From assembly GCA_025617375.2 (NCBI GenBank), contig JAMYGW020000007.1:1302001-1366000 (forward strand): a stretch of 64,000 bases of DNA, given 5' to 3'. The position numbers and the translations under genes were made by a program. Each line of letters opens with the position of its first letter. The first letter of the stretch is position 1. The notes under the pieces are model-generated. The model made no database searches. It was not told where the DNA came from and saw nothing but the letters and a program-made list of their open reading frames with translations. The stretch is from Acarospora socialis (Eukaryota; Ascomycota; Lecanoromycetes; Acarosporales; Acarosporaceae). Below, piece after piece: positions 1 through 64,000 of this stretch.

Positions 1-443
1 AGACTTTGATATGCAAGGCCGGTGAGCGAAGCGCCGCCATATCTGTAGAAAACCTCTTGCCCTCTCGCTATCTGGTCCCAGTTGACCCAATCGGGAATGG
101 TATTAACTTGCTTCCACAACTCGCCAAGCTTCTCATCTTTCCCGGCATTATCCCGCAGCAGTACAAACAAATCTCTTTTCGGCGTCGGCGCCATGTCAGC
201 CACTTCATTCTGGACTGGGCCTTTCTTGTCTGGGATTCTCGGAGAGTTACGAGGCAGAGCAATAGTAGTCGGCGGTGAGATTAAGTTGAGTCTATCGAGT
301 GCTTCTTCACCGAGAGTATCATAAGAGTATTTGAGGGGATGTGTTTGCTCGGGCGTCAGATGTTCAGCAGTTAGCTGGAACGTGTAACCCCACGCTGACC
401 GCGTGTTCTCGTCAATCTTTCGAAAGGGGTTCGGCCACGCCAT
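1..443 (-). CDS. MpaB / rubber-oxygenase-like protein, 5' part (runs off the window)
   Basis: An open frame runs on the minus strand from an ATG at 443-441 to the window edge with no stop, giving about 147 residues. It begins MAWPNPFRKIDENTRSAWGY. Near residues 95-145 it contains the family-typical stretch RDLFVLLRDNAGKDEKLG, then WVNWDQIARGQEVFYRYGG and ASLTGLAYQS. This matches the N-terminal part of fungal proteins annotated as ER-bound oxygenase MpaB / latex-clearing-protein-like (DUF2236), a haem-associated oxygenase-type fold whose substrate is mostly unknown in fungi. No intron is needed in the visible part. The catalytic core lies outside the window, so activity cannot be judged. It is divergent from RRG9, with about 350 bases between the two starts. 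The family call is from recognition of the sequence, not a search. Confidence 0.8.
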   Translation of the reverse strand, partial: MAWPNPFRKIDENTRSAWGYTFQLTAEHLTPEQTHPLKYSYDTLGEEALDRLNLISPPTTIALPRNSPRIPDKKGPVQNEVADMAPTPKRDLFVLLRDNAGKDEKLGELWKQVNTIPDWVNWDQIARGQEVFYRYGGASLTGLAYQS

Positions 444-792
444 GGCCGACGGAAGGAAAATGAACAGGAGAGAAGTAGCGGAGAGAATGTGCAGTGATTG
501 TCCAGAAGAGTGGGCGCGTATTTGTATCTATGAATAATACCTTACGTAGTTAACATGCATGTTGATCTACTCCAGTACGAGTACGGTGTTCTAGTGTACC
601 AGTAAAGTACCTAGGGTACAGTGATGATGCTCTCACGCCGAATGGGGATCTCCGCAGTAGACTGCTTACATAATATAATACGGGCCCTGAGTAGGTATCT
701 ACCTAAGTTTATAACGTCGTCTAGGGATTAAACGACTTTCTTGATTTCACTCCTGCTTCTGGACCGAGTTGTAGCATACCGTTGCGCCTGTC
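444..792. other. Divergent intergenic region (promoters of MpaB-like gene and RRG9)
   Basis: About 350 bases separate the two divergent start codons, so both promoters must lie here. The sequence is mixed in composition and shows no RIP-like decay. I see no regulatory motif that I can defend and no small gene. Confidence 0.6.
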
Positions 793-2088
793 ATGTCGTG
801 CCAAAAGTGTTCTTACACTGTAATCAGTAACTTCTTGAAGAACGTCGTTGCTATTGAGCTCAGAACCAGTTATTCTTCTTCCATCGGGCGTCTATCATAT
901 CAGCGCAAGAGACGGTCGTATGTCAAGTCGGCATTGGTTTTCCATCAATCCAGCCGCAGTTTTACTTCTACTTTCTATCCTCCCGGTACTGAGAAATCGG
1001 ACGATCTATACATACCTTTCGAAGAGAGTGTCCCGGGGCATGGGCCCGTCCCTCTGAAAGCCCGGGTTTTGGCAGCATCGAATAATACGCTACCGTGGGG
1101 CGCGGCCAGCATGCACCAGCGTCTTACGCAACCCAGAGATCCGACATATCACTGTTCAAATTCAACTACGGCAGTATATCGCAAATCTTTCGAGCCTGAC
1201 ATACGACTGCGAGATGGCTTTTACTCGGGCGAGGGAGACCCACCGTCGTATTCGCATTTTCTGTCCTCGTGCGATGAAATTGCTCCTGGTGATCTTGGGA
1301 GAGGAACTCATACCGCTCGGTCATCAATTGATCTATACTACCAAGACGATGCGAGCATGATAGTTGATTCGAAGGCAACAAATGCAGTAATGGATGTTCT
1401 CGTGCGTCTGCCGCAAATGGATGCAGGCGTCCCTTCTGTTCGGGTGCCCCTGTCACAAGAAAGAAGAAAGCAGAACGTGGGTGGATCGCTTTCGAGTTAT
1501 GACTCCCATAAAGAACTTCGCCCATCGAAACAAACCAAGCTTTTGAAGGCGGCCGAAACTCGCAATGCAGCATCGCGTAAGCCGGAGCCATGGCAGGCGC
1601 AGAAGCACGCGCTTCAGGAGAAATTTGGGCAGCAAGGCTGGTCTCCCAGAAAGCGGCTTTCCCCGGATGCACTTGAGGGTATTCGCGCGCTCAATGCGCA
1701 GTACCCGGAGAAGTTCACCACACCTGTGCTAGCAAATCAGTTCAAGATTTCACCTGAAGCGATTCGAAGAATACTGAAGAGCAAGTGGCGACCGGATGAA
1801 GTGGAGGAAGTGTCAAGAAGGCAGAGATGGGATAAACGTGGGGCGTCAATTTGGCGTCAGATGGTCGAACTTGGAGTTAAACCCCCGAAGCGTTGGCGCG
1901 AAATGGGCGTAACCAAGACCATTGCCATACGTGGCTCTGATCGGAGTACAATGGGTTACCATGGGAGGAGAACAGGGTCATGGAACATGACCAAAAGGTC
2001 GAGAGACCACAGCGTAGAGGGAAATCCACATTCGCAAACGTTGTCTCACTTAAAGCCTGAAGAGTTTCTCGAAGAGAGAATTCTGTAA
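793..2088 (+). CDS. RRG9: Required for respiratory growth protein 9, mitochondrial (Neugrin-domain)
   Basis: This is a single-exon gene of 431 residues ending in TAA. The C-terminal third carries the Rrg9/Neugrin signature: LSPDALEGIRALNAQYPEKF, then TTPVLANQFKISPEAIRRIL, then KSKWRPDEVEEVSRRQRWDK and IWRQMVELGVKPPKRWREMG (about residues 295-377). In this family the block resembles a helix-turn-helix that follows the sequence of closely spaced helices. The N-terminus is rich in Arg and Ser with almost no acid up to the RSFTSTF stretch near residue 56, as expected for a mitochondrial targeting sequence. In yeast Rrg9 is needed for respiratory growth and maintenance of mitochondrial DNA. The central region (about residues 70-280) is poorly conserved and probably disordered. 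The first ATG of the frame gives the targeting sequence, so I kept it as the start. Confidence 0.88.
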   Translation: MSCQKCSYTVISNFLKNVVAIELRTSYSSSIGRLSYQRKRRSYVKSALVFHQSSRSFTSTFYPPGTEKSDDLYIPFEESVPGHGPVPLKARVLAASNNTLPWGAASMHQRLTQPRDPTYHCSNSTTAVYRKSFEPDIRLRDGFYSGEGDPPSYSHFLSSCDEIAPGDLGRGTHTARSSIDLYYQDDASMIVDSKATNAVMDVLVRLPQMDAGVPSVRVPLSQERRKQNVGGSLSSYDSHKELRPSKQTKLLKAAETRNAASRKPEPWQAQKHALQEKFGQQGWSPRKRLSPDALEGIRALNAQYPEKFTTPVLANQFKISPEAIRRILKSKWRPDEVEEVSRRQRWDKRGASIWRQMVELGVKPPKRWREMGVTKTIAIRGSDRSTMGYHGRRTGSWNMTKRSRDHSVEGNPHSQTLSHLKPEEFLEERIL

Positions 2089-2503
2089 TCTTAGCTACAG
2101 TCGAAACAAAGTGAAGAACGGGCCCTATGAAATGCAATGATGACAATGTCTGGTGGTAGCACGCGGTGATGCAAGGGTCAACGTGTAAGAACGATCGATA
2201 TGGGAACTTTCTACTTCCTGGCCATCAAGCCTGCTGCCTCGGCCAAGCCTTATACATAGTGTAGGTCTTTCGTAAGCACATTCACAACCCAAGATATGAT
2301 AAGAACAAACGATATGGTTTGAATAAGGCAGAGTACCAACGGCGAAGGAAATCTTCGAGCACAACAATGTATGAGTGAACCATTAGGTATCAAGTCCTTA
2401 CCCATCAATAGGCCAAACATTGCGTTCCGTGCTAAACCTTCGCCATGATCTCTTCAGAACCACAACAGCCAGTTGCTTGTCTGCTGCTTCTGCCACCAGC
2501 AGT
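2089..2503. other. Intergenic region, RRG9 3' side and RGP1 promoter
   Basis: These are 415 bases between the RRG9 stop and my chosen RGP1 start. An in-frame upstream ATG at 2420 would add 28 residues (rich in Ala, Ser and Thr) to RGP1, so part of this stretch could be coding. No other motif stands out. Confidence 0.5.
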
Positions 2504-5096
2504 ATGTCTTCCGACGTCCGGGTTTTTGTGCATTGGAACAACCGGACGGTGTTCTCTGGTGAAGATCTGGAGTGCAGGATAGTGTTCAAGAATGTGTCTA
2601 TCCCACCTGAGTCTGCATCCGCGTCCGCAGCAAACAACAAGCGGCAACAGATCATAGGCCCTTCGCATACAACCGTGAGCAGTGTCAAGACACCAGCTCT
2701 CTCAAACCCACGACTTTCACGCCCGAGAGCTCAAGGGCACAGGACAACAGCGTCGCTTGATGTACCTATTAACCGCGACAAGGTGCGTGAGCCAGGGGGC
2801 TGGACAGATCATCAAAATGGCACGCCCGCTTACGGGCAAAAGCACAGAAGATCTGTCTCAATCGTCTCACTGGGTAGGGGGATAGGTATAGAGAGAGAAG
2901 GTGTTCATAATCAGAGCTCTGGCCAGATCTCTATCGTACGACGCCCCGTGCGAAACCATATTCGATCTGCTAGTTTGCAGGTACTCCCACGGTGGTCAGC
3001 GGGTACTGATGCTGGGCCTCCATCAGGTATGCGATATAGGTCAGCTAAACAATGGAAGCACATCTAATGAAGGCTTCCAGCACCGCTCAATACACATGCT
3101 GGACTCCACTCTTCGCCTCTGATCAAGCCTTCCATATCCCCTAGTACGTCGGAGCCCAATCCGAGTCAATCACTACCGTTCCGACATAGTCGACGTCTTT
3201 CAGGTACAGTATCGGCCCCATACAGCCCAGGAAGGCCAATCTATCCAAGACAACCCTCTGGATCCATCACACCAAACACTAGGGTTCCATGTACATCTCC
3301 TAAGACTAATGTACCGCCCTTGCCTGAGGCTCAATATCCGGCAGAGCTAGCAGTGACCCAGCCCAAAGTGTCTCGCTTGAGCAAAGCTCAAGGTGCCAAC
3401 CATCCAGATAATGGGGCTTCAGCAACGGAGCATCTGCATCCTGTTACAAAGGTGCTTTCGGGGTCCAGCATGAACGGCACCCCCCGAAGTAGCTTGGAGT
3501 TTTATTCCATGAGCAATAATTCTACGGAGACCTTGGCATCAGAGTGTGCTCCGCAGGCAGCCAACCGCTTTAATAAGTGGCCCACACAGTCGAGGCAGTG
3601 TCCACAGCCTGCTCCTCTACTAGCGTCACGGAGAACTCTAGAGGCCTTGATGATGGGATACGCTCAAGTTGTGGGCTCTTTTACACTTGATGGCTCTCTT
3701 GTCAATCAAGCACCGTTTGAGGAGGTGAAGAGAAAGGGCGTCCTTGGCGGACAGGGTGGCGGTGGTGTCGTGGGGGTGGAAAAAGGCAAAAGCAGTAGTG
3801 GCCTGTTCGGTGCTTTAGGTTGGGGATCCATCGGGGAATCTCTCGGAGGTTTGTTGGGTGATAGAGAGCTGAGTAGCATCAAGGAGATGAGGGAGATTGC
3901 AAATTCAAAATCAGTACCTCTCTTGTCGACTCCAAAGTCCATCCTCTTCGTCGACCTGCAACTGGCGCCCGGCGAGTCTAGAACCTACACATATAGCTTT
4001 ACCTTGCCACGAGGCTTACCGCCCAGCCACAAGGGGAAATCAATCAAGATATCATATCAATTGGTTCTAGGTACGCAGCGAGCAAACACGCCGGATGGAC
4101 AGCAGTCTGTTCGGCACGTCAATATTCCTTTTCGAGTGCTTAGCAGCGTCAACGGTACTAGTCCACCTGAGATCATTGTCGAACTCTTGCTGACAGCGGA
4201 AAGGCGAGGGTGAAATCCTTGGACATGACTTGATGTCCCCGCATGTCCCTTTGCGAGACAAGGCACGAATAAGATGCCTCGAGGACTCGGTGACGTCGAA
4301 GACGGATCGAGGCACTAGCGTGGATACGAAAGCACCCGACTCCTCTCTACAAGGATTTCTTTCCTACGTTGACAGTATCCTTGAAAGGCCCCGTCAGCAT
4401 TCTAGTCTTGGACTTCTTTCGCCTACCGCATCTCGAGGTACTCGACAATCTTCGCGAAATGAAGGGCCAGCGTCTGTGAGAGAAGCGATAGACTTGGCCA
4501 TTCTTCGGAGCAACGTCGCTACATCTTCAAACCGCAGCACGAATCGCTTTGAGATCGCGCGAAACGGCCAGCGTGTGGCAGTGATCATGTTAACTCGTTC
4601 TGCGTACCGCTTAGGTGAAACGATTACTGCTGCCATTGATCTTTCTGTTGCGGACATACCTTGCTACTCAATATACGGGACCCTTGAGGCGTCGGAGAAT
4701 GTTGATCCCGCCATTGCACTTCGATCGGGCACCAGCATCCATCGTGTTACTCGGCGGATCCACGCTTCACACGCGGAAAACACTCTTTTCGCACGTAAAG
4801 CCATCTTCAGCCCCTCCATCCCTGCGACAGCGACCCCGGGATTCATTACCAGCGGCATTAGTTTGGAATGGAACCTGAGAATCCGGTTCGTGACACCCAG
4901 ATCAATAGTCGAGGACGAGAAGTTCGCTGCCAAGGGCACGCTTCTTGAAGAGGTGAGTCAAGATGATAGAGGATCCGTAACGGCCGCTGCTGAAAGCCTG
5001 GCGTGTGAAAGTTTCGAGATTACTGTACCGCTAAGGGTATACGGCGCCGTGGCGGCTTGGAGTGAGAGTAACGAGGTGGAGGGTTTGCCAATATAG
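2504..5096 (+). CDS. RGP1: Rgp1 family protein, subunit of the Ric1-Rgp1 exchange factor
   Basis: I assign three exons: 2504-3026, 3081-4154 and 4204-5096. The introns are 54 and 49 bases (GTATGC...CCAG and GTACTA...AAAG). The joined frame is exact and encodes 829 residues ending in TAG. The start MSSDVRVFVHWNNRTVFSGE opens the arrestin-like N-terminal beta-sandwich. A long low-complexity Ser/Pro/Arg linker follows (about 60-330). Conserved Rgp1 blocks come next: TLEALMMGYAQVVGSFTLDG, then PGESRTYTYSFTLPRGLPPS and, across intron 2, GEILGHDLMSP. The C-terminus has LACESFEITVPLRVYGAV. In yeast Rgp1 with Ric1 activates the Golgi GTPase Ypt6 in retrograde endosome-to-Golgi transport, acting on the cytosolic face of the membrane. 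An earlier in-frame ATG at 2420 exists, but family members begin at the MSSDVRV position. Confidence 0.88.
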
Positions 5097-5981
5097 CATC
5101 AAGTCTCCATGTGAAGTTGATGAGCCCTACATCTGCGTATTGCTAGGTCGCACATACCCTGTGGGCTTGGTATAGCATCTAGGGTCCACGGTACCTGCGT
5201 TAAGGGTGGAAGTGTTCTCCTGCATAGGCTAGGCTTCGAAAGCAGCACGGGGGGCCAACAGCTGGCAGAAAGCCAAACGTCCATACTGACGATAAGCATG
5301 CAGCGTCTCTAGACGCCCTATCAATAAGGTAAAGTTGCTAGGTATATAGGGCTTCGTCCAAAGTAACCCCGTACGTACCGACCAATATCGGCATGAGAGG
5401 TTAAGCATTTCACCCTAGATTTTCACTATGCTCCCCTATACCGGCTACCTACCTGGTACCTACCGATACTCCGTTGTATATCACTCGTTCACTGCAACAG
5501 TGTAAGCCTCGGTAGATATATCTCCGACTCGGTTGCTAGGCCCGAGGCCTCACTTGTGTTAGTGTAACGACCACACGATCTGCGAATGCGACCTTCTTAA
5601 GAGAGAGTTCTCCCTCATTCTTGACATGATTGTGTAGAGTACAACTCGAGAAAAACCTTCCGCAGCGGGTACAGATCACATTCCAAGGAAGGTATTATGA
5701 CATCACCGTCACCTGGCGGCAGTTGCCGAGCCGACTACTTGCAAGGGCCGAGTAAACAATGAAGACCTACTCACCTATTTTCTCAACCAAGACCAACGAC
5801 GAAAGTTCCGTTCTGCTAGCTACTGAATGTGAGCGAGCTACTTCACCGTAGTTCTTACATACCACATACCGCCAATATACCGTCCGAGCAATCGACTTCC
5901 TATCCGTGCAAAGCTGATCTCTTCGCTATCTGTAACGCTTCCAGCAGGGTTTCCAATCGTTCCTAGAAGGTGACGTGGGGA
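5097..5981. other. Intergenic region, RGP1 3' side and MOB1 promoter/leader
   Basis: These 885 bases have balanced composition and no convincing open frame. A pyrimidine-rich run and several CTAC/TACC repeats occur near 5,440-5,470, but I cannot assign a function. The MOB1 start lies at the right edge, so the MOB1 promoter and 5' leader are here. Confidence 0.5.
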
Positions 5982-6992
5982 ATGTCTTCATTTATTACCA
6001 CAATGTACGTGCATCTTTTACTGCTTGCTACCTAATGTCTAGATGTCTCATGTTGTGGATGAGTGATCCTCGGAATGGGTAAATGTGGCAGTCTTCTTGT
6101 TCCTCCCTCAGTCCCTTTTATGTTCATTGTCTAGCCGAAGAACATGTCTATTGCTGATCAGATATATTATTCAGCAACGCGAGGACAAGGGGATCTTTCA
6201 AGCCGCGAAATGCGAGTAAAGGGACGAGCAGCTACCAGTTACGACAATTCGCCGAGGCAACACTTGGAAGCGGTAGTCTACGCAAAGCAGTAAAGCTACC
6301 AGAGGGCGAAGATCTCAACGAATGGTTGGCCGTCAACGGTAAGAAATCATCCTTCCAAAACGAAGTGGAAAACGGGTGTTCAGCGTGCTAATGAGAGTCC
6401 TACAACTCCAGTTGTCGACTTCTACAACCAAATCAATCTCCTTTACGGCTCCATTACTGAGTTTTGCTCGCCGCAGTCATGTCCAGAAATGAAGGCAACA
6501 GATGAGTATGGAGTTCTTGCCTTGAGCCGCAGTCACCATCACATATTGATGGAAGCGCAGGTTTGAGTATTTGTGGCAAGACTCAGAGCATTACAAGCGA
6601 CCAACAAAGATGCCGGCGCCCGAATACATCGAGCACCTCATGGCTTGGGTGCAAAGCAACATCGATAACGAGCACATGTTCCCGAGTAGGATTGGTGAGT
6701 TACGCGTGACGGTTTTCGTCCATCGCGGCGGTGCTAATCTAGTATTCAAGGCGTTCCTTTTCCTAAGACTTTTCCACCTCTACTTCGCCAGCTGTTTAAA
6801 CGGCTATATCGTGTTTACGCCCATATATACTGTCACCACTACCCGGTCGTTGTCCAGTTAGGCCTTGAGCCCCATTTGAACACTAGTTTCAAGCATTATG
6901 TCTTGTTTATCGATGAGCACGGCTTAGCCAGTGGGAAAGACTTTTGGGGGCCGTTGGGGGACCTGGTGGACAGTATGCTGAAAAGCGACTAA
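5982..6992 (+). CDS. MOB1: Mob1 family kinase activator (mitotic exit / septation network)
   Basis: Five exons join to an exact 218-residue frame ending in TAA, the usual length of fungal Mob1: 5982-6004, 6175-6338, 6412-6505, 6561-6694 and 6751-6992. The introns are 170, 73, 55 and 56 bases, all GT-AG. The first exon encodes only the first seven residues and part of the eighth. Recognisable blocks are [20 protein letters not shown], then [20 protein letters not shown] and [18 protein letters not shown]. Zinc ligands are expected at the two Cys of CSPQSC and at the His pair of [13 protein letters not shown]. The end has [20 protein letters not shown]. Mob1 binds and activates NDR/LATS kinases such as Dbf2/Sid2 at spindle pole bodies and the septum. 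Nothing is missing and there is no sign of decay. The splice sites are inferred by matching the conserved protein. Confidence 0.93.
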
Positions 6993-7377
6993 GCTAATGC
7001 TTTCCGTCCCACGGACTTGATCCAGAGGTTGGCCCGTGTTGCACATGATATTAGCGGGTCTCGGGGTTTATTCAGGTTCAGGAAGAGGGACTGTTCAGCG
7101 GAGTTTTTACGGAGTAGCCATTAACCAATGCAGGAAGGTCGCATTGCATGTCACTGTCTGCTCGCAGCTAAGATCACTTCATGAACAGAATCCCATGAAT
7201 ATGGGTGCACATATTTTCAAGCCCTGACAATTCATTGAATGAAGTAATTGGCGGGAGGTCAAAGCGCTGCTTACTTAATCATCAAAAGGTCCATCGTCCG
7301 AGCTGCCGACCAACCTTGCGATGAACCTCAACAGTGCCACAATCCGTCCTTTCGCATATCAATTCCCAAACACTACA
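6993..7377. other. Intergenic region, MOB1 3' side and ATP5 promoter
   Basis: These are 385 bases with no supported gene. An in-frame ATG at 7321 precedes the ATP5 start I chose at 7378. I see no defensible regulatory motif. Confidence 0.5.
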
Positions 7378-8287
7378 ATGCTCTCGGGACGGGCGAGTCT
7401 TCCGGTATCGAGGGCTGCGGCATCGAGAACTGCAATTGCCCCTCGTCAAGTGCTCCCTCTCGGAGTAAGGACATATGCTCAAGCTGCGGCGGCGGTAGAT
7501 TCGAAGCCTCCCATCGCATTGTTTGGCCTTGATGGAACGTACGCTAGCGCGCTGGTATGTAGTTGATTCCAGCCTGAAAGTTATCTTAAGTCCCTTCGCT
7601 CGTGTCGGTCTCGGATTGATACGATGATGGTGCAGTATACGGCCGCCGCGAAGACTTCCGCGCTCGACAGCACCGCCAAATCCCTGGCTGCCTTGTCCGA
7701 TGTGTTCAAGAAAGACTCCAAGCTTCCCCTCATCCTCAGCGCTCCGAGTCTTACGCCAGGAGACAAGTCGCAGATCGTGCAGGAATTGCACAAGCATATG
7801 GGCGGCGTCGACAAGGGGGATACCATGATGAATTTCCTGCGGACTCTGGCGGAGAATAACAGGCTCGGGATACTTCAGGGCGTCTGCGAGAAGTTCTCGA
7901 CGTTGATGGGTGCGCATCGGGGGGAGATGGAACTGACCATCACAAGTGCTGCGGTCCGTCCACTCCTTTGACAGCAATACGGCTGCTTTCCGATCACCAC
8001 GCTGACTATCGCCGACGACAGAAACTCGATAGCAAAGTCATCCAACGCCTCGAAACAGCTATTGCGAAATCTGAGTACAGCCAGGGCAAAAAGCTGAAAG
8101 TCGTCCCGAAGGTTAGTTGTTTGCAATCTCAGACGGTTGGCCTCCTACGCTCGGCTGATTTTTCCCTTCACAGATCAACCCGGACATTATGGGAGGTCTC
8201 ATCGTTGAGATTGGTGACAGGACCATCGACCGCGCCGTGTCTTCGAAGGTCAGCAGGATGAACAAGGCTTTGACGGATGCGCTGTAG
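7378..8287 (+). CDS. ATP5: ATP synthase subunit 5 (oligomycin-sensitivity-conferring protein), mitochondrial
   Basis: Four exons give a 232-residue frame ending in TAG: 7378-7554, 7636-7953, 8022-8111 and 8174-8287. The introns are 81, 68 and 62 bases. Intron 2 has a GTCCGT donor, a weaker match than the others, with CTGAC before its acceptor. The N-terminus MLSGRASLPVSRAAASRTAI is a basic, Ser/Ala-rich mitochondrial presequence ending near GVRTYAQAAA. The mature part contains PPIALFGLDGTYASALYTAA, FLRTLAENNRLGILQGVCEK and the OSCP signature region INPDIMGGLIVEIGDRTIDR near the C-terminus. OSCP sits on top of F1 and links it to the peripheral stalk of ATP synthase in the mitochondrial matrix. 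An upstream in-frame ATG at 7321 would add 19 residues before the presequence. I prefer 7378 because it starts a typical presequence. Confidence 0.92.
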
Positions 8288-8727
8288 TTTACCGCTATAG
8301 GCTCTGTGGCCAATGCTAGTCCATCCCCGTATCTGTATATCTAACCAATTCATCGTAACGAACTCGTATGAAACGTGCCGTAGGGAGTTTGTGTGGGATT
8401 CTAGCACGAGTATGAATGCTTCTACTCAACTCTCTGTCCAGCCATCCATGTAGATGGCTCCCGCCGTCTGAGGGTGTCAAGAATCCATTTCGTGTCCAAG
8501 TCTTACGATCGCGTTATGGGCATTTTCTTGGAGTGAAGAAAGTTACCTTAATGAGTATCGGTCTAAGACTAAGTCTAGTTTATGCTCTTGGAGTCTACAG
8601 TACACCGTGAAGCCCGTCAACATCGTGTGGATCGTCTAATAATATAGGAAACGAAAGGATAGAGATAGGGGGTGTTTGGCCCAGCCGAGGACATCTCGAA
8701 TTTCGATAAGTTCCACCAGTCAACTCT
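8288..8727. other. Convergent 3' intergenic region (ATP5 and GH63-like gene)
   Basis: These 440 bases lie between two convergent stop codons and should hold both 3' untranslated regions and polyadenylation sites. The stretch near 8,635-8,645 (AATAATATAGG) is A/T-rich, but no single poly(A) signal is clear. No gene is seen. Confidence 0.5.
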
Positions 8728-11700
8728 CTATCCATCCAGCTGCGCTTCGAATTCGTCTTCATACACTGCTACGGGCTCGTTGCTACGGATGCGTTCAAGC
8801 TGATCTGCCACGTAGTTTGCGATGTGGTCGTTCGCCTCAGTCCGAGAGCTTTCCTGCTCCTCGTCTTCGACAGTCGAGTTACCAGCGGGACCACCATTGA
8901 CTCCGTGAAATGTAGCATTGAAGCTACTGCGGTGACCAATTGACCTGCTTGTTGAGGACCGCCGGGTTTGATGGGGCCTTTGGCTTGAAGGTTTCAGCGA
9001 TCGGGTGAAGATATCGTCAAAGTAATGGTTGGCGGCAGCCGTCGGGGTTCGGGGCGTCTGAGGTAAGCGACAGTTGATACTAGACCTGTCGTAAGCCTGG
9101 GCTGCACACCACGCTTCTTCAGGAGTATTTTTCGCAGACTTACCCGGTGTCGTGAATCATCTTGGCGATCAAACCTGTCCATCCACACTGGTGGGTTGCG
9201 CCGAGACCTCGGCCGGTGTCTGCGTCGAAGAATTCATAGAACCAAAGATAATCCTTCCAATGTGGGTCAAAGTCTAGCAAGTCGTTGCCTTCGTTGACCG
9301 CTCGTCGGCCATCGTCACCGCGGACAAAGAGATGTTGGAGGCGGTGCTGGATCTCCTCGGCCACGTGACCCAGGTGCATGAACTCGCCAGAACCTGTTGG
9401 ACATTCGATCTGGAGGGAGTCGCCATAAAACATGTAAAATCGAAGAAGAGATTCCACCAGCAAGAAGTTCACGCAAAGCCATATCGGCCCTCGCCAATTG
9501 CTGTTGCCACCAAAGAGTCCACTGTCCGAGTCGCCCGGAATATAAGCAACTTTGAAGTCTTGATGGTTGACGTACATGGAGTAAGGATTATCTTTGTGGT
9601 ATTTCGACAGCGATCGAATACCATGGTCCGCTAGGAACTCGGTCTCGTCGAGCATCTTTTTAAGGATCTTTTCCAACCGCTCCCTGCTGACCAGTGACAG
9701 AAGGAGCCTGTCATCTTTGCCACGACGCTTCATGCTCGCAATGTTCCGTTCGGCGACGTCGTTCCGATTCTCGATGAACCAGTTGACTCGCCGTTTGAAG
9801 GATGGAAATTTGTTTACAAGCTCGGGCTCAAGAGTCAAAACAGCGTACAGAGGGATCAATCCCACCAGCGATTGGACAGGCAGTTGTTGCGTCCACGGTC
9901 CGCCCCAAGATATCGCATCGTAATAGAACCTTTCGTGGTTTAGTTAGCCGCTCCGTAGGGGACGCTACATTGACCTACCCGTCTCTCTCGTTCCACAGAG
10001 ATGTCTCAGCTCCTCCTGCTCTGAACGACATCGCATCGCTGATAAGAATAAAGTGCTCGAAGAACTTCGAGGCGACTGTAGAATGTTAATATCGTCAGAA
10101 CATTTACGACAAGAAGGATAACTAACTATCTTCGTAGGTGCGTCGATGCTTTGCCAGCTCCAGCGCTATATTTAACATAGACAGGCAATAGAAAGCCATC
10201 CAACCTGTGCTATCCGCTTGTTCAAGCACTCCTCCTGTAGGTAGTGGCTCTGATCGATTGAAGAGACCAATGTTATCTAGGCCCAGAAACCCGCCCTCGA
10301 AGACGTTTTTGCCGTCGAAATCTTTTCGGTTCACCCACCAGGTAAAGTTGAGGAGAAGCTTTTGGAAGACTCTTTCGAGGAAATCCAGATCTTGTCGGCC
10401 GTACATCTTTCTCTCAATCTTGAAAGTTCGGAAGACAGACCATGCGTGCACCGGGGGATTGACATCTCCAAAATTCCATTCGTACGCTGGTAACTGGCCG
10501 TTTGGATGCATATACCATTCCCTAGTGAGGAGGTCCAGTTGCTTCTTCGCAAAGGCAGGGTCTATCATGGCGAGTGGGATACAGTGGAAAGCAGTGTCCC
10601 AAGCAGCAAAGAAGGGGTACTCCCACGAATCGGGCATCGATAGCACATCATCGAGATACATGTGTTTCCAGTTGTGGTTGCGGACGCCTTTTCGCTCAGA
10701 TGGTGGCGGCGGCATGGCAGGATCACCGTTGGCCCACTGCTCCCAGATAAAGTGGTAATACTGCTTAGTCCAGAGCATTCCAGAGAGGGCTTGCCGTTGT
10801 ATGTTTCTCAAATCGTCCGCCATCGGTGATGGGCTTATGCGCCAGAAGAATTCATCCGCCTCCGTCCTTCGCTGCTCCATGGTATCGTCGAACAATTCCT
10901 CATCTAGGTAGCCCTGATGTTTCTTGGAGAAGCGGAAGCGCACGACTGCACACTCTCCGGCTGGAACGCCGTCCCCTTCATCGAATGCGTACCAGGCTGC
11001 ACTTTTGGTTCCACGACAATGGGGGTTGATCACGCCCCTCTGTTCATCGACGATATGTCGGTGGAATGCATCCTTGACGAAAGGTTGAGTGTTAGTGCTG
11101 CCATAGAGAGCATGAAGATTGGAGTCATTTTCGGTGAAGATCAGCTGTGGTAGCACATCTTGACCGCTACTTCCGACTCCCGGAGAGGGAGACAACTGAA
11201 GGAACCTGTCACCGAGCTTCCAGTGCTTCGATTGCGCGGTCATCGGGGCGATCTGCCGGATCGACGGTTTTCTCGAAGGCACTTCGTGTCCCCAGGTCCA
11301 CGTGTTTCTAAACCAGACGTGGGGAATTATATGCAGTGGAGCTGGCTCGGGACCTCGGTTGTAAGCAGTTACTCGGAATAGCAGCTCTTCCTCGTCGTCC
11401 TTCTCCTTGGCGGTCTCAATAAAGATATCCCAGTAACGGTCAGCGTCGAAAACGCCAGTATCCAACAGCTGATACTCCTTATCTGACTTGCCTCGCTTGC
11501 CGTTCTCCGCCACCAGTTCCTCATAAGGGAACTTCCTCTGCGGATATTTATAGAGATACTTCATGTATGAGTGCTAACAACAATTATCAGCACCCTTCCA
11601 CAGTCTGGATAAGGTAACGTAGTACAGTAGGAGTGTTGTCCAGGTGGAAGTGAGCTTCCTTGATACTTTCACCATGATTGCCTTGTGGGTTGGAAAGACC

Positions 11701-12221
11701 AAACAATCGTTCTTTCAGGAAGTCGCTGGTCATTGTCAGTGGTGGTGGACGCAAAGTCAGTCTGCATGCGGGAGCAAACTCTTTCTCGTTCCAGAACGCG
11801 AAAGCGACATTCTGTAAGCCATGAGAGTCGCACACGCCTGCAATGCCGTCCTCGCCCCATCGGAAGGTCCGCGATCTGGCATGCTCATGGGAGAAATCTG
11901 TCTGAGGTTTAGCATTGTCACCACACCTTATAATGCAACAGGTAAGTTCTTACGGCTCCATGCATCTCCATCCGCACTGCATGTATATAAGTAGATGAAG
12001 ATAAAGTGTGGACTAGGAGCTTACGAGTAATCCTCTCGTACTAAGGTTGGGGTCAGCTGGGGAGGAACTAAGAAGAGCATGAATACAGAGGACTCACCGG
12101 TGGCCCATTGCCTCTCTGCAACATACGGGCCCCATTTCTTCCAGTACTTTTTGCGCTCCACGTCCTGTCTCAGGCGTTTCTCCTCTTCGCATAAGTATTC
12201 ATGATGGTCGACTACCACCAT
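8728..12221 (-). CDS. GH63-like / MGH1-like (alpha/alpha)6 glycoside hydrolase
   Basis: Eight minus-strand exons join in an exact frame of 1,040 residues ending in TAG: 12221-12098, 12040-12025, 11976-11954, 11897-11626, 11573-10127, 10075-9979, 9929-9144 and 9085-8728. Exons 2 and 3 are micro-exons of 16 and 23 bases, encoding REDYS and ADGDAWS. Family blocks include [87 protein letters not shown] and, in the C-terminal catalytic part, [20 protein letters not shown]. The WDTAF and [10 protein letters not shown] segments are the probable acid/base region of the six-hairpin barrel. These long fungal and bacterial proteins are annotated as glycosyl hydrolase family 63 or mannosylglycerate-hydrolase-like. 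The true substrate is unknown. There is no signal peptide, so a cytosolic place is likely. This differs from ER glucosidase I. The tail from about residue 925 is low-complexity. Confidence 0.85.
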
Positions 12222-12613
12222 GGCTGTGGTGATTCAAGGGATTAAGAATGGGTGCAGTGGCTTTGAATAGGTCAAGGAAATGTCTAACGTGTGTGATGGT
12301 ATGTAGTAGGTGGTCTTTCTCTTAAATGGGAAGACTGTTGAAATAAGTATTCAAAAGTGAAAAGGTCAGAGTCCGCAAACCTTTGGAAAACATTATTTAT
12401 TGTTTTGTTTATGGTGGATTGGGGCTAGCTTTGGTTGAAGTTTGAAGAAGGGACCACCTCTGGGACAAAGTACGAAGCTACGATGAAAGAATCCCTCTTA
12501 TCGATAAGTGAAAGTAGCCCCTCGGCCTAAGGTTTTCTTGGGAGCAAAATATTGACCACTTTCTCAACAACACAAAGCTTACAGAGATGTAGCCAACTAG
12601 TAGTGCCACACCC
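12222..12613. other. Upstream region of the GH63-like gene
   Basis: About 390 bases still have normal composition (CpG and CpC present) and lie between the GH63-like start and the first repeat sequence. They include the promoter of that gene. A TTATTTATTG run lies near 12,394. No gene is seen. Confidence 0.5.
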
Positions 12614-12710
12614 TGTTACGGTCGCACACGACGCGCAACTCACTTATACATTCACTTAGAACCTGACCTTGCGGTCAGGCGGGCCTTTAGCCTTAGTGGC
12701 CAAGATCCTG
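12614..12710 (+). repeat. Short undecayed copy of a repeat end (LTR-like TGTTAC start)
   Basis: The stretch beginning TGTTACGGTCGC and running to about 12,710 is matched by a decayed copy at 45,282-45,377. It starts with TGTTAC, a common terminus of Ty3/gypsy-type LTRs, so it may be the tip of an LTR, but neither a partner end nor a target duplication is visible. This copy keeps many CpG and CpC dinucleotides that the other copy has lost. It marks the edge of the AT-rich compartment. Family assignment is uncertain. Confidence 0.5.
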
Positions 12711-15410
12711 TCGGCTGTTTGGCGCAGTGGTTTGAAAAAACTTCTGTGACATATGACTACCTCTAAGTAAGATAACAAGTTCAAGTTCTGTAGTCAACAC
12801 TGTGAGTGCTGACTTTTACAATATAACAAGACAGAGTAAAAGAATCTCTTGAGATTGATCACTCAATGTTTATCAATTAAATCTATTACAAATCTTAAAA
12901 ATCATCTAACTGTAACAGATTAAAGCATGATTCTTGATTAACTGTGATTTGAATTGATAATAAATCAGCTTTCATTATATTTAAAATAGACATTTAATAT
13001 CATTGCTTTCAATAATCTGTGTTACACATGCAGTAAAGATGCTAAAAGTTAGAAGAATATGAGATGCAAATTTTCTATATGCTAGAGCATGTTCATTACA
13101 ACTATAAAATCAAACAATACATTTTTTAAAGATCAGTATTCTTTTACACACTCACACATTTGTGACTAAATAGTCTGAGATCTTTATCAGCTGAATAAAT
13201 CTGATGTGAACAATATAAATTTTACAATCTTTGAATTTAATTATTTGCTTTTATGAAATAGATATTGTTGAAATAAGAAGACTTTTTAGAGTTTTAACTC
13301 TATCTAATTTAATGTTACAGTCAAGTCTAAAAGAACTTAATACAGATCAACAGATATATCTGAGAGATGTATAACAGATTAATTGTTAAATAGTAGTTAT
13401 ATGATATCTTGTTATGCTTGATAAAATTAATAATAAACAAGACAAAATCAGACTAGCAGATGCTTAATAAACTTAATAAACTCAATAATGAAATTAAATT
13501 TTAAAATAATCATCAGATCAGACTGACTCTAACTTAATTTGATCTGATTTTAATTTGATCTACAAATCAGATCAGATCAAAGTTAGTTTGATTGCTTTGA
13601 CTTAATTTGCAGATTAATTTGAGTCAATTATATGATACATACTTTGTGTATATTTGTTGTATATGACTTATGAAATCTCATAGAGTATCATGTTCAGTAT
13701 ATAATATTTTATATGTTATGTAGAGCACATTTCTAACAATTATTTCTAACAATCAAACATGATAACATAATAAGTTGATAACTTTACTACTAACTTAAAC
13801 TATTTTATTGTTTCACATCTTGCATTAATTCAAAAAATGTCAAATAATCATAAAATTTCTGCACAAGAATCATATTCTTTATTTAAATAATAATTTACTT
13901 AACATGTATAGTGCAGAGATTTATATCTATCAATTGAATTAGAAGACTGATCATCAAAAAAACTTAATAGCAAAGTTTTATCTTTAAGATAAATCATTAA
14001 AAAGATTTCAGCAGTCTTCTATAAAGCTTATATGACAATTTTCTGTCAGTAAACATAATTAAAACATATTTAACTGTCATTTATACAGATTGCTCTGATC
14101 AGTTGAATAAAAAATCAGTTTGAAATTAATAGATCTGCAGACTTCTGATAGTGATATATTTTTTGTAAAGTAGTTTTTGTATATAAGTGCATTAGAATTG
14201 AGTATTAAAATATTAAAGTAATTGTACTTACTACTTGACTTTGTGCATCTTTTTTGTCTAGTCATTGTGTTTAAATGAATTGAAGAGAATAAAAAGTCAT
14301 TCTCTCAATTTGTACTGCATGATGAAGAAAACTGAGAAATGCATATTACTGCATTTTAAACAGTGAAATATATCAGTATTTCAGTCAACAGATAATCTGT
14401 CTTTTGTTGCAACTTAAACATTATTTAATTTCTTGCAAGTTCTCAGACACTATACTCTATTATTTTATGTTTTATAAACATTTTAAATTCATTAAATATC
14501 ATGCAACAACTTATAAAATGTCAACAGAGAAGAAACATCAAATCAAGAAGATCAAATCAGTATTTTTAACACAGTTTTCTAACAGATTTCAAGCTGATTC
14601 TTCACTTTCAGAAAGAGAATGATGAGAATGATAGCATTGCAAATTAAATTTAAAAATGAAGAGAAGAAGAAAAACATAAAATTGATACACTTAAAAAATC
14701 AGATCAAGCAATAAAATCTGACTTTAACACATTTTGTAAATCAAAGAATAATTATTTAAAACACTGCAGTACAAAATCAGATCACATTTAATGCAAAAAT
14801 TTGTTCTTTATGTTCAAACATCATGATTAAGCTCTTAAATGCAATCAAAACACAAAGTTTTATGCTCTCAAGAAGCTCAGAAAGAACAAAGAATATATTA
14901 ATGTTGATGAGAATATCAGAACACAGATGAAGATTGATGTTATTGAAGATTTTGAGAAGTAATGATATTGAGTGAAACAAAGTGATATGATTTCACTATT
15001 TCATACACAACATGCACTGATGAAGTTAGCTGCATAATTTAAGAAAGAAATTCAGTATATTAAATATAAAATTCAACTCAAAGCAGAGCTCAAAGATCTG
15101 AAAAATGAGAAGAAAGATTTTGAAATTGTTATAACAAATAAAAATATTAAATTAAAAAAGAAAATCTTATCTTTAGATATAAGTAGTAGAGCATTACAAT
15201 AAAACAATGCATTAAAACAATGCATTAAAATTAATATATACTTATAGATTCATTTACAGCTTAATAATCTGACAAATTAAAATCTTAATTTGATCATCTG
15301 TCAGTGAGAAAAAATTGAGTATTTAGTGAGTTGATGAAGTCTTGAGATTGTGAGTAACTTTAATTCTCAAGCTCATATAAAATAATTTTGAAGAGTTTGA
15401 AAATTTTGCT
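12711..15410. other. AT-rich decayed repeat DNA, unassigned
   Basis: About 2.7 kb of AT-rich sequence with almost no CpG or CpC and no host gene. The plus strand between about 14,780 and 15,250 is rich in Lys/Glu-type codons, as in a coiled-coil gag-like or structural protein, but I cannot name a family. It could be the left part of an LTR element interrupted by the LINE cluster that begins at 15.4 kb. Confidence 0.4.
13266..13751 (+). repeat. Possible degenerate LTR
   Basis: This stretch of about 486 bases begins TGTTGAAAT and ends ATTTCTAACA, imperfect inverted termini of the TG...CA type used by LTR elements. A short ATG-led frame follows about 85 bases downstream. No second copy of the LTR is seen in the window, so this is only a suggestion. 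It is a decayed fossil at best. Confidence 0.22.
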
Positions 15411-16309
15411 TGAAACTCTTTATGGAAACCACAGAACCACAACCAAACCAGCTATCAAAATTCTGAATAGAGCAAATTCTTCATCTCATTCACTTTCATA
15501 AACTCTCAAAACAGCTTATCTTCATCATCAATACTGGTGGTGAGGGATCTTAATTACCATTCTTTCAAAATTTTTCACATACCTCCTCCCAAAAAACCAA
15601 AACAACATTTTGGACATCAACATCGCCACAACCAATGTGTCTTCAAAAATTCTGAATCAACAGTTTTCTTCACCTTGATCTCTTCTAAAATTCATACTAT
15701 TACTGCTTTTTGATATCTTCATTGCTCACAAAGTTGTTGAACTGTTTAGTTGTACCCCTTAGTATCTAGATTTTTGAAGTTCACAAATTTTCACTTAATT
15801 TTCTTAGCTTGCTTGACAGAATTTTTGCGCACCAAGCATCATAAGATACCTCAACTAAGCCTCAATCACACCAAAACACTAAAAACACCAAAACAACCAA
15901 GAAAACACCAACTACGCAGCAATTACACAGCAATTCCAGCCTATACACCCAGCCACACCAATTCACACATCATACAACATTTCTATATAGTCTTACCACT
16001 CAAATAAGCTATATCCTCAACAAAACCAGCTACTTTTCAGCTATTTCTGCCCAAAAACAAGTGTTTCATGCTCAAATTCCAGAAGTTTCAGGCTGAATTA
16101 CACCAAACCGCTTGAAATCCAGCATTCGCATGCAGTTTTCGCAAAACTAGCTGCAAAATAGCCATTTCTCAACGGATTTCGCTGAAATTTGAGCATTTCT
16201 TCTGTCAATTGATTAGTGTTTTGCATGCAGAAAGAAATCCATCCACTATAGGAGACATATTCTCACTAGACACATCTCACAAAGATTTAGTTGTGAGTAT
16301 AAGCAGATA
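15411..16309 (+). mobile_element. LINE fragment, 5' leader only (3'-truncated)
   Basis: It begins with AACTCTTTATGGAAACCACAG and is collinear with the leader of the full-length LINE that starts at 16,312 (shared blocks around AATACTGGTGGTGAGG and TTGTACCCCTTAGTATCTAG). It stops after AGTATAAGCAGATAG, before ORF1, where the next LINE begins. LINE copies are usually cut at the 5' end, so loss of the 3' part points to insertion or recombination instead. It is more C-rich, and so less decayed, than the sequence on its left. Confidence 0.8.
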
Positions 16310-17635
16310 GCAAGTAGTGAAGAAGAGGGTAGAAAATCACAGAACCACAATCAAACCAGCTATCAAAATTCTGAATAGAGCAAATTCTTCACTTCATTCA
16401 CTTTCATAAACTCTCAAAACAGCTTATCTTCATCATCAATACTGGTGGTGAGGAACCTCAATTACCATTCTTCCAAAATTTTTTGTGTCCCTCCTCCCAA
16501 AAAATCAAAACAACATTTCGGACATCAACATCGCCACAACCAACACATCTTCAAAAATTCTGAATCAACAGTTTTCTTCACCTTGATCTCTTCTAAAATT
16601 CATACTATTACTGCTTTTTGATATCTTTATTGCTCACAAAGTTGTTGGACTGTTTAGTTGTACCCCTTAGTATCTAGATTTTTGAAGTTCACAAATTTTT
16701 GCTTAATTTTCTTAGCTTGCTTGACAGAATTTTTGCGCACCAAGCATCATAAGATACCTCAACTAAGCCTCAATCACACCAAAACACTAAAAACACCAAA
16801 ACAACCAAGAAAACACCAACTACGCAGCAACTACACAGCAATTCCAGCCTATACACACCAAGCCACATCAATTCATGCATCATACAACATACCTACATAG
16901 CTCTACCATCAAAACAAGCTAGTTTATCAACAAAATCAACTACTTTTCAGCTATTTTCACTCAAAAACCAGCGTTTCAGGTCAAATTTCTAAGCGTTACA
17001 GGCTGAATTACACCAAATTGCTCAATTCCAGCAACTGCACGCAGTTTCCACAAAAACTAGCCGCAAAATAGCCATTTCTTGACGAATTTAGCTGAAATTT
17101 GAGCATTTCTTCTGTCAATTGATTAGCGTTTTGTGTGCAGAAAGAACCTATCAGTGAAGACATACTCTACACTAGAAGCATCTCACAAAGATCTAGTGAA
17201 GAGTATAAGCAGATAGCTATTTTCTAGCTCTACCTGCTGGTAAAAGCTCAGACTGGCAAACAATGTTGTCTGAGTAGTTGGGATATAAATACAAGGCTCC
17301 ATGTGAAAATCTTGCCCTAGACGCATCTGCCCCAAGATCTAGTGGTTGAGTGACTTATAGTATAGTCTTGCTTATAGTAGAGCTGGTAAAAGTCTATTGT
17401 AGAGTTTATCTACTCTAGGTGAATTGAAATATTAAGCAACATCTGGATTAGGCAATTGGGTACAGTCTATTCTAGATGAAATAAGGATTTAAAGCTTCTA
17501 TAATCTAGAACCTCAGGAAAATCTAGTTTTTATTTTCAAAAACTAGATAATTACTGCTAGACATAGACCTTCTGGACCTGGATTTGAATAGAATTTTGAA
17601 TTTGAACAGGATGGACCCCAAAAACACCTCATATC

Positions 17636-19225
17636 ATGACTTTTGCACTGGATTTCAGCAACTTCATGCAAGATTTCAACCTAGAAAACCCAAAAACACC
17701 TACAAAACAACAAAAATCACCAAAAACAGCACTTTCACAACTCTTTATGAGTTCACCAGACCTGTTGGGATCACAAATCATCATGAAACCTTCTCAAAAG
17801 ACTATTCTAAAGTCTAAAAAGAGAAGAGCCATTGCCAGTTCAGTGCTAGAAGCTATTTCTTCTGATGAAGAATCAAATCAGCATGAAACTCATCATGCAA
17901 ACTGCACAAACCTACACCCAAAAAGCCAAAATGGTGACAAACTACTTCAACAAGCTAGAAACTACCTCAAGCAAGCTATTCAGCAATTCACAAACCCCAT
18001 AGTTCAACAAGAACTAGAAACTAGCATCAAGACACTGGATCAAGCAAGACAAAATGCAAATCTAGACTCACTCAAACAGTCAGATGAAGCATTTCATCAG
18101 AAACTAGATGTTCAACAACAACTAGACAGCTTCAAAGATGAAGTCAACATCAAACTAGACAAAATTCTTCACACAATGTCTAAAACAAAGTCAGAAACCA
18201 CAGAGAAATCAGCATTTGTCTTTCAGACAAACAAAACAAACTCTATCAACTTTGTACAGACAAACAAAACCAGCTTTGGACAATCAACATCAACAAAAAC
18301 AGCCAAACCAGCTACATATGCATCAATTGCAAGCAGCAAAGACCAAAATGCTCAAAACTCATGGACAACTGTTCAAAAAAAAGCACCAAAGCCAAAAGTA
18401 GTGAATAAACTCACTACTTTCAGAGAAAGACATCTAGTTATGAAGTCAAAAACATCCACAACTACTATCAATGTCATAGACATGTGCAACAAAATCAACA
18501 ACACACTTAAAACAGCAAAAATAGACAATTTGCTGATTTCCACAGTTGCTATTTCACAATCCAAAGCTAGTATAGTGCTCACAACCAGTGAAGACACAGC
18601 AGAAGACTTGCTAAAACATCAACAAATCTGAAATTCATCATCTGAATTCATAGAAATCAAAAAGGATGAAAAGTGGTACAAAATAGTAGCACATGGAATT
18701 CCCACAGCTATTTTCAACAACAAAGAAGACATGCAACTAGTCAAAGATGAAGTAGAAACCTTCAATAAAGACATTAAACTAGCTGTTCTACCACACTGGC
18801 TTACCTCAGAAGAAGTCAGACAAGAAAAACTGCATGATTCTATTGTTTTGACTGTCAAATCAGAACAAGAAATTCAGAAACTACTCAGAAACAGACTGAT
18901 AATAGCTGAAACATCAGTCAGAACTGCAGTTTACAACACATGCAAGTCAACAGATCAATGCAGAAAGTGTCAGAAATTTGAACATTTGCAAACTGTATGC
19001 AAAAACAAAGACACTTGTCAATTCTGTGCAGGAAACCACAATACTAGAGAACATGGCTGTTTTCTCTGTCCCACACAGTCAAAAGGAACCACTTGTGCAC
19101 ATATAGTCTATAAATGCAGCAATTGTGGTGAGAAACATCAAGCAAATAGTGCAGAATGCAGTGTTTTCAAAGCACTACAGTCTATTTCTTCAACAGCAGA
19201 TCCACTATCTATGAAAATGTCATGA
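17636..19225 (+). pseudogene. LINE ORF1 (zinc-knuckle RNA-binding protein), one TGA interruption
   Basis: The frame spans 530 codons and is broken only by TGA at 18,629-18,631. The first 330 residues include a Lys-rich stretch (KSKKRR near 60), Gln/Asn-rich helices and a conserved block around TTINVIDMCNKINNTLK. The C-terminal part has three knuckle-like motifs: CRKCQKFEHLQTVC starting near residue 442, then CQFCAGNHNTREHGC, then CSNCGEKHQANSAEC. Such ORF1 proteins coat the element RNA. The terminal TGA overlaps the ATG of ORF2. A second ATG frame of 77 codons (17,584-17,817) overlaps the ORF1 start in another phase. Confidence 0.85.
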
Positions 19226-22200
19226 ATAACACAACAAATTCATCACAAATCACCATTCTACAACACAACTGCGCAAGATCTATGAATGTCATGTACTCAT
19301 GTCTGAATTCAGCTACAAAAACTGCAGATATAGTTCTTCTTCAAGAATCATGGGTTGCAAGAGACAACAAAACCACTATTTCACATTCATCTTTTACTAG
19401 TTTGATACCCACATCTAATCTAGATATTAGATCTAGAACTATGGCATTTGTGTCTAAAACTAAACAAGATTTAGTGTGTATATCAAGACCTGACTTGTCA
19501 AAAGACTCAGATTTGCAAATACTCAGTATTTCAGCAAATGGAATTTCTAGTATACTGTTACTTAACATATACAATGAAAAGTCACAGCAAATCAACAATG
19601 ATCAATGAACCATAGACAGATGTTTAACAGCAATTCAACTACCACAAAGAGCTATTATCTGTGGGGATTTTAATGCACATCATGCATGGTGAAATTCATC
19701 AATAGAAAACTCTATAAGAGCTACTTCTTTAATAAAGTGGTTGAAAATTCACAACTGTGAGCTATTAAATACACCAGACATAAACACCTATACACATCAC
19801 TCAGGAAATGCCACATCAGTGATTGATTTGACTTTTGCAACACCCTTACTTTGCAATTTCATCAGAAATTGGCAAGTAAATCAAGACATGGAGTCTGAAT
19901 CAGACCATGAAGTTATTCAGTTTCAAATAACTGCAAATGAGTCTGAATGGGTTGAAAGTCCACTAAGTGCATCATACAATATAGACAAAGCAGACTGGGT
20001 TAAATTTGCAGAAACTCTGCAAATAAACTCAGTACAAATCAGTGTTCAAATTCAAAGCTTAATGCAACATCTATCAGATCAAAATCTAGAAGAAATGACT
20101 ATTTCTCTCAGAAATCTGATAGCAAATGCAGCAGATCAGCATATACCAAAGAGAAAACCTTGTTCAAAAGCCAAAGTATGGTGGTCTGAATCATTATCAG
20201 TACTTAGAACTGAAATGAGTGGTTTTAGAAGATACTGAAAACATCACAAATCACAAGAAAACTGAAATCAATTCAGAAATGCAAGAAATAGATACTTTCA
20301 TGCAATTCAGAAAGCCAAACATACCTCATGAACTACTTTTCTGCAAGGTGCAGCTGGAAAAGATGTTTTTACAGCATATCATTACACTAAATCATGAAAA
20401 ATAGAGAAAACACCTTCTATAAAGCATGAAAACAAAGTGGAACTCATATTTAAAGACAAATGTGACTTGTTTCTTGAAGCTATGTTTTCAAAACCACCTC
20501 AAACAAGTTCAGTTAAGCTAGAATGTGATAATAGTCTCACAAAATCATGGTTTTCAGTCATTTCTAAGGAAATAAAACAAGCTATTATGACTTCATCAAC
20601 AAAGAAAGCACCTGGGCCAGATGGATTGTCCTTTTTGATAATTCAACATGCATATCAAGCTATATCTGAGTTATTTCACACTGTTTATTCAGTTTTAATA
20701 AATCAAGACTATCATTCAGTATGCTGACATCAAGAAACTGATGCAATTCTGAGAAAAGAAGGCAAAGCAGACTACTCAATACCCAAAGCATATAGATCAA
20801 TCACTCTACTAAATTGCTTGAGCAAAATATCTGAAAAGATAATGACAACAAGACTTTCCTATTGGGCTGAAATCACAGACTTGCTATATCATGAGCAAAT
20901 GAATGGTAGAAAGCAAAGATCAGCTGTGGATGCAGCTATGTGTTTAACACATGACATTCAACAAGCAATCAACAACAACAAAGTCTTGACAGCTTTATTC
21001 CTGGATGTTAAGGATGCATTTAACTATGTGTCTTTAAATCAACTGCTAAAAGTCATGAAAAGACTACATTTACCACAAACTGTACTAAAATGAATGCAAT
21101 GCTTTCTTACAAATAGAACAATTGCTCTAGCTTTTGATGATGAAAAAAATCACCCACAAAGTGTCAATTCTGGAATTCCACAAGGATCACCTATATCACC
21201 AATGCTATTTTTGATCTATATGTGATTTCTATTCACAAAAATCAACAATAAACACACTCAACTAAAGCTACCAAGCTATATTGATGATGTGACTATTATT
21301 GTGGAAGAAAAAACAGCTGCAGACAACAGCAAAACATTAAAATCAGTCACAAAAACTGCATTTCAATGAGCTGAAGAAAATGCAGTTATATTTGATGACA
21401 GCAAGTCAGAACTCATTCATTTTCAGAAAGAAAATCAAGCTATATCAACAGTAAAACTATCAAATAACACTGTTATACATCCTTCTAAAGTTGTATGCTG
21501 GCTAGGTGTTTGGTTTGACACTAAAATGTCTTTTAAGACACATGTGCAAAAGAAAATAGCTTCTGCAACTAGAACATTGCATTTACTGCATAGACTGATG
21601 AATTCTGAATGGGGTTTATCAACATCAGCTGGAAAACAGCTGTACACAGCCTGCATCACATCTATAAGTGACTATGGAAGTTCAGTATGGTGGAAACAAC
21701 AAAAGAATTTTGAAAAGCTGTTTCAAAAACTTCAAAATTCAGCAACTAGAAAAATTCTAGGTGCATTTAGGTCTTCACTATCAGCTGCTATGAAGCTAGA
21801 ATCAGCTATATTACCACTCAGATTTAGACTTGATCAAAAAACAGAGCTATATGCTTTAAGAATAGCTACTTTGTCAGAAAATCATCCAATTAGACAAAGA
21901 ACTCCATACACCTACTCATCAGAACTTGAAACTGAATGTGATATTGATGAAGATCATTATCTTGACTGAAATCAACATTCAAACTCTCTCATTAAGAAGA
22001 AACACCCAACTCAGTTGATTAAAGTGCTATATAGCATTTGCAAATATCTACCAGAAACACTAAATTTGGAGATTTCAACTCAAAATGAGTTATGCTGTGC
22101 ACCTTGAAGTGTTTCACCAAACATAGACATTCAAATCAGCAAATCTGACAAGAAACTAGCTACTTTGAAACATCTAAAGAAATTAGAAACACTTGTTTCT

Positions 22201-23139
22201 AAAGAAACTAGAGCAAGAAATGCTATTCTATACACAGATGGGTCAAAACTAGATGAAAATCTAGGTGCAGGTCTTTGCTACATGTATAAAGATATTATAC
22301 ATCAACAATCTTGGAATCTAGAAACCACCATGGAAGTCTATGATGCTGAATTGTTTGGAATTTCACAGTCTTTGAAGTTAAGTCTCAAAGAAATCATGAA
22401 ATATCAAAGAATCAAAGACATATGAATCTTTTCAGACAATCAAGCAGCTATACAAAGAATTCAAACCACAAATCAAGGATCTGGACAGCATCTAGCTATT
22501 AAATGTCAAGAAACTCTTCAAAAACTCATAGATTATGAAGTTACACCTCATATTCATTGGCTCCCTGAACATGAGAACATTAAAGGCAATGAAATAGCAG
22601 ATAAAGCTGCAAAATCAGGTGCAAAGCAGTCAATTTCACCAGATATTGATAGATTTACATCTATTAGCTATATCAAACACAAAATCAAGGTCAAAGCACT
22701 GGAAAACTGGACCACCCACTGGAAAAAGACAACTCAAGAAAGATACTATGCTCAGTTTGATCAAACACCTAGTTTTCACATCAAAGAAGATCTGAAAAGT
22801 GCAGACAGACTTTCATTTGCTACTTTTACACAAATGAAACTAGGTCATGACTATTTCAAAGCATATCTGCATAGATTATCAGACTATAACAGCAAGAAAT
22901 GCAATGGTGCATGCAACAAAGATCAAACCCCAGAGCATTTGTTGACAGCCTGTCAATATAACAAAAAGGAGCAAACTGAGCTGAAAAATCAGCTCAGAAA
23001 CATCAATTTGCCATATACAGCAAAGGTGCTATTTACTACCAAGGAAGGAATCAAAGCTACTTTGCTGTTTTTGAAGAAAACCAAAGTAGCTACTAGAAAA
23101 TGGTTATTAGAAGAAGTTGAGAGTGAAGATGAGATTTAG
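19222..23139 (+). pseudogene. LINE ORF2: APE endonuclease - reverse transcriptase - RNase H, interrupted only by TGA
   Basis: A 1,306-codon frame ends in TAG. It holds 13 in-frame TGA codons and no TAA, TAG or frameshift. Endonuclease, residues 1-230: ILQHNCAR, the catalytic LLQES, GDFNAHHAW and the terminal SDHEV. Reverse transcriptase, about 400-750: KAPGPDGLS, motif A LFLDVKDAFNYVS, GIPQGSPISPMLFL and the catalytic box SYIDDVT (YIDD rather than the common YADD). RNase H, about 1,000-1,120: ILYTDGSK, YDAELFGI, IFSDNQAAI and GNEIADKAA, with all acidic residues present. A Cys/His end motif, CNGACNKDQTPEHLLTAC, lies near the C-terminus. The TGAs fall where Trp is expected, for example the second Trp of HAWW, which is TGG in the copy at 55.6 kb. 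Confidence 0.9.
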
Positions 23140-23316
23140 AAAAGAAAAAAGATATTGATTGACAATCAGCATCAGGTTGACTGAACAGAAGTGATCAAAA
23201 AGTATTCAGATTGATTATTCACATGTACAAGATTTTGAGTTTTGTTTTGTGTCTACATCTTTCACTATATGTCTATTAACTGCCATAGCTTTTATAGCTG
23301 CATGCATAGAATGAAG

Positions 23317-23334
23317 AATAAATAAATAAATAAA
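23317..23334 (+). repeat. LINE 3' tail, AATA microsatellite
   Basis: Four to five AATA units end the plus-strand LINE, as in I/Tad1/CR1-type elements that end in short tandem repeats rather than poly(A). The sequence immediately to the right is antisense LINE ORF2, so no host flank is present at the tail. Confidence 0.8.
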
Positions 23335-25168
23335 TGACTTTTAGCAGTTGATTTAAAGACACATAGTTAAATGCACCCTTAACATCCAGAAATAAAGCTG
23401 TCAAGACTTTGTTGTTGTTGATTGCTTGTTGAATGTCATGTGTTAAACACATAGCTGCATCTACAGCTGATCTTTGCTTTCTACCACTCATTTGCTCATG
23501 ATATAGCAAGTCTGTGATTTCAGCCCAATAGAAAAGTCTTGTTGCCATTATCTTTTCAGATATTTTGCTCAAGCAATTTAGTAGAGTGATTGGTCTATAT
23601 GCTTTGAGTATTGAGTAGTCTGCTTTGCCTTCTTTTCTCAGAATTGCACCAGTTTCTTGATGTCAGCATACTGAATGATAGTCTTGATTTATTAAAACTG
23701 AATAAACAGTGTGAAATAACTCAGATATAGCTTGATATGCATGTTGAATTATCAAAAAGAACAATCCATCTGGCCCAGATGCTTTCTTTGTTGATGAAGT
23801 CATAATAGCTTGTTTTATTTCCTTAGAAATGACTGAAAACCATGATTTTGTGAGACTATTATCACATTCTAGCTTAACTGAACTTGTTTGAGGTGGTTTT
23901 GAAAACATAGCTTCAAGAAACAAGTCACATTTGTCTTTAAATATGAGTTTCACTTTGTTTTCATGCTTTATAGAAGGTGTTTTCTCTATTTTTCATGATT
24001 TAGTGTAATGATATGCTGTAAAAACATCTTTTCCAGCTGCACCTTGCAGAAAAGTAGTTCATGAGGTATGTTTGGCTTTCTGAATTGCATGAAAGTATCT
24101 ATTTCTTGCATTTCTGAATTGATTTCAGTTTTCTTGTGATTTGTGATGTTTTCAGTATCTTCTAAAACCACTCATTTCAGTTCTAAGTACTGATAATGAT
24201 TCAGACCACCATACTTTGGCTTTTGAACAAGGTTTTCTCTTTGGTATATGCTGATCTGCTGCATTTGCTATCAGATTTCTGAGAGAAATAGCCATTTCTT
24301 CTAGATTTTGATCTGATAGATGTTGCATTAAGCTTTGAATTTGAACACTGATTTGTACTGAGTTTATTTGCAGAGTTTCTGCAAATTTAACCCAGTCTGC
24401 TTTGTCTATATTGTATGATGCACTTAGTGGACTTTCAACTCATTCAGACTCATTTGCAGTTATTTGAAACTGAATAACTTCATGGTCTGATTCAGACTCC
24501 ATGTCTTGATTTACTTGTCAATTTCTGATGAAATTGCAAAGTAAGAGTGTTGCAAAAGTCAAATCAATCACTGATGTGGCATTTCCTGAGTGATGTGTAT
24601 AGGTGTTTATGTCTGGTGTATTTAATAGCTCACAGTTGTGAATTTTCAACCACTTTATTAAAGAAGTAGCTCTTATAGAGTTTTCTATTGATGAATTCCA
24701 CCATGCATGATGTGCATTAAAATCCCCACAGATAATAGCTCTTTGTGGTAGTTGAATTGCTGTTAAACATCTGTCTATGGTTCATTGATCATTGTTGATT
24801 TGCTGTGACTTTTCATTGTATATGTTAAGTAACAGTATACTAGAAATTCCATTTGCTGAAATACTGAGTATTTGCAAATCTGAGTCTTTTGACAAGTCAG
24901 GTCTTGATATACACACTAAATCTTGTTTAGTTTTAGACACAAATGCCATAGTTCTAGATCTAATATCTAGATTAGATGTGGGTATCAAACTAGTAAAAGA
25001 TGGATGTGAAATAGTGATTTTGTTGTCTCTTGCAACTCATGATTCTTGAAGAAGAACTATGTCTGCAGTTTTTGTAGCTGAATTCAGACATGAGTACATG
25101 ACATTCATAGATCTTGTGCAGTTGTGTTATAGAATGGTGATTTGTGATGAATTTGTTGTGTTATTCAT
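23335..25168 (-). pseudogene. LINE ORF2, 5' part only, minus-strand copy
   Basis: It contains the endonuclease and the start of the reverse transcriptase (KKASGPDG, then LFLDVKGAFNYVS). It is cut after LNQLLKV, where the frame runs into the antisense tail of the plus-strand LINE. The catalytic YIDD box, RNase H and C-terminal zinc motif are absent. Several TGA interruptions sit at Trp positions, as in the plus copy. Confidence 0.82.
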
Positions 25169-26754
25169 GACATTTTCATAGATAGTGGATCTGCTGTTGA
25201 AGAAATAGACTGTAGTGCTTTGAAAACACTGCATTCTGCACTATTTGCTTGATGTTTCTCATCACAATTGCTGCATTTATAGACTATATGTGCGCAAGTG
25301 ATTCCTTTTGACTGTGTGGGACAGAGAAAACAGCCATGTTCTCTAGTATTGTGGTTTCCTGCACAGAATTGACAAGTGTCTTTGTTTTTGCATACAGTTT
25401 GCAAATGTCCAAATTTCTGACACTTTCTGCATTGATCTGTTGACTTGCATGTGTTGTAAACTGCAGTTCTGACTGATGTTTCAGCTATTATCAGTCTGTT
25501 TCTGAGTAGTTTCTGAATTTCTTGTTCTGATTTGACAGTCAAAACAATAGAATCATGCAGTTTTTCTTGTCTGACTTCTTCTGAGGTAAGTCAGTGTGGT
25601 AGAACAGCTAGTTTAATGTCTTTATTGAAGGTTTCTACTTCATCTTTAACTAGTTGCATGCCTTCTTTGCTGTTGAAAATAGCTGTGGGAATTTCATGTG
25701 CTACTATTTTGTATCACTTTTCATCCTTTTTGATTTCTATGAATTCAGATGATGAATTTCAGATTTGTTGATGTTTTAGCAAGTCTTCTGCTGTGCCTTC
25801 ACTGGTTGTGAGCACTATATTAGCTTTGGATTGTGAAATAGCAACTGTGGAAACCAGCAAATTGTCTATTTTTGCTGTTTTAAGTGTGTTGTTGATTTTG
25901 TTGCGCATGTCTATGACATTGATAGTAGTTGTGGATGTTTTTGACTTCATAACTAGATGTCTTTCTCTGAAAGTAGTGAGTTTATTCACTACTTTTGGCT
26001 TTGGTGCTTTTTTTTGAACAGTTGTCCATGAGTTTTGAGCATTTTGGTCTTTGCTGCTTGCAATTGATGCATATGTAGCTGGTTTGACTGTTTTTGTTGA
26101 TGTTGATTGTCCAAAGCTGGTTTTGTTTGTCTGTACAAAGTTGATAGAGTTTGTTTTGTTTGTCTGAAAGACAAATGCTGATTTCTCTGTGGTTTCTGAC
26201 TTTGTTTTAGACATTGTGTGAAGAATTTTGTCTAGTTTGATGTTGACTTCATCTTTGAAGCTGTCTAGTTGTTGTTGAACATCTAGTTTCTGATGAAATG
26301 CTTCATCTGACTGTTTGAGTGAGTTTAGATTTGCATTTTGTCTTGCTTGATCCAGTGTCTTGATGCTAGTTTCTAGTTCTTGTTGAACTATGGGGTTTGT
26401 GAATTGCTGAATAGCTTGCTTGAGGTAGTTTCTAGCTTGTTGAAGTAGTTTGTCACCATTTTGGCTTTTTGGGTGTAGGTTTGTGCAGTTTGCATGATGA
26501 GTTTCATGCTGATTTGATTCTTCATCAGAAGAAATAGCTTCTAGCACTGAACTGGCAATGACTCTTCTCTTTTTAGACTTTAGAATAGTCTTTTGAGAAG
26601 ATTTCATGGTGATTTGTGATCCCAACAGGTCTGGTGAACTCATAAAGAGTTGTGGAAGTGCTGTTTTTGATGATTTTTGTTGTTTTGTAGGTGTTTTTGG
26701 GTTTTCTAGGTTGAAATCTTGCATGAAGTTGCTGGAATCCAGTGCAAAAGTCAT
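25165..26754 (-). pseudogene. LINE ORF1, minus-strand copy
   Basis: This is collinear with the ORF1 at 17,636-19,225. The frame runs from 26,754 to a TGA at 25,165-25,167 and is interrupted by TGA (the 331-codon open part ends at 25,759). The zinc knuckles are intact, with CRKCQKFGHLQTVC replacing the Glu of the plus copy by Gly. The ORF2 ATG again overlaps the terminal TGA. Confidence 0.85.
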
Positions 26755-28082
26755 GATATGAGGTGTTTTTGGGGTTTGTCCTGTTCAAATCCAAAATTCT
26801 ATTCAAATTCAGGTTCAGAAGGTCTATGTCTAGCAGTAATTATCTAGTTTTTGAAGGTAAAAACTAGATTTTCCTGAGGTTCTAGATTATAGAAGCTTTG
26901 GATTCTTATTTCATCTAGAATAGACTGTACCCAATTGCCTAATCCAGATGTTGCTTAATATCCCAATTCACCTAGAGTAGATAAACTCTACAATAGGCTT
27001 TTACTAGCTCTACTATAAGCAAGACTATACTATAAGTCACTCAACCACTAGATCTTGGGGCAGATGCATCTAGGGCAAGATTTTCACATGAAGCCTCATA
27101 TTTATATTTCAACTACTCAGACAACATTGTTTGCCAGTCTGAGCTTTTATCAGCAGGTAGGGCTAGAAAATAGCTACCTGCTTATACTCTTCACTAGGTC
27201 TTTGTGAGATGCTTCTAGTGTAGAGTATGTCTTCACTGGTAGGTTCTTTCTGCATGCAAAATGCTGATCAATTGACAGAAGAAATGCTCAAATTCCAGCT
27301 AAATCTGTCAAGAAATGGCTATTTTGCAGCTAGTTTTTGCGGAAACTGCGTGCAGTTGCTGGAATTGAGCGATTTGGTGTAATTCAGCCTGTAACGCTTA
27401 GAAATTTGACCTGAAACGCTGGTTTTTGAGCGAAAATAGCTGAAAAGTAGTCGATTTTGTTGATAAACTAGCTTGTTTTGATGGTAGAGCTATGTAGGTA
27501 TGTTGTATGATGCATGAATTGATGTGGCTTGGTGTGTATAGGCTGGACTTGCTGCGTAGTTGGTGTAAAAGTGGTGTTTTTGGTGTTTTCTTGGTTGTTT
27601 TGGTGTTTTTGGTGTTTTGGTGTGAGTGAGGCTTAGTTGAGGTGTCTGGTGATGCTTGGTGCGCAGAAATTCTGTCAAGCAAGCTAGGAAAATTAAGCGA
27701 AAATTTGTGAACTTCAAAAACTAGATACTAAGGGGTACAACTAAACAGTCCAACAACTTTGTGAGCAATAAAGATATCAAAAAGCAGTAATAGTATGAAT
27801 TTTAGAAGAGATCAAGATGAAGAAAACTGTTGATTCAGAATTTTTGAAGATGCGTTGGTTGTGGTGATGTTGATGTTTGAAATGTTGTTTTGATTTTTTG
27901 GGAGGAGGTACACAAAAAATTTTGAAAAAATGATAATTGAGATCCCTCACCACCAGTATTGATGATGAAGATAAGCTGTTTTGAGGGTTTATGAAAGTGA
28001 ATGAGGTGAAGAATTTGCTCTATTCAGAATTTTGATAGCTGGTTTGATTGTGGTTCTGTGGTTTTCTACTCTCTTCTTCATT

Positions 28083-30352
28083 CTATGATTATTGTGTTGT
28101 CTTTGAGATGTCACTAGCTTCTTATTCTCTAGTCTTGTTGAGAAAGCTTTTCATTTTTTAACTCACTCAGTTGTTCAGTTCATCTTCAAAGTTCTTGAAA
28201 TCATCTGAGTTTTCTTTTGATCATAAGATTCACATACTTTAAACTATATTGCTCAATATGTCTTTCTGAATGTAATCAGAGTTTGTATTGATTGTACTTC
28301 ATCTGCAACTGACTCTTAATGACTTTTATTCTTTGCAGAAATTCAGATGATATATATTCTTCATTGAAGATTCATCTATCTTCATTCTGCATGATATATT
28401 TTTCAGATAGGTATATCTCAATCTTGTGACTCTTCATTCTTTAAACAAGAAATTTAAACAATGTTGCATTGTTGCTGCTGAGACATTCATCTTTAACAGC
28501 TATCATCAGCTTCTCTAGCTGATTGTATGTCTTTTGTGTCTTTGCATTTTTGTGTTGTGTCTTTTTTCTCTAAGCACTTAAATTCTCTTTGATCTTTGTT
28601 CAGTACTCTCTTGAGAGTTCTGTCTCAGCATTGTTCAAACTTTCTTCTGTGAGTGTATTGCTGTTGAAGAATATTCATGATTTGTCAATCTGAGATTCAT
28701 GATCATCAGTCTCTTCAATATCATCTTTGAGAGCATCTCTTTCTTTCTTGACATCAAGAACTTTTTTCTTGATAAGAATAGCTAATTTCTTTTTGTAAAT
28801 TGATTAACTTGTCATGTTATATCTGTTCTTCACATTTTTGCACAGTTTCTGAGAGTATCATCTGACTCTGTTCTTTGCACTTATATGTGCTCAGCACATA
28901 TTGTCATAACAGACTGTTGAACTCAGAACATCATGCATTATGCTTGATTTCTTTGTCTTTGTTTCAGTCATTATCACTGCAATATTCTTTCTTTTCATTC
29001 AAGGTCTGTTGCACTCTTGAGCAAGATGTTCAGGTTTTTCACAGTTGTAATACATTTGCATCTTGCTTTGCAGTGTTGTCTAAAACTTAGTGAATTGCTC
29101 TGTCTGACATTTAAGCTCTGTTTGTCTAGTCTTTCATGACTTTTGATGATGCTTCTTGATTGCATTGAGATTCATAGAGTCTGTTTTTCTATGTCTTATT
29201 GATAAAACATATTGCTTCATTCATGATCAGAAGCTTTCTTCTTGATCTTTTATCATAGGTGGCATTTGATATTTTTTTTGTTTCATTTGTCATTTTCATT
29301 GACAACTGTCAATATTGATACTCAGATCAATCATTCTCTGAAGATTGTCTGGTTGTTCTGCTCAGATTATCTTGTTTTTGATGAACTTTCTCAATTCACA
29401 ATAATACTGATAGATGAGTGCTTCATTATTTTATCTGATAAGTGTCACTAATCATTGAAACTCTGTGACATATACTGTTGCTGATTCATTCTGTCACAAG
29501 ATATAAACTTGTTTCTCTACTACTCTTTCTTTGTTGATCATTTCAAAGACTTTCTTGAGTTTCTTTTTGAACTTGCTGAAGTCATTGAACATGAACTTCA
29601 CATCAACATTGTATTTGTTGTAACTCTTTTCTAGAAATTTGTGTAGCTTGAGATTAACTCAATCAAAGACTGCATTCACTAAATAGATTGTTGCAAACAA
29701 TGTCTTCTCTTGATTGATTTAAAACTTTAATTGGTTAAATTCAATATACAGATCAAGCTTAGTCACAAAGACTCACAGCTTTTCTCATTCTTCATCAAAA
29801 ATATTGAGTATCTAAATCTTTGATGCATTTACAGATAGTTGTATTATCTGAACTGACATCACTGATTGTGCTGCTGTTCTACTCAAAGTAAATAGTAGAA
29901 ATGAGTTTGTCTGAGCTTGTCTCAAAAACAAGATTGAGACATTCTTCTGTGTGTCAGACATTGTACTTGTTATATCATAAGAGTGTTCAAAGTGTAATGT
30001 TCTAACCTGAGATTTCTTGAGTATGTAGAGCTAAGAGTTTGTGCTTATTGATATAATGACTAGTGTGAAATGGTTTTGATCTTTAACTCTTAGATGATTA
30101 TTTAAGTTGAACATGATTGTTTTCATAAGAGAAATGATTCTACTATATAGAATGTGCTTAATATCTCTGTGTTGAGCACTCTTGGTGTCTTGACACTTCA
30201 ATGTTGAGAGATTGAGTTTTCACTCACTCACTCACCATCAAGCTGTTGCACTATCACATGACTACTGTCTAGCAGTCTCTTCTGCATGCACTTTGAGTGA
30301 ACTTTTGATTATAGACTTGTGAGTTTCTTTTCTTCTGAGTATGATTGTAACA
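28083..30352 (-). mobile_element. Ty3/gypsy-like LTR retrotransposon fossil, 5' LTR and gag region
   Basis: On the minus strand an LTR-like unit at 29,998-30,352 is followed (29,960 down to about 29,200) by sequence resembling the gag capsid region of fungal Ty3/gypsy elements. After that comes a stretch rich in coiled-coil-type codons down to the LINE junction near 28,083. No protease, reverse transcriptase or integrase is seen, so the remainder is missing or displaced. The copy is broken with many interruptions and almost free of CpG and CpC. That suggests it is older than the LINE copies beside it. Confidence 0.6.
29998..30352 (-). repeat. Probable Ty3/gypsy 5' LTR
   Basis: A 355-base unit is bounded by TGTTCT at the left and GTAACA at the right, inverted TGTT/AACA termini. 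It lies just upstream (minus strand) of the gag-like region. No second LTR of this type is seen in the window. Confidence 0.45.
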
Positions 30353-30837
30353 TCTGACTAGATGATGTCATTATTCTTGCATAGTGAATGATTGACTCAA
30401 TGATGTTCATAGTAACAATTGACTTTTGCTTATACAAAGATACTCAGAATCAATGACACTTATTTGTACTCTTGCTATCTATAGAACATTTTTATCTATT
30501 ACTCAATAGAATGATTCTTAAGCTTGCAATGCTCAGCTTAAAAGTGTATGTGCTTACTGATTAAATAAATTGCAGATATCATGTTCTGCATAAGTGCAAC
30601 ACTAATATTGACTTTAACAGACAGTAAAACATCAACATATGTTTCATTGAACACAGTGTTAGCAATGCACTTACTTTTAACTGCACATTGTGATAAACTC
30701 AATATCTAACAAAATTGAGATTGCATGTAAAAACAGTATTGAACACTGATTTCTTTGAGAAAAACTATGTCAACATGATTTTCTATCTCAACTCAATATC
30801 AACATGTGTTTAAGCTGTTATATTCTTCTCATAAGGT
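30353..30837. other. AT-rich decayed DNA, unassigned
   Basis: These are 485 bases between the gypsy-like LTR and the left edge of the minus-strand Copia fossil. I see no gene or recognisable repeat. The composition is the same CpG- and CpC-poor type as its surroundings. Confidence 0.35.
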
Positions 30838-33800
30838 ATGTATTCAGTTTTTGTGATTGAGATGACAACAAACTTCTGTTTTTAACTTATTTATAATACT
30901 GATTTATCTTCAAATATGTATACATATTTCAGAATTAACTTTCAATCTTGTTTGTCTGATGCATAGTTGAAGTTAAAGTATTTAAGCATAACTTAACTCT
31001 CATTAAATCTGTACACAATGTCAAAATTAATGATTGATCTCATATATTGCAGCAGTTTCTTGAATATATATTCATGATGTTCTGTAAAATCATTAAAATA
31101 CTGATTTAGTTAATTTAGAACAAAGATGATGTTTAATTGAGTATGAATCACTGTGTACATCAGACTTTCAATTGTATATTGATACTGTTTTAATTTATTC
31201 TTTAATTAGTTGAGTTGATGAAGTGAAAAACATCATATTTATTAAGTAAGATTGTTGTGATCTTATGTTTATTAAATTATATGTGAAGATCTCTCAACAT
31301 CTTATTTATATAGTGAGTTTAATTTAAATGTAGAATTCTTCTCTTGCAGTTGTGTATAATTTGTATATTAAGAATTTTCTGTGTCTTTTTCAAGTTCTTA
31401 ACTTTAAGTATTTTCACAAGAACTTTCTTAAATCAGAGAACATGTGTCAAACTTACTGAAATTACAATTATATTATTTACAAAGAGAAGCAGCATGATTC
31501 TTTTAACATTATTGATGAGAAAACATGAATCAGTGTTGCTTTAATGAAAGTTTAATTTGTGCAGATTAATGATGCATCATTTATGTTAATCTTGTGTAAC
31601 TTACTTCAAATCATAAAAACTACACAGTATATGCAATACACAATTAGATGTAACTTGAACTTCAGAAAAGACTGTTATGTAAATGATTTTTTAAAAAAGA
31701 ATTTCATGAAAACATTGTTAACATCTACTTGATGACATTCAAAATTCTTAAGAACAACAATGACAAGAAAGACTTAAAGAGTGTTGAATTTGACTGTAAA
31801 TGTAAAGATGTCTTTATAATTAATGTTATATATCTGTGAAAAATTCTTTGTCATAACTTTTATTTTAAACTTGTTCAGAAATTCATCAGTGTTCAATATC
31901 AGTTTAAATATTTATTTGCTGATCACTATATTTATATTTTTTGATGATACAATTTCTTTTTATGTTCTGTTGACTGTCAGAGTCATTAATTTTGCATGAA
32001 TAACATTCTTTTACATCTTTCTTCAAACTAAATCTCTTACTACTTTAGTGTAAATAATAAATGTAAAAATGTCAGATCTGATGTTCTCAGTGTTTTTCTT
32101 ATTATTTGTGATGAACATTGTGAATATTAACATAATTTATGATATCTTAATCATAAGTTTATCAAAGTCTTCATTGTCACTGTTCTGTTTTTTCTTCAAA
32201 ATCTTAATGCACAAGAATGTCTTAACTTTCTCAGTTAAAATATTTGATGCTTTGCTGACAGAAACTTCAATATGTAAAAATTGTTTAATTTTATTCTGTT
32301 TATTTGTTTATGATCTGTTTAAGTTAACTGTGATTGATTTATTCATCATATGAATGTCTGATGAAAATGTATTAAAATTGTTTACAGTTAACTTGAATTC
32401 TTCTTTGTTGTCTAAATTCATAAATCTAAATTTATAAATTTGTTCAAAAACAGTAAACAGAGTTGTAGATGCTGTAGAATTCATGATGACTGCATTTTTT
32501 CATAATTATTTAACTGATTTTTGTTCAGACAGAATGTTCAGCATTTATCTTTGTAGTTTGAGATTAACACTGTTTTTCTTTTCATTCTCAGCAAACTTCA
32601 CAACATAACTCTTAATGATTCACTTAAGATCTGAGACTCAAAACAGATACTGTTTTGTGATTTTATCTGCATAGTTCATGAAAATTTTTACTTATTTTTA
32701 ATTCATAAATTTGTTTTGTCTGCTCTTCAGCAACAATTTAAAATTAATATAGAAGTAGTATTTGCAATTTCAAATACAAATGTAATCAATGAATAGCTTC
32801 ACATCAGTGAAGATCTTCTTTAAAATTATTTGTTTATCATTGATCAAGAAATCAGTTGCTGTTCAGTTGCAAAAATAAATATCTGTTTATGCTGTCTTTA
32901 CTTAGAACTTTATTGAAAGTTTTATTTTTTTGATCATGATGTGCACTGAATTCTCAGTAATATGAATGATTTTTTCAGCAACATCATTTTGAATAAACAT
33001 GTAAAACACAGTATACTGCAGTGTAATGTCAAAAAATCTGCATCAGTCATTCAAAATTAATTTTAATTTTATAATATTGTTACTTTATACAGTAAGCATT
33101 TTTACACTGATCTGAAGCTCAATTTTTAGTTGTTACTCTTGTAGTTTCTATGAAACATTATTGTGTCACTTCAACAATATTATTTATGTCTTTCAAGAAT
33201 AATTGTTTACAATCTTCAGAAAATACTGATGTTCAATAAATGATAGAGATAAGAAATTACATATATCAATGAAAATCAAAACAAAAATGTTGATCTTCTG
33301 CTTACTCACAGTGTGTTTTTGCTGATTAATAAATTTGATAATGACATAAACTTTACATATATTCTTCTTGTTTTTAGCAATAAAGATTGATTTCTTAAAA
33401 ATTATAACTTTATAAAGATTGTAAAGCTTTGCAGAGTCAAGATGAACAAACTGTTGATGTTACAGCTTATAAATTTTGATTTTTTCACTTAAGAATGAAG
33501 TGTCAGCAGAAAATGAAGTGTCAATAAAGCTTAATAAATCAGTCTACATCTGAGAATTCACATCTGATACTGTAATTGAAAGAGTCATCTCTGAATTGAA
33601 TAATATGTGTATGACAGATAACAGAGTGAACTCATTCAGTTTTTTCACAATGTATTTGACTATATAGACACTGTCTTACTCAGATGCTTCTATCATGACA
33701 TTATTATGTTTATTCTACATGTAAAAATTATGCTGATCAAAGCTTTTCTGCAATTTCATTTTACACATTTACTTTCTTGATAAAAGATTAACTTTTAGTT

Positions 33801-35682
33801 CAGACATATAAAGTGTTAAATTTAGATTTACAAAGTTTCTGAATTCATTCTGCATCATAGTTACTTCATAGTAATGAGAGTATAAGTGTTTTTTCTCAAC
33901 TTTAATTCTTTAACATCATATGCATATTAAAGAATCACTGAAGAATTAACATTGATCAGTTATATATATAAAGTATTCAGAATTTACAACTCATTCAGAA
34001 CTGAATATCTTACTGATAACTTTTTTAAACAGAATAACAATCTCATTGTCTTTCTCTGCATCAGACTCAGATAAAAATGAGTCATTGTTTTTCTTAGTCT
34101 CAGTATTAAAAGCTCTATGCTTTTCATTTCTGTACTTAAATCTCATTTTGTCTTTATAATGTAAATTGTCTGCAAACAACTTGTTTGACTTTCTGACTGA
34201 CTTAACTGCAGTTAAAATAAATAACTTTTTTGATTTAACATTTTTGCAAGCAGCAAAAAGATATTCACAGTCTTAAATGTGATGAGAGTCACAGTAAAGA
34301 AAACATTTAACTAATTTACACTGAGAAGAGCAGTCATTATTAAAATTTAACAATCTTCAATAATGATATCTCACATCATACTGATATAAGTGTGTCAAGT
34401 CTTTCTCTTTATGTTGATCTGTTCATAAAACAGTTTTAACAGTTTTTAATTGTATCTTCTTCTCTTAAAGCTTCTGCAAACTTCTTTTAATGTTTGAGAT
34501 GTTTTAAGTGTTGATTGTGTTGTAGATCACTGTGTAATTTTTAAATAATGCTTGAAGAAGTGTTTGAAATTGTTGCTCAAACTTAAATAAATCAGTCATA
34601 TCAGACTAAGTCACAGCAATTTTTCTGCTCAACTTGCTGAGATATATTTATACTTCATTGATGAATACATTTGTCAACATTCTGTATTCAATAAACTTTA
34701 TTAAATATTGTTTTTCAGTGATCTGCAGCTTCTTCTTGTATTTAAACTTTAAAATATTTCAAATGTTTTTTGTGTTAATTTTGTCTGCAATATATTTCTG
34801 ATCATCTGCATTGATATAAATGATGAGTCAGTACAGAGTTTTTGTGTCAAATTTCTGACTTTCAAAATTAAAATTGCTGAATAAAAAGAAGAAGTCACTA
34901 ACAGAAGTATTAATTACTGAGATCTTAATAGTATATTACAGATCTTCATTTATCAGTTATTTTCTTATGAGAATAAATCATTGATTGCAGTTCTTGTGAC
35001 TGAGAATTGAAATGAGTTGTTATTTTGTGAAAGAGTTGTCAAAATTCATAATGTAGCTTTTGATGATAGTCAGCACATAATATAAGAAATAAATAAAATG
35101 AAGTATTAAGATGTACAGAAAAAGATAATGTAAATAAGAGAAAGAAAAAGTGTGTATGCTTATTTGCTCAATCATTGAGCATCATATCAAGTTGCTGATA
35201 AGTTTCATTTTGCTCAATCTTAGAGTTTCATATCAAGTGCTGAGAATGTCATTTTGCTCAATTTTTAAGCTCTGTATTGACAGTCAAGAGTGTTTGTTTT
35301 AATTTTATATTAAACTGTTAAGAGTGTTGTTTTACTCAATTTTAAAGCTCTGTATTGATAATCAGTAATGTTTGTTTTGCTTAATCTTTGAGTTTCTGTA
35401 TCAAGCTGTCAAGATATTAAAACAGTATATACTTTCTCTAAGAAGCTTCTTGCTAATCTGAGTTCATAATTTATTGAGAAATAAAAGAAATACTTGTGCT
35501 ATACTGCTGACTAACTGTTTATTTAGTGAAATGTACATCATTGATTTAACTGTGATTGATGTGAATTGTAAAAATTGTCTATTCACATGCTCTGTCATGC
35601 AGACTATATGAATAATGAGTAATTTCTGACACTAGTTTTAACTAAGACTATGAAAGCAGCTAGAACATCACACTTCTTAACA
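30838..35682 (-). mobile_element. Copia-like LTR retrotransposon fossil (minus strand), 5' LTR to RNase H start
   Basis: A 5' LTR at about 35,472-35,682 is followed leftwards by an internal region. Near 31,750-30,840 this region is collinear, in antisense, with the Copia reverse transcriptase/RNase H fragment at 35,690-36,570. It ends abruptly near 30,838 within the RNase H region. It is broken with many interruptions and heavily decayed. The 3' LTR is absent here. Confidence 0.65.
35472..35682 (-). repeat. Copia-family LTR (minus orientation)
   Basis: It is homologous to the units at 36,974-37,185 (+) and 47,217-47,422 (-), sharing blocks such as CTTGTGCTATACTGCTGAC and CTATATGAATAATGA. The right end is TTAACA. 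The left end is placed by analogy and may be off by several bases. Confidence 0.7.
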
Positions 35683-37185
35683 ATTAACAATATTTTTACA
35701 AAATTTTTTCTTAAGAAAATCATCTACATGATAGTCTCTTCTGAAGTTCAAATTATATTTAACTGTGCATTGCATATATTGCATAGTTTTTATGATCTGA
35801 AGTAAACTTCACAAAACTAATATAAACAATGCATCACTGATCTGCACAAACTAAACTTTTATTAAAGCAATATTAATTTATGTTTTCTTATCAACAGCAT
35901 CAAAAGAATCATGCTGCTTCTCTATGTAAACAATATAATTGTAGTCTCAGTAAATCTGATATACATTCTCTGATTTAAGAAAGTTCTTGTGAAAATATTT
36001 AAAATTAAAAACTTGAAAGAGATACAGAAAATTCTTAATATACAAGTTATACACAATCACAAGAAAAAAACTCTACATCTAAATCAGATTCATTATGTAA
36101 ACAAGATGTTAAGAGATCTTCATATGCAGTTTGACAAGCATAAAATTATAACAATCTTACTCAATGAATATAATGCTCTTCATTCTGTCAACTCAGCTGA
36201 TTAAAAAATAGATTAAAAACAGTATCAATATGCAATTGAAAATCTGATATACACAGTGATTCATATTTAATTAAACATCATCTTTACTTTAAATCAATTA
36301 AGTCAGTATCTTAGTGATTTCACAGAATATCATGAACATGTGTTTAAGAAACTGCTGTAATATGTAAAATTAATTATCAATTTTAATATTGTGTACAGAT
36401 TCAGTAAGAGTCAAATTATATTTAAATATTTTAATTTTAACTATACATCAGACAAACAAGATCAAAAGTCAATTCTGAAACATATATATATGTTTAAAGA
36501 TAGATCAGTGTTATAAATAAGTTAAAAATAAAAGTTTGTTGTTATCTCAATTACAGAAACTGAATACATAATCATGTCAATATATATAAAAACTGAGATC
36601 TGACTTATACAGATGCTGCAAAACATAAATATAAATAAGTATCTTGAAGACAATTCATACTGTGTGAACATCAAAAAAAATGAAGTTCATCAAGCAGTTT
36701 CATTTCTTCAGCTCAAGAAAAACAATCAGATTGTCTTGATTTTAATTAAGAATGTACATGTGCATAAGCAATTAAAGCATATTAATATTGTTTATCATCA
36801 TATCTGTGATCTGCACAAGCAAAATCAGATTGATGTGAACTTTATATTCAGTTAAGACATAATGACTGATGAATTAATTAAGTTTTTATTTAAATGAATC
36901 TTTAAATGCTTTGTTGAACAACTGAAACTTGCTGTTAATGAGAGTCAATAGATGCAGTGTCACTGAGTGAAAATGTTAAGAAATATGATGTTTTAGCTGC
37001 TTTCATAGTCTTAGTTGAGATTAATGTCAGAAATTACTCATTATTCATATAGTCTGTGTGACAGAGTATGTGAATAAACAATCTTTACAATTCACATTGA
37101 TCATGATCAGATCAATAGTGTACATTTCACTAGATAGACAGTTAGTCAGCAGTATAGCACAAGTATTCTTTTATCTCTCAATACA
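35683..37185 (+). mobile_element. Copia-like LTR retrotransposon fossil (plus strand), 3' part
   Basis: It contains the end of the reverse transcriptase (around 35,990-36,200), the RNase H region with a Copia-type end (36,613-36,855) and a 3' LTR. The 5' half is missing: the fragment begins exactly where the minus-strand Copia LTR ends. It is broken with many interruptions. It is the same family as the minus-strand copy at 30,838-35,682. Confidence 0.7.
36974..37185 (+). repeat. Copia-family LTR (plus orientation, 3' LTR)
   Basis: The unit starts TGTTAAGAAATATG and ends near CAATACA, about 210 bases, directly after the Copia RNase H region. Two further copies in the window are in the opposite orientation. 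Confidence 0.7.
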
Positions 37186-37978
37186 AGATATAATTTGAGT
37201 TTCATGAACTCTTTTGTTATCAGTTTCATCTTCAGTCAATATCTGTAATGAAGAGTCTTCTTTATTTCTGAGTTTTTCAACAGTCAATTCATGAACATCT
37301 TCAATGAAATCATTCACAGAGACTTCAAACTTCTTCAGATACTTCAGACTTTTTTGTATAATAGAATTTTTTTGAAATTTTATTTTCTTTTCTTGTGTGA
37401 CTCTTTTCATTCTTCATGAGACTTGTTTCAATCTTGAAGTCATTGCTGAGTAACTATTGTACAATAAATTGAAGCAACAATACTGTAAGACTGATCTTGA
37501 CAGTTATGTGATAATGAACTTTAATGATTGAAATGTGTTGATAAAATTGTCACTAGTCTTCACAAAAGAGAAAGTGTGCATTACTATCTCTTTGCAAAGA
37601 CTGACTTACTAAGCATACTAGTTACACAAGATCTCATGAGAAAGTTCTAACTCTTGTGAATTGAAGTGGGCTTACACTGCATTTGAGAATGATGAAAATT
37701 TGATCTTAAATATGACAGTGTTTTTAGAATATCTTTTCTTGAGCTGACTTCACAAATCATCAACATAATGCATCACAGTCACCACCTGCACACCTGCCCA
37801 CTCAACACTTTAAGAACAGTGCATGAAACTGAGAGATCTGCACATTCATGAACTTAACTTTGAGCATTTATCTGCAGATGTTGACATCAGTATTGAGATT
37901 CAGCTCACAGCACACAAGACTTTGCTGCATCATCTGCAGCTACTTTCATGTATTGAGTGGTGATGATTGATTGTCATT

Positions 37979-38023
37979 CACAAAGAAGACATTCATGAAG
38001 AAGATGTTCACAAAGAAGATGTT
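37979..38023 (+). repeat. Three 15-base tandem units
   Basis: CACAAAGAAGACATT is followed by two near-copies in register, which would encode HKEDI, HEEDV, HKEDV. It is a short internal repeat in the unassigned 8 kb region. Confidence 0.6.
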
Positions 38024-39201
38024 TTTGAGAAAGTCATGCATTTCAGTTCAGCTGACAGATTTAAGCAGTCACAAAACAGTCTGCACATACTCAGACTGAT
38101 TAATGATGCTGCAGATTAGAAGCTGAGTGAAGATAAGATTGATGCTGCTGAGTGTGAACTAGAAATTGATTCTCATGAGCTGTGAATGTTGCTCTGATGA
38201 GATGAGATGAACATTTTACTGTAATCTGTCTTGCAAAGTTGTGCAGACAGTGAGAAATCAGCACATTTCTTTTCATATGTGTAGAGAGAAAGAAATCACC
38301 ATGCTAATAAGACTCAGAAGAGCAGCATAATATTTAGTCTTCATACATGATCAGTAGAGTCTCACTAGTATTTGCAAGCAATAAGCTGAACAACATCAAG
38401 TCAACACATCATTGAGTGAATATCAAGAAAAACTAATTCTAATGTATCTTCTTCAGTTATTTTGCTCAATAAGAGCAGCAGCATTTCATAATCAAGATGC
38501 TCAATCATTGCTGATGCTGACTTACCACTTCATTGTCAATCTTCAACTTTTTGATTGACTGTCTTTCTGACTTGTTGCTTTTTTGTAGTGCTTTTTGAAG
38601 TGTTAGATATGACACATTCATAATTGTTGAGAATCAATTCTGAGAATAAGATATCAACAAATTATTGTTTCATCATCAAAGCTCTGCAATTCTTTCTTCA
38701 CATTATGACAGACACATCATTTCTGAAAACATTCATGATCATTTATTGCAGAAATGCATTCAGACTATCTTGCACCACCATATAAGTGTTGTAGAAGTGT
38801 GCAAAGTCAATTTTCTTGCATGTTTGAAACATCTGTTCACTTATGAAACAGCTTTCAAGTTATACTCTGAGTAATGACAGATCTCAAACAAACTGGCCTG
38901 AATCTATACTAAAGATGATTGAGAAGTCACTTTGTCTTTGAGCTTTGTGAAGCATGAAGTTGCAAGATTGCTTAGACAGTGTTTTATATATTTTCTGAAT
39001 CTCATCATGTACATTAACACTTTCAACTCTACATGCTATTCACAATAGATCATTCAAATGACTGAAAGCTGTAGATGTGCATTTGTATTGTTCTTGATGA
39101 AGCTTTCTTTTGTGAAACACTGAAGAGTCAATCTCTGATGAAGTAATCTTCAAACTGATTTGTTCATTGTTCTCTTTCTTGTGAAAGTGCAATTTCATTC
39201 T

Positions 39202-39726
39202 TCAATTTGCATCTGCATTTAAAGATGACAGTGCAAATGAAAGATCTTTCTGTTGAGATTGAGTAGCTGAAGTACTGTACTTAATGTGTGTCATGCTTTG
39301 AGTGTGTATCATGCTCTGAACATGTGCCATACTCTGAGTGTGTATCATGTTCAGAGTGTATTTCTTGTTCAAAATGTGTACTCTGTTAAAAAAATGTATC
39401 TTGCTTAAAACATGTATCTTGCTCAGAATGCATATCTTGCTCAGAATGAGTAGGTTGCTTGAGATGATTTTGAAGCTCATTGATGTCAGTGATTCTGTCA
39501 TTGAAAGATGAAGTAAATCATGTACTTTGACTGTCAAAAGAATGATAGATGTAGTCTGAATGCAACATTTTAAGCTGAGAGTCTTGAAACTCTTGTAATT
39601 GCACAAAAGATCATTGTCTGTTTGTAGTCTCTGCTGAATGACAGTCAGATTGATTAATTTAATGATAATTTGAAAGCTGTTTTTGTTGATGCTATTGAAT
39701 TGAACAAGATGATGAAGTGCAATCAA
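39202..39726 (-). other. Minus-strand open frame (174 codons) with hexapeptide repeats
   Basis: This is the longest open frame in the unassigned region. Its C-terminal half carries about ten tandem six-residue units such as ILSKIC, ILSKIH, VLSKIH, TQSMAH, VQSMIH and TQSMTH. The frame has no recognisable family, and its codons follow the CpG/CpC-poor composition of the region, so it may simply be a chance frame across a minisatellite. Confidence 0.3.
39285..39464. repeat. 18-base minisatellite, ten units
   Basis: Ten consecutive 18-base units can be laid out without gaps, for example TGTGTATCATGCTCTGAA, CATGTGCCATACTCTGAG and CATGTATCTTGCTCAGAA. The units have diverged but keep register. Confidence 0.75.
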
Positions 39727-42700
39727 TCATCAATGTATATTGATAGAATATCATCTGTGAGTGACTGAAATGGTTAGAAAGAATACTTGAGTGAGAAGTA
39801 TGAAATGAGTGATGTGAGTGATCTATTCACTACTTCATCAACAATTGAATTTGCACTCTGAACTGCTGTTTGTAAGCTTAAAAATATTTTGCTGAGTGAC
39901 AAGAGCAGCAGTAACAGCAATAGTCACAATTACAGCTGCAGCTGCAGCTGTCACCACAGTGACAACAAGTTGATCAAAGATTGAGATAATTCAGTCAAAA
40001 CTTGCATTGCTCTTCAGCATGAGTTTCTTTCAGAAGAAAGTGTTGAATTGATAAAGAATCTTGAGTGTGAAGTGAGAAATGATCAGTGATACTAATGGCA
40101 GAATAAGAAGACAAAGTATGAGTATGAGTATGATAAGCTCAGAAATTATGTCAAGATCATTACTGCAGTTCTTGAAGAGATGATCACAGCAGAGAATGCA
40201 AGAACTTGACTAAACAAGCTACAGATACTCTGACAGTTAATAGCAGAGTGTTTTTTCATCACTGAGTATCTGCAATGCTGATTATGACTGATAACTGTTA
40301 GTTAAAGTGATTTTGTCTTGTTAAGCATCAACTTGTGTTAGCTGAGTCTTCATCAAGTTATAATTCATGTCTGCATCTCACTTAAATAGCAGCAGAGAGC
40401 AGCACTAACAATTTACAGCTATTCATGATCAAGCAACACATATCACAGTAGAAATTCAACATGTTTAGTTAGAGTGAAAAGAAAAGTAAAGAGAAGAGTG
40501 AAGAAAAGAGTGTTCTGGCACAACTTTTGACACTGTGCAATATATACTTTACAAAATGTTTCTTTGTGTTCAGTTCATGTCTTCTTTTCTTTTTTCTTCT
40601 CATTGATGTCAGTAAATTGGTATGTCTGTCACTTCAGATGATATGAAAACTCTTGCTGTGCTCACTCTTCATCTTGTGAAAGTGAAGTGAGTTTTCTTTC
40701 ATACTCACTCACTGCTGTCTGTTTAATCAATCAACACATCACTGCAGATTTATTTTCAGGTTTCTGATCAGTGTCATCAGTATGAGCTTTCATGATGATG
40801 TTGTTTCTGACTTGCATGAAACAAAGATAAGTTAACTTTAAATATAAAGCTGAACTGTCTCTCATCTTTATTTCTCATTCTCTTCTTTCTGAATCTTACT
40901 TGTTATTCATCATCAATTGTGGTTGTTTGTTCTTCTGTTCACTCACACTTATTTTTTATATTTTCTTGTTACTTCTGAACAGAATCTCTGAGCAAAAATG
41001 CAATATGTAGAGTAAGCAGACTTAAACAATGCATATGAAAGCTGGTTTTGCACAGAGATTCAAGTGTGATATAATCATTGCAGATATCTGGTTCAACAAC
41101 AAATATTCTTTAATCAAGAAATGTGTCAAGTGAACTTCAGCAACCATCTGTTCACAGTTTGATTCTTTAGTGATTGATGAAAGTATACTCATCAAACTTA
41201 AACAAATAGTGATAATGTCTTAAAGATCTGAAAAGCATTGCTCAGAAACATATTCAGATTCTTTGTTGAGCTTGATTGCAAGCATCTTGATCATTTCAGT
41301 CAGACAAAGTGAACAAGTCAAAAGATAAAGTCACTGAAGTGACTCAGTGAGCATCACTGTAGTGATTTTTCTTAATGCTGAGTAGAATTCTTACATGTTT
41401 TGTTCAGAGTTTTAGACAGAGAAGTCAGTGTTCTTCACAGACTTGTCAGCATTTTCTCTGAAAACAGACTGAACAGATAACTAATATTTCATGAGCATCT
41501 TGCATAAGTGCTTGCTCAGTCTTAAGCTGAATGAATGAGATCATTTTTCTAATTTGAGTCATGATGAATGTCTGCATTCATCACTACACTTTGTGTACAA
41601 ACTTCTTCTGTCAGCAAAGACTTCAGACTGATGAGTACACATGTTTGATAATGCACTAGACATAAGTCTGAATATTCTTCTCAATAGCATGTTCTATGGT
41701 AAATGCTGTCTTCTAGTTAAACAATAATGTTCTTTAAGAAGAATTAATATCAAGTCTCACTTGCTGAATGATGAATACTGTCAGTAAATTTGTCTTGTTG
41801 CTATCTGATGACAAGACTTTGAATTGATAATATGACATCAGTGACAGCTAAAACTTGCTTTGCATTCAACATGCAAGCACACATTGTTTGTCTCTCAGCC
41901 ATGCATAAATCTGTTCTTCAAGACTAGTATGTTCTGCTTGCAGATGTGGCAGTTATCAGTTATTTCTGAGTGAAATTGATGAAATTCAATGTGCACTTCA
42001 ATACTTGAACACTCAACAATCATTAATTTTGAAGTTGAACAATTCTTCCACATTTATTTCATTCTAGATGTGAAAATCATTGTTTTAATCTGACACAAGA
42101 TCTTTTGTATTTCTGATCAGTTGTTCAGCAATTGTTTTGATATTTCTTTGGTGTCTGCATTAAGAACTTTGCAGCAACATAATTCATACTCAACTGTAAG
42201 AAGATCAGAAGTGACTGTAGAATGAGTAGAAATCTGTGACTGATTCTTGAAGATAATAGCTTGAGAATTCATGTTGATCAGAAATGAAGAGCTCATTTTA
42301 CAGCAATTGTTCTGATTTCATTGACTGAGTGCTAGATAGCAGAAATTGTGTAAGAGCTTGACTCATATAGATGAAGCAGCTGAATGATGCTTTTTACATA
42401 TATACTGACAGACAGTAGAACTCTCATTGTTTATACTTTCAATCTTGTGTTATTTGATTGTCAGAAGAAATGAACTACAATTGTCAGCTGATGAACTTTG
42501 AATTCACAACTCAACTGCTTGTCACTTTGTTGAAAAGAGACCAGTGCTAGACAATGCTCTTTTTTGTCTCATAAGTGCTGACTTTCTTCACTGTGAGACA
42601 TGAAGTTTTATAAAAGATAAAAGAGAATAGTCTGCTGCAGATGAGCATGACATTAAAATTGAAGAAGAATGTGTCAAAACTGCTGATCTTCTCTGTAAGA

Positions 42701-45281
42701 GTTCAAAATTGATAAGCAAAATGCACTCTTGTTGTTTCAAGTTTTGTCATCTCAGTTGAGAACTACAATTCACTCTTTAAATCATTCAGGTTTTCACAAT
42801 CACCTCAATTGTGTTTCAAAAGTTGTTGAATCTTCACTTGCAAACTTTTTCAATTCAAAGTAAGACATAACATCTGAAGCAGAGTTCAAAAGAGAGCTTC
42901 TACATGAGCAAGAGATCTTTAAAATAAAGTCAGATCAATCAATTTCTGATCTGTTGCACATGAGTGAAACACTCAAGTTGAGAAAATGTGCTAGATGAGC
43001 TCAATCTATCAGATCTTTTTCACAATCAAATTTCATTGCACAAATCATCTTTCTGTCTTTGCTGATACTGGTATTAATGCTTCTATTTTCAGCAATTTTG
43101 TTGTGCATTATTTTCTCACATCACTTTCTCTCAAACAATGAATTTGAGCAGAACATTTCAGAAATTGGTATCATGTGAAGTTTCATCTCTTTCTCAGTCA
43201 TATATGTTGATTTCAGCTTTACCATATTGGTCTTTGTAGTGTCTTGAGTGTCAATCATTGCTTTCTCTTTGATTTCAATTGTGATGATGCTCTGATTCTA
43301 TATCACAGCTTAAGACATTCTTTACTGCTCAGAATCTACTGTGTCAACATTTCTTTCATCAGTACACAAATTTGAACTTCTAATAAGTTTACTAGATGGC
43401 AGCATTAGTTCTCTTGAATGATGATTGCAATATCATAGAAAGAATCATTCAATTCAAAAAAGCTGAGTCAGATCTTTAACATATTCTGCACTGATCACTT
43501 CTGGTGCTATTATATTAAGATATGTGGTTGATGTACAATGAAGTAGTCTTCTGACTAATCATAAACAGTTTACTCATTTAAGTTGCTGACATCTAACTTC
43601 ACATCATGACAAAAGTCACATCAATGCAGATGAACAGAATTACAACTTTCACTTGAAGTGCTGATTACACACTTGCTGCATCATGTCTTAATGATGTGAT
43701 GACAGACTCAGCATTATTCTGTTCACTAAAGTCTTTTTTTTAGAATGACTCATCAGACAAAGTCATAAACAAAACTTATCTTGCTGATTCTGATGCAGAC
43801 TACAAGACTTTTGTGAATGTGTCAAAGAAGCATCACATTTATCTTGTCATGTTCTCTTATCTCATGAATAAAACAGTCAAGACAGCTCTGCTAAAACCAT
43901 CTATTCTATACTTGAATGTTAACTATCAGATGCACACATTTGACATTTTTACAATGTGTCAAGTAATTGTTCAGAAATGTGAGATAGCATTGAATGTTTC
44001 AACTGTACTCTACAATTGCTTGAAGTCAGAAGCACAAATTATATTGAAAGAAGATCTTTTGCAGAGCAGTTGAAACATGATCTTCTACAACTCTTTAAAT
44101 CAATGTCTGATGAAAGAACTTCACAAAGATAGTGACAATTTCTTATACTGAGCTCTGATCTCATCACTGAACATTGAAAGATCAGTTAGTTTTGATGACA
44201 AGTTTCAAAATGTATTTAGTATGATTTCAGAAAGCTTTGCTATCATATTCTTGTGTAACTCAACAGATAAGCATCTTTATTCTGTAAAGTCTCTGCTAAG
44301 AGACAGTATTTGATCTGAATTCAACAGTGTGAAATATCATTTATCAGTGAAATATCTTTGAAATCTCTATCAACAGTCAAACACCAGCAAATACAAGTGT
44401 GACCAATACATTCTTTCAACTCATTCATTCAGATGCTCATTTAGCAACACAGCAACTGCAGTCAGATCTCAGACTTGCTGCTGTGAAAGTCACTAATACA
44501 TTTGAGTTTATGACTTTATTTGCTATCTCATTCAGCAAGATAGCTGTTGCTTTACTGACAGGTCAATTGAATGTCTGATTGACTGATCATGAAGTTGTAA
44601 TATACAAGAAGATTGTTAGCACTGTACTCATGACTTCATTATGAACACTAATTGCACTCTGTGTTCTTTACACAGCTATGAGTGTTGCTTTAGCTGTCAT
44701 AATGCTGAAAGTCACATCTATTGATTCTGTCATTTAAGAAGTTCAGGTGCAGCTTGACATACAAGAAATGATTGTTACAGCTTTCAACAAGATCTCAGAG
44801 TCTCATGAACTTACTGAAGAACAAAAGAGTTCTGAGAAAAATAATCATCATAAGAGAGTCAGAAGAGTAGATTTTGACAGAGAAGCTGAGATTTGTTGTT
44901 CATATGTGACTATGACAGACTCTACTTATGTTAAGTCAACAAAGCAATGATAATTCATCAGTATTATGTTGACTCACATTGTTTTGTTTCAGAATCCTAT
45001 GAATCAAGATTGCTTCTATTGTCTTTGTGCAAGTTATTAAGCTTTTGTTTCTGGGTCAGTCAGTGTACACAGTATTTGAAATAAGTTTTGTTAGTCTTTC
45101 ACTAATGCACAACAATCTTGACAGTGTTGATTATACTTGCATCTACAAATGAATTTGATGAGATATCTTGTTTCTCTCAGAAAACTTTAAAGTTTGAGCA
45201 AAACAGCATTGTCAAGAATGCTATGCAGTAGTGATGAGCTAATGAGTATTGCTTCAAATATCACAGTGTGTAGTGCATTCA

Positions 45282-45377
45282 TGTTACAGTTGCATGATCA
45301 TGATACACAACCTGCACATTCACTTATACATTTACTTAGAATCTGATCTTGTGATCAGGCAGATCTTTTGTCTTAGT
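45282..45377 (+). repeat. Decayed copy of the LTR-like repeat end at 12,614
   Basis: It starts TGTTACAGTTGC and contains TCACTTATACATTTACTTAG, then a decayed version of the GC-rich block of the 12.6 kb copy. Of 13 transitions I could align by eye, 7 are in CpC/GpG, 4 in CpG and 2 in CpA context. About 14 extra bases lie near the start relative to the other copy. Confidence 0.6.
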
Positions 45378-47216
45378 GGTTAAGATCATTACAATTCACT
45401 TCATCAAGCATAGTAAACTGATATCACACATGTGACTGAGATCATGTTCAGAAAAGATGATTAGAATGAGAATATGCATTGAATTGTGCACAGAAGTCTG
45501 AATACCTCATTAATAGTGAAGAAAAAGACAGATAGAAGAGAAAGTGTCTTGAGATATTTTCATTGTCTTAAAGTTAATATTCATACAGTATAACTGTCAA
45601 AAAGCTTTTGCAGAATGTGCTCATCTTAACTAGTACTGTTTCAATGTGCTTGCACAAGGTCTGCTAGTAAGTACTTGAAATTATTAAGAACTTCTTTCAT
45701 ATTTGAAACATAATTGAAAATATAATGCTAAATCATTACATGTTCATCAAAAATAAAATAACATTTTACAATTGACACTTACAAAATTTTTACTTAATCT
45801 CTAAAAGTAATAGTAGTAAAAGAAGTATTAATCTGTTCATCAACATCAAATTACTGAGTATACTTTTTTCTTTGCTCTAATCAATTAAAAAATATCTAAT
45901 ATTCTTGTTATAAGTTTACTCATGAGACTATCAGCATGTCTTTCTTATCTCACTGTCACTTATATTATAATGTAACTCATCTTGCTATAAAGCTTATCTC
46001 TCATCTATATATTTAGCTGATTTTATAGCTTAAAAAATATCATTCTTCTTTTACTTGACACATTGTGCATATAACAATTTAATAGCATCAATGACTTCAT
46101 CATGACAACAATGATTATTGACTCATTGTTTGTCACATTAAATATTCAGCATCATTGACTATTGAATTTATTAAATCTCTAAATTGAATCATGATTATAT
46201 TGTTGTCTTTATTTTATTTCATATCTTTCTCATTGTTCTAAATCAGTAAATTAGTTAACAGTCTTGTTATTTTATTAGTATCTTATTTTTTATTTATCTC
46301 TCTGATTTGTTTATTCTACTGATTTTATCTTATTTATTTCTTTAATATTTTTTATTTATTGAGTCATCAATATCTGTCTTATTCTGAACTTATCTCATAA
46401 TGTTATTATACTTGTCTGACAACTTGCTGAACTATTTAGACAAGACTTTATGTATTTAGATAAGTTATATTCATTGAATTAAGATTTTATTGACATTGTT
46501 ACTCATTATTTAATCAAATTTAGTTCACTATCAGTACTCAATACTGTTTTCAGTTAGTTTGACTATAACTATACAGTAAAAAGACTTTGAACATATGTGC
46601 AAAACCAGTCAATATTGTCAAATTGATTGATGCAGCAACAGTCTCAGTCATTTGATAGAAATTGCTCATTTCAATCTTTCAATGTCAGATTTAATGAACT
46701 CAATCAATTTAGATCTGCATTCTATTATGACTGATTTTCTTATGACAATCAATTTTCTTATGAAATTCAATCTTCTAATTACTACAAACAATAAAATAAT
46801 TGATAACAGAACTATCAGAATTGCAGTAATACTGTTAATAAACTGTGTCAGTATTCTTTACTGACATTATCAGCATCTCATCAGTTTTTACAAATAATCT
46901 TCAAAAACAAAAAATTGTTATCTGAACTGTATCAGAATCAACTTTATTACAATTTAAACATCTTAAAATGACTTTATCAATCAAATCACTTTTTATATCA
47001 GTTGTATCAATCTTACTGTTCTTCATATCAGTATAACAGACTGTAAGTCTATCATGCTGAAGACAATCAACAGTTTATAAACAAATAAGAGAAGTATCAG
47101 GTGTATGAAAATGCACATTATAAAACTTATAACTTAATTGATGACATCAAGAACATCATTAAGATAGAGAAGAAAAAGAATATTGAACTGAATATGATTG
47201 ATGAAAATAAGAATCT
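45378..47216. other. AT-rich decayed DNA, unassigned
   Basis: About 1.8 kb of very AT-rich sequence has no host gene. The longest plus-strand frame (46,652-46,864) is hydrophobic and shows no family resemblance. I see no clear repeat partner elsewhere in the window. Confidence 0.35.
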
Positions 47217-47422
47217 TGTTAAGAGAAGAATACTTGTGCTATACTACTGACTAACTGTCTATCTAGTGAAATATACACTGTTGATTTGACTGTGATAAAC
47301 ATAAGTTGTAAAGATTATCTATTCACATACTCTGTTATGCAGACTATATGAATAATGAATAATTTTTAATGTTAATCTTAACTAAAATTATGAAAGCAAC
47401 TAAAACACTGCACTTCTCAACA
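47217..47422 (-). repeat. Copia-family LTR (minus orientation, 3' LTR)
   Basis: A 206-base unit with TGTT...AACA ends, the best bounded of the three copies of this LTR in the window. Confidence 0.72.
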
Positions 47423-47890
47423 CTTCTACTCAGTGATGCTGTATTTATTAACTTTTATTAACAGTAAGTTTCAGTTGTTCAACAAAGTGTTTAAAGATTC
47501 ATTTAAAATAAAACTTAATTAGTTTATCAGTTATCATGTCTTGACTGAGCACAAAGTTCACATCAATTTGATTTTGATTGTGCAGATTACAAATATGATG
47601 ATAAATAATGTTAATGTGCTTTGATTATTCATGCACATATGCATTCTTAATCAGTATCAAGACAATTTGATTGTCTTTTTTGAGCTGAAAAGATGAGATT
47701 ACTTGATGAGCTTCATTTTTCTTGATGTTCACACAGTATGAATTGTCTTCAAAATACTTATTTATATTCATGTTTTGCAGCATCTGTGTAAGTCAGACTT
47801 CAGTTTTTATACATATTGATATAATTATGTATTCAGTCTCTGTGATTGAAATGATAACAGACTTTTGCTTTTGATTTGTTCATGTTATAG
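47217..47890 (-). mobile_element. Copia-like fossil (minus strand): 3' LTR and RNase H end
   Basis: The LTR at 47,217-47,422 has clean inverted termini (TGTTAAGAG at the left, TCTCAACA at the right). To its right, antisense sequence up to about 47,890 is collinear with the RNase H region of the plus-strand Copia fragment at 36,540-36,973. The rest of the element is not seen. It is broken and decayed. Confidence 0.68.
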
Positions 47891-49256
47891 ATTAACTAGT
47901 TGCTTAAATGTATTCTGTGACTGTAACTCATCAGATTACTTTGCAATCTCACTGTCATCATGAACTTAAACTAGCTTGCTAAATATGAAAGACATCTCTA
48001 TAAGTATATAGACAGAATTTTTCATAGATAGATTTTTAGCAATTACATTCTTCATTCACTCATATAAAGATTCTAATAATTTGATAGCATCAACTGTTTT
48101 CAAATTATTGAGTCTTCAATCATTGATTCAAAGTCTTCAAAATTAATCATCTTCATACAACATCATGACTTCATCATCAACATCATCAACAGTCAGATTT
48201 CTATCTAGTCATCATCATCAGACTCTTCAACATATTGAGTTCATCAATTTTATCAAGACTGTTTTCACTACTTAACATATCAAATATCTATCTGATATCT
48301 ATCTGATCACTATTTTTTATCTGTTTGACATATTCTGTTTGCTTGTGTCTCACTTGTTTGATTCACTGCTTTCTTACTTTGCTTTTGTTCATATTTATTT
48401 TGTTGTTTTCATGATTATTTTGTGAAGCTTATCTTTCTCACAGTCATGTTCATGAGTCATTAATCTGACAAAGTCTTCAACAGACTCAACATCAAACTTT
48501 AACTCAGCTACTTCAAGTCAAGATCTACTCTGTCTATCAGATTATTGTGTACTAGCTGTTTATCAGCTCAAACAGTTTAAATCAACAAATTACATTTACA
48601 TCTTTCTTATCTCAAATAACATTGTCAGTTTAGCACACAGTATCATCATCTTATATTTTACTCTTGTAGAATATCAGTCTTCTATCTTTATCATTAAGTC
48701 ACAGCAAACTTGTGCAGATATCAGTCAGTCAAATCTAGATTACTTTACTAGCTGATCTCTTATGAAGAGTTTTTTTATTAAGATTATTTGTCATTTCAAG
48801 AAGAACTCAATATCACTACTTAATCACTTTATCTTCTCAACATGAGTCTTATTTCAAGTACTCTTCAACAACAATGTCAATCATTCAGACTCATTTTAAG
48901 CTAAGTGAAGTCTTCATTGATTTCTACTTTCATCATCAAACAAATCTGATTTATTTACAGTATCATCATCACTCAAGACTGATCAGTTACACAAACTGAC
49001 ATCTTCTGAAACTCAGTCACATATGTTTTTCTTTGCTGATAAAAGCATACAGTGCAGCTCATCATTATCTTAAAATATGATCAATGACAACAATGATCAT
49101 GACAGTCATCATAACAACATTTTCATCACTGCTGATTTCATCTTTTCAGAAGTGCAAATGTAAATGCTTTAAAAAATGATTGCTCAGACTAGAAATAAAG
49201 ATCATGTTAAAGATTGTGCTGAGATTATTAACTCAGCATCTCATTATCTCAAAACA
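47891..49256. other. AT-rich decayed DNA with TCA-rich plus strand, unassigned
   Basis: About 1.4 kb. The plus strand is full of CATCATC and CTTCAAC runs (Ser-rich in one frame), but I find no family or host gene. CpG and CpC are nearly absent. Confidence 0.35.
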
Positions 49257-52239
49257 ACTCTTTATGAAAACCACAGAACCACAATCAAACCAGCTATCAA
49301 AATTCTGAATAGAGCAAATTCTTCATCTCATTCACTTTCATAAACTCTCAAAACAGCTTATCTTCATCATCAATACTGGTGGTGAGGGATCTCAATTATC
49401 ATTCTCTCAAAATTTTTTGCATATCTCCTCCCAAAAAATCAAAACAACATTTTGGACATCAACATCACCACAATCAACATGTCTTTGAAAATTCTGAATC
49501 AACAGTTTTCTTCATCTTGATCTCTTCTAAAATTCATACTATTACTGCTTTTTGATATCTTCATTGCTTACAAAGTTGTTGGACTGTTTAGTTGTACCTC
49601 TTAGTATCTAGATTTTTGAAGTTCACAAATTTTCACTTAATTTTCTTAGCTTGCTTGACAGAATTTCTGCACACCAAGCATCATAAGATATCTCAACTAA
49701 GTCTCAATCACATCAAAACATCAAAAACACCAAAACAACCAAGAAAACACCAACTACACAGCAATTACACAGCAATTCCAGCCTATACACCCAGCCACAC
49801 CAATTCACACATCATACAACATTTCTATATAGTCTTACCACTCAAATAAGCTATATTCTCAACAAAATCAGCTACTTTTCAGCTATTTCCACCCAAAAAC
49901 CAGTGTTTCACACCCAAATTCCAGAAGTTTCAGGCCAAATTACACAAAACTGCTTGAAATCCAGCATTCACATGCAGTTTTCGCAAAACTAGCTGCAAAA
50001 TAGCCATTTCTCAACAAATTCACTGAAATTTGAGCATTTCTTCTGTCAATTGATTAGCATTTTGCATGCAGAAAGAAATTCATCCACTATAGAAGACATA
50101 TTCTTACTAGACACATCTCACAAAGATCTAGTTGTGAGTATAAGCAGATAGCTATTTTCTAGTTCTACCTTGCTGATAAAAGCTCAGGCTGGCAAAGAAC
50201 ATCATCTGAGTAGTTTGAAATATAAATCACAAGAATTCAGTGTGAAAATCTTGCTCTAAATGCATCTGCTCCAAGATTTAGTGATTGAGTGACTTATAGT
50301 ATAGTCTTGCTAATAGTAGAGCTGGTATAAAGTCTATTGTAGAGTCTATCTACTCTAGATGAATTGAAATATTAAGCAACATCTGAATTAGACAATTGAA
50401 TACAGTCTATTCTAGATGAAATAAGAATTCAAAGCTTCTATAATCTAGAAACCCAGAAAAGTCTAGTTTTTATCTTCAAGAGCTAGATTATTACTGCTAG
50501 ACATAGATCTTCTGGACCTGGATTTGAATAGGATTTTGGACTTGAATAGAATGAATTTCAAAAACACCTCATATCATGGCTTTTGCACTGAATTCCAGCG
50601 ATTTTATTCAAGATTTCAACATAGAAAATTCAAAAACACCCACAAAACAACAAAAATCATCAAAAACAACACTTCCACAACTCTTTATGAGTTCACCAGA
50701 CTTGTTAGAATCACAATTCACCATGAAACTCTCTCAGAAGACTATCCTAAAGTCTAAAAAGAGAAGAGCAATTGTCAGCTCAGTGTCAGAAACTATCTTC
50801 TCTGATAAGAAATCAAATTGCTATGAGATTCATGCAAATCTGCATGAAACTGGCCCCAAAGACAATCAAAGTAGTGATGAACTACTTCAACAAGTCAGAA
50901 AACATCTCAAACAAGCACTTCAGCAATTCACAAACTCTACAGTTCAACAAGAACTAGAAACTAGCATCAGAGCACTGAATTAAGCAAGACAAAATGCAAA
51001 TCTAGACTCACTCAAGCAGTCAGATGAAGTATTTTACCAAAAACTAGATGTTCAACAACAGCTAGACAGCTTCAAAGATGAAATCAACATCAAACTAGAC
51101 AAAATTCTCCACACAATGTCTAAAACAAAGCCACAAATCACAGAAAAACCAGCATTTGTCTTTCAGACAAATAAAACAAATCTCATCAGCTTTGTACAGA
51201 CAAACAAGACTATCTTTGGACAATCAACATCTGCAAACACTGCAAAATCAGCAAATATCACAAACTCAGCTACATATGCATCAATTGCAAGCAGCAAAGA
51301 TCAAAACTCATGAACAACTGTTCAAAAGAAAGCACCAAAGTCAAAAGTAGTGAATAAATCCATTACTTTTAGGAAAAGACATCTAGTTATGAAGCCAAAA
51401 ACACCCACAACTACTATCAATGTCATAGACATGCAAAACAAAATCAACAATGCACTTAAAACAGCAAAAATAGACAATTTACTGGTTTCCACAGTTGCTA
51501 TTTCACAGTTCAAAGCCAGCATAGTGTTTACAATCAGTCAAGACACAGCAGAAGATCTTCTAAAACATCAAGATATTCTGAATTCATTATTTGAATTCAC
51601 AGAAATCAAAAAGGATGAAAAGTGACACAGAATAGTAGCACATGAAATTTTCACAGCTATTTTCAATGTCAAAGAAGGCATGCAACTAGCCAAAGATGAA
51701 GTAGAAATCTTCAACAAAGACATCAAAATAACTACTTTATCACACTGACTCACAGCAGAAGAAGCTAGACAAGAAAAACAGCATGACTCTATTGTCTTGA
51801 CAGTGAAAACTGAGCAAGAAATTCAGAAATTACTCAGAAACAGACTGATTATTGCTGAAACATCAGTCAGAACTGCAGTGTATATCACATGCAAGTCTAC
51901 AGATCAATGCAGAAAGTGTCAGAAGTTTGAACATCTACAAACAACATGTAAAAACAAAGATACATGTCAATTCTGTGCTGGAAATCACAATACTAGAGAA
52001 CATAGCTGTTTTCTATGTTTCATGCAATCAAAAGGAATCACTTGTGCACATATAATTTATAAGTGCAGCAATTGTGATGAGAAACACCAAGCAAATAGTG
52101 CAGAATGTAATGTTTTCAAAACATTACAGTCTATTTTCTCAACAGCAGATTCACTAGACATGGAATGGTCATGAATTATATACAAAATTCATCATATTCA
52201 TCAAATTCCTCACAAATAACCATTCTACAACACAACTGC
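49257..52239 (+). mobile_element. Older LINE copy, leader and ORF1 only (3'-truncated)
   Basis: It begins AACTCTTTATGAAAACCACAG, the same start as the fragment at 15,411, and is collinear with the full LINE through leader and ORF1. It stops at the beginning of ORF2, after CATTCTACAACACAACTGC, where the next LINE begins. It carries more transitions than the other LINE copies (for example ATGGACCCC has become ATGAATTTC), so it is older or more heavily mutated. Confidence 0.85.
50576..52174 (+). pseudogene. LINE ORF1, decayed copy
   Basis: It is in frame with the ORF1 of the full copies but has several interruptions: one TAA near 50,981 (from a Gln codon) and TGA at Trp-type positions near 51,311, 51,624 and 51,747. 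The zinc knuckles are still readable (CRKCQKFEHLQTTC, CSNCDEKHQANSAEC). The terminal TGA overlaps the ORF2 ATG as in the other copies. Confidence 0.8.
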
Positions 52240-53567
52240 AGTGAAGAAGAGGGTAGAAAATCACAGAACCACAATCAAACCAGCTATCAAAATTCTGAAT
52301 AGAGCAAATTCTTCATCTCATTCACTTTCATAAACTCTCAAAACAGCTTATCTTCATTATCAATACTGGTGGTGAGGGACCTTAATTATCATTCTTTCAA
52401 AATTTTTCGCATACCTCCTCCCAAAAAATCAAAACAACATTTCGGACATCAACATCGCCACAACCAACGCATCTTCAAAAATTCTGAATCAACAGTTTTC
52501 TTCACCTTGATCTCTTCTAAAATTCATACTATTACTGCTTTTTGATATCTTTATTGCTCACAAAGTTGTTGGACTGTTTAGTTGTACCCCTTAGTATCTA
52601 GTTTTTGAAGTTCGCAAATTTTTGCTTAATTTTCCTAGCTTGCTTGGCAGAATTTCTGCGCACCAAGCATCACCAGACACCTCAACTAAGCCTCACTCAC
52701 ACCAAAACACCAAAAACACCAAAACAACCAAGAAAACACCAAAAACACCACTTTTACGCCAACTACACAGCAATTCCAGCCTATACACACCAAGCCACAT
52801 CAATTCATGCATCATACAACATACCTACATAGCTCTACCATCAAAACAAGCTAGTTTATCAACAAAATCAACTACTTTTCAGCTATTTTCGCTCAAAAAC
52901 CAGCGTTTCAGGTCAAATTTCTAAGCGTTACAGGCTGAATTACACCAAATTGCTCAATTCCAGCAACTGCACGCAGTTTCCACAAAAACTAGCCGCAAAA
53001 TAGCCATTTCTTGACGAATTTAGCTGGAATTTGAGCATTTCTTCTGTCAATTGATTAGCGTTTTGTGTGCAGAAAGAACCTATCAGTGAAGACATACTCT
53101 ACACTAGAAGCATCTCACAAAGATCTAGTGAAGAGTATAAGCAGATAGCTATTTTCTAGCTCTACCTGCTGGTAAAAGCTCAGACTGGCAAACAATGTTG
53201 TCTGAGTAGTTGGGATATAAATATGAGGCTTCATGTGAAAATCTTGCCCTAGACGCATCTGCCCCAAGATCTAGTGGTTGAGTGACTTATAGTATAGTCT
53301 TGCTTATAGTAGAGCTGGTAAAAGCCTATTGTAGAGTTTATCTACTCTAGGTGAATTGGGATATTAAGCAACATCTGGATTAGGCAATTGGGTACAGTCT
53401 ATTCTAGATGAAATAAGAATTTAAAGCTTCTATAATCTAGAACCTCAGGAAAATCTAGTTTTTATTTTCAAAAACTAGATAATTACTGCTAGACATAGAC
53501 CTTCTGGACCTGGATTTGAATAGAATTTTGGATTTGGACAGGATGGACCCCAAAAACACCTCATATC

Positions 53568-55157
53568 ATGACTTTTGCACTGGATTTCAGCAACTTCATG
53601 CAAGATTTCAACCTAGAAAACCCAAAAACACCTACAAAACAACAAAAATCACCAAAAACAGCACTTTCACAACTCTTTATGAGTTCACCAGACCTGTTGG
53701 GATCACAAATCATCATGAAACCTTCTCAAAAGACTATTCTAAAGTCTAAAAAGAGAAGAGCCATTGCCAGTTCAGTGCTAGAAGCTATTTCTTCTGATGA
53801 AGAATCAAATCAGCATGAAACTCATCATGCAAACTGCACAAACCTACACCCAAAAAGCCAAAATGGTGACAAACTACTTCAACAAGCTAGAAACTACCTC
53901 AAGCAAGCTATTCAGCAATTCACAAACCCCATAGTTCAACAAGAACTAGAAACTAGCATCAAGACACTGGATCAAGCAAGACAAAATGCAAATCTAGACT
54001 CACTCAAACAGTCAGATGAAGCATTTCATCAGAAACTAGATGTTCAACAACAACTAGACAGCTTCAAAGATGAAGTCAACATCAAACTAGACAAAATTCT
54101 TCACACAATGTCTAAAACAAAGTCAGAAACCACAGAGAAATCAGCATTTGTCTTTCAGACAAACAAAACAAACTCTATCAACTTTGTACAGACAAACAAA
54201 ACCAGCTTTGGACAATCAACATCAACAAAAACAGCCAAACCAGCTACATATGCATCAATTGCAAGCAGCAAAGACCAAAATGCTCAAAACTCATGGACAA
54301 CTGTTCAAAAAAAAGCACCAAAGCCAAAAGTAGTGAATAAACTCACTACTTTCAGAGAAAGACATCTAGTTATGAAGTCAAAAACATTCACAACTACTAT
54401 CAATGTCATAGACATGCGCAACAAAATCAACAACACACTTAAAACAGCAAAAATAGACAATTTGCTGATTTCCACAGTTGCTATTTCACAATCCAAAGCT
54501 AGTATAGTGCTCACAACCAGTGAAGACACAGCAGAAGACTTGCTAAAACATCAACAAATCTGAAATTCATCATCTGAATTCATAGAAATCAAAAAGGATG
54601 AAAAGTGATACAAAATAGTAGCACATGAAATTCCCACAGCTATTTTCAACAGCAAAGAAGGCATGCAACTAGTTAAAGATGAAGTAGAAACCTTCAATAA
54701 AGACATTAAACTAGCTGTTCTACCACACTGGCTTACCTCAGAAGAAGTCAGACAAGGAAAACTGCATGATTCTATTGTTTTGACTGTCAAATCAGAACAA
54801 GAAATTCAGAAACTACTCAGAAACAGACTGATAATAGCTGAAACATCAGTCAGAACTGCAGTTTACAACACATGCAAGTCAACAGATCAATGCAGAAAGT
54901 GTCAGAAATTTGAACATTTGCAAACTGTATGCAAAAACAAAGACACTTGTCAATTCTGTGCAGGAAACCACAATACTAGAGAACATGGCTGTTTTCTCTG
55001 TCCCACACAGTCAAAAGGAATCACTTGTGCACATATAGTCTATAAATGCAGCAATTGTGGTGAGAAACATCAAGCAAATAGTGCAGAATGCAGTGTTTTC
55101 AAAGCACTACAGTCTATTTCTTCAACAGCAGATCCACTATCTATGAAAATGTCATGA
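53568..55157 (+). pseudogene. LINE ORF1, copy 2
   Basis: It is collinear with 17,636-19,225, with the first open part of 331 codons ending in TGA at 54,561-54,563. A second TGA near 54,607 replaces the Trp of EKWYKI that is TGG in copy 1. Zinc knuckles are intact. It ends in TGA, overlapping the ORF2 ATG at 55,154. Confidence 0.85.
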
Positions 55158-58100
55158 ATAACACAACAAATTCATCACAAATCACCATTCTACAACACAA
55201 CTGCGCAAGATCTATGAATGTCATGTACTCATGTCTGAATTCAGCTACAAAAACTGCAGACATAGTTCTTCTTCAAGAATCATGAGTTGCAAGAGACAAC
55301 AAAATCACTATTTCACATCCATCTTTTACTAGTTTGATACCCACATCTAATCTAGATATTAGACCTAGAACTATGGCATTTGTGTCTAAAATTAAACAAG
55401 ATTTAGTGTGTATACCAAGACCTGACTTGTCAAAAGACTCAGATTTGCAAATACTCAGTATTTCAGCAAATGGAATTTCTAGTATACTGTTACTTAACAT
55501 ATACAATGAAAAGTCACAGCAAATCAACAATGATCAATGAACCATAGACAGATGTTTAACAGCAATTCAACTACCACAAAGAGCTATTATCTGTGGGGAT
55601 TTTAATGCACATCATGCATGGTGGAATTCATCAATAGAAAACTCTATAAGAGCTACTTCTTTAATAAAGTGGTTGAAAATTCACAACTGTGAGCTATTAA
55701 ATACACCAGACATAAACACCTATACACATCACTCAGGAAATGTCACATCAGTGATTGATTTGACTTTTGCAACACTCTTACTTTGCAATTTCATCAGAAA
55801 TTGACAAGTAAATCAAGACATGGAGTCTGAATCAAACCATGAAGTTATTCAGTTTCAAATAACTGCAAATGAGTCTGAATGGGTTGAAAGTCCACTAAGT
55901 GCATCATACAATATAGACAAAGCAGACTGGGTTAAATTTGCAGAAACTCTGCAAATAAACTCAGTACAAATCAGTGTTCAAATTCAAAGCTTAATGCAAC
56001 ATCTATCAGATCAAAATCTAGAAGAAATGACTATTTCTCTCAGAAATCTGATAGCAAATGCAGCAGATCAGCATATACCAAAGAGAAAACCTTGTTCAAA
56101 AGCCAAAGTATGGTGGTCTGAATCATTATCAGTACTTAGAACTGAAATGAGTGGTTTTAGAAGATACTGAAAACATCACAAATCACAAGAAAACTGAAAT
56201 CAATTCAGAAATGCAAGAAATAGATACTTTCATGCAATTCAGAAAGCCAAACATACCTCATGAACTACTTTTCTGCAAGGTGCAGCTGGAAAAGATGTTT
56301 TTACAGCATATCATTACACTAAATCATGAAAAATAGAGAAAACACCTTCTATAAAGCATGAAAACAAAGTGGAACTCATATTTAAAGACAAATGTGACTT
56401 GTTTCTTGAAGCTATGTTTTCAAAACCACCTCAAACAAGTTCAGTTAAGCTAGAATGTGATAATAGTCTCACAAAATCATGGTTTTCAGTCATTTCTAAG
56501 GAAATAAAACAAGCTATTATGACTTCATCAACAAAGAAAGCACCTGGGCCAGATGGATTGTCCTTTTTGATAATTCAACATGCATATCAAGCTATATCTG
56601 AGTTATTTCACACTGTTTATTCAGTTTTAATAAATCAAGACTATCATTCAGTATGCTGACATCAAGAAACTGGTGCAATTCTGAGAAAAGAAGGCAAAGC
56701 AGACTACTCAATACTCAAAGCATATAGACCAATCACTCTACTAAATTGCTTGAGCAAAATATCTGAAAAGATAATGACAACAAGACTTTCCTATTGGGCT
56801 GAAATCACAGACTTGCTATATCATGAGCAAATGAATGGTAGAAAGCAAAGATCAGCTGTGGATGCAGCTATGTGTTTAACACATGACATTCAACAAGCAA
56901 TCAACAACAACAAAGTCTTGACAGCTTTATTCCTGAATGTTAAGGATGCATTTAACTATGTGTCTTTAAATCAACTGCTAAAAGTCATGAAAAGACTACA
57001 TTTACCACAAACTGTACTAAAATGAATGCAATGCTTTCTTACAAATAGAACAATTGCTCTAGCTTTTGATGATGAAAAAAATCACCCACAAAGTGTCAAT
57101 TCTGGAATTCCACAAGGATCACCTATATCACCAATGCTATTTTTGATCTATATGTGATTTCTATTCACAAAAATCAACAATAAACACACTCAACTAAAGC
57201 TACCAAGCTATATTGATGATGTGACTATTATTGTGGAAGAAAAAACAGCTGCAGACAACAGCAAAACATTAAAATCAGTCACAAAAACTGCATTTCAATG
57301 AGCTGAAGAAAATGCAGTTATATTTGATGACAGCAAGTCAGAACTCATTCATTTTCAGAAAGAAAATCAAGCTATATCAACAGTAAAACTATCAAATAAC
57401 ACTGTTATACATCCTTCTAAAGTTGTACGCTGGCTAGGTGTTTGGTTTGACACTAAAATGTCTTTTAAGACACATGTGCAAAAGAAAATAGCTTCTGCAA
57501 CTAGAACATTGCATTTACTGCATAGACTGATGAATTCTGAATGGGGTTTATCAACATCAGCTGGAAAACAGCTGTACACAGCCTGCATCACATCTATAAG
57601 TGACTATGGAAGTCCAGTATGGTGGAAACAACAAAAGAATTTTGAAAAGCTGTTTCAAAAACTTCAAAATTCAGCAACTAGAAAAATTCTAGGTGCATTT
57701 AGGTCTTCACTATCAGCTGCTATGGAGCTAGAATCAGCTATATTACCACTCAGATTTAGACTTGATCAAAAAACAGAGCTATATGCTTTAAGAATAGCTA
57801 CTTTGTCAGAAAATCATTCAATTAGACAAAGAACTTCATACACCTACTCATCAGAACTTGAAACTGGATGTGATATTGATGAAGATCATTATCTTGACTG
57901 AAATCAACATTCAAACTCTCTCATTAAGAAGAAACACCCAACTCAGTTGATTAAAGTGCTATATAGCATTTGCAAATATCTACCAGAAACACTAAATTTG
58001 GAGGTTTCAACTCAAAATGAGTTATGCTGTGCACCTTGAAGTGTTTCACCAAACATAGACATTCAAATCAGCAAATCTGACAAGAAACTAGCTACTTTGA

Positions 58101-59071
58101 AACATCTAAAGAAATTAGAAACACTTGTTTCTAAAGAAACTAGAGCAAGAAATGCTATTCTATACACAGATGGGTCAAAACTAGATGAAAATCTAGGTGC
58201 AGGTCTTTGCTACATGTATAAAGATATTATACATCAACAATCTTGGAATCTAGAAACCACCATGGAAGTCTATGATGCTGAATTGTTTGGAATTTCACAG
58301 TCTTTGAAGTTAAGTCTCAAAGAAATCATGAAATATCAAAGAATCAAAGACATATGAATCTTTTCAGACAATCAAGCAGCTATACAAAGAATTCAAACCA
58401 CAAATCAAGGATCTGGACAGCATCTAGCTATTAAATGTCAAGAAACTCTTCAAAAACTCATAGATTATGAAGTTACACCTCATATTCATTGGCTCCCTGA
58501 ACATGAGAACATTAAAGGCAATGAAATAGCAGATAAAGCTGCAAAATCAGGTGCAAAGCAGTCAATTTCACCAGATATTGATAGATTTACATCTATTAGC
58601 TATATCAAACACAAAATCAAGGTCAAAGCACTGGAAAACTGGACCACCCACTGGAAAAAGACAACTCAAGAAAGATACTATGCTCAGTTTGATCAAACAC
58701 CTAGTTTTCACATCAAAGAAGATCTGAAAAGTGCAGACAGACTTTCATTTGCTACTTTTACACAAATGAAACTAGGTCATGACTATTTCAAAGCATATCT
58801 GCATAGATTATCAGACTATAACAGCAAGAAATGCAATGGTGCATGCAACAAAGATCAAACCCCAGAGCATTTGTTGACAGCCTGTCAATATAACAAAAAG
58901 GAGCAAACTGAGCTGAAAAATCAGCTCAGAAACATCAATTTGCCATATACAGCAAAGGTGCTATTTACTACCAAGGAAGGAATCAAAGCTACTTTGCTGT
59001 TTTTGAAGAAAACCAAAGTAGCTACTAGAAAATGGTTATTAGAAGAAGTTGAGAGTGAAGATGAGATTTAG
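55154..59071 (+). pseudogene. LINE ORF2 (endonuclease, reverse transcriptase, RNase H), copy 2
   Basis: It has the same length as copy 1 (1,306 codons) with no frameshift. I count about 14 in-frame TGA codons and no TAA or TAG before the terminal TAG. Two Trp codons that are TGG in copy 1 are TGA here (near 55,283 and 55,801). One that is TGA in copy 1 is TGG here (near 55,622). Motif A reads LFLNVKDAF, so its catalytic Asp has become Asn (GAT to AAT). The YIDD box and RNase H acids remain. Confidence 0.88.
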
Positions 59072-59266
59072 AAAAGAAAAAAGATATTGATTGACAATCA
59101 GCATCAGGTTGACTGAACAGAAGTGATCAAAAAGTATTCAGATTGATTATTCACATGTACAAGATTTTGAGTTTTGTTTTGTGTCTACATCTTTCACTAT
59201 ATGTCTATTAACTGCCATAGCTTTTATAGCTGCATGCATAGAATGAAGAATAAATAAATAAATAAA

Positions 59267-61100
59267 TGACTTTTAGCAGTTGATTTAAAGACACATAGTT
59301 AAATGCACCCTTAACATCCAGAAATAAAGCTGTCAAGACTTTGTTGTTGTTGATTGCTTGTTGAATGTCATGTGTTAAACACATAGCTGCATCCACAGCT
59401 GATCTTTGCTTTCTACCACTCATTTGCTCATGATATAGCAAGTCTGTGATTTCAGCCCAATAGAAAAGTCTTGTTGTCATTATCTTTTCAGATATTTTGC
59501 TCAAGCAATTTAGTAGAGTGATTGGTCTATATGCTTTGGGTATTGAGTAGTCTGCTTTGCCTTCTTTTCTCAGAATTGCACCAGTTTCTTGATGTCAGCA
59601 TACTGAATGATAGTCTTGATTTATTAAAACTGAATAAACAGTGTGAAATAACTCAGATATAGCTTGATATGCATGTTGAATTATCAAAAAGGACAATCCA
59701 TCTGGCCCAGGTGCTTTCTTTGTTGATGAAGTCATAATAGCTTGTTTTATTTCCTTAGAAATGACTGAAAACCATGATTTTGTGAGACTATTATCACATT
59801 CTAGCTTAACTGAACTTGTTTGAGGTGGTTTTGAAAACATAGCTTCAAGAAACAAGTCACATTTGTCTTTAAATATGAGTTTCACTTTGTTTTCATGCTT
59901 TATAGAAGGTGTTTTCTCTATTTTTCATGATTTAGTGTAATGATATGCTGTAAAAACATCTTTTCCAGCTGCACCTTGCAGAAAAGTAGTTCATGAGGTA
60001 TGTTTGGCTTTCTGAATTGCATGAAAGTATCTATTTCTTGCATTTCTGAATTGATTTCAGTTTTCTTGTGATTTGTGATGTTTTCAGTATCTTCTAAAAC
60101 CACTCATTTCAGTTCTAAGTACTGATAATGATTCAGACCACCATACTTTGGCTTTTGAACAAGGTTTTCTCTTTGGTATATGCTGATCTGCTGCATTTGC
60201 TATCAGATTTCTGAGAGAAATAGTCATTTCTTCTAGATTTTGATCTGATAGATGTTGCATTAAGCTTTGAATTTGAACACTGATTTGTACTGAGTTTATT
60301 TGCAGAGTTTCTGCAAATTTAACCCAGTCTGCTTTGTCTATATTGTATGATGCACTTAGTGGACTTTCAACCCATTCAGACTCATTTGCAGTTATTTGAA
60401 ACTGAATAACTTCATGATCTGATTCAGACTTCATGTCTTGATTTACTTGCCAATTTCTGATGAAATTGCAAAGTAAGGGTGTTGCAAAAGTCAAATCAAT
60501 CACTGATGTGGCATTTCCTGAGTGATGTGTATAGGTGTTTATGTCTGGTGTATTTAATAGCTCACAGTTGTGAATTTTCAACCACTTTATTAAAGAAGTA
60601 GCTCTTATAGAGTTTTCTATTGATGAATTCCACCATGCATGATGTGCATTAAAATCCCCACAGATAATAGCTCTTTGTGGTAGTTGAATTGCTGTTAAAC
60701 ATCTGTCTATGGTTCATTGATCATTGTTGATTTGCTGTGACTTTTCATTGTATATGTTAAGTAACAGTATACTAGAAATTCCATTTGCTGAAATACTGAG
60801 TATTTGCAAATCTGAGTCTTTTGACAAGTCAGGTCTTGGTATACACACTAAATCTTGTTTAATTTTAGACACAAATGCCATAGTTCTAGGTCTAATATCT
60901 AGATTAGATGTGGGTATCAAACTAGTAAAAGATGGATGTGAAATAGTGATTTTGTTGTCTCTTGCAACTCATGATTCTTGAAGAAGAACTATGTCTGCAG
61001 TTTTTGTAGCTGAATTCAGACATGAGTACATGACATTCATAGATCTTGCGCAGTTGTGTTGTAGAATGGTGATTTGTGATGAATTTGTTGTGTTATTCAT
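59267..61100 (-). pseudogene. LINE ORF2, 5' part only, minus-strand copy, cluster 2
   Basis: The endonuclease and first reverse transcriptase motifs are present (KKAPGPDG, LFLDVKGAFNYVS). The frame is cut after LNQLLKV at the junction with the plus-strand LINE tail, exactly as in cluster 1. TGA interruptions sit at Trp positions. Confidence 0.82.
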
Positions 61101-62686
61101 GACATTTTCATAGATAGTGGATCTGCTGTTGAAGAAATAGACTGTAGTGCTTTGAAAACACTGCATTCTGCACTATTTGCTTGATGTTTCTCACCACAAT
61201 TGCTGCATTTATAGACTATATGTGCACAAGTGATTCCTTTTGACTGTGTGGGACAGAGAAAACAGCCATGTTCTCTAGTATTGTGGTTTTCTGCACAGAA
61301 TTGACAAGTGTCTTTGTTTTTGCATACAGTTTGCAAATGTCCAAATTTCTGACACTTTCTGCATTGATCTGTTGACTTGCATGTGTTGTAAACTGCAGTT
61401 CTGACTGATGTTTCAGCTATTATCAGTCTGTTTCTGAGTAGTTTCTGAATTTCTTGTTCTGATTTGACAGTCAAAACAATAGAATCATGCAGTTTTCCTT
61501 GTCTGACTTCTTCTGAGGTAAGCCAGTGTGGTAGAACAGCTAGTTTAATGTCTTTATTGAAGGTTTCTACTTCATCTTTAACTAGTTGCATGCCTTCTTT
61601 GCTGTTGAAAATAGCTGTGGGAATTTCATGTGCTACTATTTTGTATCACTTTTCATCCTTTTTGATTTCTATGAATTCAGATGATGAATTTCAGATTTGT
61701 TGATGTTTTAGCAAGTCTTCTGCTGTGCCTTCACTGGTTGTGAGCACTATACTAGCTTTGAATTGTGAAATAGCAACTGTGGAAACCAGCAAATTGTCTA
61801 TTTTTGCTGTTTTAAGTGTGTTGTTGATTTTGTTGCGCATGTCTATGGCATTGATAGTAGTTGTGGGTGTTTTTGACTTCATAACTAGACGTCTTTCTCT
61901 GAAAGTAGTGAGTTTATTCACTACTTTTGGCTTTGGTGCTTTTTTTTGAACAGTTGTCCATGAGTTTTGAGCATTTTGGTCTTTGCTGCTTGCAATTGAT
62001 GCATATGTAGCTGGTTTGACTGTTTTTGTTGATGTTGGTTGTCCAAAGCTGATTTTGTTTGTCTGTACAAAGTTGATAGGGTTTGTTTTGTTTGTCTGAA
62101 AGACAAATGCTGATTTCTCTGTAGTTTCTGACTTTGTTTTAGACATTATGTGAAGAATTTTGTCTAGTTTGATGTTGACTTCATCTTTGAAGCTGTCTAG
62201 TTGTTGTTGAACATCTAGTTTCTGATGAAATACTTCATCTGACTGTTTGAGTGAGTCTAGATTTGCATTTTGTCTTGCTTGATCCAGTGTCTTGATGCTA
62301 GTTTCTAGTTCTTGTTGAACTATGGGGTTTGTGAATTGCTGAATAGCTTGCTTGAGGTAGTTTCTAGCTTGTTGAAGTAGTTTGTCATCATTTTGGCTTT
62401 TTGGGTGTAGGTTTGTGCAGTTTGCATGATGAGTTTCATGCTGATTTGATTCTTCATCAGAAGAAATAGCTTCTAGCACTGGACTGGCAATGACTCTTCT
62501 CTTTTTAGACTTTAGAATAGTCTTTTGAGAAGATTTCATGGTGATTTGTGATCCCAACAGGTCTGGTGAACTCATAAAGAGTTGTGGAAGTGCTGTTTTT
62601 GGTGATTTTTGTTGTTTTGTAGGTGTTTTTGGGTTTTCTAGGTTGAAATCTTGCATGAAGTTGCTGGAATCCAGTGCAAAAGTCAT
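61097..62686 (-). pseudogene. LINE ORF1, minus-strand copy, cluster 2
   Basis: It runs from 62,686 to the TGA at 61,097-61,099 with an internal TGA at 61,691-61,693. The zinc knuckles are CRKCQKFGHLQTVC, CQFCAENHNTREHGC and CSNCGEKHQANSAEC. Differences from the cluster 1 copy are mainly transitions. Confidence 0.83.
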
Positions 62687-64000
62687 GATATGAGGTGTTT
62701 TTGGGGTCCATCCTGTTCAAATCCAAAATCCTATCCAAATCCAGGTCCAGAAGGTCTATGTCTAGCAGTAATTATCTAGTTTTTGAAGGTAAAAACTAGA
62801 TTTTCCTGAGGTTCTAGATTATAGAAGCTTTGAATTCTTATTTCATCTAGAATAGACTGTACCCAATTGCCTAATTCAGATGTTGCTTAATATCCCAATT
62901 CACCTAGAGTAGATAAACTCTACAATAGGCTTTTACCAGCTCTACTATAAGCAAGACTATACTATAAGTCACTCAACCACTAGATCTTGGGGCAGATGCA
63001 TCTAGGGCAAGATTTCCACATGAAGCCTCATATTTATATCCCAACTACTCAGACAACATTGTTTGCCAGTCTGAGCTTTTACCAGCAGGTAGGGCTAGAA
63101 AATAGCTACCTGCTTATACTCTTCACTAGGTCTTTGTGAGATGCTTCTAGTGTAGAATATGTCTTCACTGGTAGGTTCTTTCTGCATGCAAAATGCTGAT
63201 CAATTGACAGAAGAAATGCTCAAATTCCAGCTAAATTCGTCAAGAAATGGCTATTTTGCAGCTAGTTTTTGCGGAAACTGTGTGCAGTTGCTGGAATTGA
63301 GCGATTTGATGTAATTCAGCCTGTAACGCTTAGAAATTTGACCTGAAACGCTGGTTTTTGAGCGAAAATAGCTGAAAAGTAGTCGATTTTGTTGATAAAC
63401 TAGCTTGTTTTGATGGTAGAGCTATGTAGGTATGTTGTATGATGCGTGAATTGATGTGGCTTGGTGTGTATAGGCTGGACTTGCTGCGTAGTTGGCGTAA
63501 AAGTGGTGTTTTTGGTGTTTTCTTGGTTGTTTTGGTGTTTTTGGTGTTTTGGTGTGAGTGAGGCTTAGTTGAGGTGTCTGGTGATGCTTGGTGCGCAGAA
63601 ATTCTGTCAAGCAAGCTAGGAAAATTAAGCAAAAATTTGCGAACTTCAAAAACTAGATACTAAGGGGTACAACTAAACAGTCCAACAACTTTGTGAGCAA
63701 TAAAGATATCAAAAAGCAGTAATAGTATGAATTTTAGAAGAGATCAAGGTGAAGAAAACTGTTGATTCAGAATTTTTGAAGATGCGTTGGTTGTGGTGAT
63801 GTTGATGTTTGAAATGTTGTTTTGGTTTTTTGGGAGGAGGTATGCAAAAAATTTTGGAAAAATGATAATTGAGGTCCCTCACCACCAGTATTGATGATGA
63901 AGATAAGCTGTTTTGAGGGTTTATGAAAGTGAATGAGGTGAAGAATTTGCTCTATTCAGAATTTTGATAGCTGGTTTGGTTGTGGTTCTGTGATTTTGAT

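What the first reader, a model, noticed from the sequence alone, without database searches (positions are those of the whole stretch)
12711..64000. RIP-like hypermutation that spares CpA and targets CpC and CpG
The repeat compartment looks mutated C-to-T on both strands, but its context is not the classic one. CA and TG, the normal RIP target and its complement, are among the commonest dinucleotides (for example 37.8-45 kb). CpG is almost absent and CpC/GpG rare. Where copies can be compared, most changed sites are C before C or G. In the pair 12,614/45,282, 11 of 13 transitions counted by eye are CpC/GpG or CpG and only 2 are CpA. Canonical Pezizomycotina RIP changes CpA to TpA and would deplete CA/TG. 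A process preferring C before a strong base would be unusual and may point to a variant deaminase or methyltransferase, or to successive processes.
Basis: partly seen in the sequence, partly recalled or inferred. Interest (0 to 1): 0.85.

Follow-up and report, generated by a model that had tools for sequence, protein, structure and literature searches.

The report
RIP-like mutation preferring CpG and CpC
About 51,000 bases of mostly dead mobile DNA next to normal genes, in what looks like a filamentous fungus, have been heavily C-to-T mutated, mainly where C is followed by C or G, which reverses the usual target order of the known fungal genome-defence process called RIP.

Summary
Confirmed. 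In 12,711-64,000 CpG is at 0.05 of expectation, CpC 0.41, GpG 0.45, while CpA/TpG stand at 1.54/1.52 and TpA at 0.62; genes at 1-12,610 are normal. A 6.8-kb stretch has no CC, GG or CG; shuffles average 352. Two 98.8%-identical 11.75-kb units differ by 132 transitions and 5 transversions; of 110 differences with equal flanks 89 are at CpG/CpC, which are 551 of 4,037 C sites, a per-site ratio of 27. Independently, 20 of 22 distinct stop sites in the LINE frames are TGA; in the two full-length ORF2 all are TGA, with 78 CAA/CAG codons left. One graded process, CpG>CpC>>CpA~CpT at 20:1, roughly reproduces the old blocks and the divergence of their copies, so CpA is disfavoured, not immune. Best reading: an active RIP-like mutator with shifted preference. 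Homology dependence and enzyme are untested; no genome is held. Standard RIP indices would call this DNA RIP-negative. Species unknown; if it is Coccidioides, an unusual RIP there was published in 2010 (recalled, not held), which limits novelty.

The parts
1..12610 (.). Gene block with normal dinucleotides, the internal control: Neugrin/RRG9-like, Rgp1, ATP synthase OSCP and GH63-type genes
   Evidence: CC, CG, GG o/e 0.93-0.95; Pfam PF06413, PF08737, PF00213, PF03200/PF22422
12760..15424 (.). CpS-free block (no CC, GG or CG between these positions), GC 24-26%
15414..16311 (+). LINE 5' fragment, 94% identical to 49,256-50,152
16316..23334 (+). LINE copy L1: ORF1 frame 17,606-19,225, ORF2 frame 19,150-23,139; 14 internal stops, all TGA (end of the element not defined exactly)
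   Evidence: (PF00078 in L1; Exo_endo_phos_2 in the L4 copy)
23334..28080 (-). Inverted 5' 4.7 kb of the same LINE (L2), forming a palindrome with L1
   Evidence: 97.5% to 16,318-21,056, inverted
28100..30834 (.). Middle-exposure block: CC o/e 0.09, CG 0
30835..37668 (.). 6.8-kb block without any CC, GG or CG inside; inverted repeat arms 30,837-31,721 / 35,684-36,570; weak Copia-type RT match at 35,974-36,204
37700..45600 (.). Middle-exposure block: CG 0, CC o/e 0.11, CA o/e 1.68; surviving CpC is ACC 37, GCC 10, CCC 2, TCC 2
45282..45387 (+). Mutated copy of the 94-bp intergenic piece at 12,614-12,707
45700..49255 (.). Nearly CpS-free block (2 sites left), with an arm repeated inverted at 36,513-37,170
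49256..52239 (+). Older LINE 5' copy (L5), 86% to L1
52240..63997 (+). Second copy of the LINE palindrome unit (L3 plus inverted L4), 98.8% to 16,316-28,065; main source of the mutation spectrum

Best explanation
The repeat compartment has been hit repeatedly by an active, RIP-like C-to-T mutator that works on both strands of chromosomal DNA and prefers C followed by G or C (CpG somewhat above CpC, with T favoured on the 5' side) over C followed by A or T by about 20-30 to 1. CpG and CpC run out first, which makes TGG codons into TGA and leaves no CGN arginine codons in the LINE ORF2 examined. Only after long exposure do CpA and CpT decline, about equally. Blocks differ in how much exposure they have had. 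Shown here: direction, context, even action on both strands, action before and after the last duplication, and that one graded process is roughly enough. Inferred: that repeats are recognised by homology in the sexual cycle and that a RID/Masc1- or DIM-2-type cytosine methyltransferase with an altered reading of the 3' base does it.
For: Composition and sharp edge with the gene block. Young pair: 132 transitions to 5 transversions; equal-flank differences CG 14/56, CC 75/495, CA 12/1,922, CT 9/1,564; ratio 26.8 (95% interval 17.7-46.2); 89 of 110 at CpS against 13.6% expected, p about 1e-56. Four LINE copies: 149 C/T-type variable columns against 6 others, 113 of the 149 at CpC/CpG, 22 CpA, 14 CpT; copy-specific changes 30 C>T and 35 G>A. 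Stops: L1 ORF2 13 and L3 ORF2 14 internal, all TGA; over ORF1 of five copies and ORF2 of four (two of them the first 620 codons only) 20 of 22 distinct stop sites are TGA; where another copy lacks a TGA stop, it has TGG in 27 of 31 copy-to-copy comparisons. Arginine codons of L1 ORF2: AGA 44, AGG 1, CGN 0. Graded simulation from window 1-12,600 at long exposure: GC 0.255, CA 1.47, CT 1.22, TA 0.72; observed in the old blocks 0.261, 1.52, 1.18, 0.71. Two simulated lineages differ at 0.41 of CpA and 0.40 of CpT sites; observed 0.38 and 0.43. Four block edges lie within about 20 bp of element edges at 15,414, 28,080, 30,837 and 49,256. CpS difference per site is about 380 times the per-site transversion rate in the young pair.
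Against: No genome is held, so no methyltransferase could be sought and no repeat census made. Most of 28-49 kb has no second copy in the window, so repetitiveness is unproven there. Runs of same-strand changes, which RIP can give, are not clear: 2 of 8 tests have p 0.02-0.03, the other 6 are 0.18-0.87, and 4 tests give 0.10-0.57. Pairs P4 and P6 carry 80 and 21 transversions and many CpW changes, so part of their divergence is of another kind. The rates in the simulation were set by hand from the young pair, not fitted; GpC (0.98 against 1.10) and GpA (1.42 against 1.30) fit less well, and the middle block lies between graded and CpS-only action. Two of 22 stop sites are TAA. The stop sites of related copies are partly shared, so the counts are not independent events.
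Confidence: 0.62

Rival explanations
1. Passive decay: repeats are held methylated at CpG and CpC in heterochromatin by a DIM-2, Masc2 or DNMT5-type enzyme, and 5-methylcytosine deaminates over long times without a dedicated mutator.
For: CpG is the most affected context; published work explains CpG loss in fungal TEs that way (PMC8063080, passages; PMC4352252, passages). Exposure differs by block as age would.
Against: Transversions are very few: P7 has 146 transitions and 2 transversions in 885 sites; CpS sites differ about 380 times more than the per-site transversion rate in the young pair. The contexts reach zero, not a low plateau. That such a rate is beyond passive deamination is my judgement from general knowledge, not a call.
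Confidence: 0.2
2. Two processes in succession: CpG methylation decay plus a separate CpC-directed or weak general C-to-T mutator.
For: CpG (0.25) is hit more than CpC (0.15) in the young pair, and CpA/CpT changes dominate between old copies.
Against: One graded process roughly reproduces old-block composition and old-copy divergence. CpG and CpC are both depleted in every block outside the genes and both raised per site in the young pairs. CpG-only simulation leaves CC at 1.08.
Confidence: 0.13
3. Canonical CpA-type RIP.
For: C-to-T on both strands in a compartment with repeats, with a high transition excess.
Against: CpA and TpG in excess, TpA low; 78 CAA/CAG codons kept in each full-length ORF2 with only TGA stops. 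Simulated CpA-type RIP gives CA 0.25-0.69 and TA 1.26-1.45.
Confidence: 0.01
4. APOBEC-like editing of retroelement cDNA before insertion.
For: The young elements are LINEs.
Against: Changes arose after duplication of inserted units and are even on both strands, 30 C>T to 35 G>A; blocks not recognised as LINE are affected more.
Confidence: 0.01
5. Compositional drift, selection on codons, or a sequencing/assembly artefact.
For: None found beyond the low GC.
Against: Transitions nearly only, exact context, C kept before A and T, and normal DNA across a sharp edge.
Confidence: 0.02

Closest known systems
RIP of Neurospora crassa
   Same: C-to-T on both strands, repeats hit and genes spared, transitions almost only, repeated rounds (general knowledge of RIP, partly in the passages)
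   Different: Order CpA>CpT>CpG>CpC (quoted in PMC5496416, passage); here CpG>CpC>>CpA~CpT. Stops are TGA, and TpA does not rise above the gene block
RIP of Trichoderma reesei
   Same: A preference shifted from Neurospora's, CpG high
   Different: CpA about equal to CpG, CpC last (PMC5496416, passage); here CpC is second and CpA low
CpG-type (TpCpG) TE mutation of basidiomycetes such as Microbotryum
   Same: CpG the best target; T favoured 5' (here seen at CpC)
   Different: CpC is not given as a main target in the passages seen (PMC2621366; PMC4352252); here CpC goes to zero in the old blocks. The window's genes look ascomycete (inference, not tested)
Coccidioides TE mutation (Sharpton 2009; Neafsey 2010, neither held)
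   Same: LINE GC of 28-31% and a suggested RIP mechanism (PMC5872316, passages). I recall that the 2010 abstract speaks of a RIP process distinctly different from Neurospora's; PMC8063080 cites that paper for a CG context
   Different: Exact contexts could not be read; the species of this window is unknown, so it may be the same thing
Mixed CpG/CpA signature of Tuber melanosporum
   Same: CpG predominant in an ascomycete
   Different: Secondary signature CpA, not CpC (PMC4352252, passages)

Membership tests
Canonical RIP (Neurospora type) | C-to-T transitions on both strands, nearly no transversions | tested here: met
   132:5 and 146:2 in pairs P1 and P7; 30 C>T to 35 G>A. P4 and P6 have 80 and 21 transversions
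Canonical RIP (Neurospora type) | Repeats mutated, genes spared | tested here: inconclusive
   Genes spared, and all recognised repeats mutated; repetitiveness of most of 28-49 kb is not shown
Canonical RIP (Neurospora type) | CpA preferred, TpA excess, CpA/TpG depletion | tested here: not met
   CA 1.54, TA 0.62; CpA 12 of 1,922
Canonical RIP (Neurospora type) | Stops made mainly as TAA/TAG | tested here: not met
   20 of 22 distinct stop sites TGA
Canonical RIP (Neurospora type) | Homology-dependent, premeiotic | not testable with these tools
   Needs crosses or many strains
Canonical RIP (Neurospora type) | Needs RID and/or DIM-2 | not testable with these tools
   No genome held
Basidiomycete CpG/TpCpG mutation | CpG best target | tested here: met
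   0.25 per site, highest, but only 14 of 56 sites
Basidiomycete CpG/TpCpG mutation | Restricted to CpG | tested here: not met
   CpC 75 of 495; CC o/e 0.00 in the old blocks
Passive 5mC deamination | Rate moderate against other substitutions | tested here: not met
   About 380-fold over per-site transversions in the young pair; the yardstick itself is general knowledge
Passive 5mC deamination | 5mC present at the target contexts | not testable with these tools
   No methylation data
APOBEC-type cDNA editing | Changes mainly on one strand of the element | tested here: not met
   30 to 35

The most novel reading that the evidence does not exclude
A dedicated, homology-guided RIP system in a filamentous ascomycete whose enzyme reads the base 3' of cytosine as strong against weak, a mirror image of Neurospora's order. 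It erases CC, CG and GG from repeats and is scored negative by the standard TpA-based RIP indices, so surveys have miscounted fungi that have it.
Probability: 0.42. Interest if true: 0.75.

Novelty: new variant of a known kind. Interest (0 to 1): 0.6.

Why it matters
A screen of 1,239 fungal genomes from 2025 concludes that RIP-like defences share a preference for CpA (PMC12543289, section 9); this DNA is a strong counter-example. With the usual cut-offs (TpA/ApT >= 0.89, (CpA+TpG)/(ApC+GpT) <= 1.03; quoted in PMC3828140) 12,711-64,000 scores 0.70 and 1.57, and 13 of 13 four-kb windows from 12,001 on score at most 0.81 and at least 1.40: no RIP by those rules, although whole kilobases have lost every CC, CG and GG. 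An index built on CC+GG+CG would find such cases. It also offers a natural variant for asking how a RID- or DIM-2-type enzyme reads the base after its target cytosine, and a simple stop-codon test (TGA against TAA/TAG) to sort mutators.

Tried and rejected
Saturation order effects (CpG resolving to TG in one copy and CA in the other; CCG to several ends) as the whole cause of CpA/CpT differences between old copies: rejected. CA/TG swaps are 5 of 133, 5 of 84 and 2 of 20 difference runs in the three old pairs, and single CpA differences remain. CpS-only simulation predicts zero CpA differences in all four settings tried, whereas 108 of 284 are observed. In the graded simulation the observed swaps and divergence lie between the settings with no shared exposure and with shared exposure 1.0.

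Processive, strand-wise action: tested (12 tests), two with p 0.02-0.03, not clear overall.

RNA or tRNA origin of the 94-bp piece at 12,614: no Rfam or ARAGORN hit.

Relatives of the LINE: one piece (22,426-23,139) was sought in viral contigs; 3 pattern matches, none confirmed. No public eukaryote genome collection is on offer here.

Reading TGA as a sense codon (a changed code) instead of mutation: rejected, because TGA sites differ between copies and the copies without the stop mostly have TGG there.

Literature: all 10 searches used. I opened 15 papers, by passages only, except PMC12543289 (abstract, outline, section 9). None of the passages I saw describes a CpC+CpG preference with CpA avoidance; that is no proof of absence. 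Sharpton 2009 and Neafsey 2010 are not held and Clutterbuck 2011 was seen only through citing papers. The table of PMC4014442 lists CpC SNPs as denser than CpG SNPs in Rhizoctonia solani (one per 214 against one per 370 bp); not followed up.

Rows dropped before counts: of 19 self-match rows of 80 bp or more I used 10 pairs; the other 9 are 8 further combinations of the same LINE copies and one 197-bp match. In one search only sites with equal flanks in both copies were counted.
Full report
What was claimed. Observation and interpretation were checked separately.

Composition. In 12,711-64,000, CG is at 0.05 of expectation, CC 0.41, GG 0.45, CA 1.54, TG 1.52 and TA 0.62; in 1-12,610 the same figures are 0.93, 0.94, 0.95, 1.11, 1.02 and 0.76. 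The gene block carries Neugrin/RRG9-like, Rgp1, OSCP and GH63-type genes, so this is a eukaryote and, by inference only, a filamentous ascomycete; the species is not known and no genome is held. The edge is sharp: CC+GG+CG per 50 bp is 9 and 11 in 12,600-12,699, then 7, 1 and 0. From 30,836 to 37,667 there is not one CC, GG or CG; 500 base-order shuffles give 307 or more, mean 352.

Blocks. The compartment is a mosaic. The young LINE unit keeps CC at 0.63 and CG at 0.07; 28.1-30.9 and 37.7-45.6 kb keep CC at about 0.1 and CG at 0; 13-15.4, 31-37.6 and 45.7-49.2 kb together have CC and CG at 0.00 (2 sites are left in 45.7-49.2). Four edges fall within about 20 bp of element edges: 15,414, 28,080, 30,837 and 49,256. 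In the middle block the CpC sites still there are ACC 37, GCC 10, CCC 2 and TCC 2, so a T on the 5' side is favoured. The young pair agrees: TCC 32/131, ACC 26/227, GCC 10/69, CCC 7/68.

Copies. 16,316-28,065 is a LINE with both open-reading-frame regions followed by an inverted 5' 4.7 kb of the same LINE; the whole unit recurs at 52,240-63,997 with 98.8% identity. The two units differ by 132 transitions and 5 transversions. With equal flanks required, CG differs at 14 of 56 sites, CC 75 of 495, CA 12 of 1,922 and CT 9 of 1,564; the CpS to CpW ratio per site is 26.8, interval 17.7-46.2. Among four aligned LINE copies, 149 variable columns are C/T-type and 6 are not; of the 149, 113 are CpC or CpG, 22 CpA and 14 CpT. 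Copy-specific changes are 30 C>T and 35 G>A, so both strands of inserted DNA are hit, which speaks against editing of cDNA. Against the clean picture, the older pairs P4 and P6 have more CpW than CpS changes by count (190 of 293 and 46 of 71) and 80 and 21 transversions; per site CpC and CpG still lead in both.

Stop codons, an independent test. A CpA-type mutator turns CAA and CAG into TAA and TAG; a pure CpC/CpG-type mutator can make only TGA, from TGG or CGA. The full-length ORF2 frames hold 13 (L1) and 14 (L3) internal stops, all TGA, while 78 CAA/CAG codons remain in each. L1 ORF2 is open over 1,329 codons if TGA is counted as sense, and the longest standard frame in it is 237 codons. Over ORF1 of five copies and ORF2 of four (two of them the first 620 codons only), 20 of 22 distinct stop sites are TGA and 2 are TAA; where another copy lacks a TGA stop, it has TGG in 27 of 31 copy-to-copy comparisons and CTG in 4. 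Arginine in L1 ORF2 is AGA 44, AGG 1, CGN 0. Seven stop sites (one in ORF1, six in ORF2) are shared by all four young copies, so the mutator acted before the units were copied; the differences between the units show that it acted again afterwards.

One process or several. Between copies in the old blocks, CpA (108 of 284) and CpT (94 of 219) sites differ, with 146 transitions to 2 transversions in the largest pair. TpA cannot arise from CpS changes alone, so CpA is mutated in the end. A single graded process (CpG 1.8, CpC 1, CpA 0.05, CpT 0.05), started from window 1-12,600, gives after long exposure GC 0.255, CA 1.47, CT 1.22, TA 0.72, against 0.261, 1.52, 1.18, 0.71 observed in the old blocks; GpC (0.98 against 1.10) and GpA (1.42 against 1.30) fit less well. 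It gives two-lineage differences of 0.41 (CpA) and 0.40 (CpT), against 0.38 and 0.43. CpS-only action predicts no CpA differences, CpG-only leaves CC at 1.08, and CpA-type RIP gives CA 0.25-0.69. The rates were set by hand from the young pair, not fitted, and the middle block lies between graded and CpS-only action.

Active or passive. In the young pair CpS sites differ at 0.16 per site (89 of 551) against 0.00043 transversions per site (5 of 11,749), about 380-fold. That is far above what I would expect of spontaneous 5mC deamination (general knowledge, not a call), so an active mutator is favoured. Passive decay keeps some weight because no methylation or strain data exist here. Strand runs, a possible RIP trait, were not clear.

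Known relatives. Neurospora's order is CpA>CpT>CpG>CpC and Trichoderma reesei has CpA about equal to CpG with CpC last (PMC5496416, passage). Other ascomycetes show CpA, CpT or CpG signatures, and basidiomycetes CpG or TpCpG (PMC4352252 and PMC2621366, passages). A 2025 screen concludes that RIP-like defences share a CpA preference (PMC12543289, section 9 read). None of the passages seen gives CpC as a main target of RIP; a table on Rhizoctonia solani SNPs lists CpC as dense (PMC4014442), not followed up. In Coccidioides a RIP mechanism is suggested and LINEs have 28-31% GC (PMC5872316, passages). I recall that Neafsey 2010 describes a RIP there unlike Neurospora's, but it is not held. If the window is from that genus, the finding may be known in outline.

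Verdict. It works like RIP, but it is not canonical RIP, since the CpA preference was tested and not met. It is best called a RIP-like mutator of CpG/CpC type: a new variant of a known kind, or a known one if it is Coccidioides. Standard indices (0.70 and 1.57) would miss it.

Noticed in passing
16,316-28,065 and 52,240-63,997: A LINE plus an inverted 5' (3'-truncated) copy forms an 11.75-kb palindromic unit that is itself duplicated; seven stop sites shared by all four copies suggest they were multiplied after inactivation, so by duplication rather than retrotransposition.
   Followed up: partly
12,614-12,707 and 45,282-45,387: A roughly 94-bp intergenic piece beside the gene block has a mutated second copy inside the AT-rich compartment; no Rfam or tRNA match.
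   Followed up: partly
35,974-36,204: Weak match (E 0.001, below the curated cut-off) to the RVT_2 (Copia-type) reverse transcriptase family in a stretch without any CC, GG or CG.
   Followed up: no
39,285-39,459: Several short 18-bp tandem repeat arrays within the longest standard open frame of the middle-exposure block (39,202-39,726, minus strand).
   Followed up: no
37,700-45,600: Surviving CpC sites are mostly ACC (37) or GCC (10) of 51; TCC is nearly gone (2), which points to a three-base target preference.
   Followed up: partly
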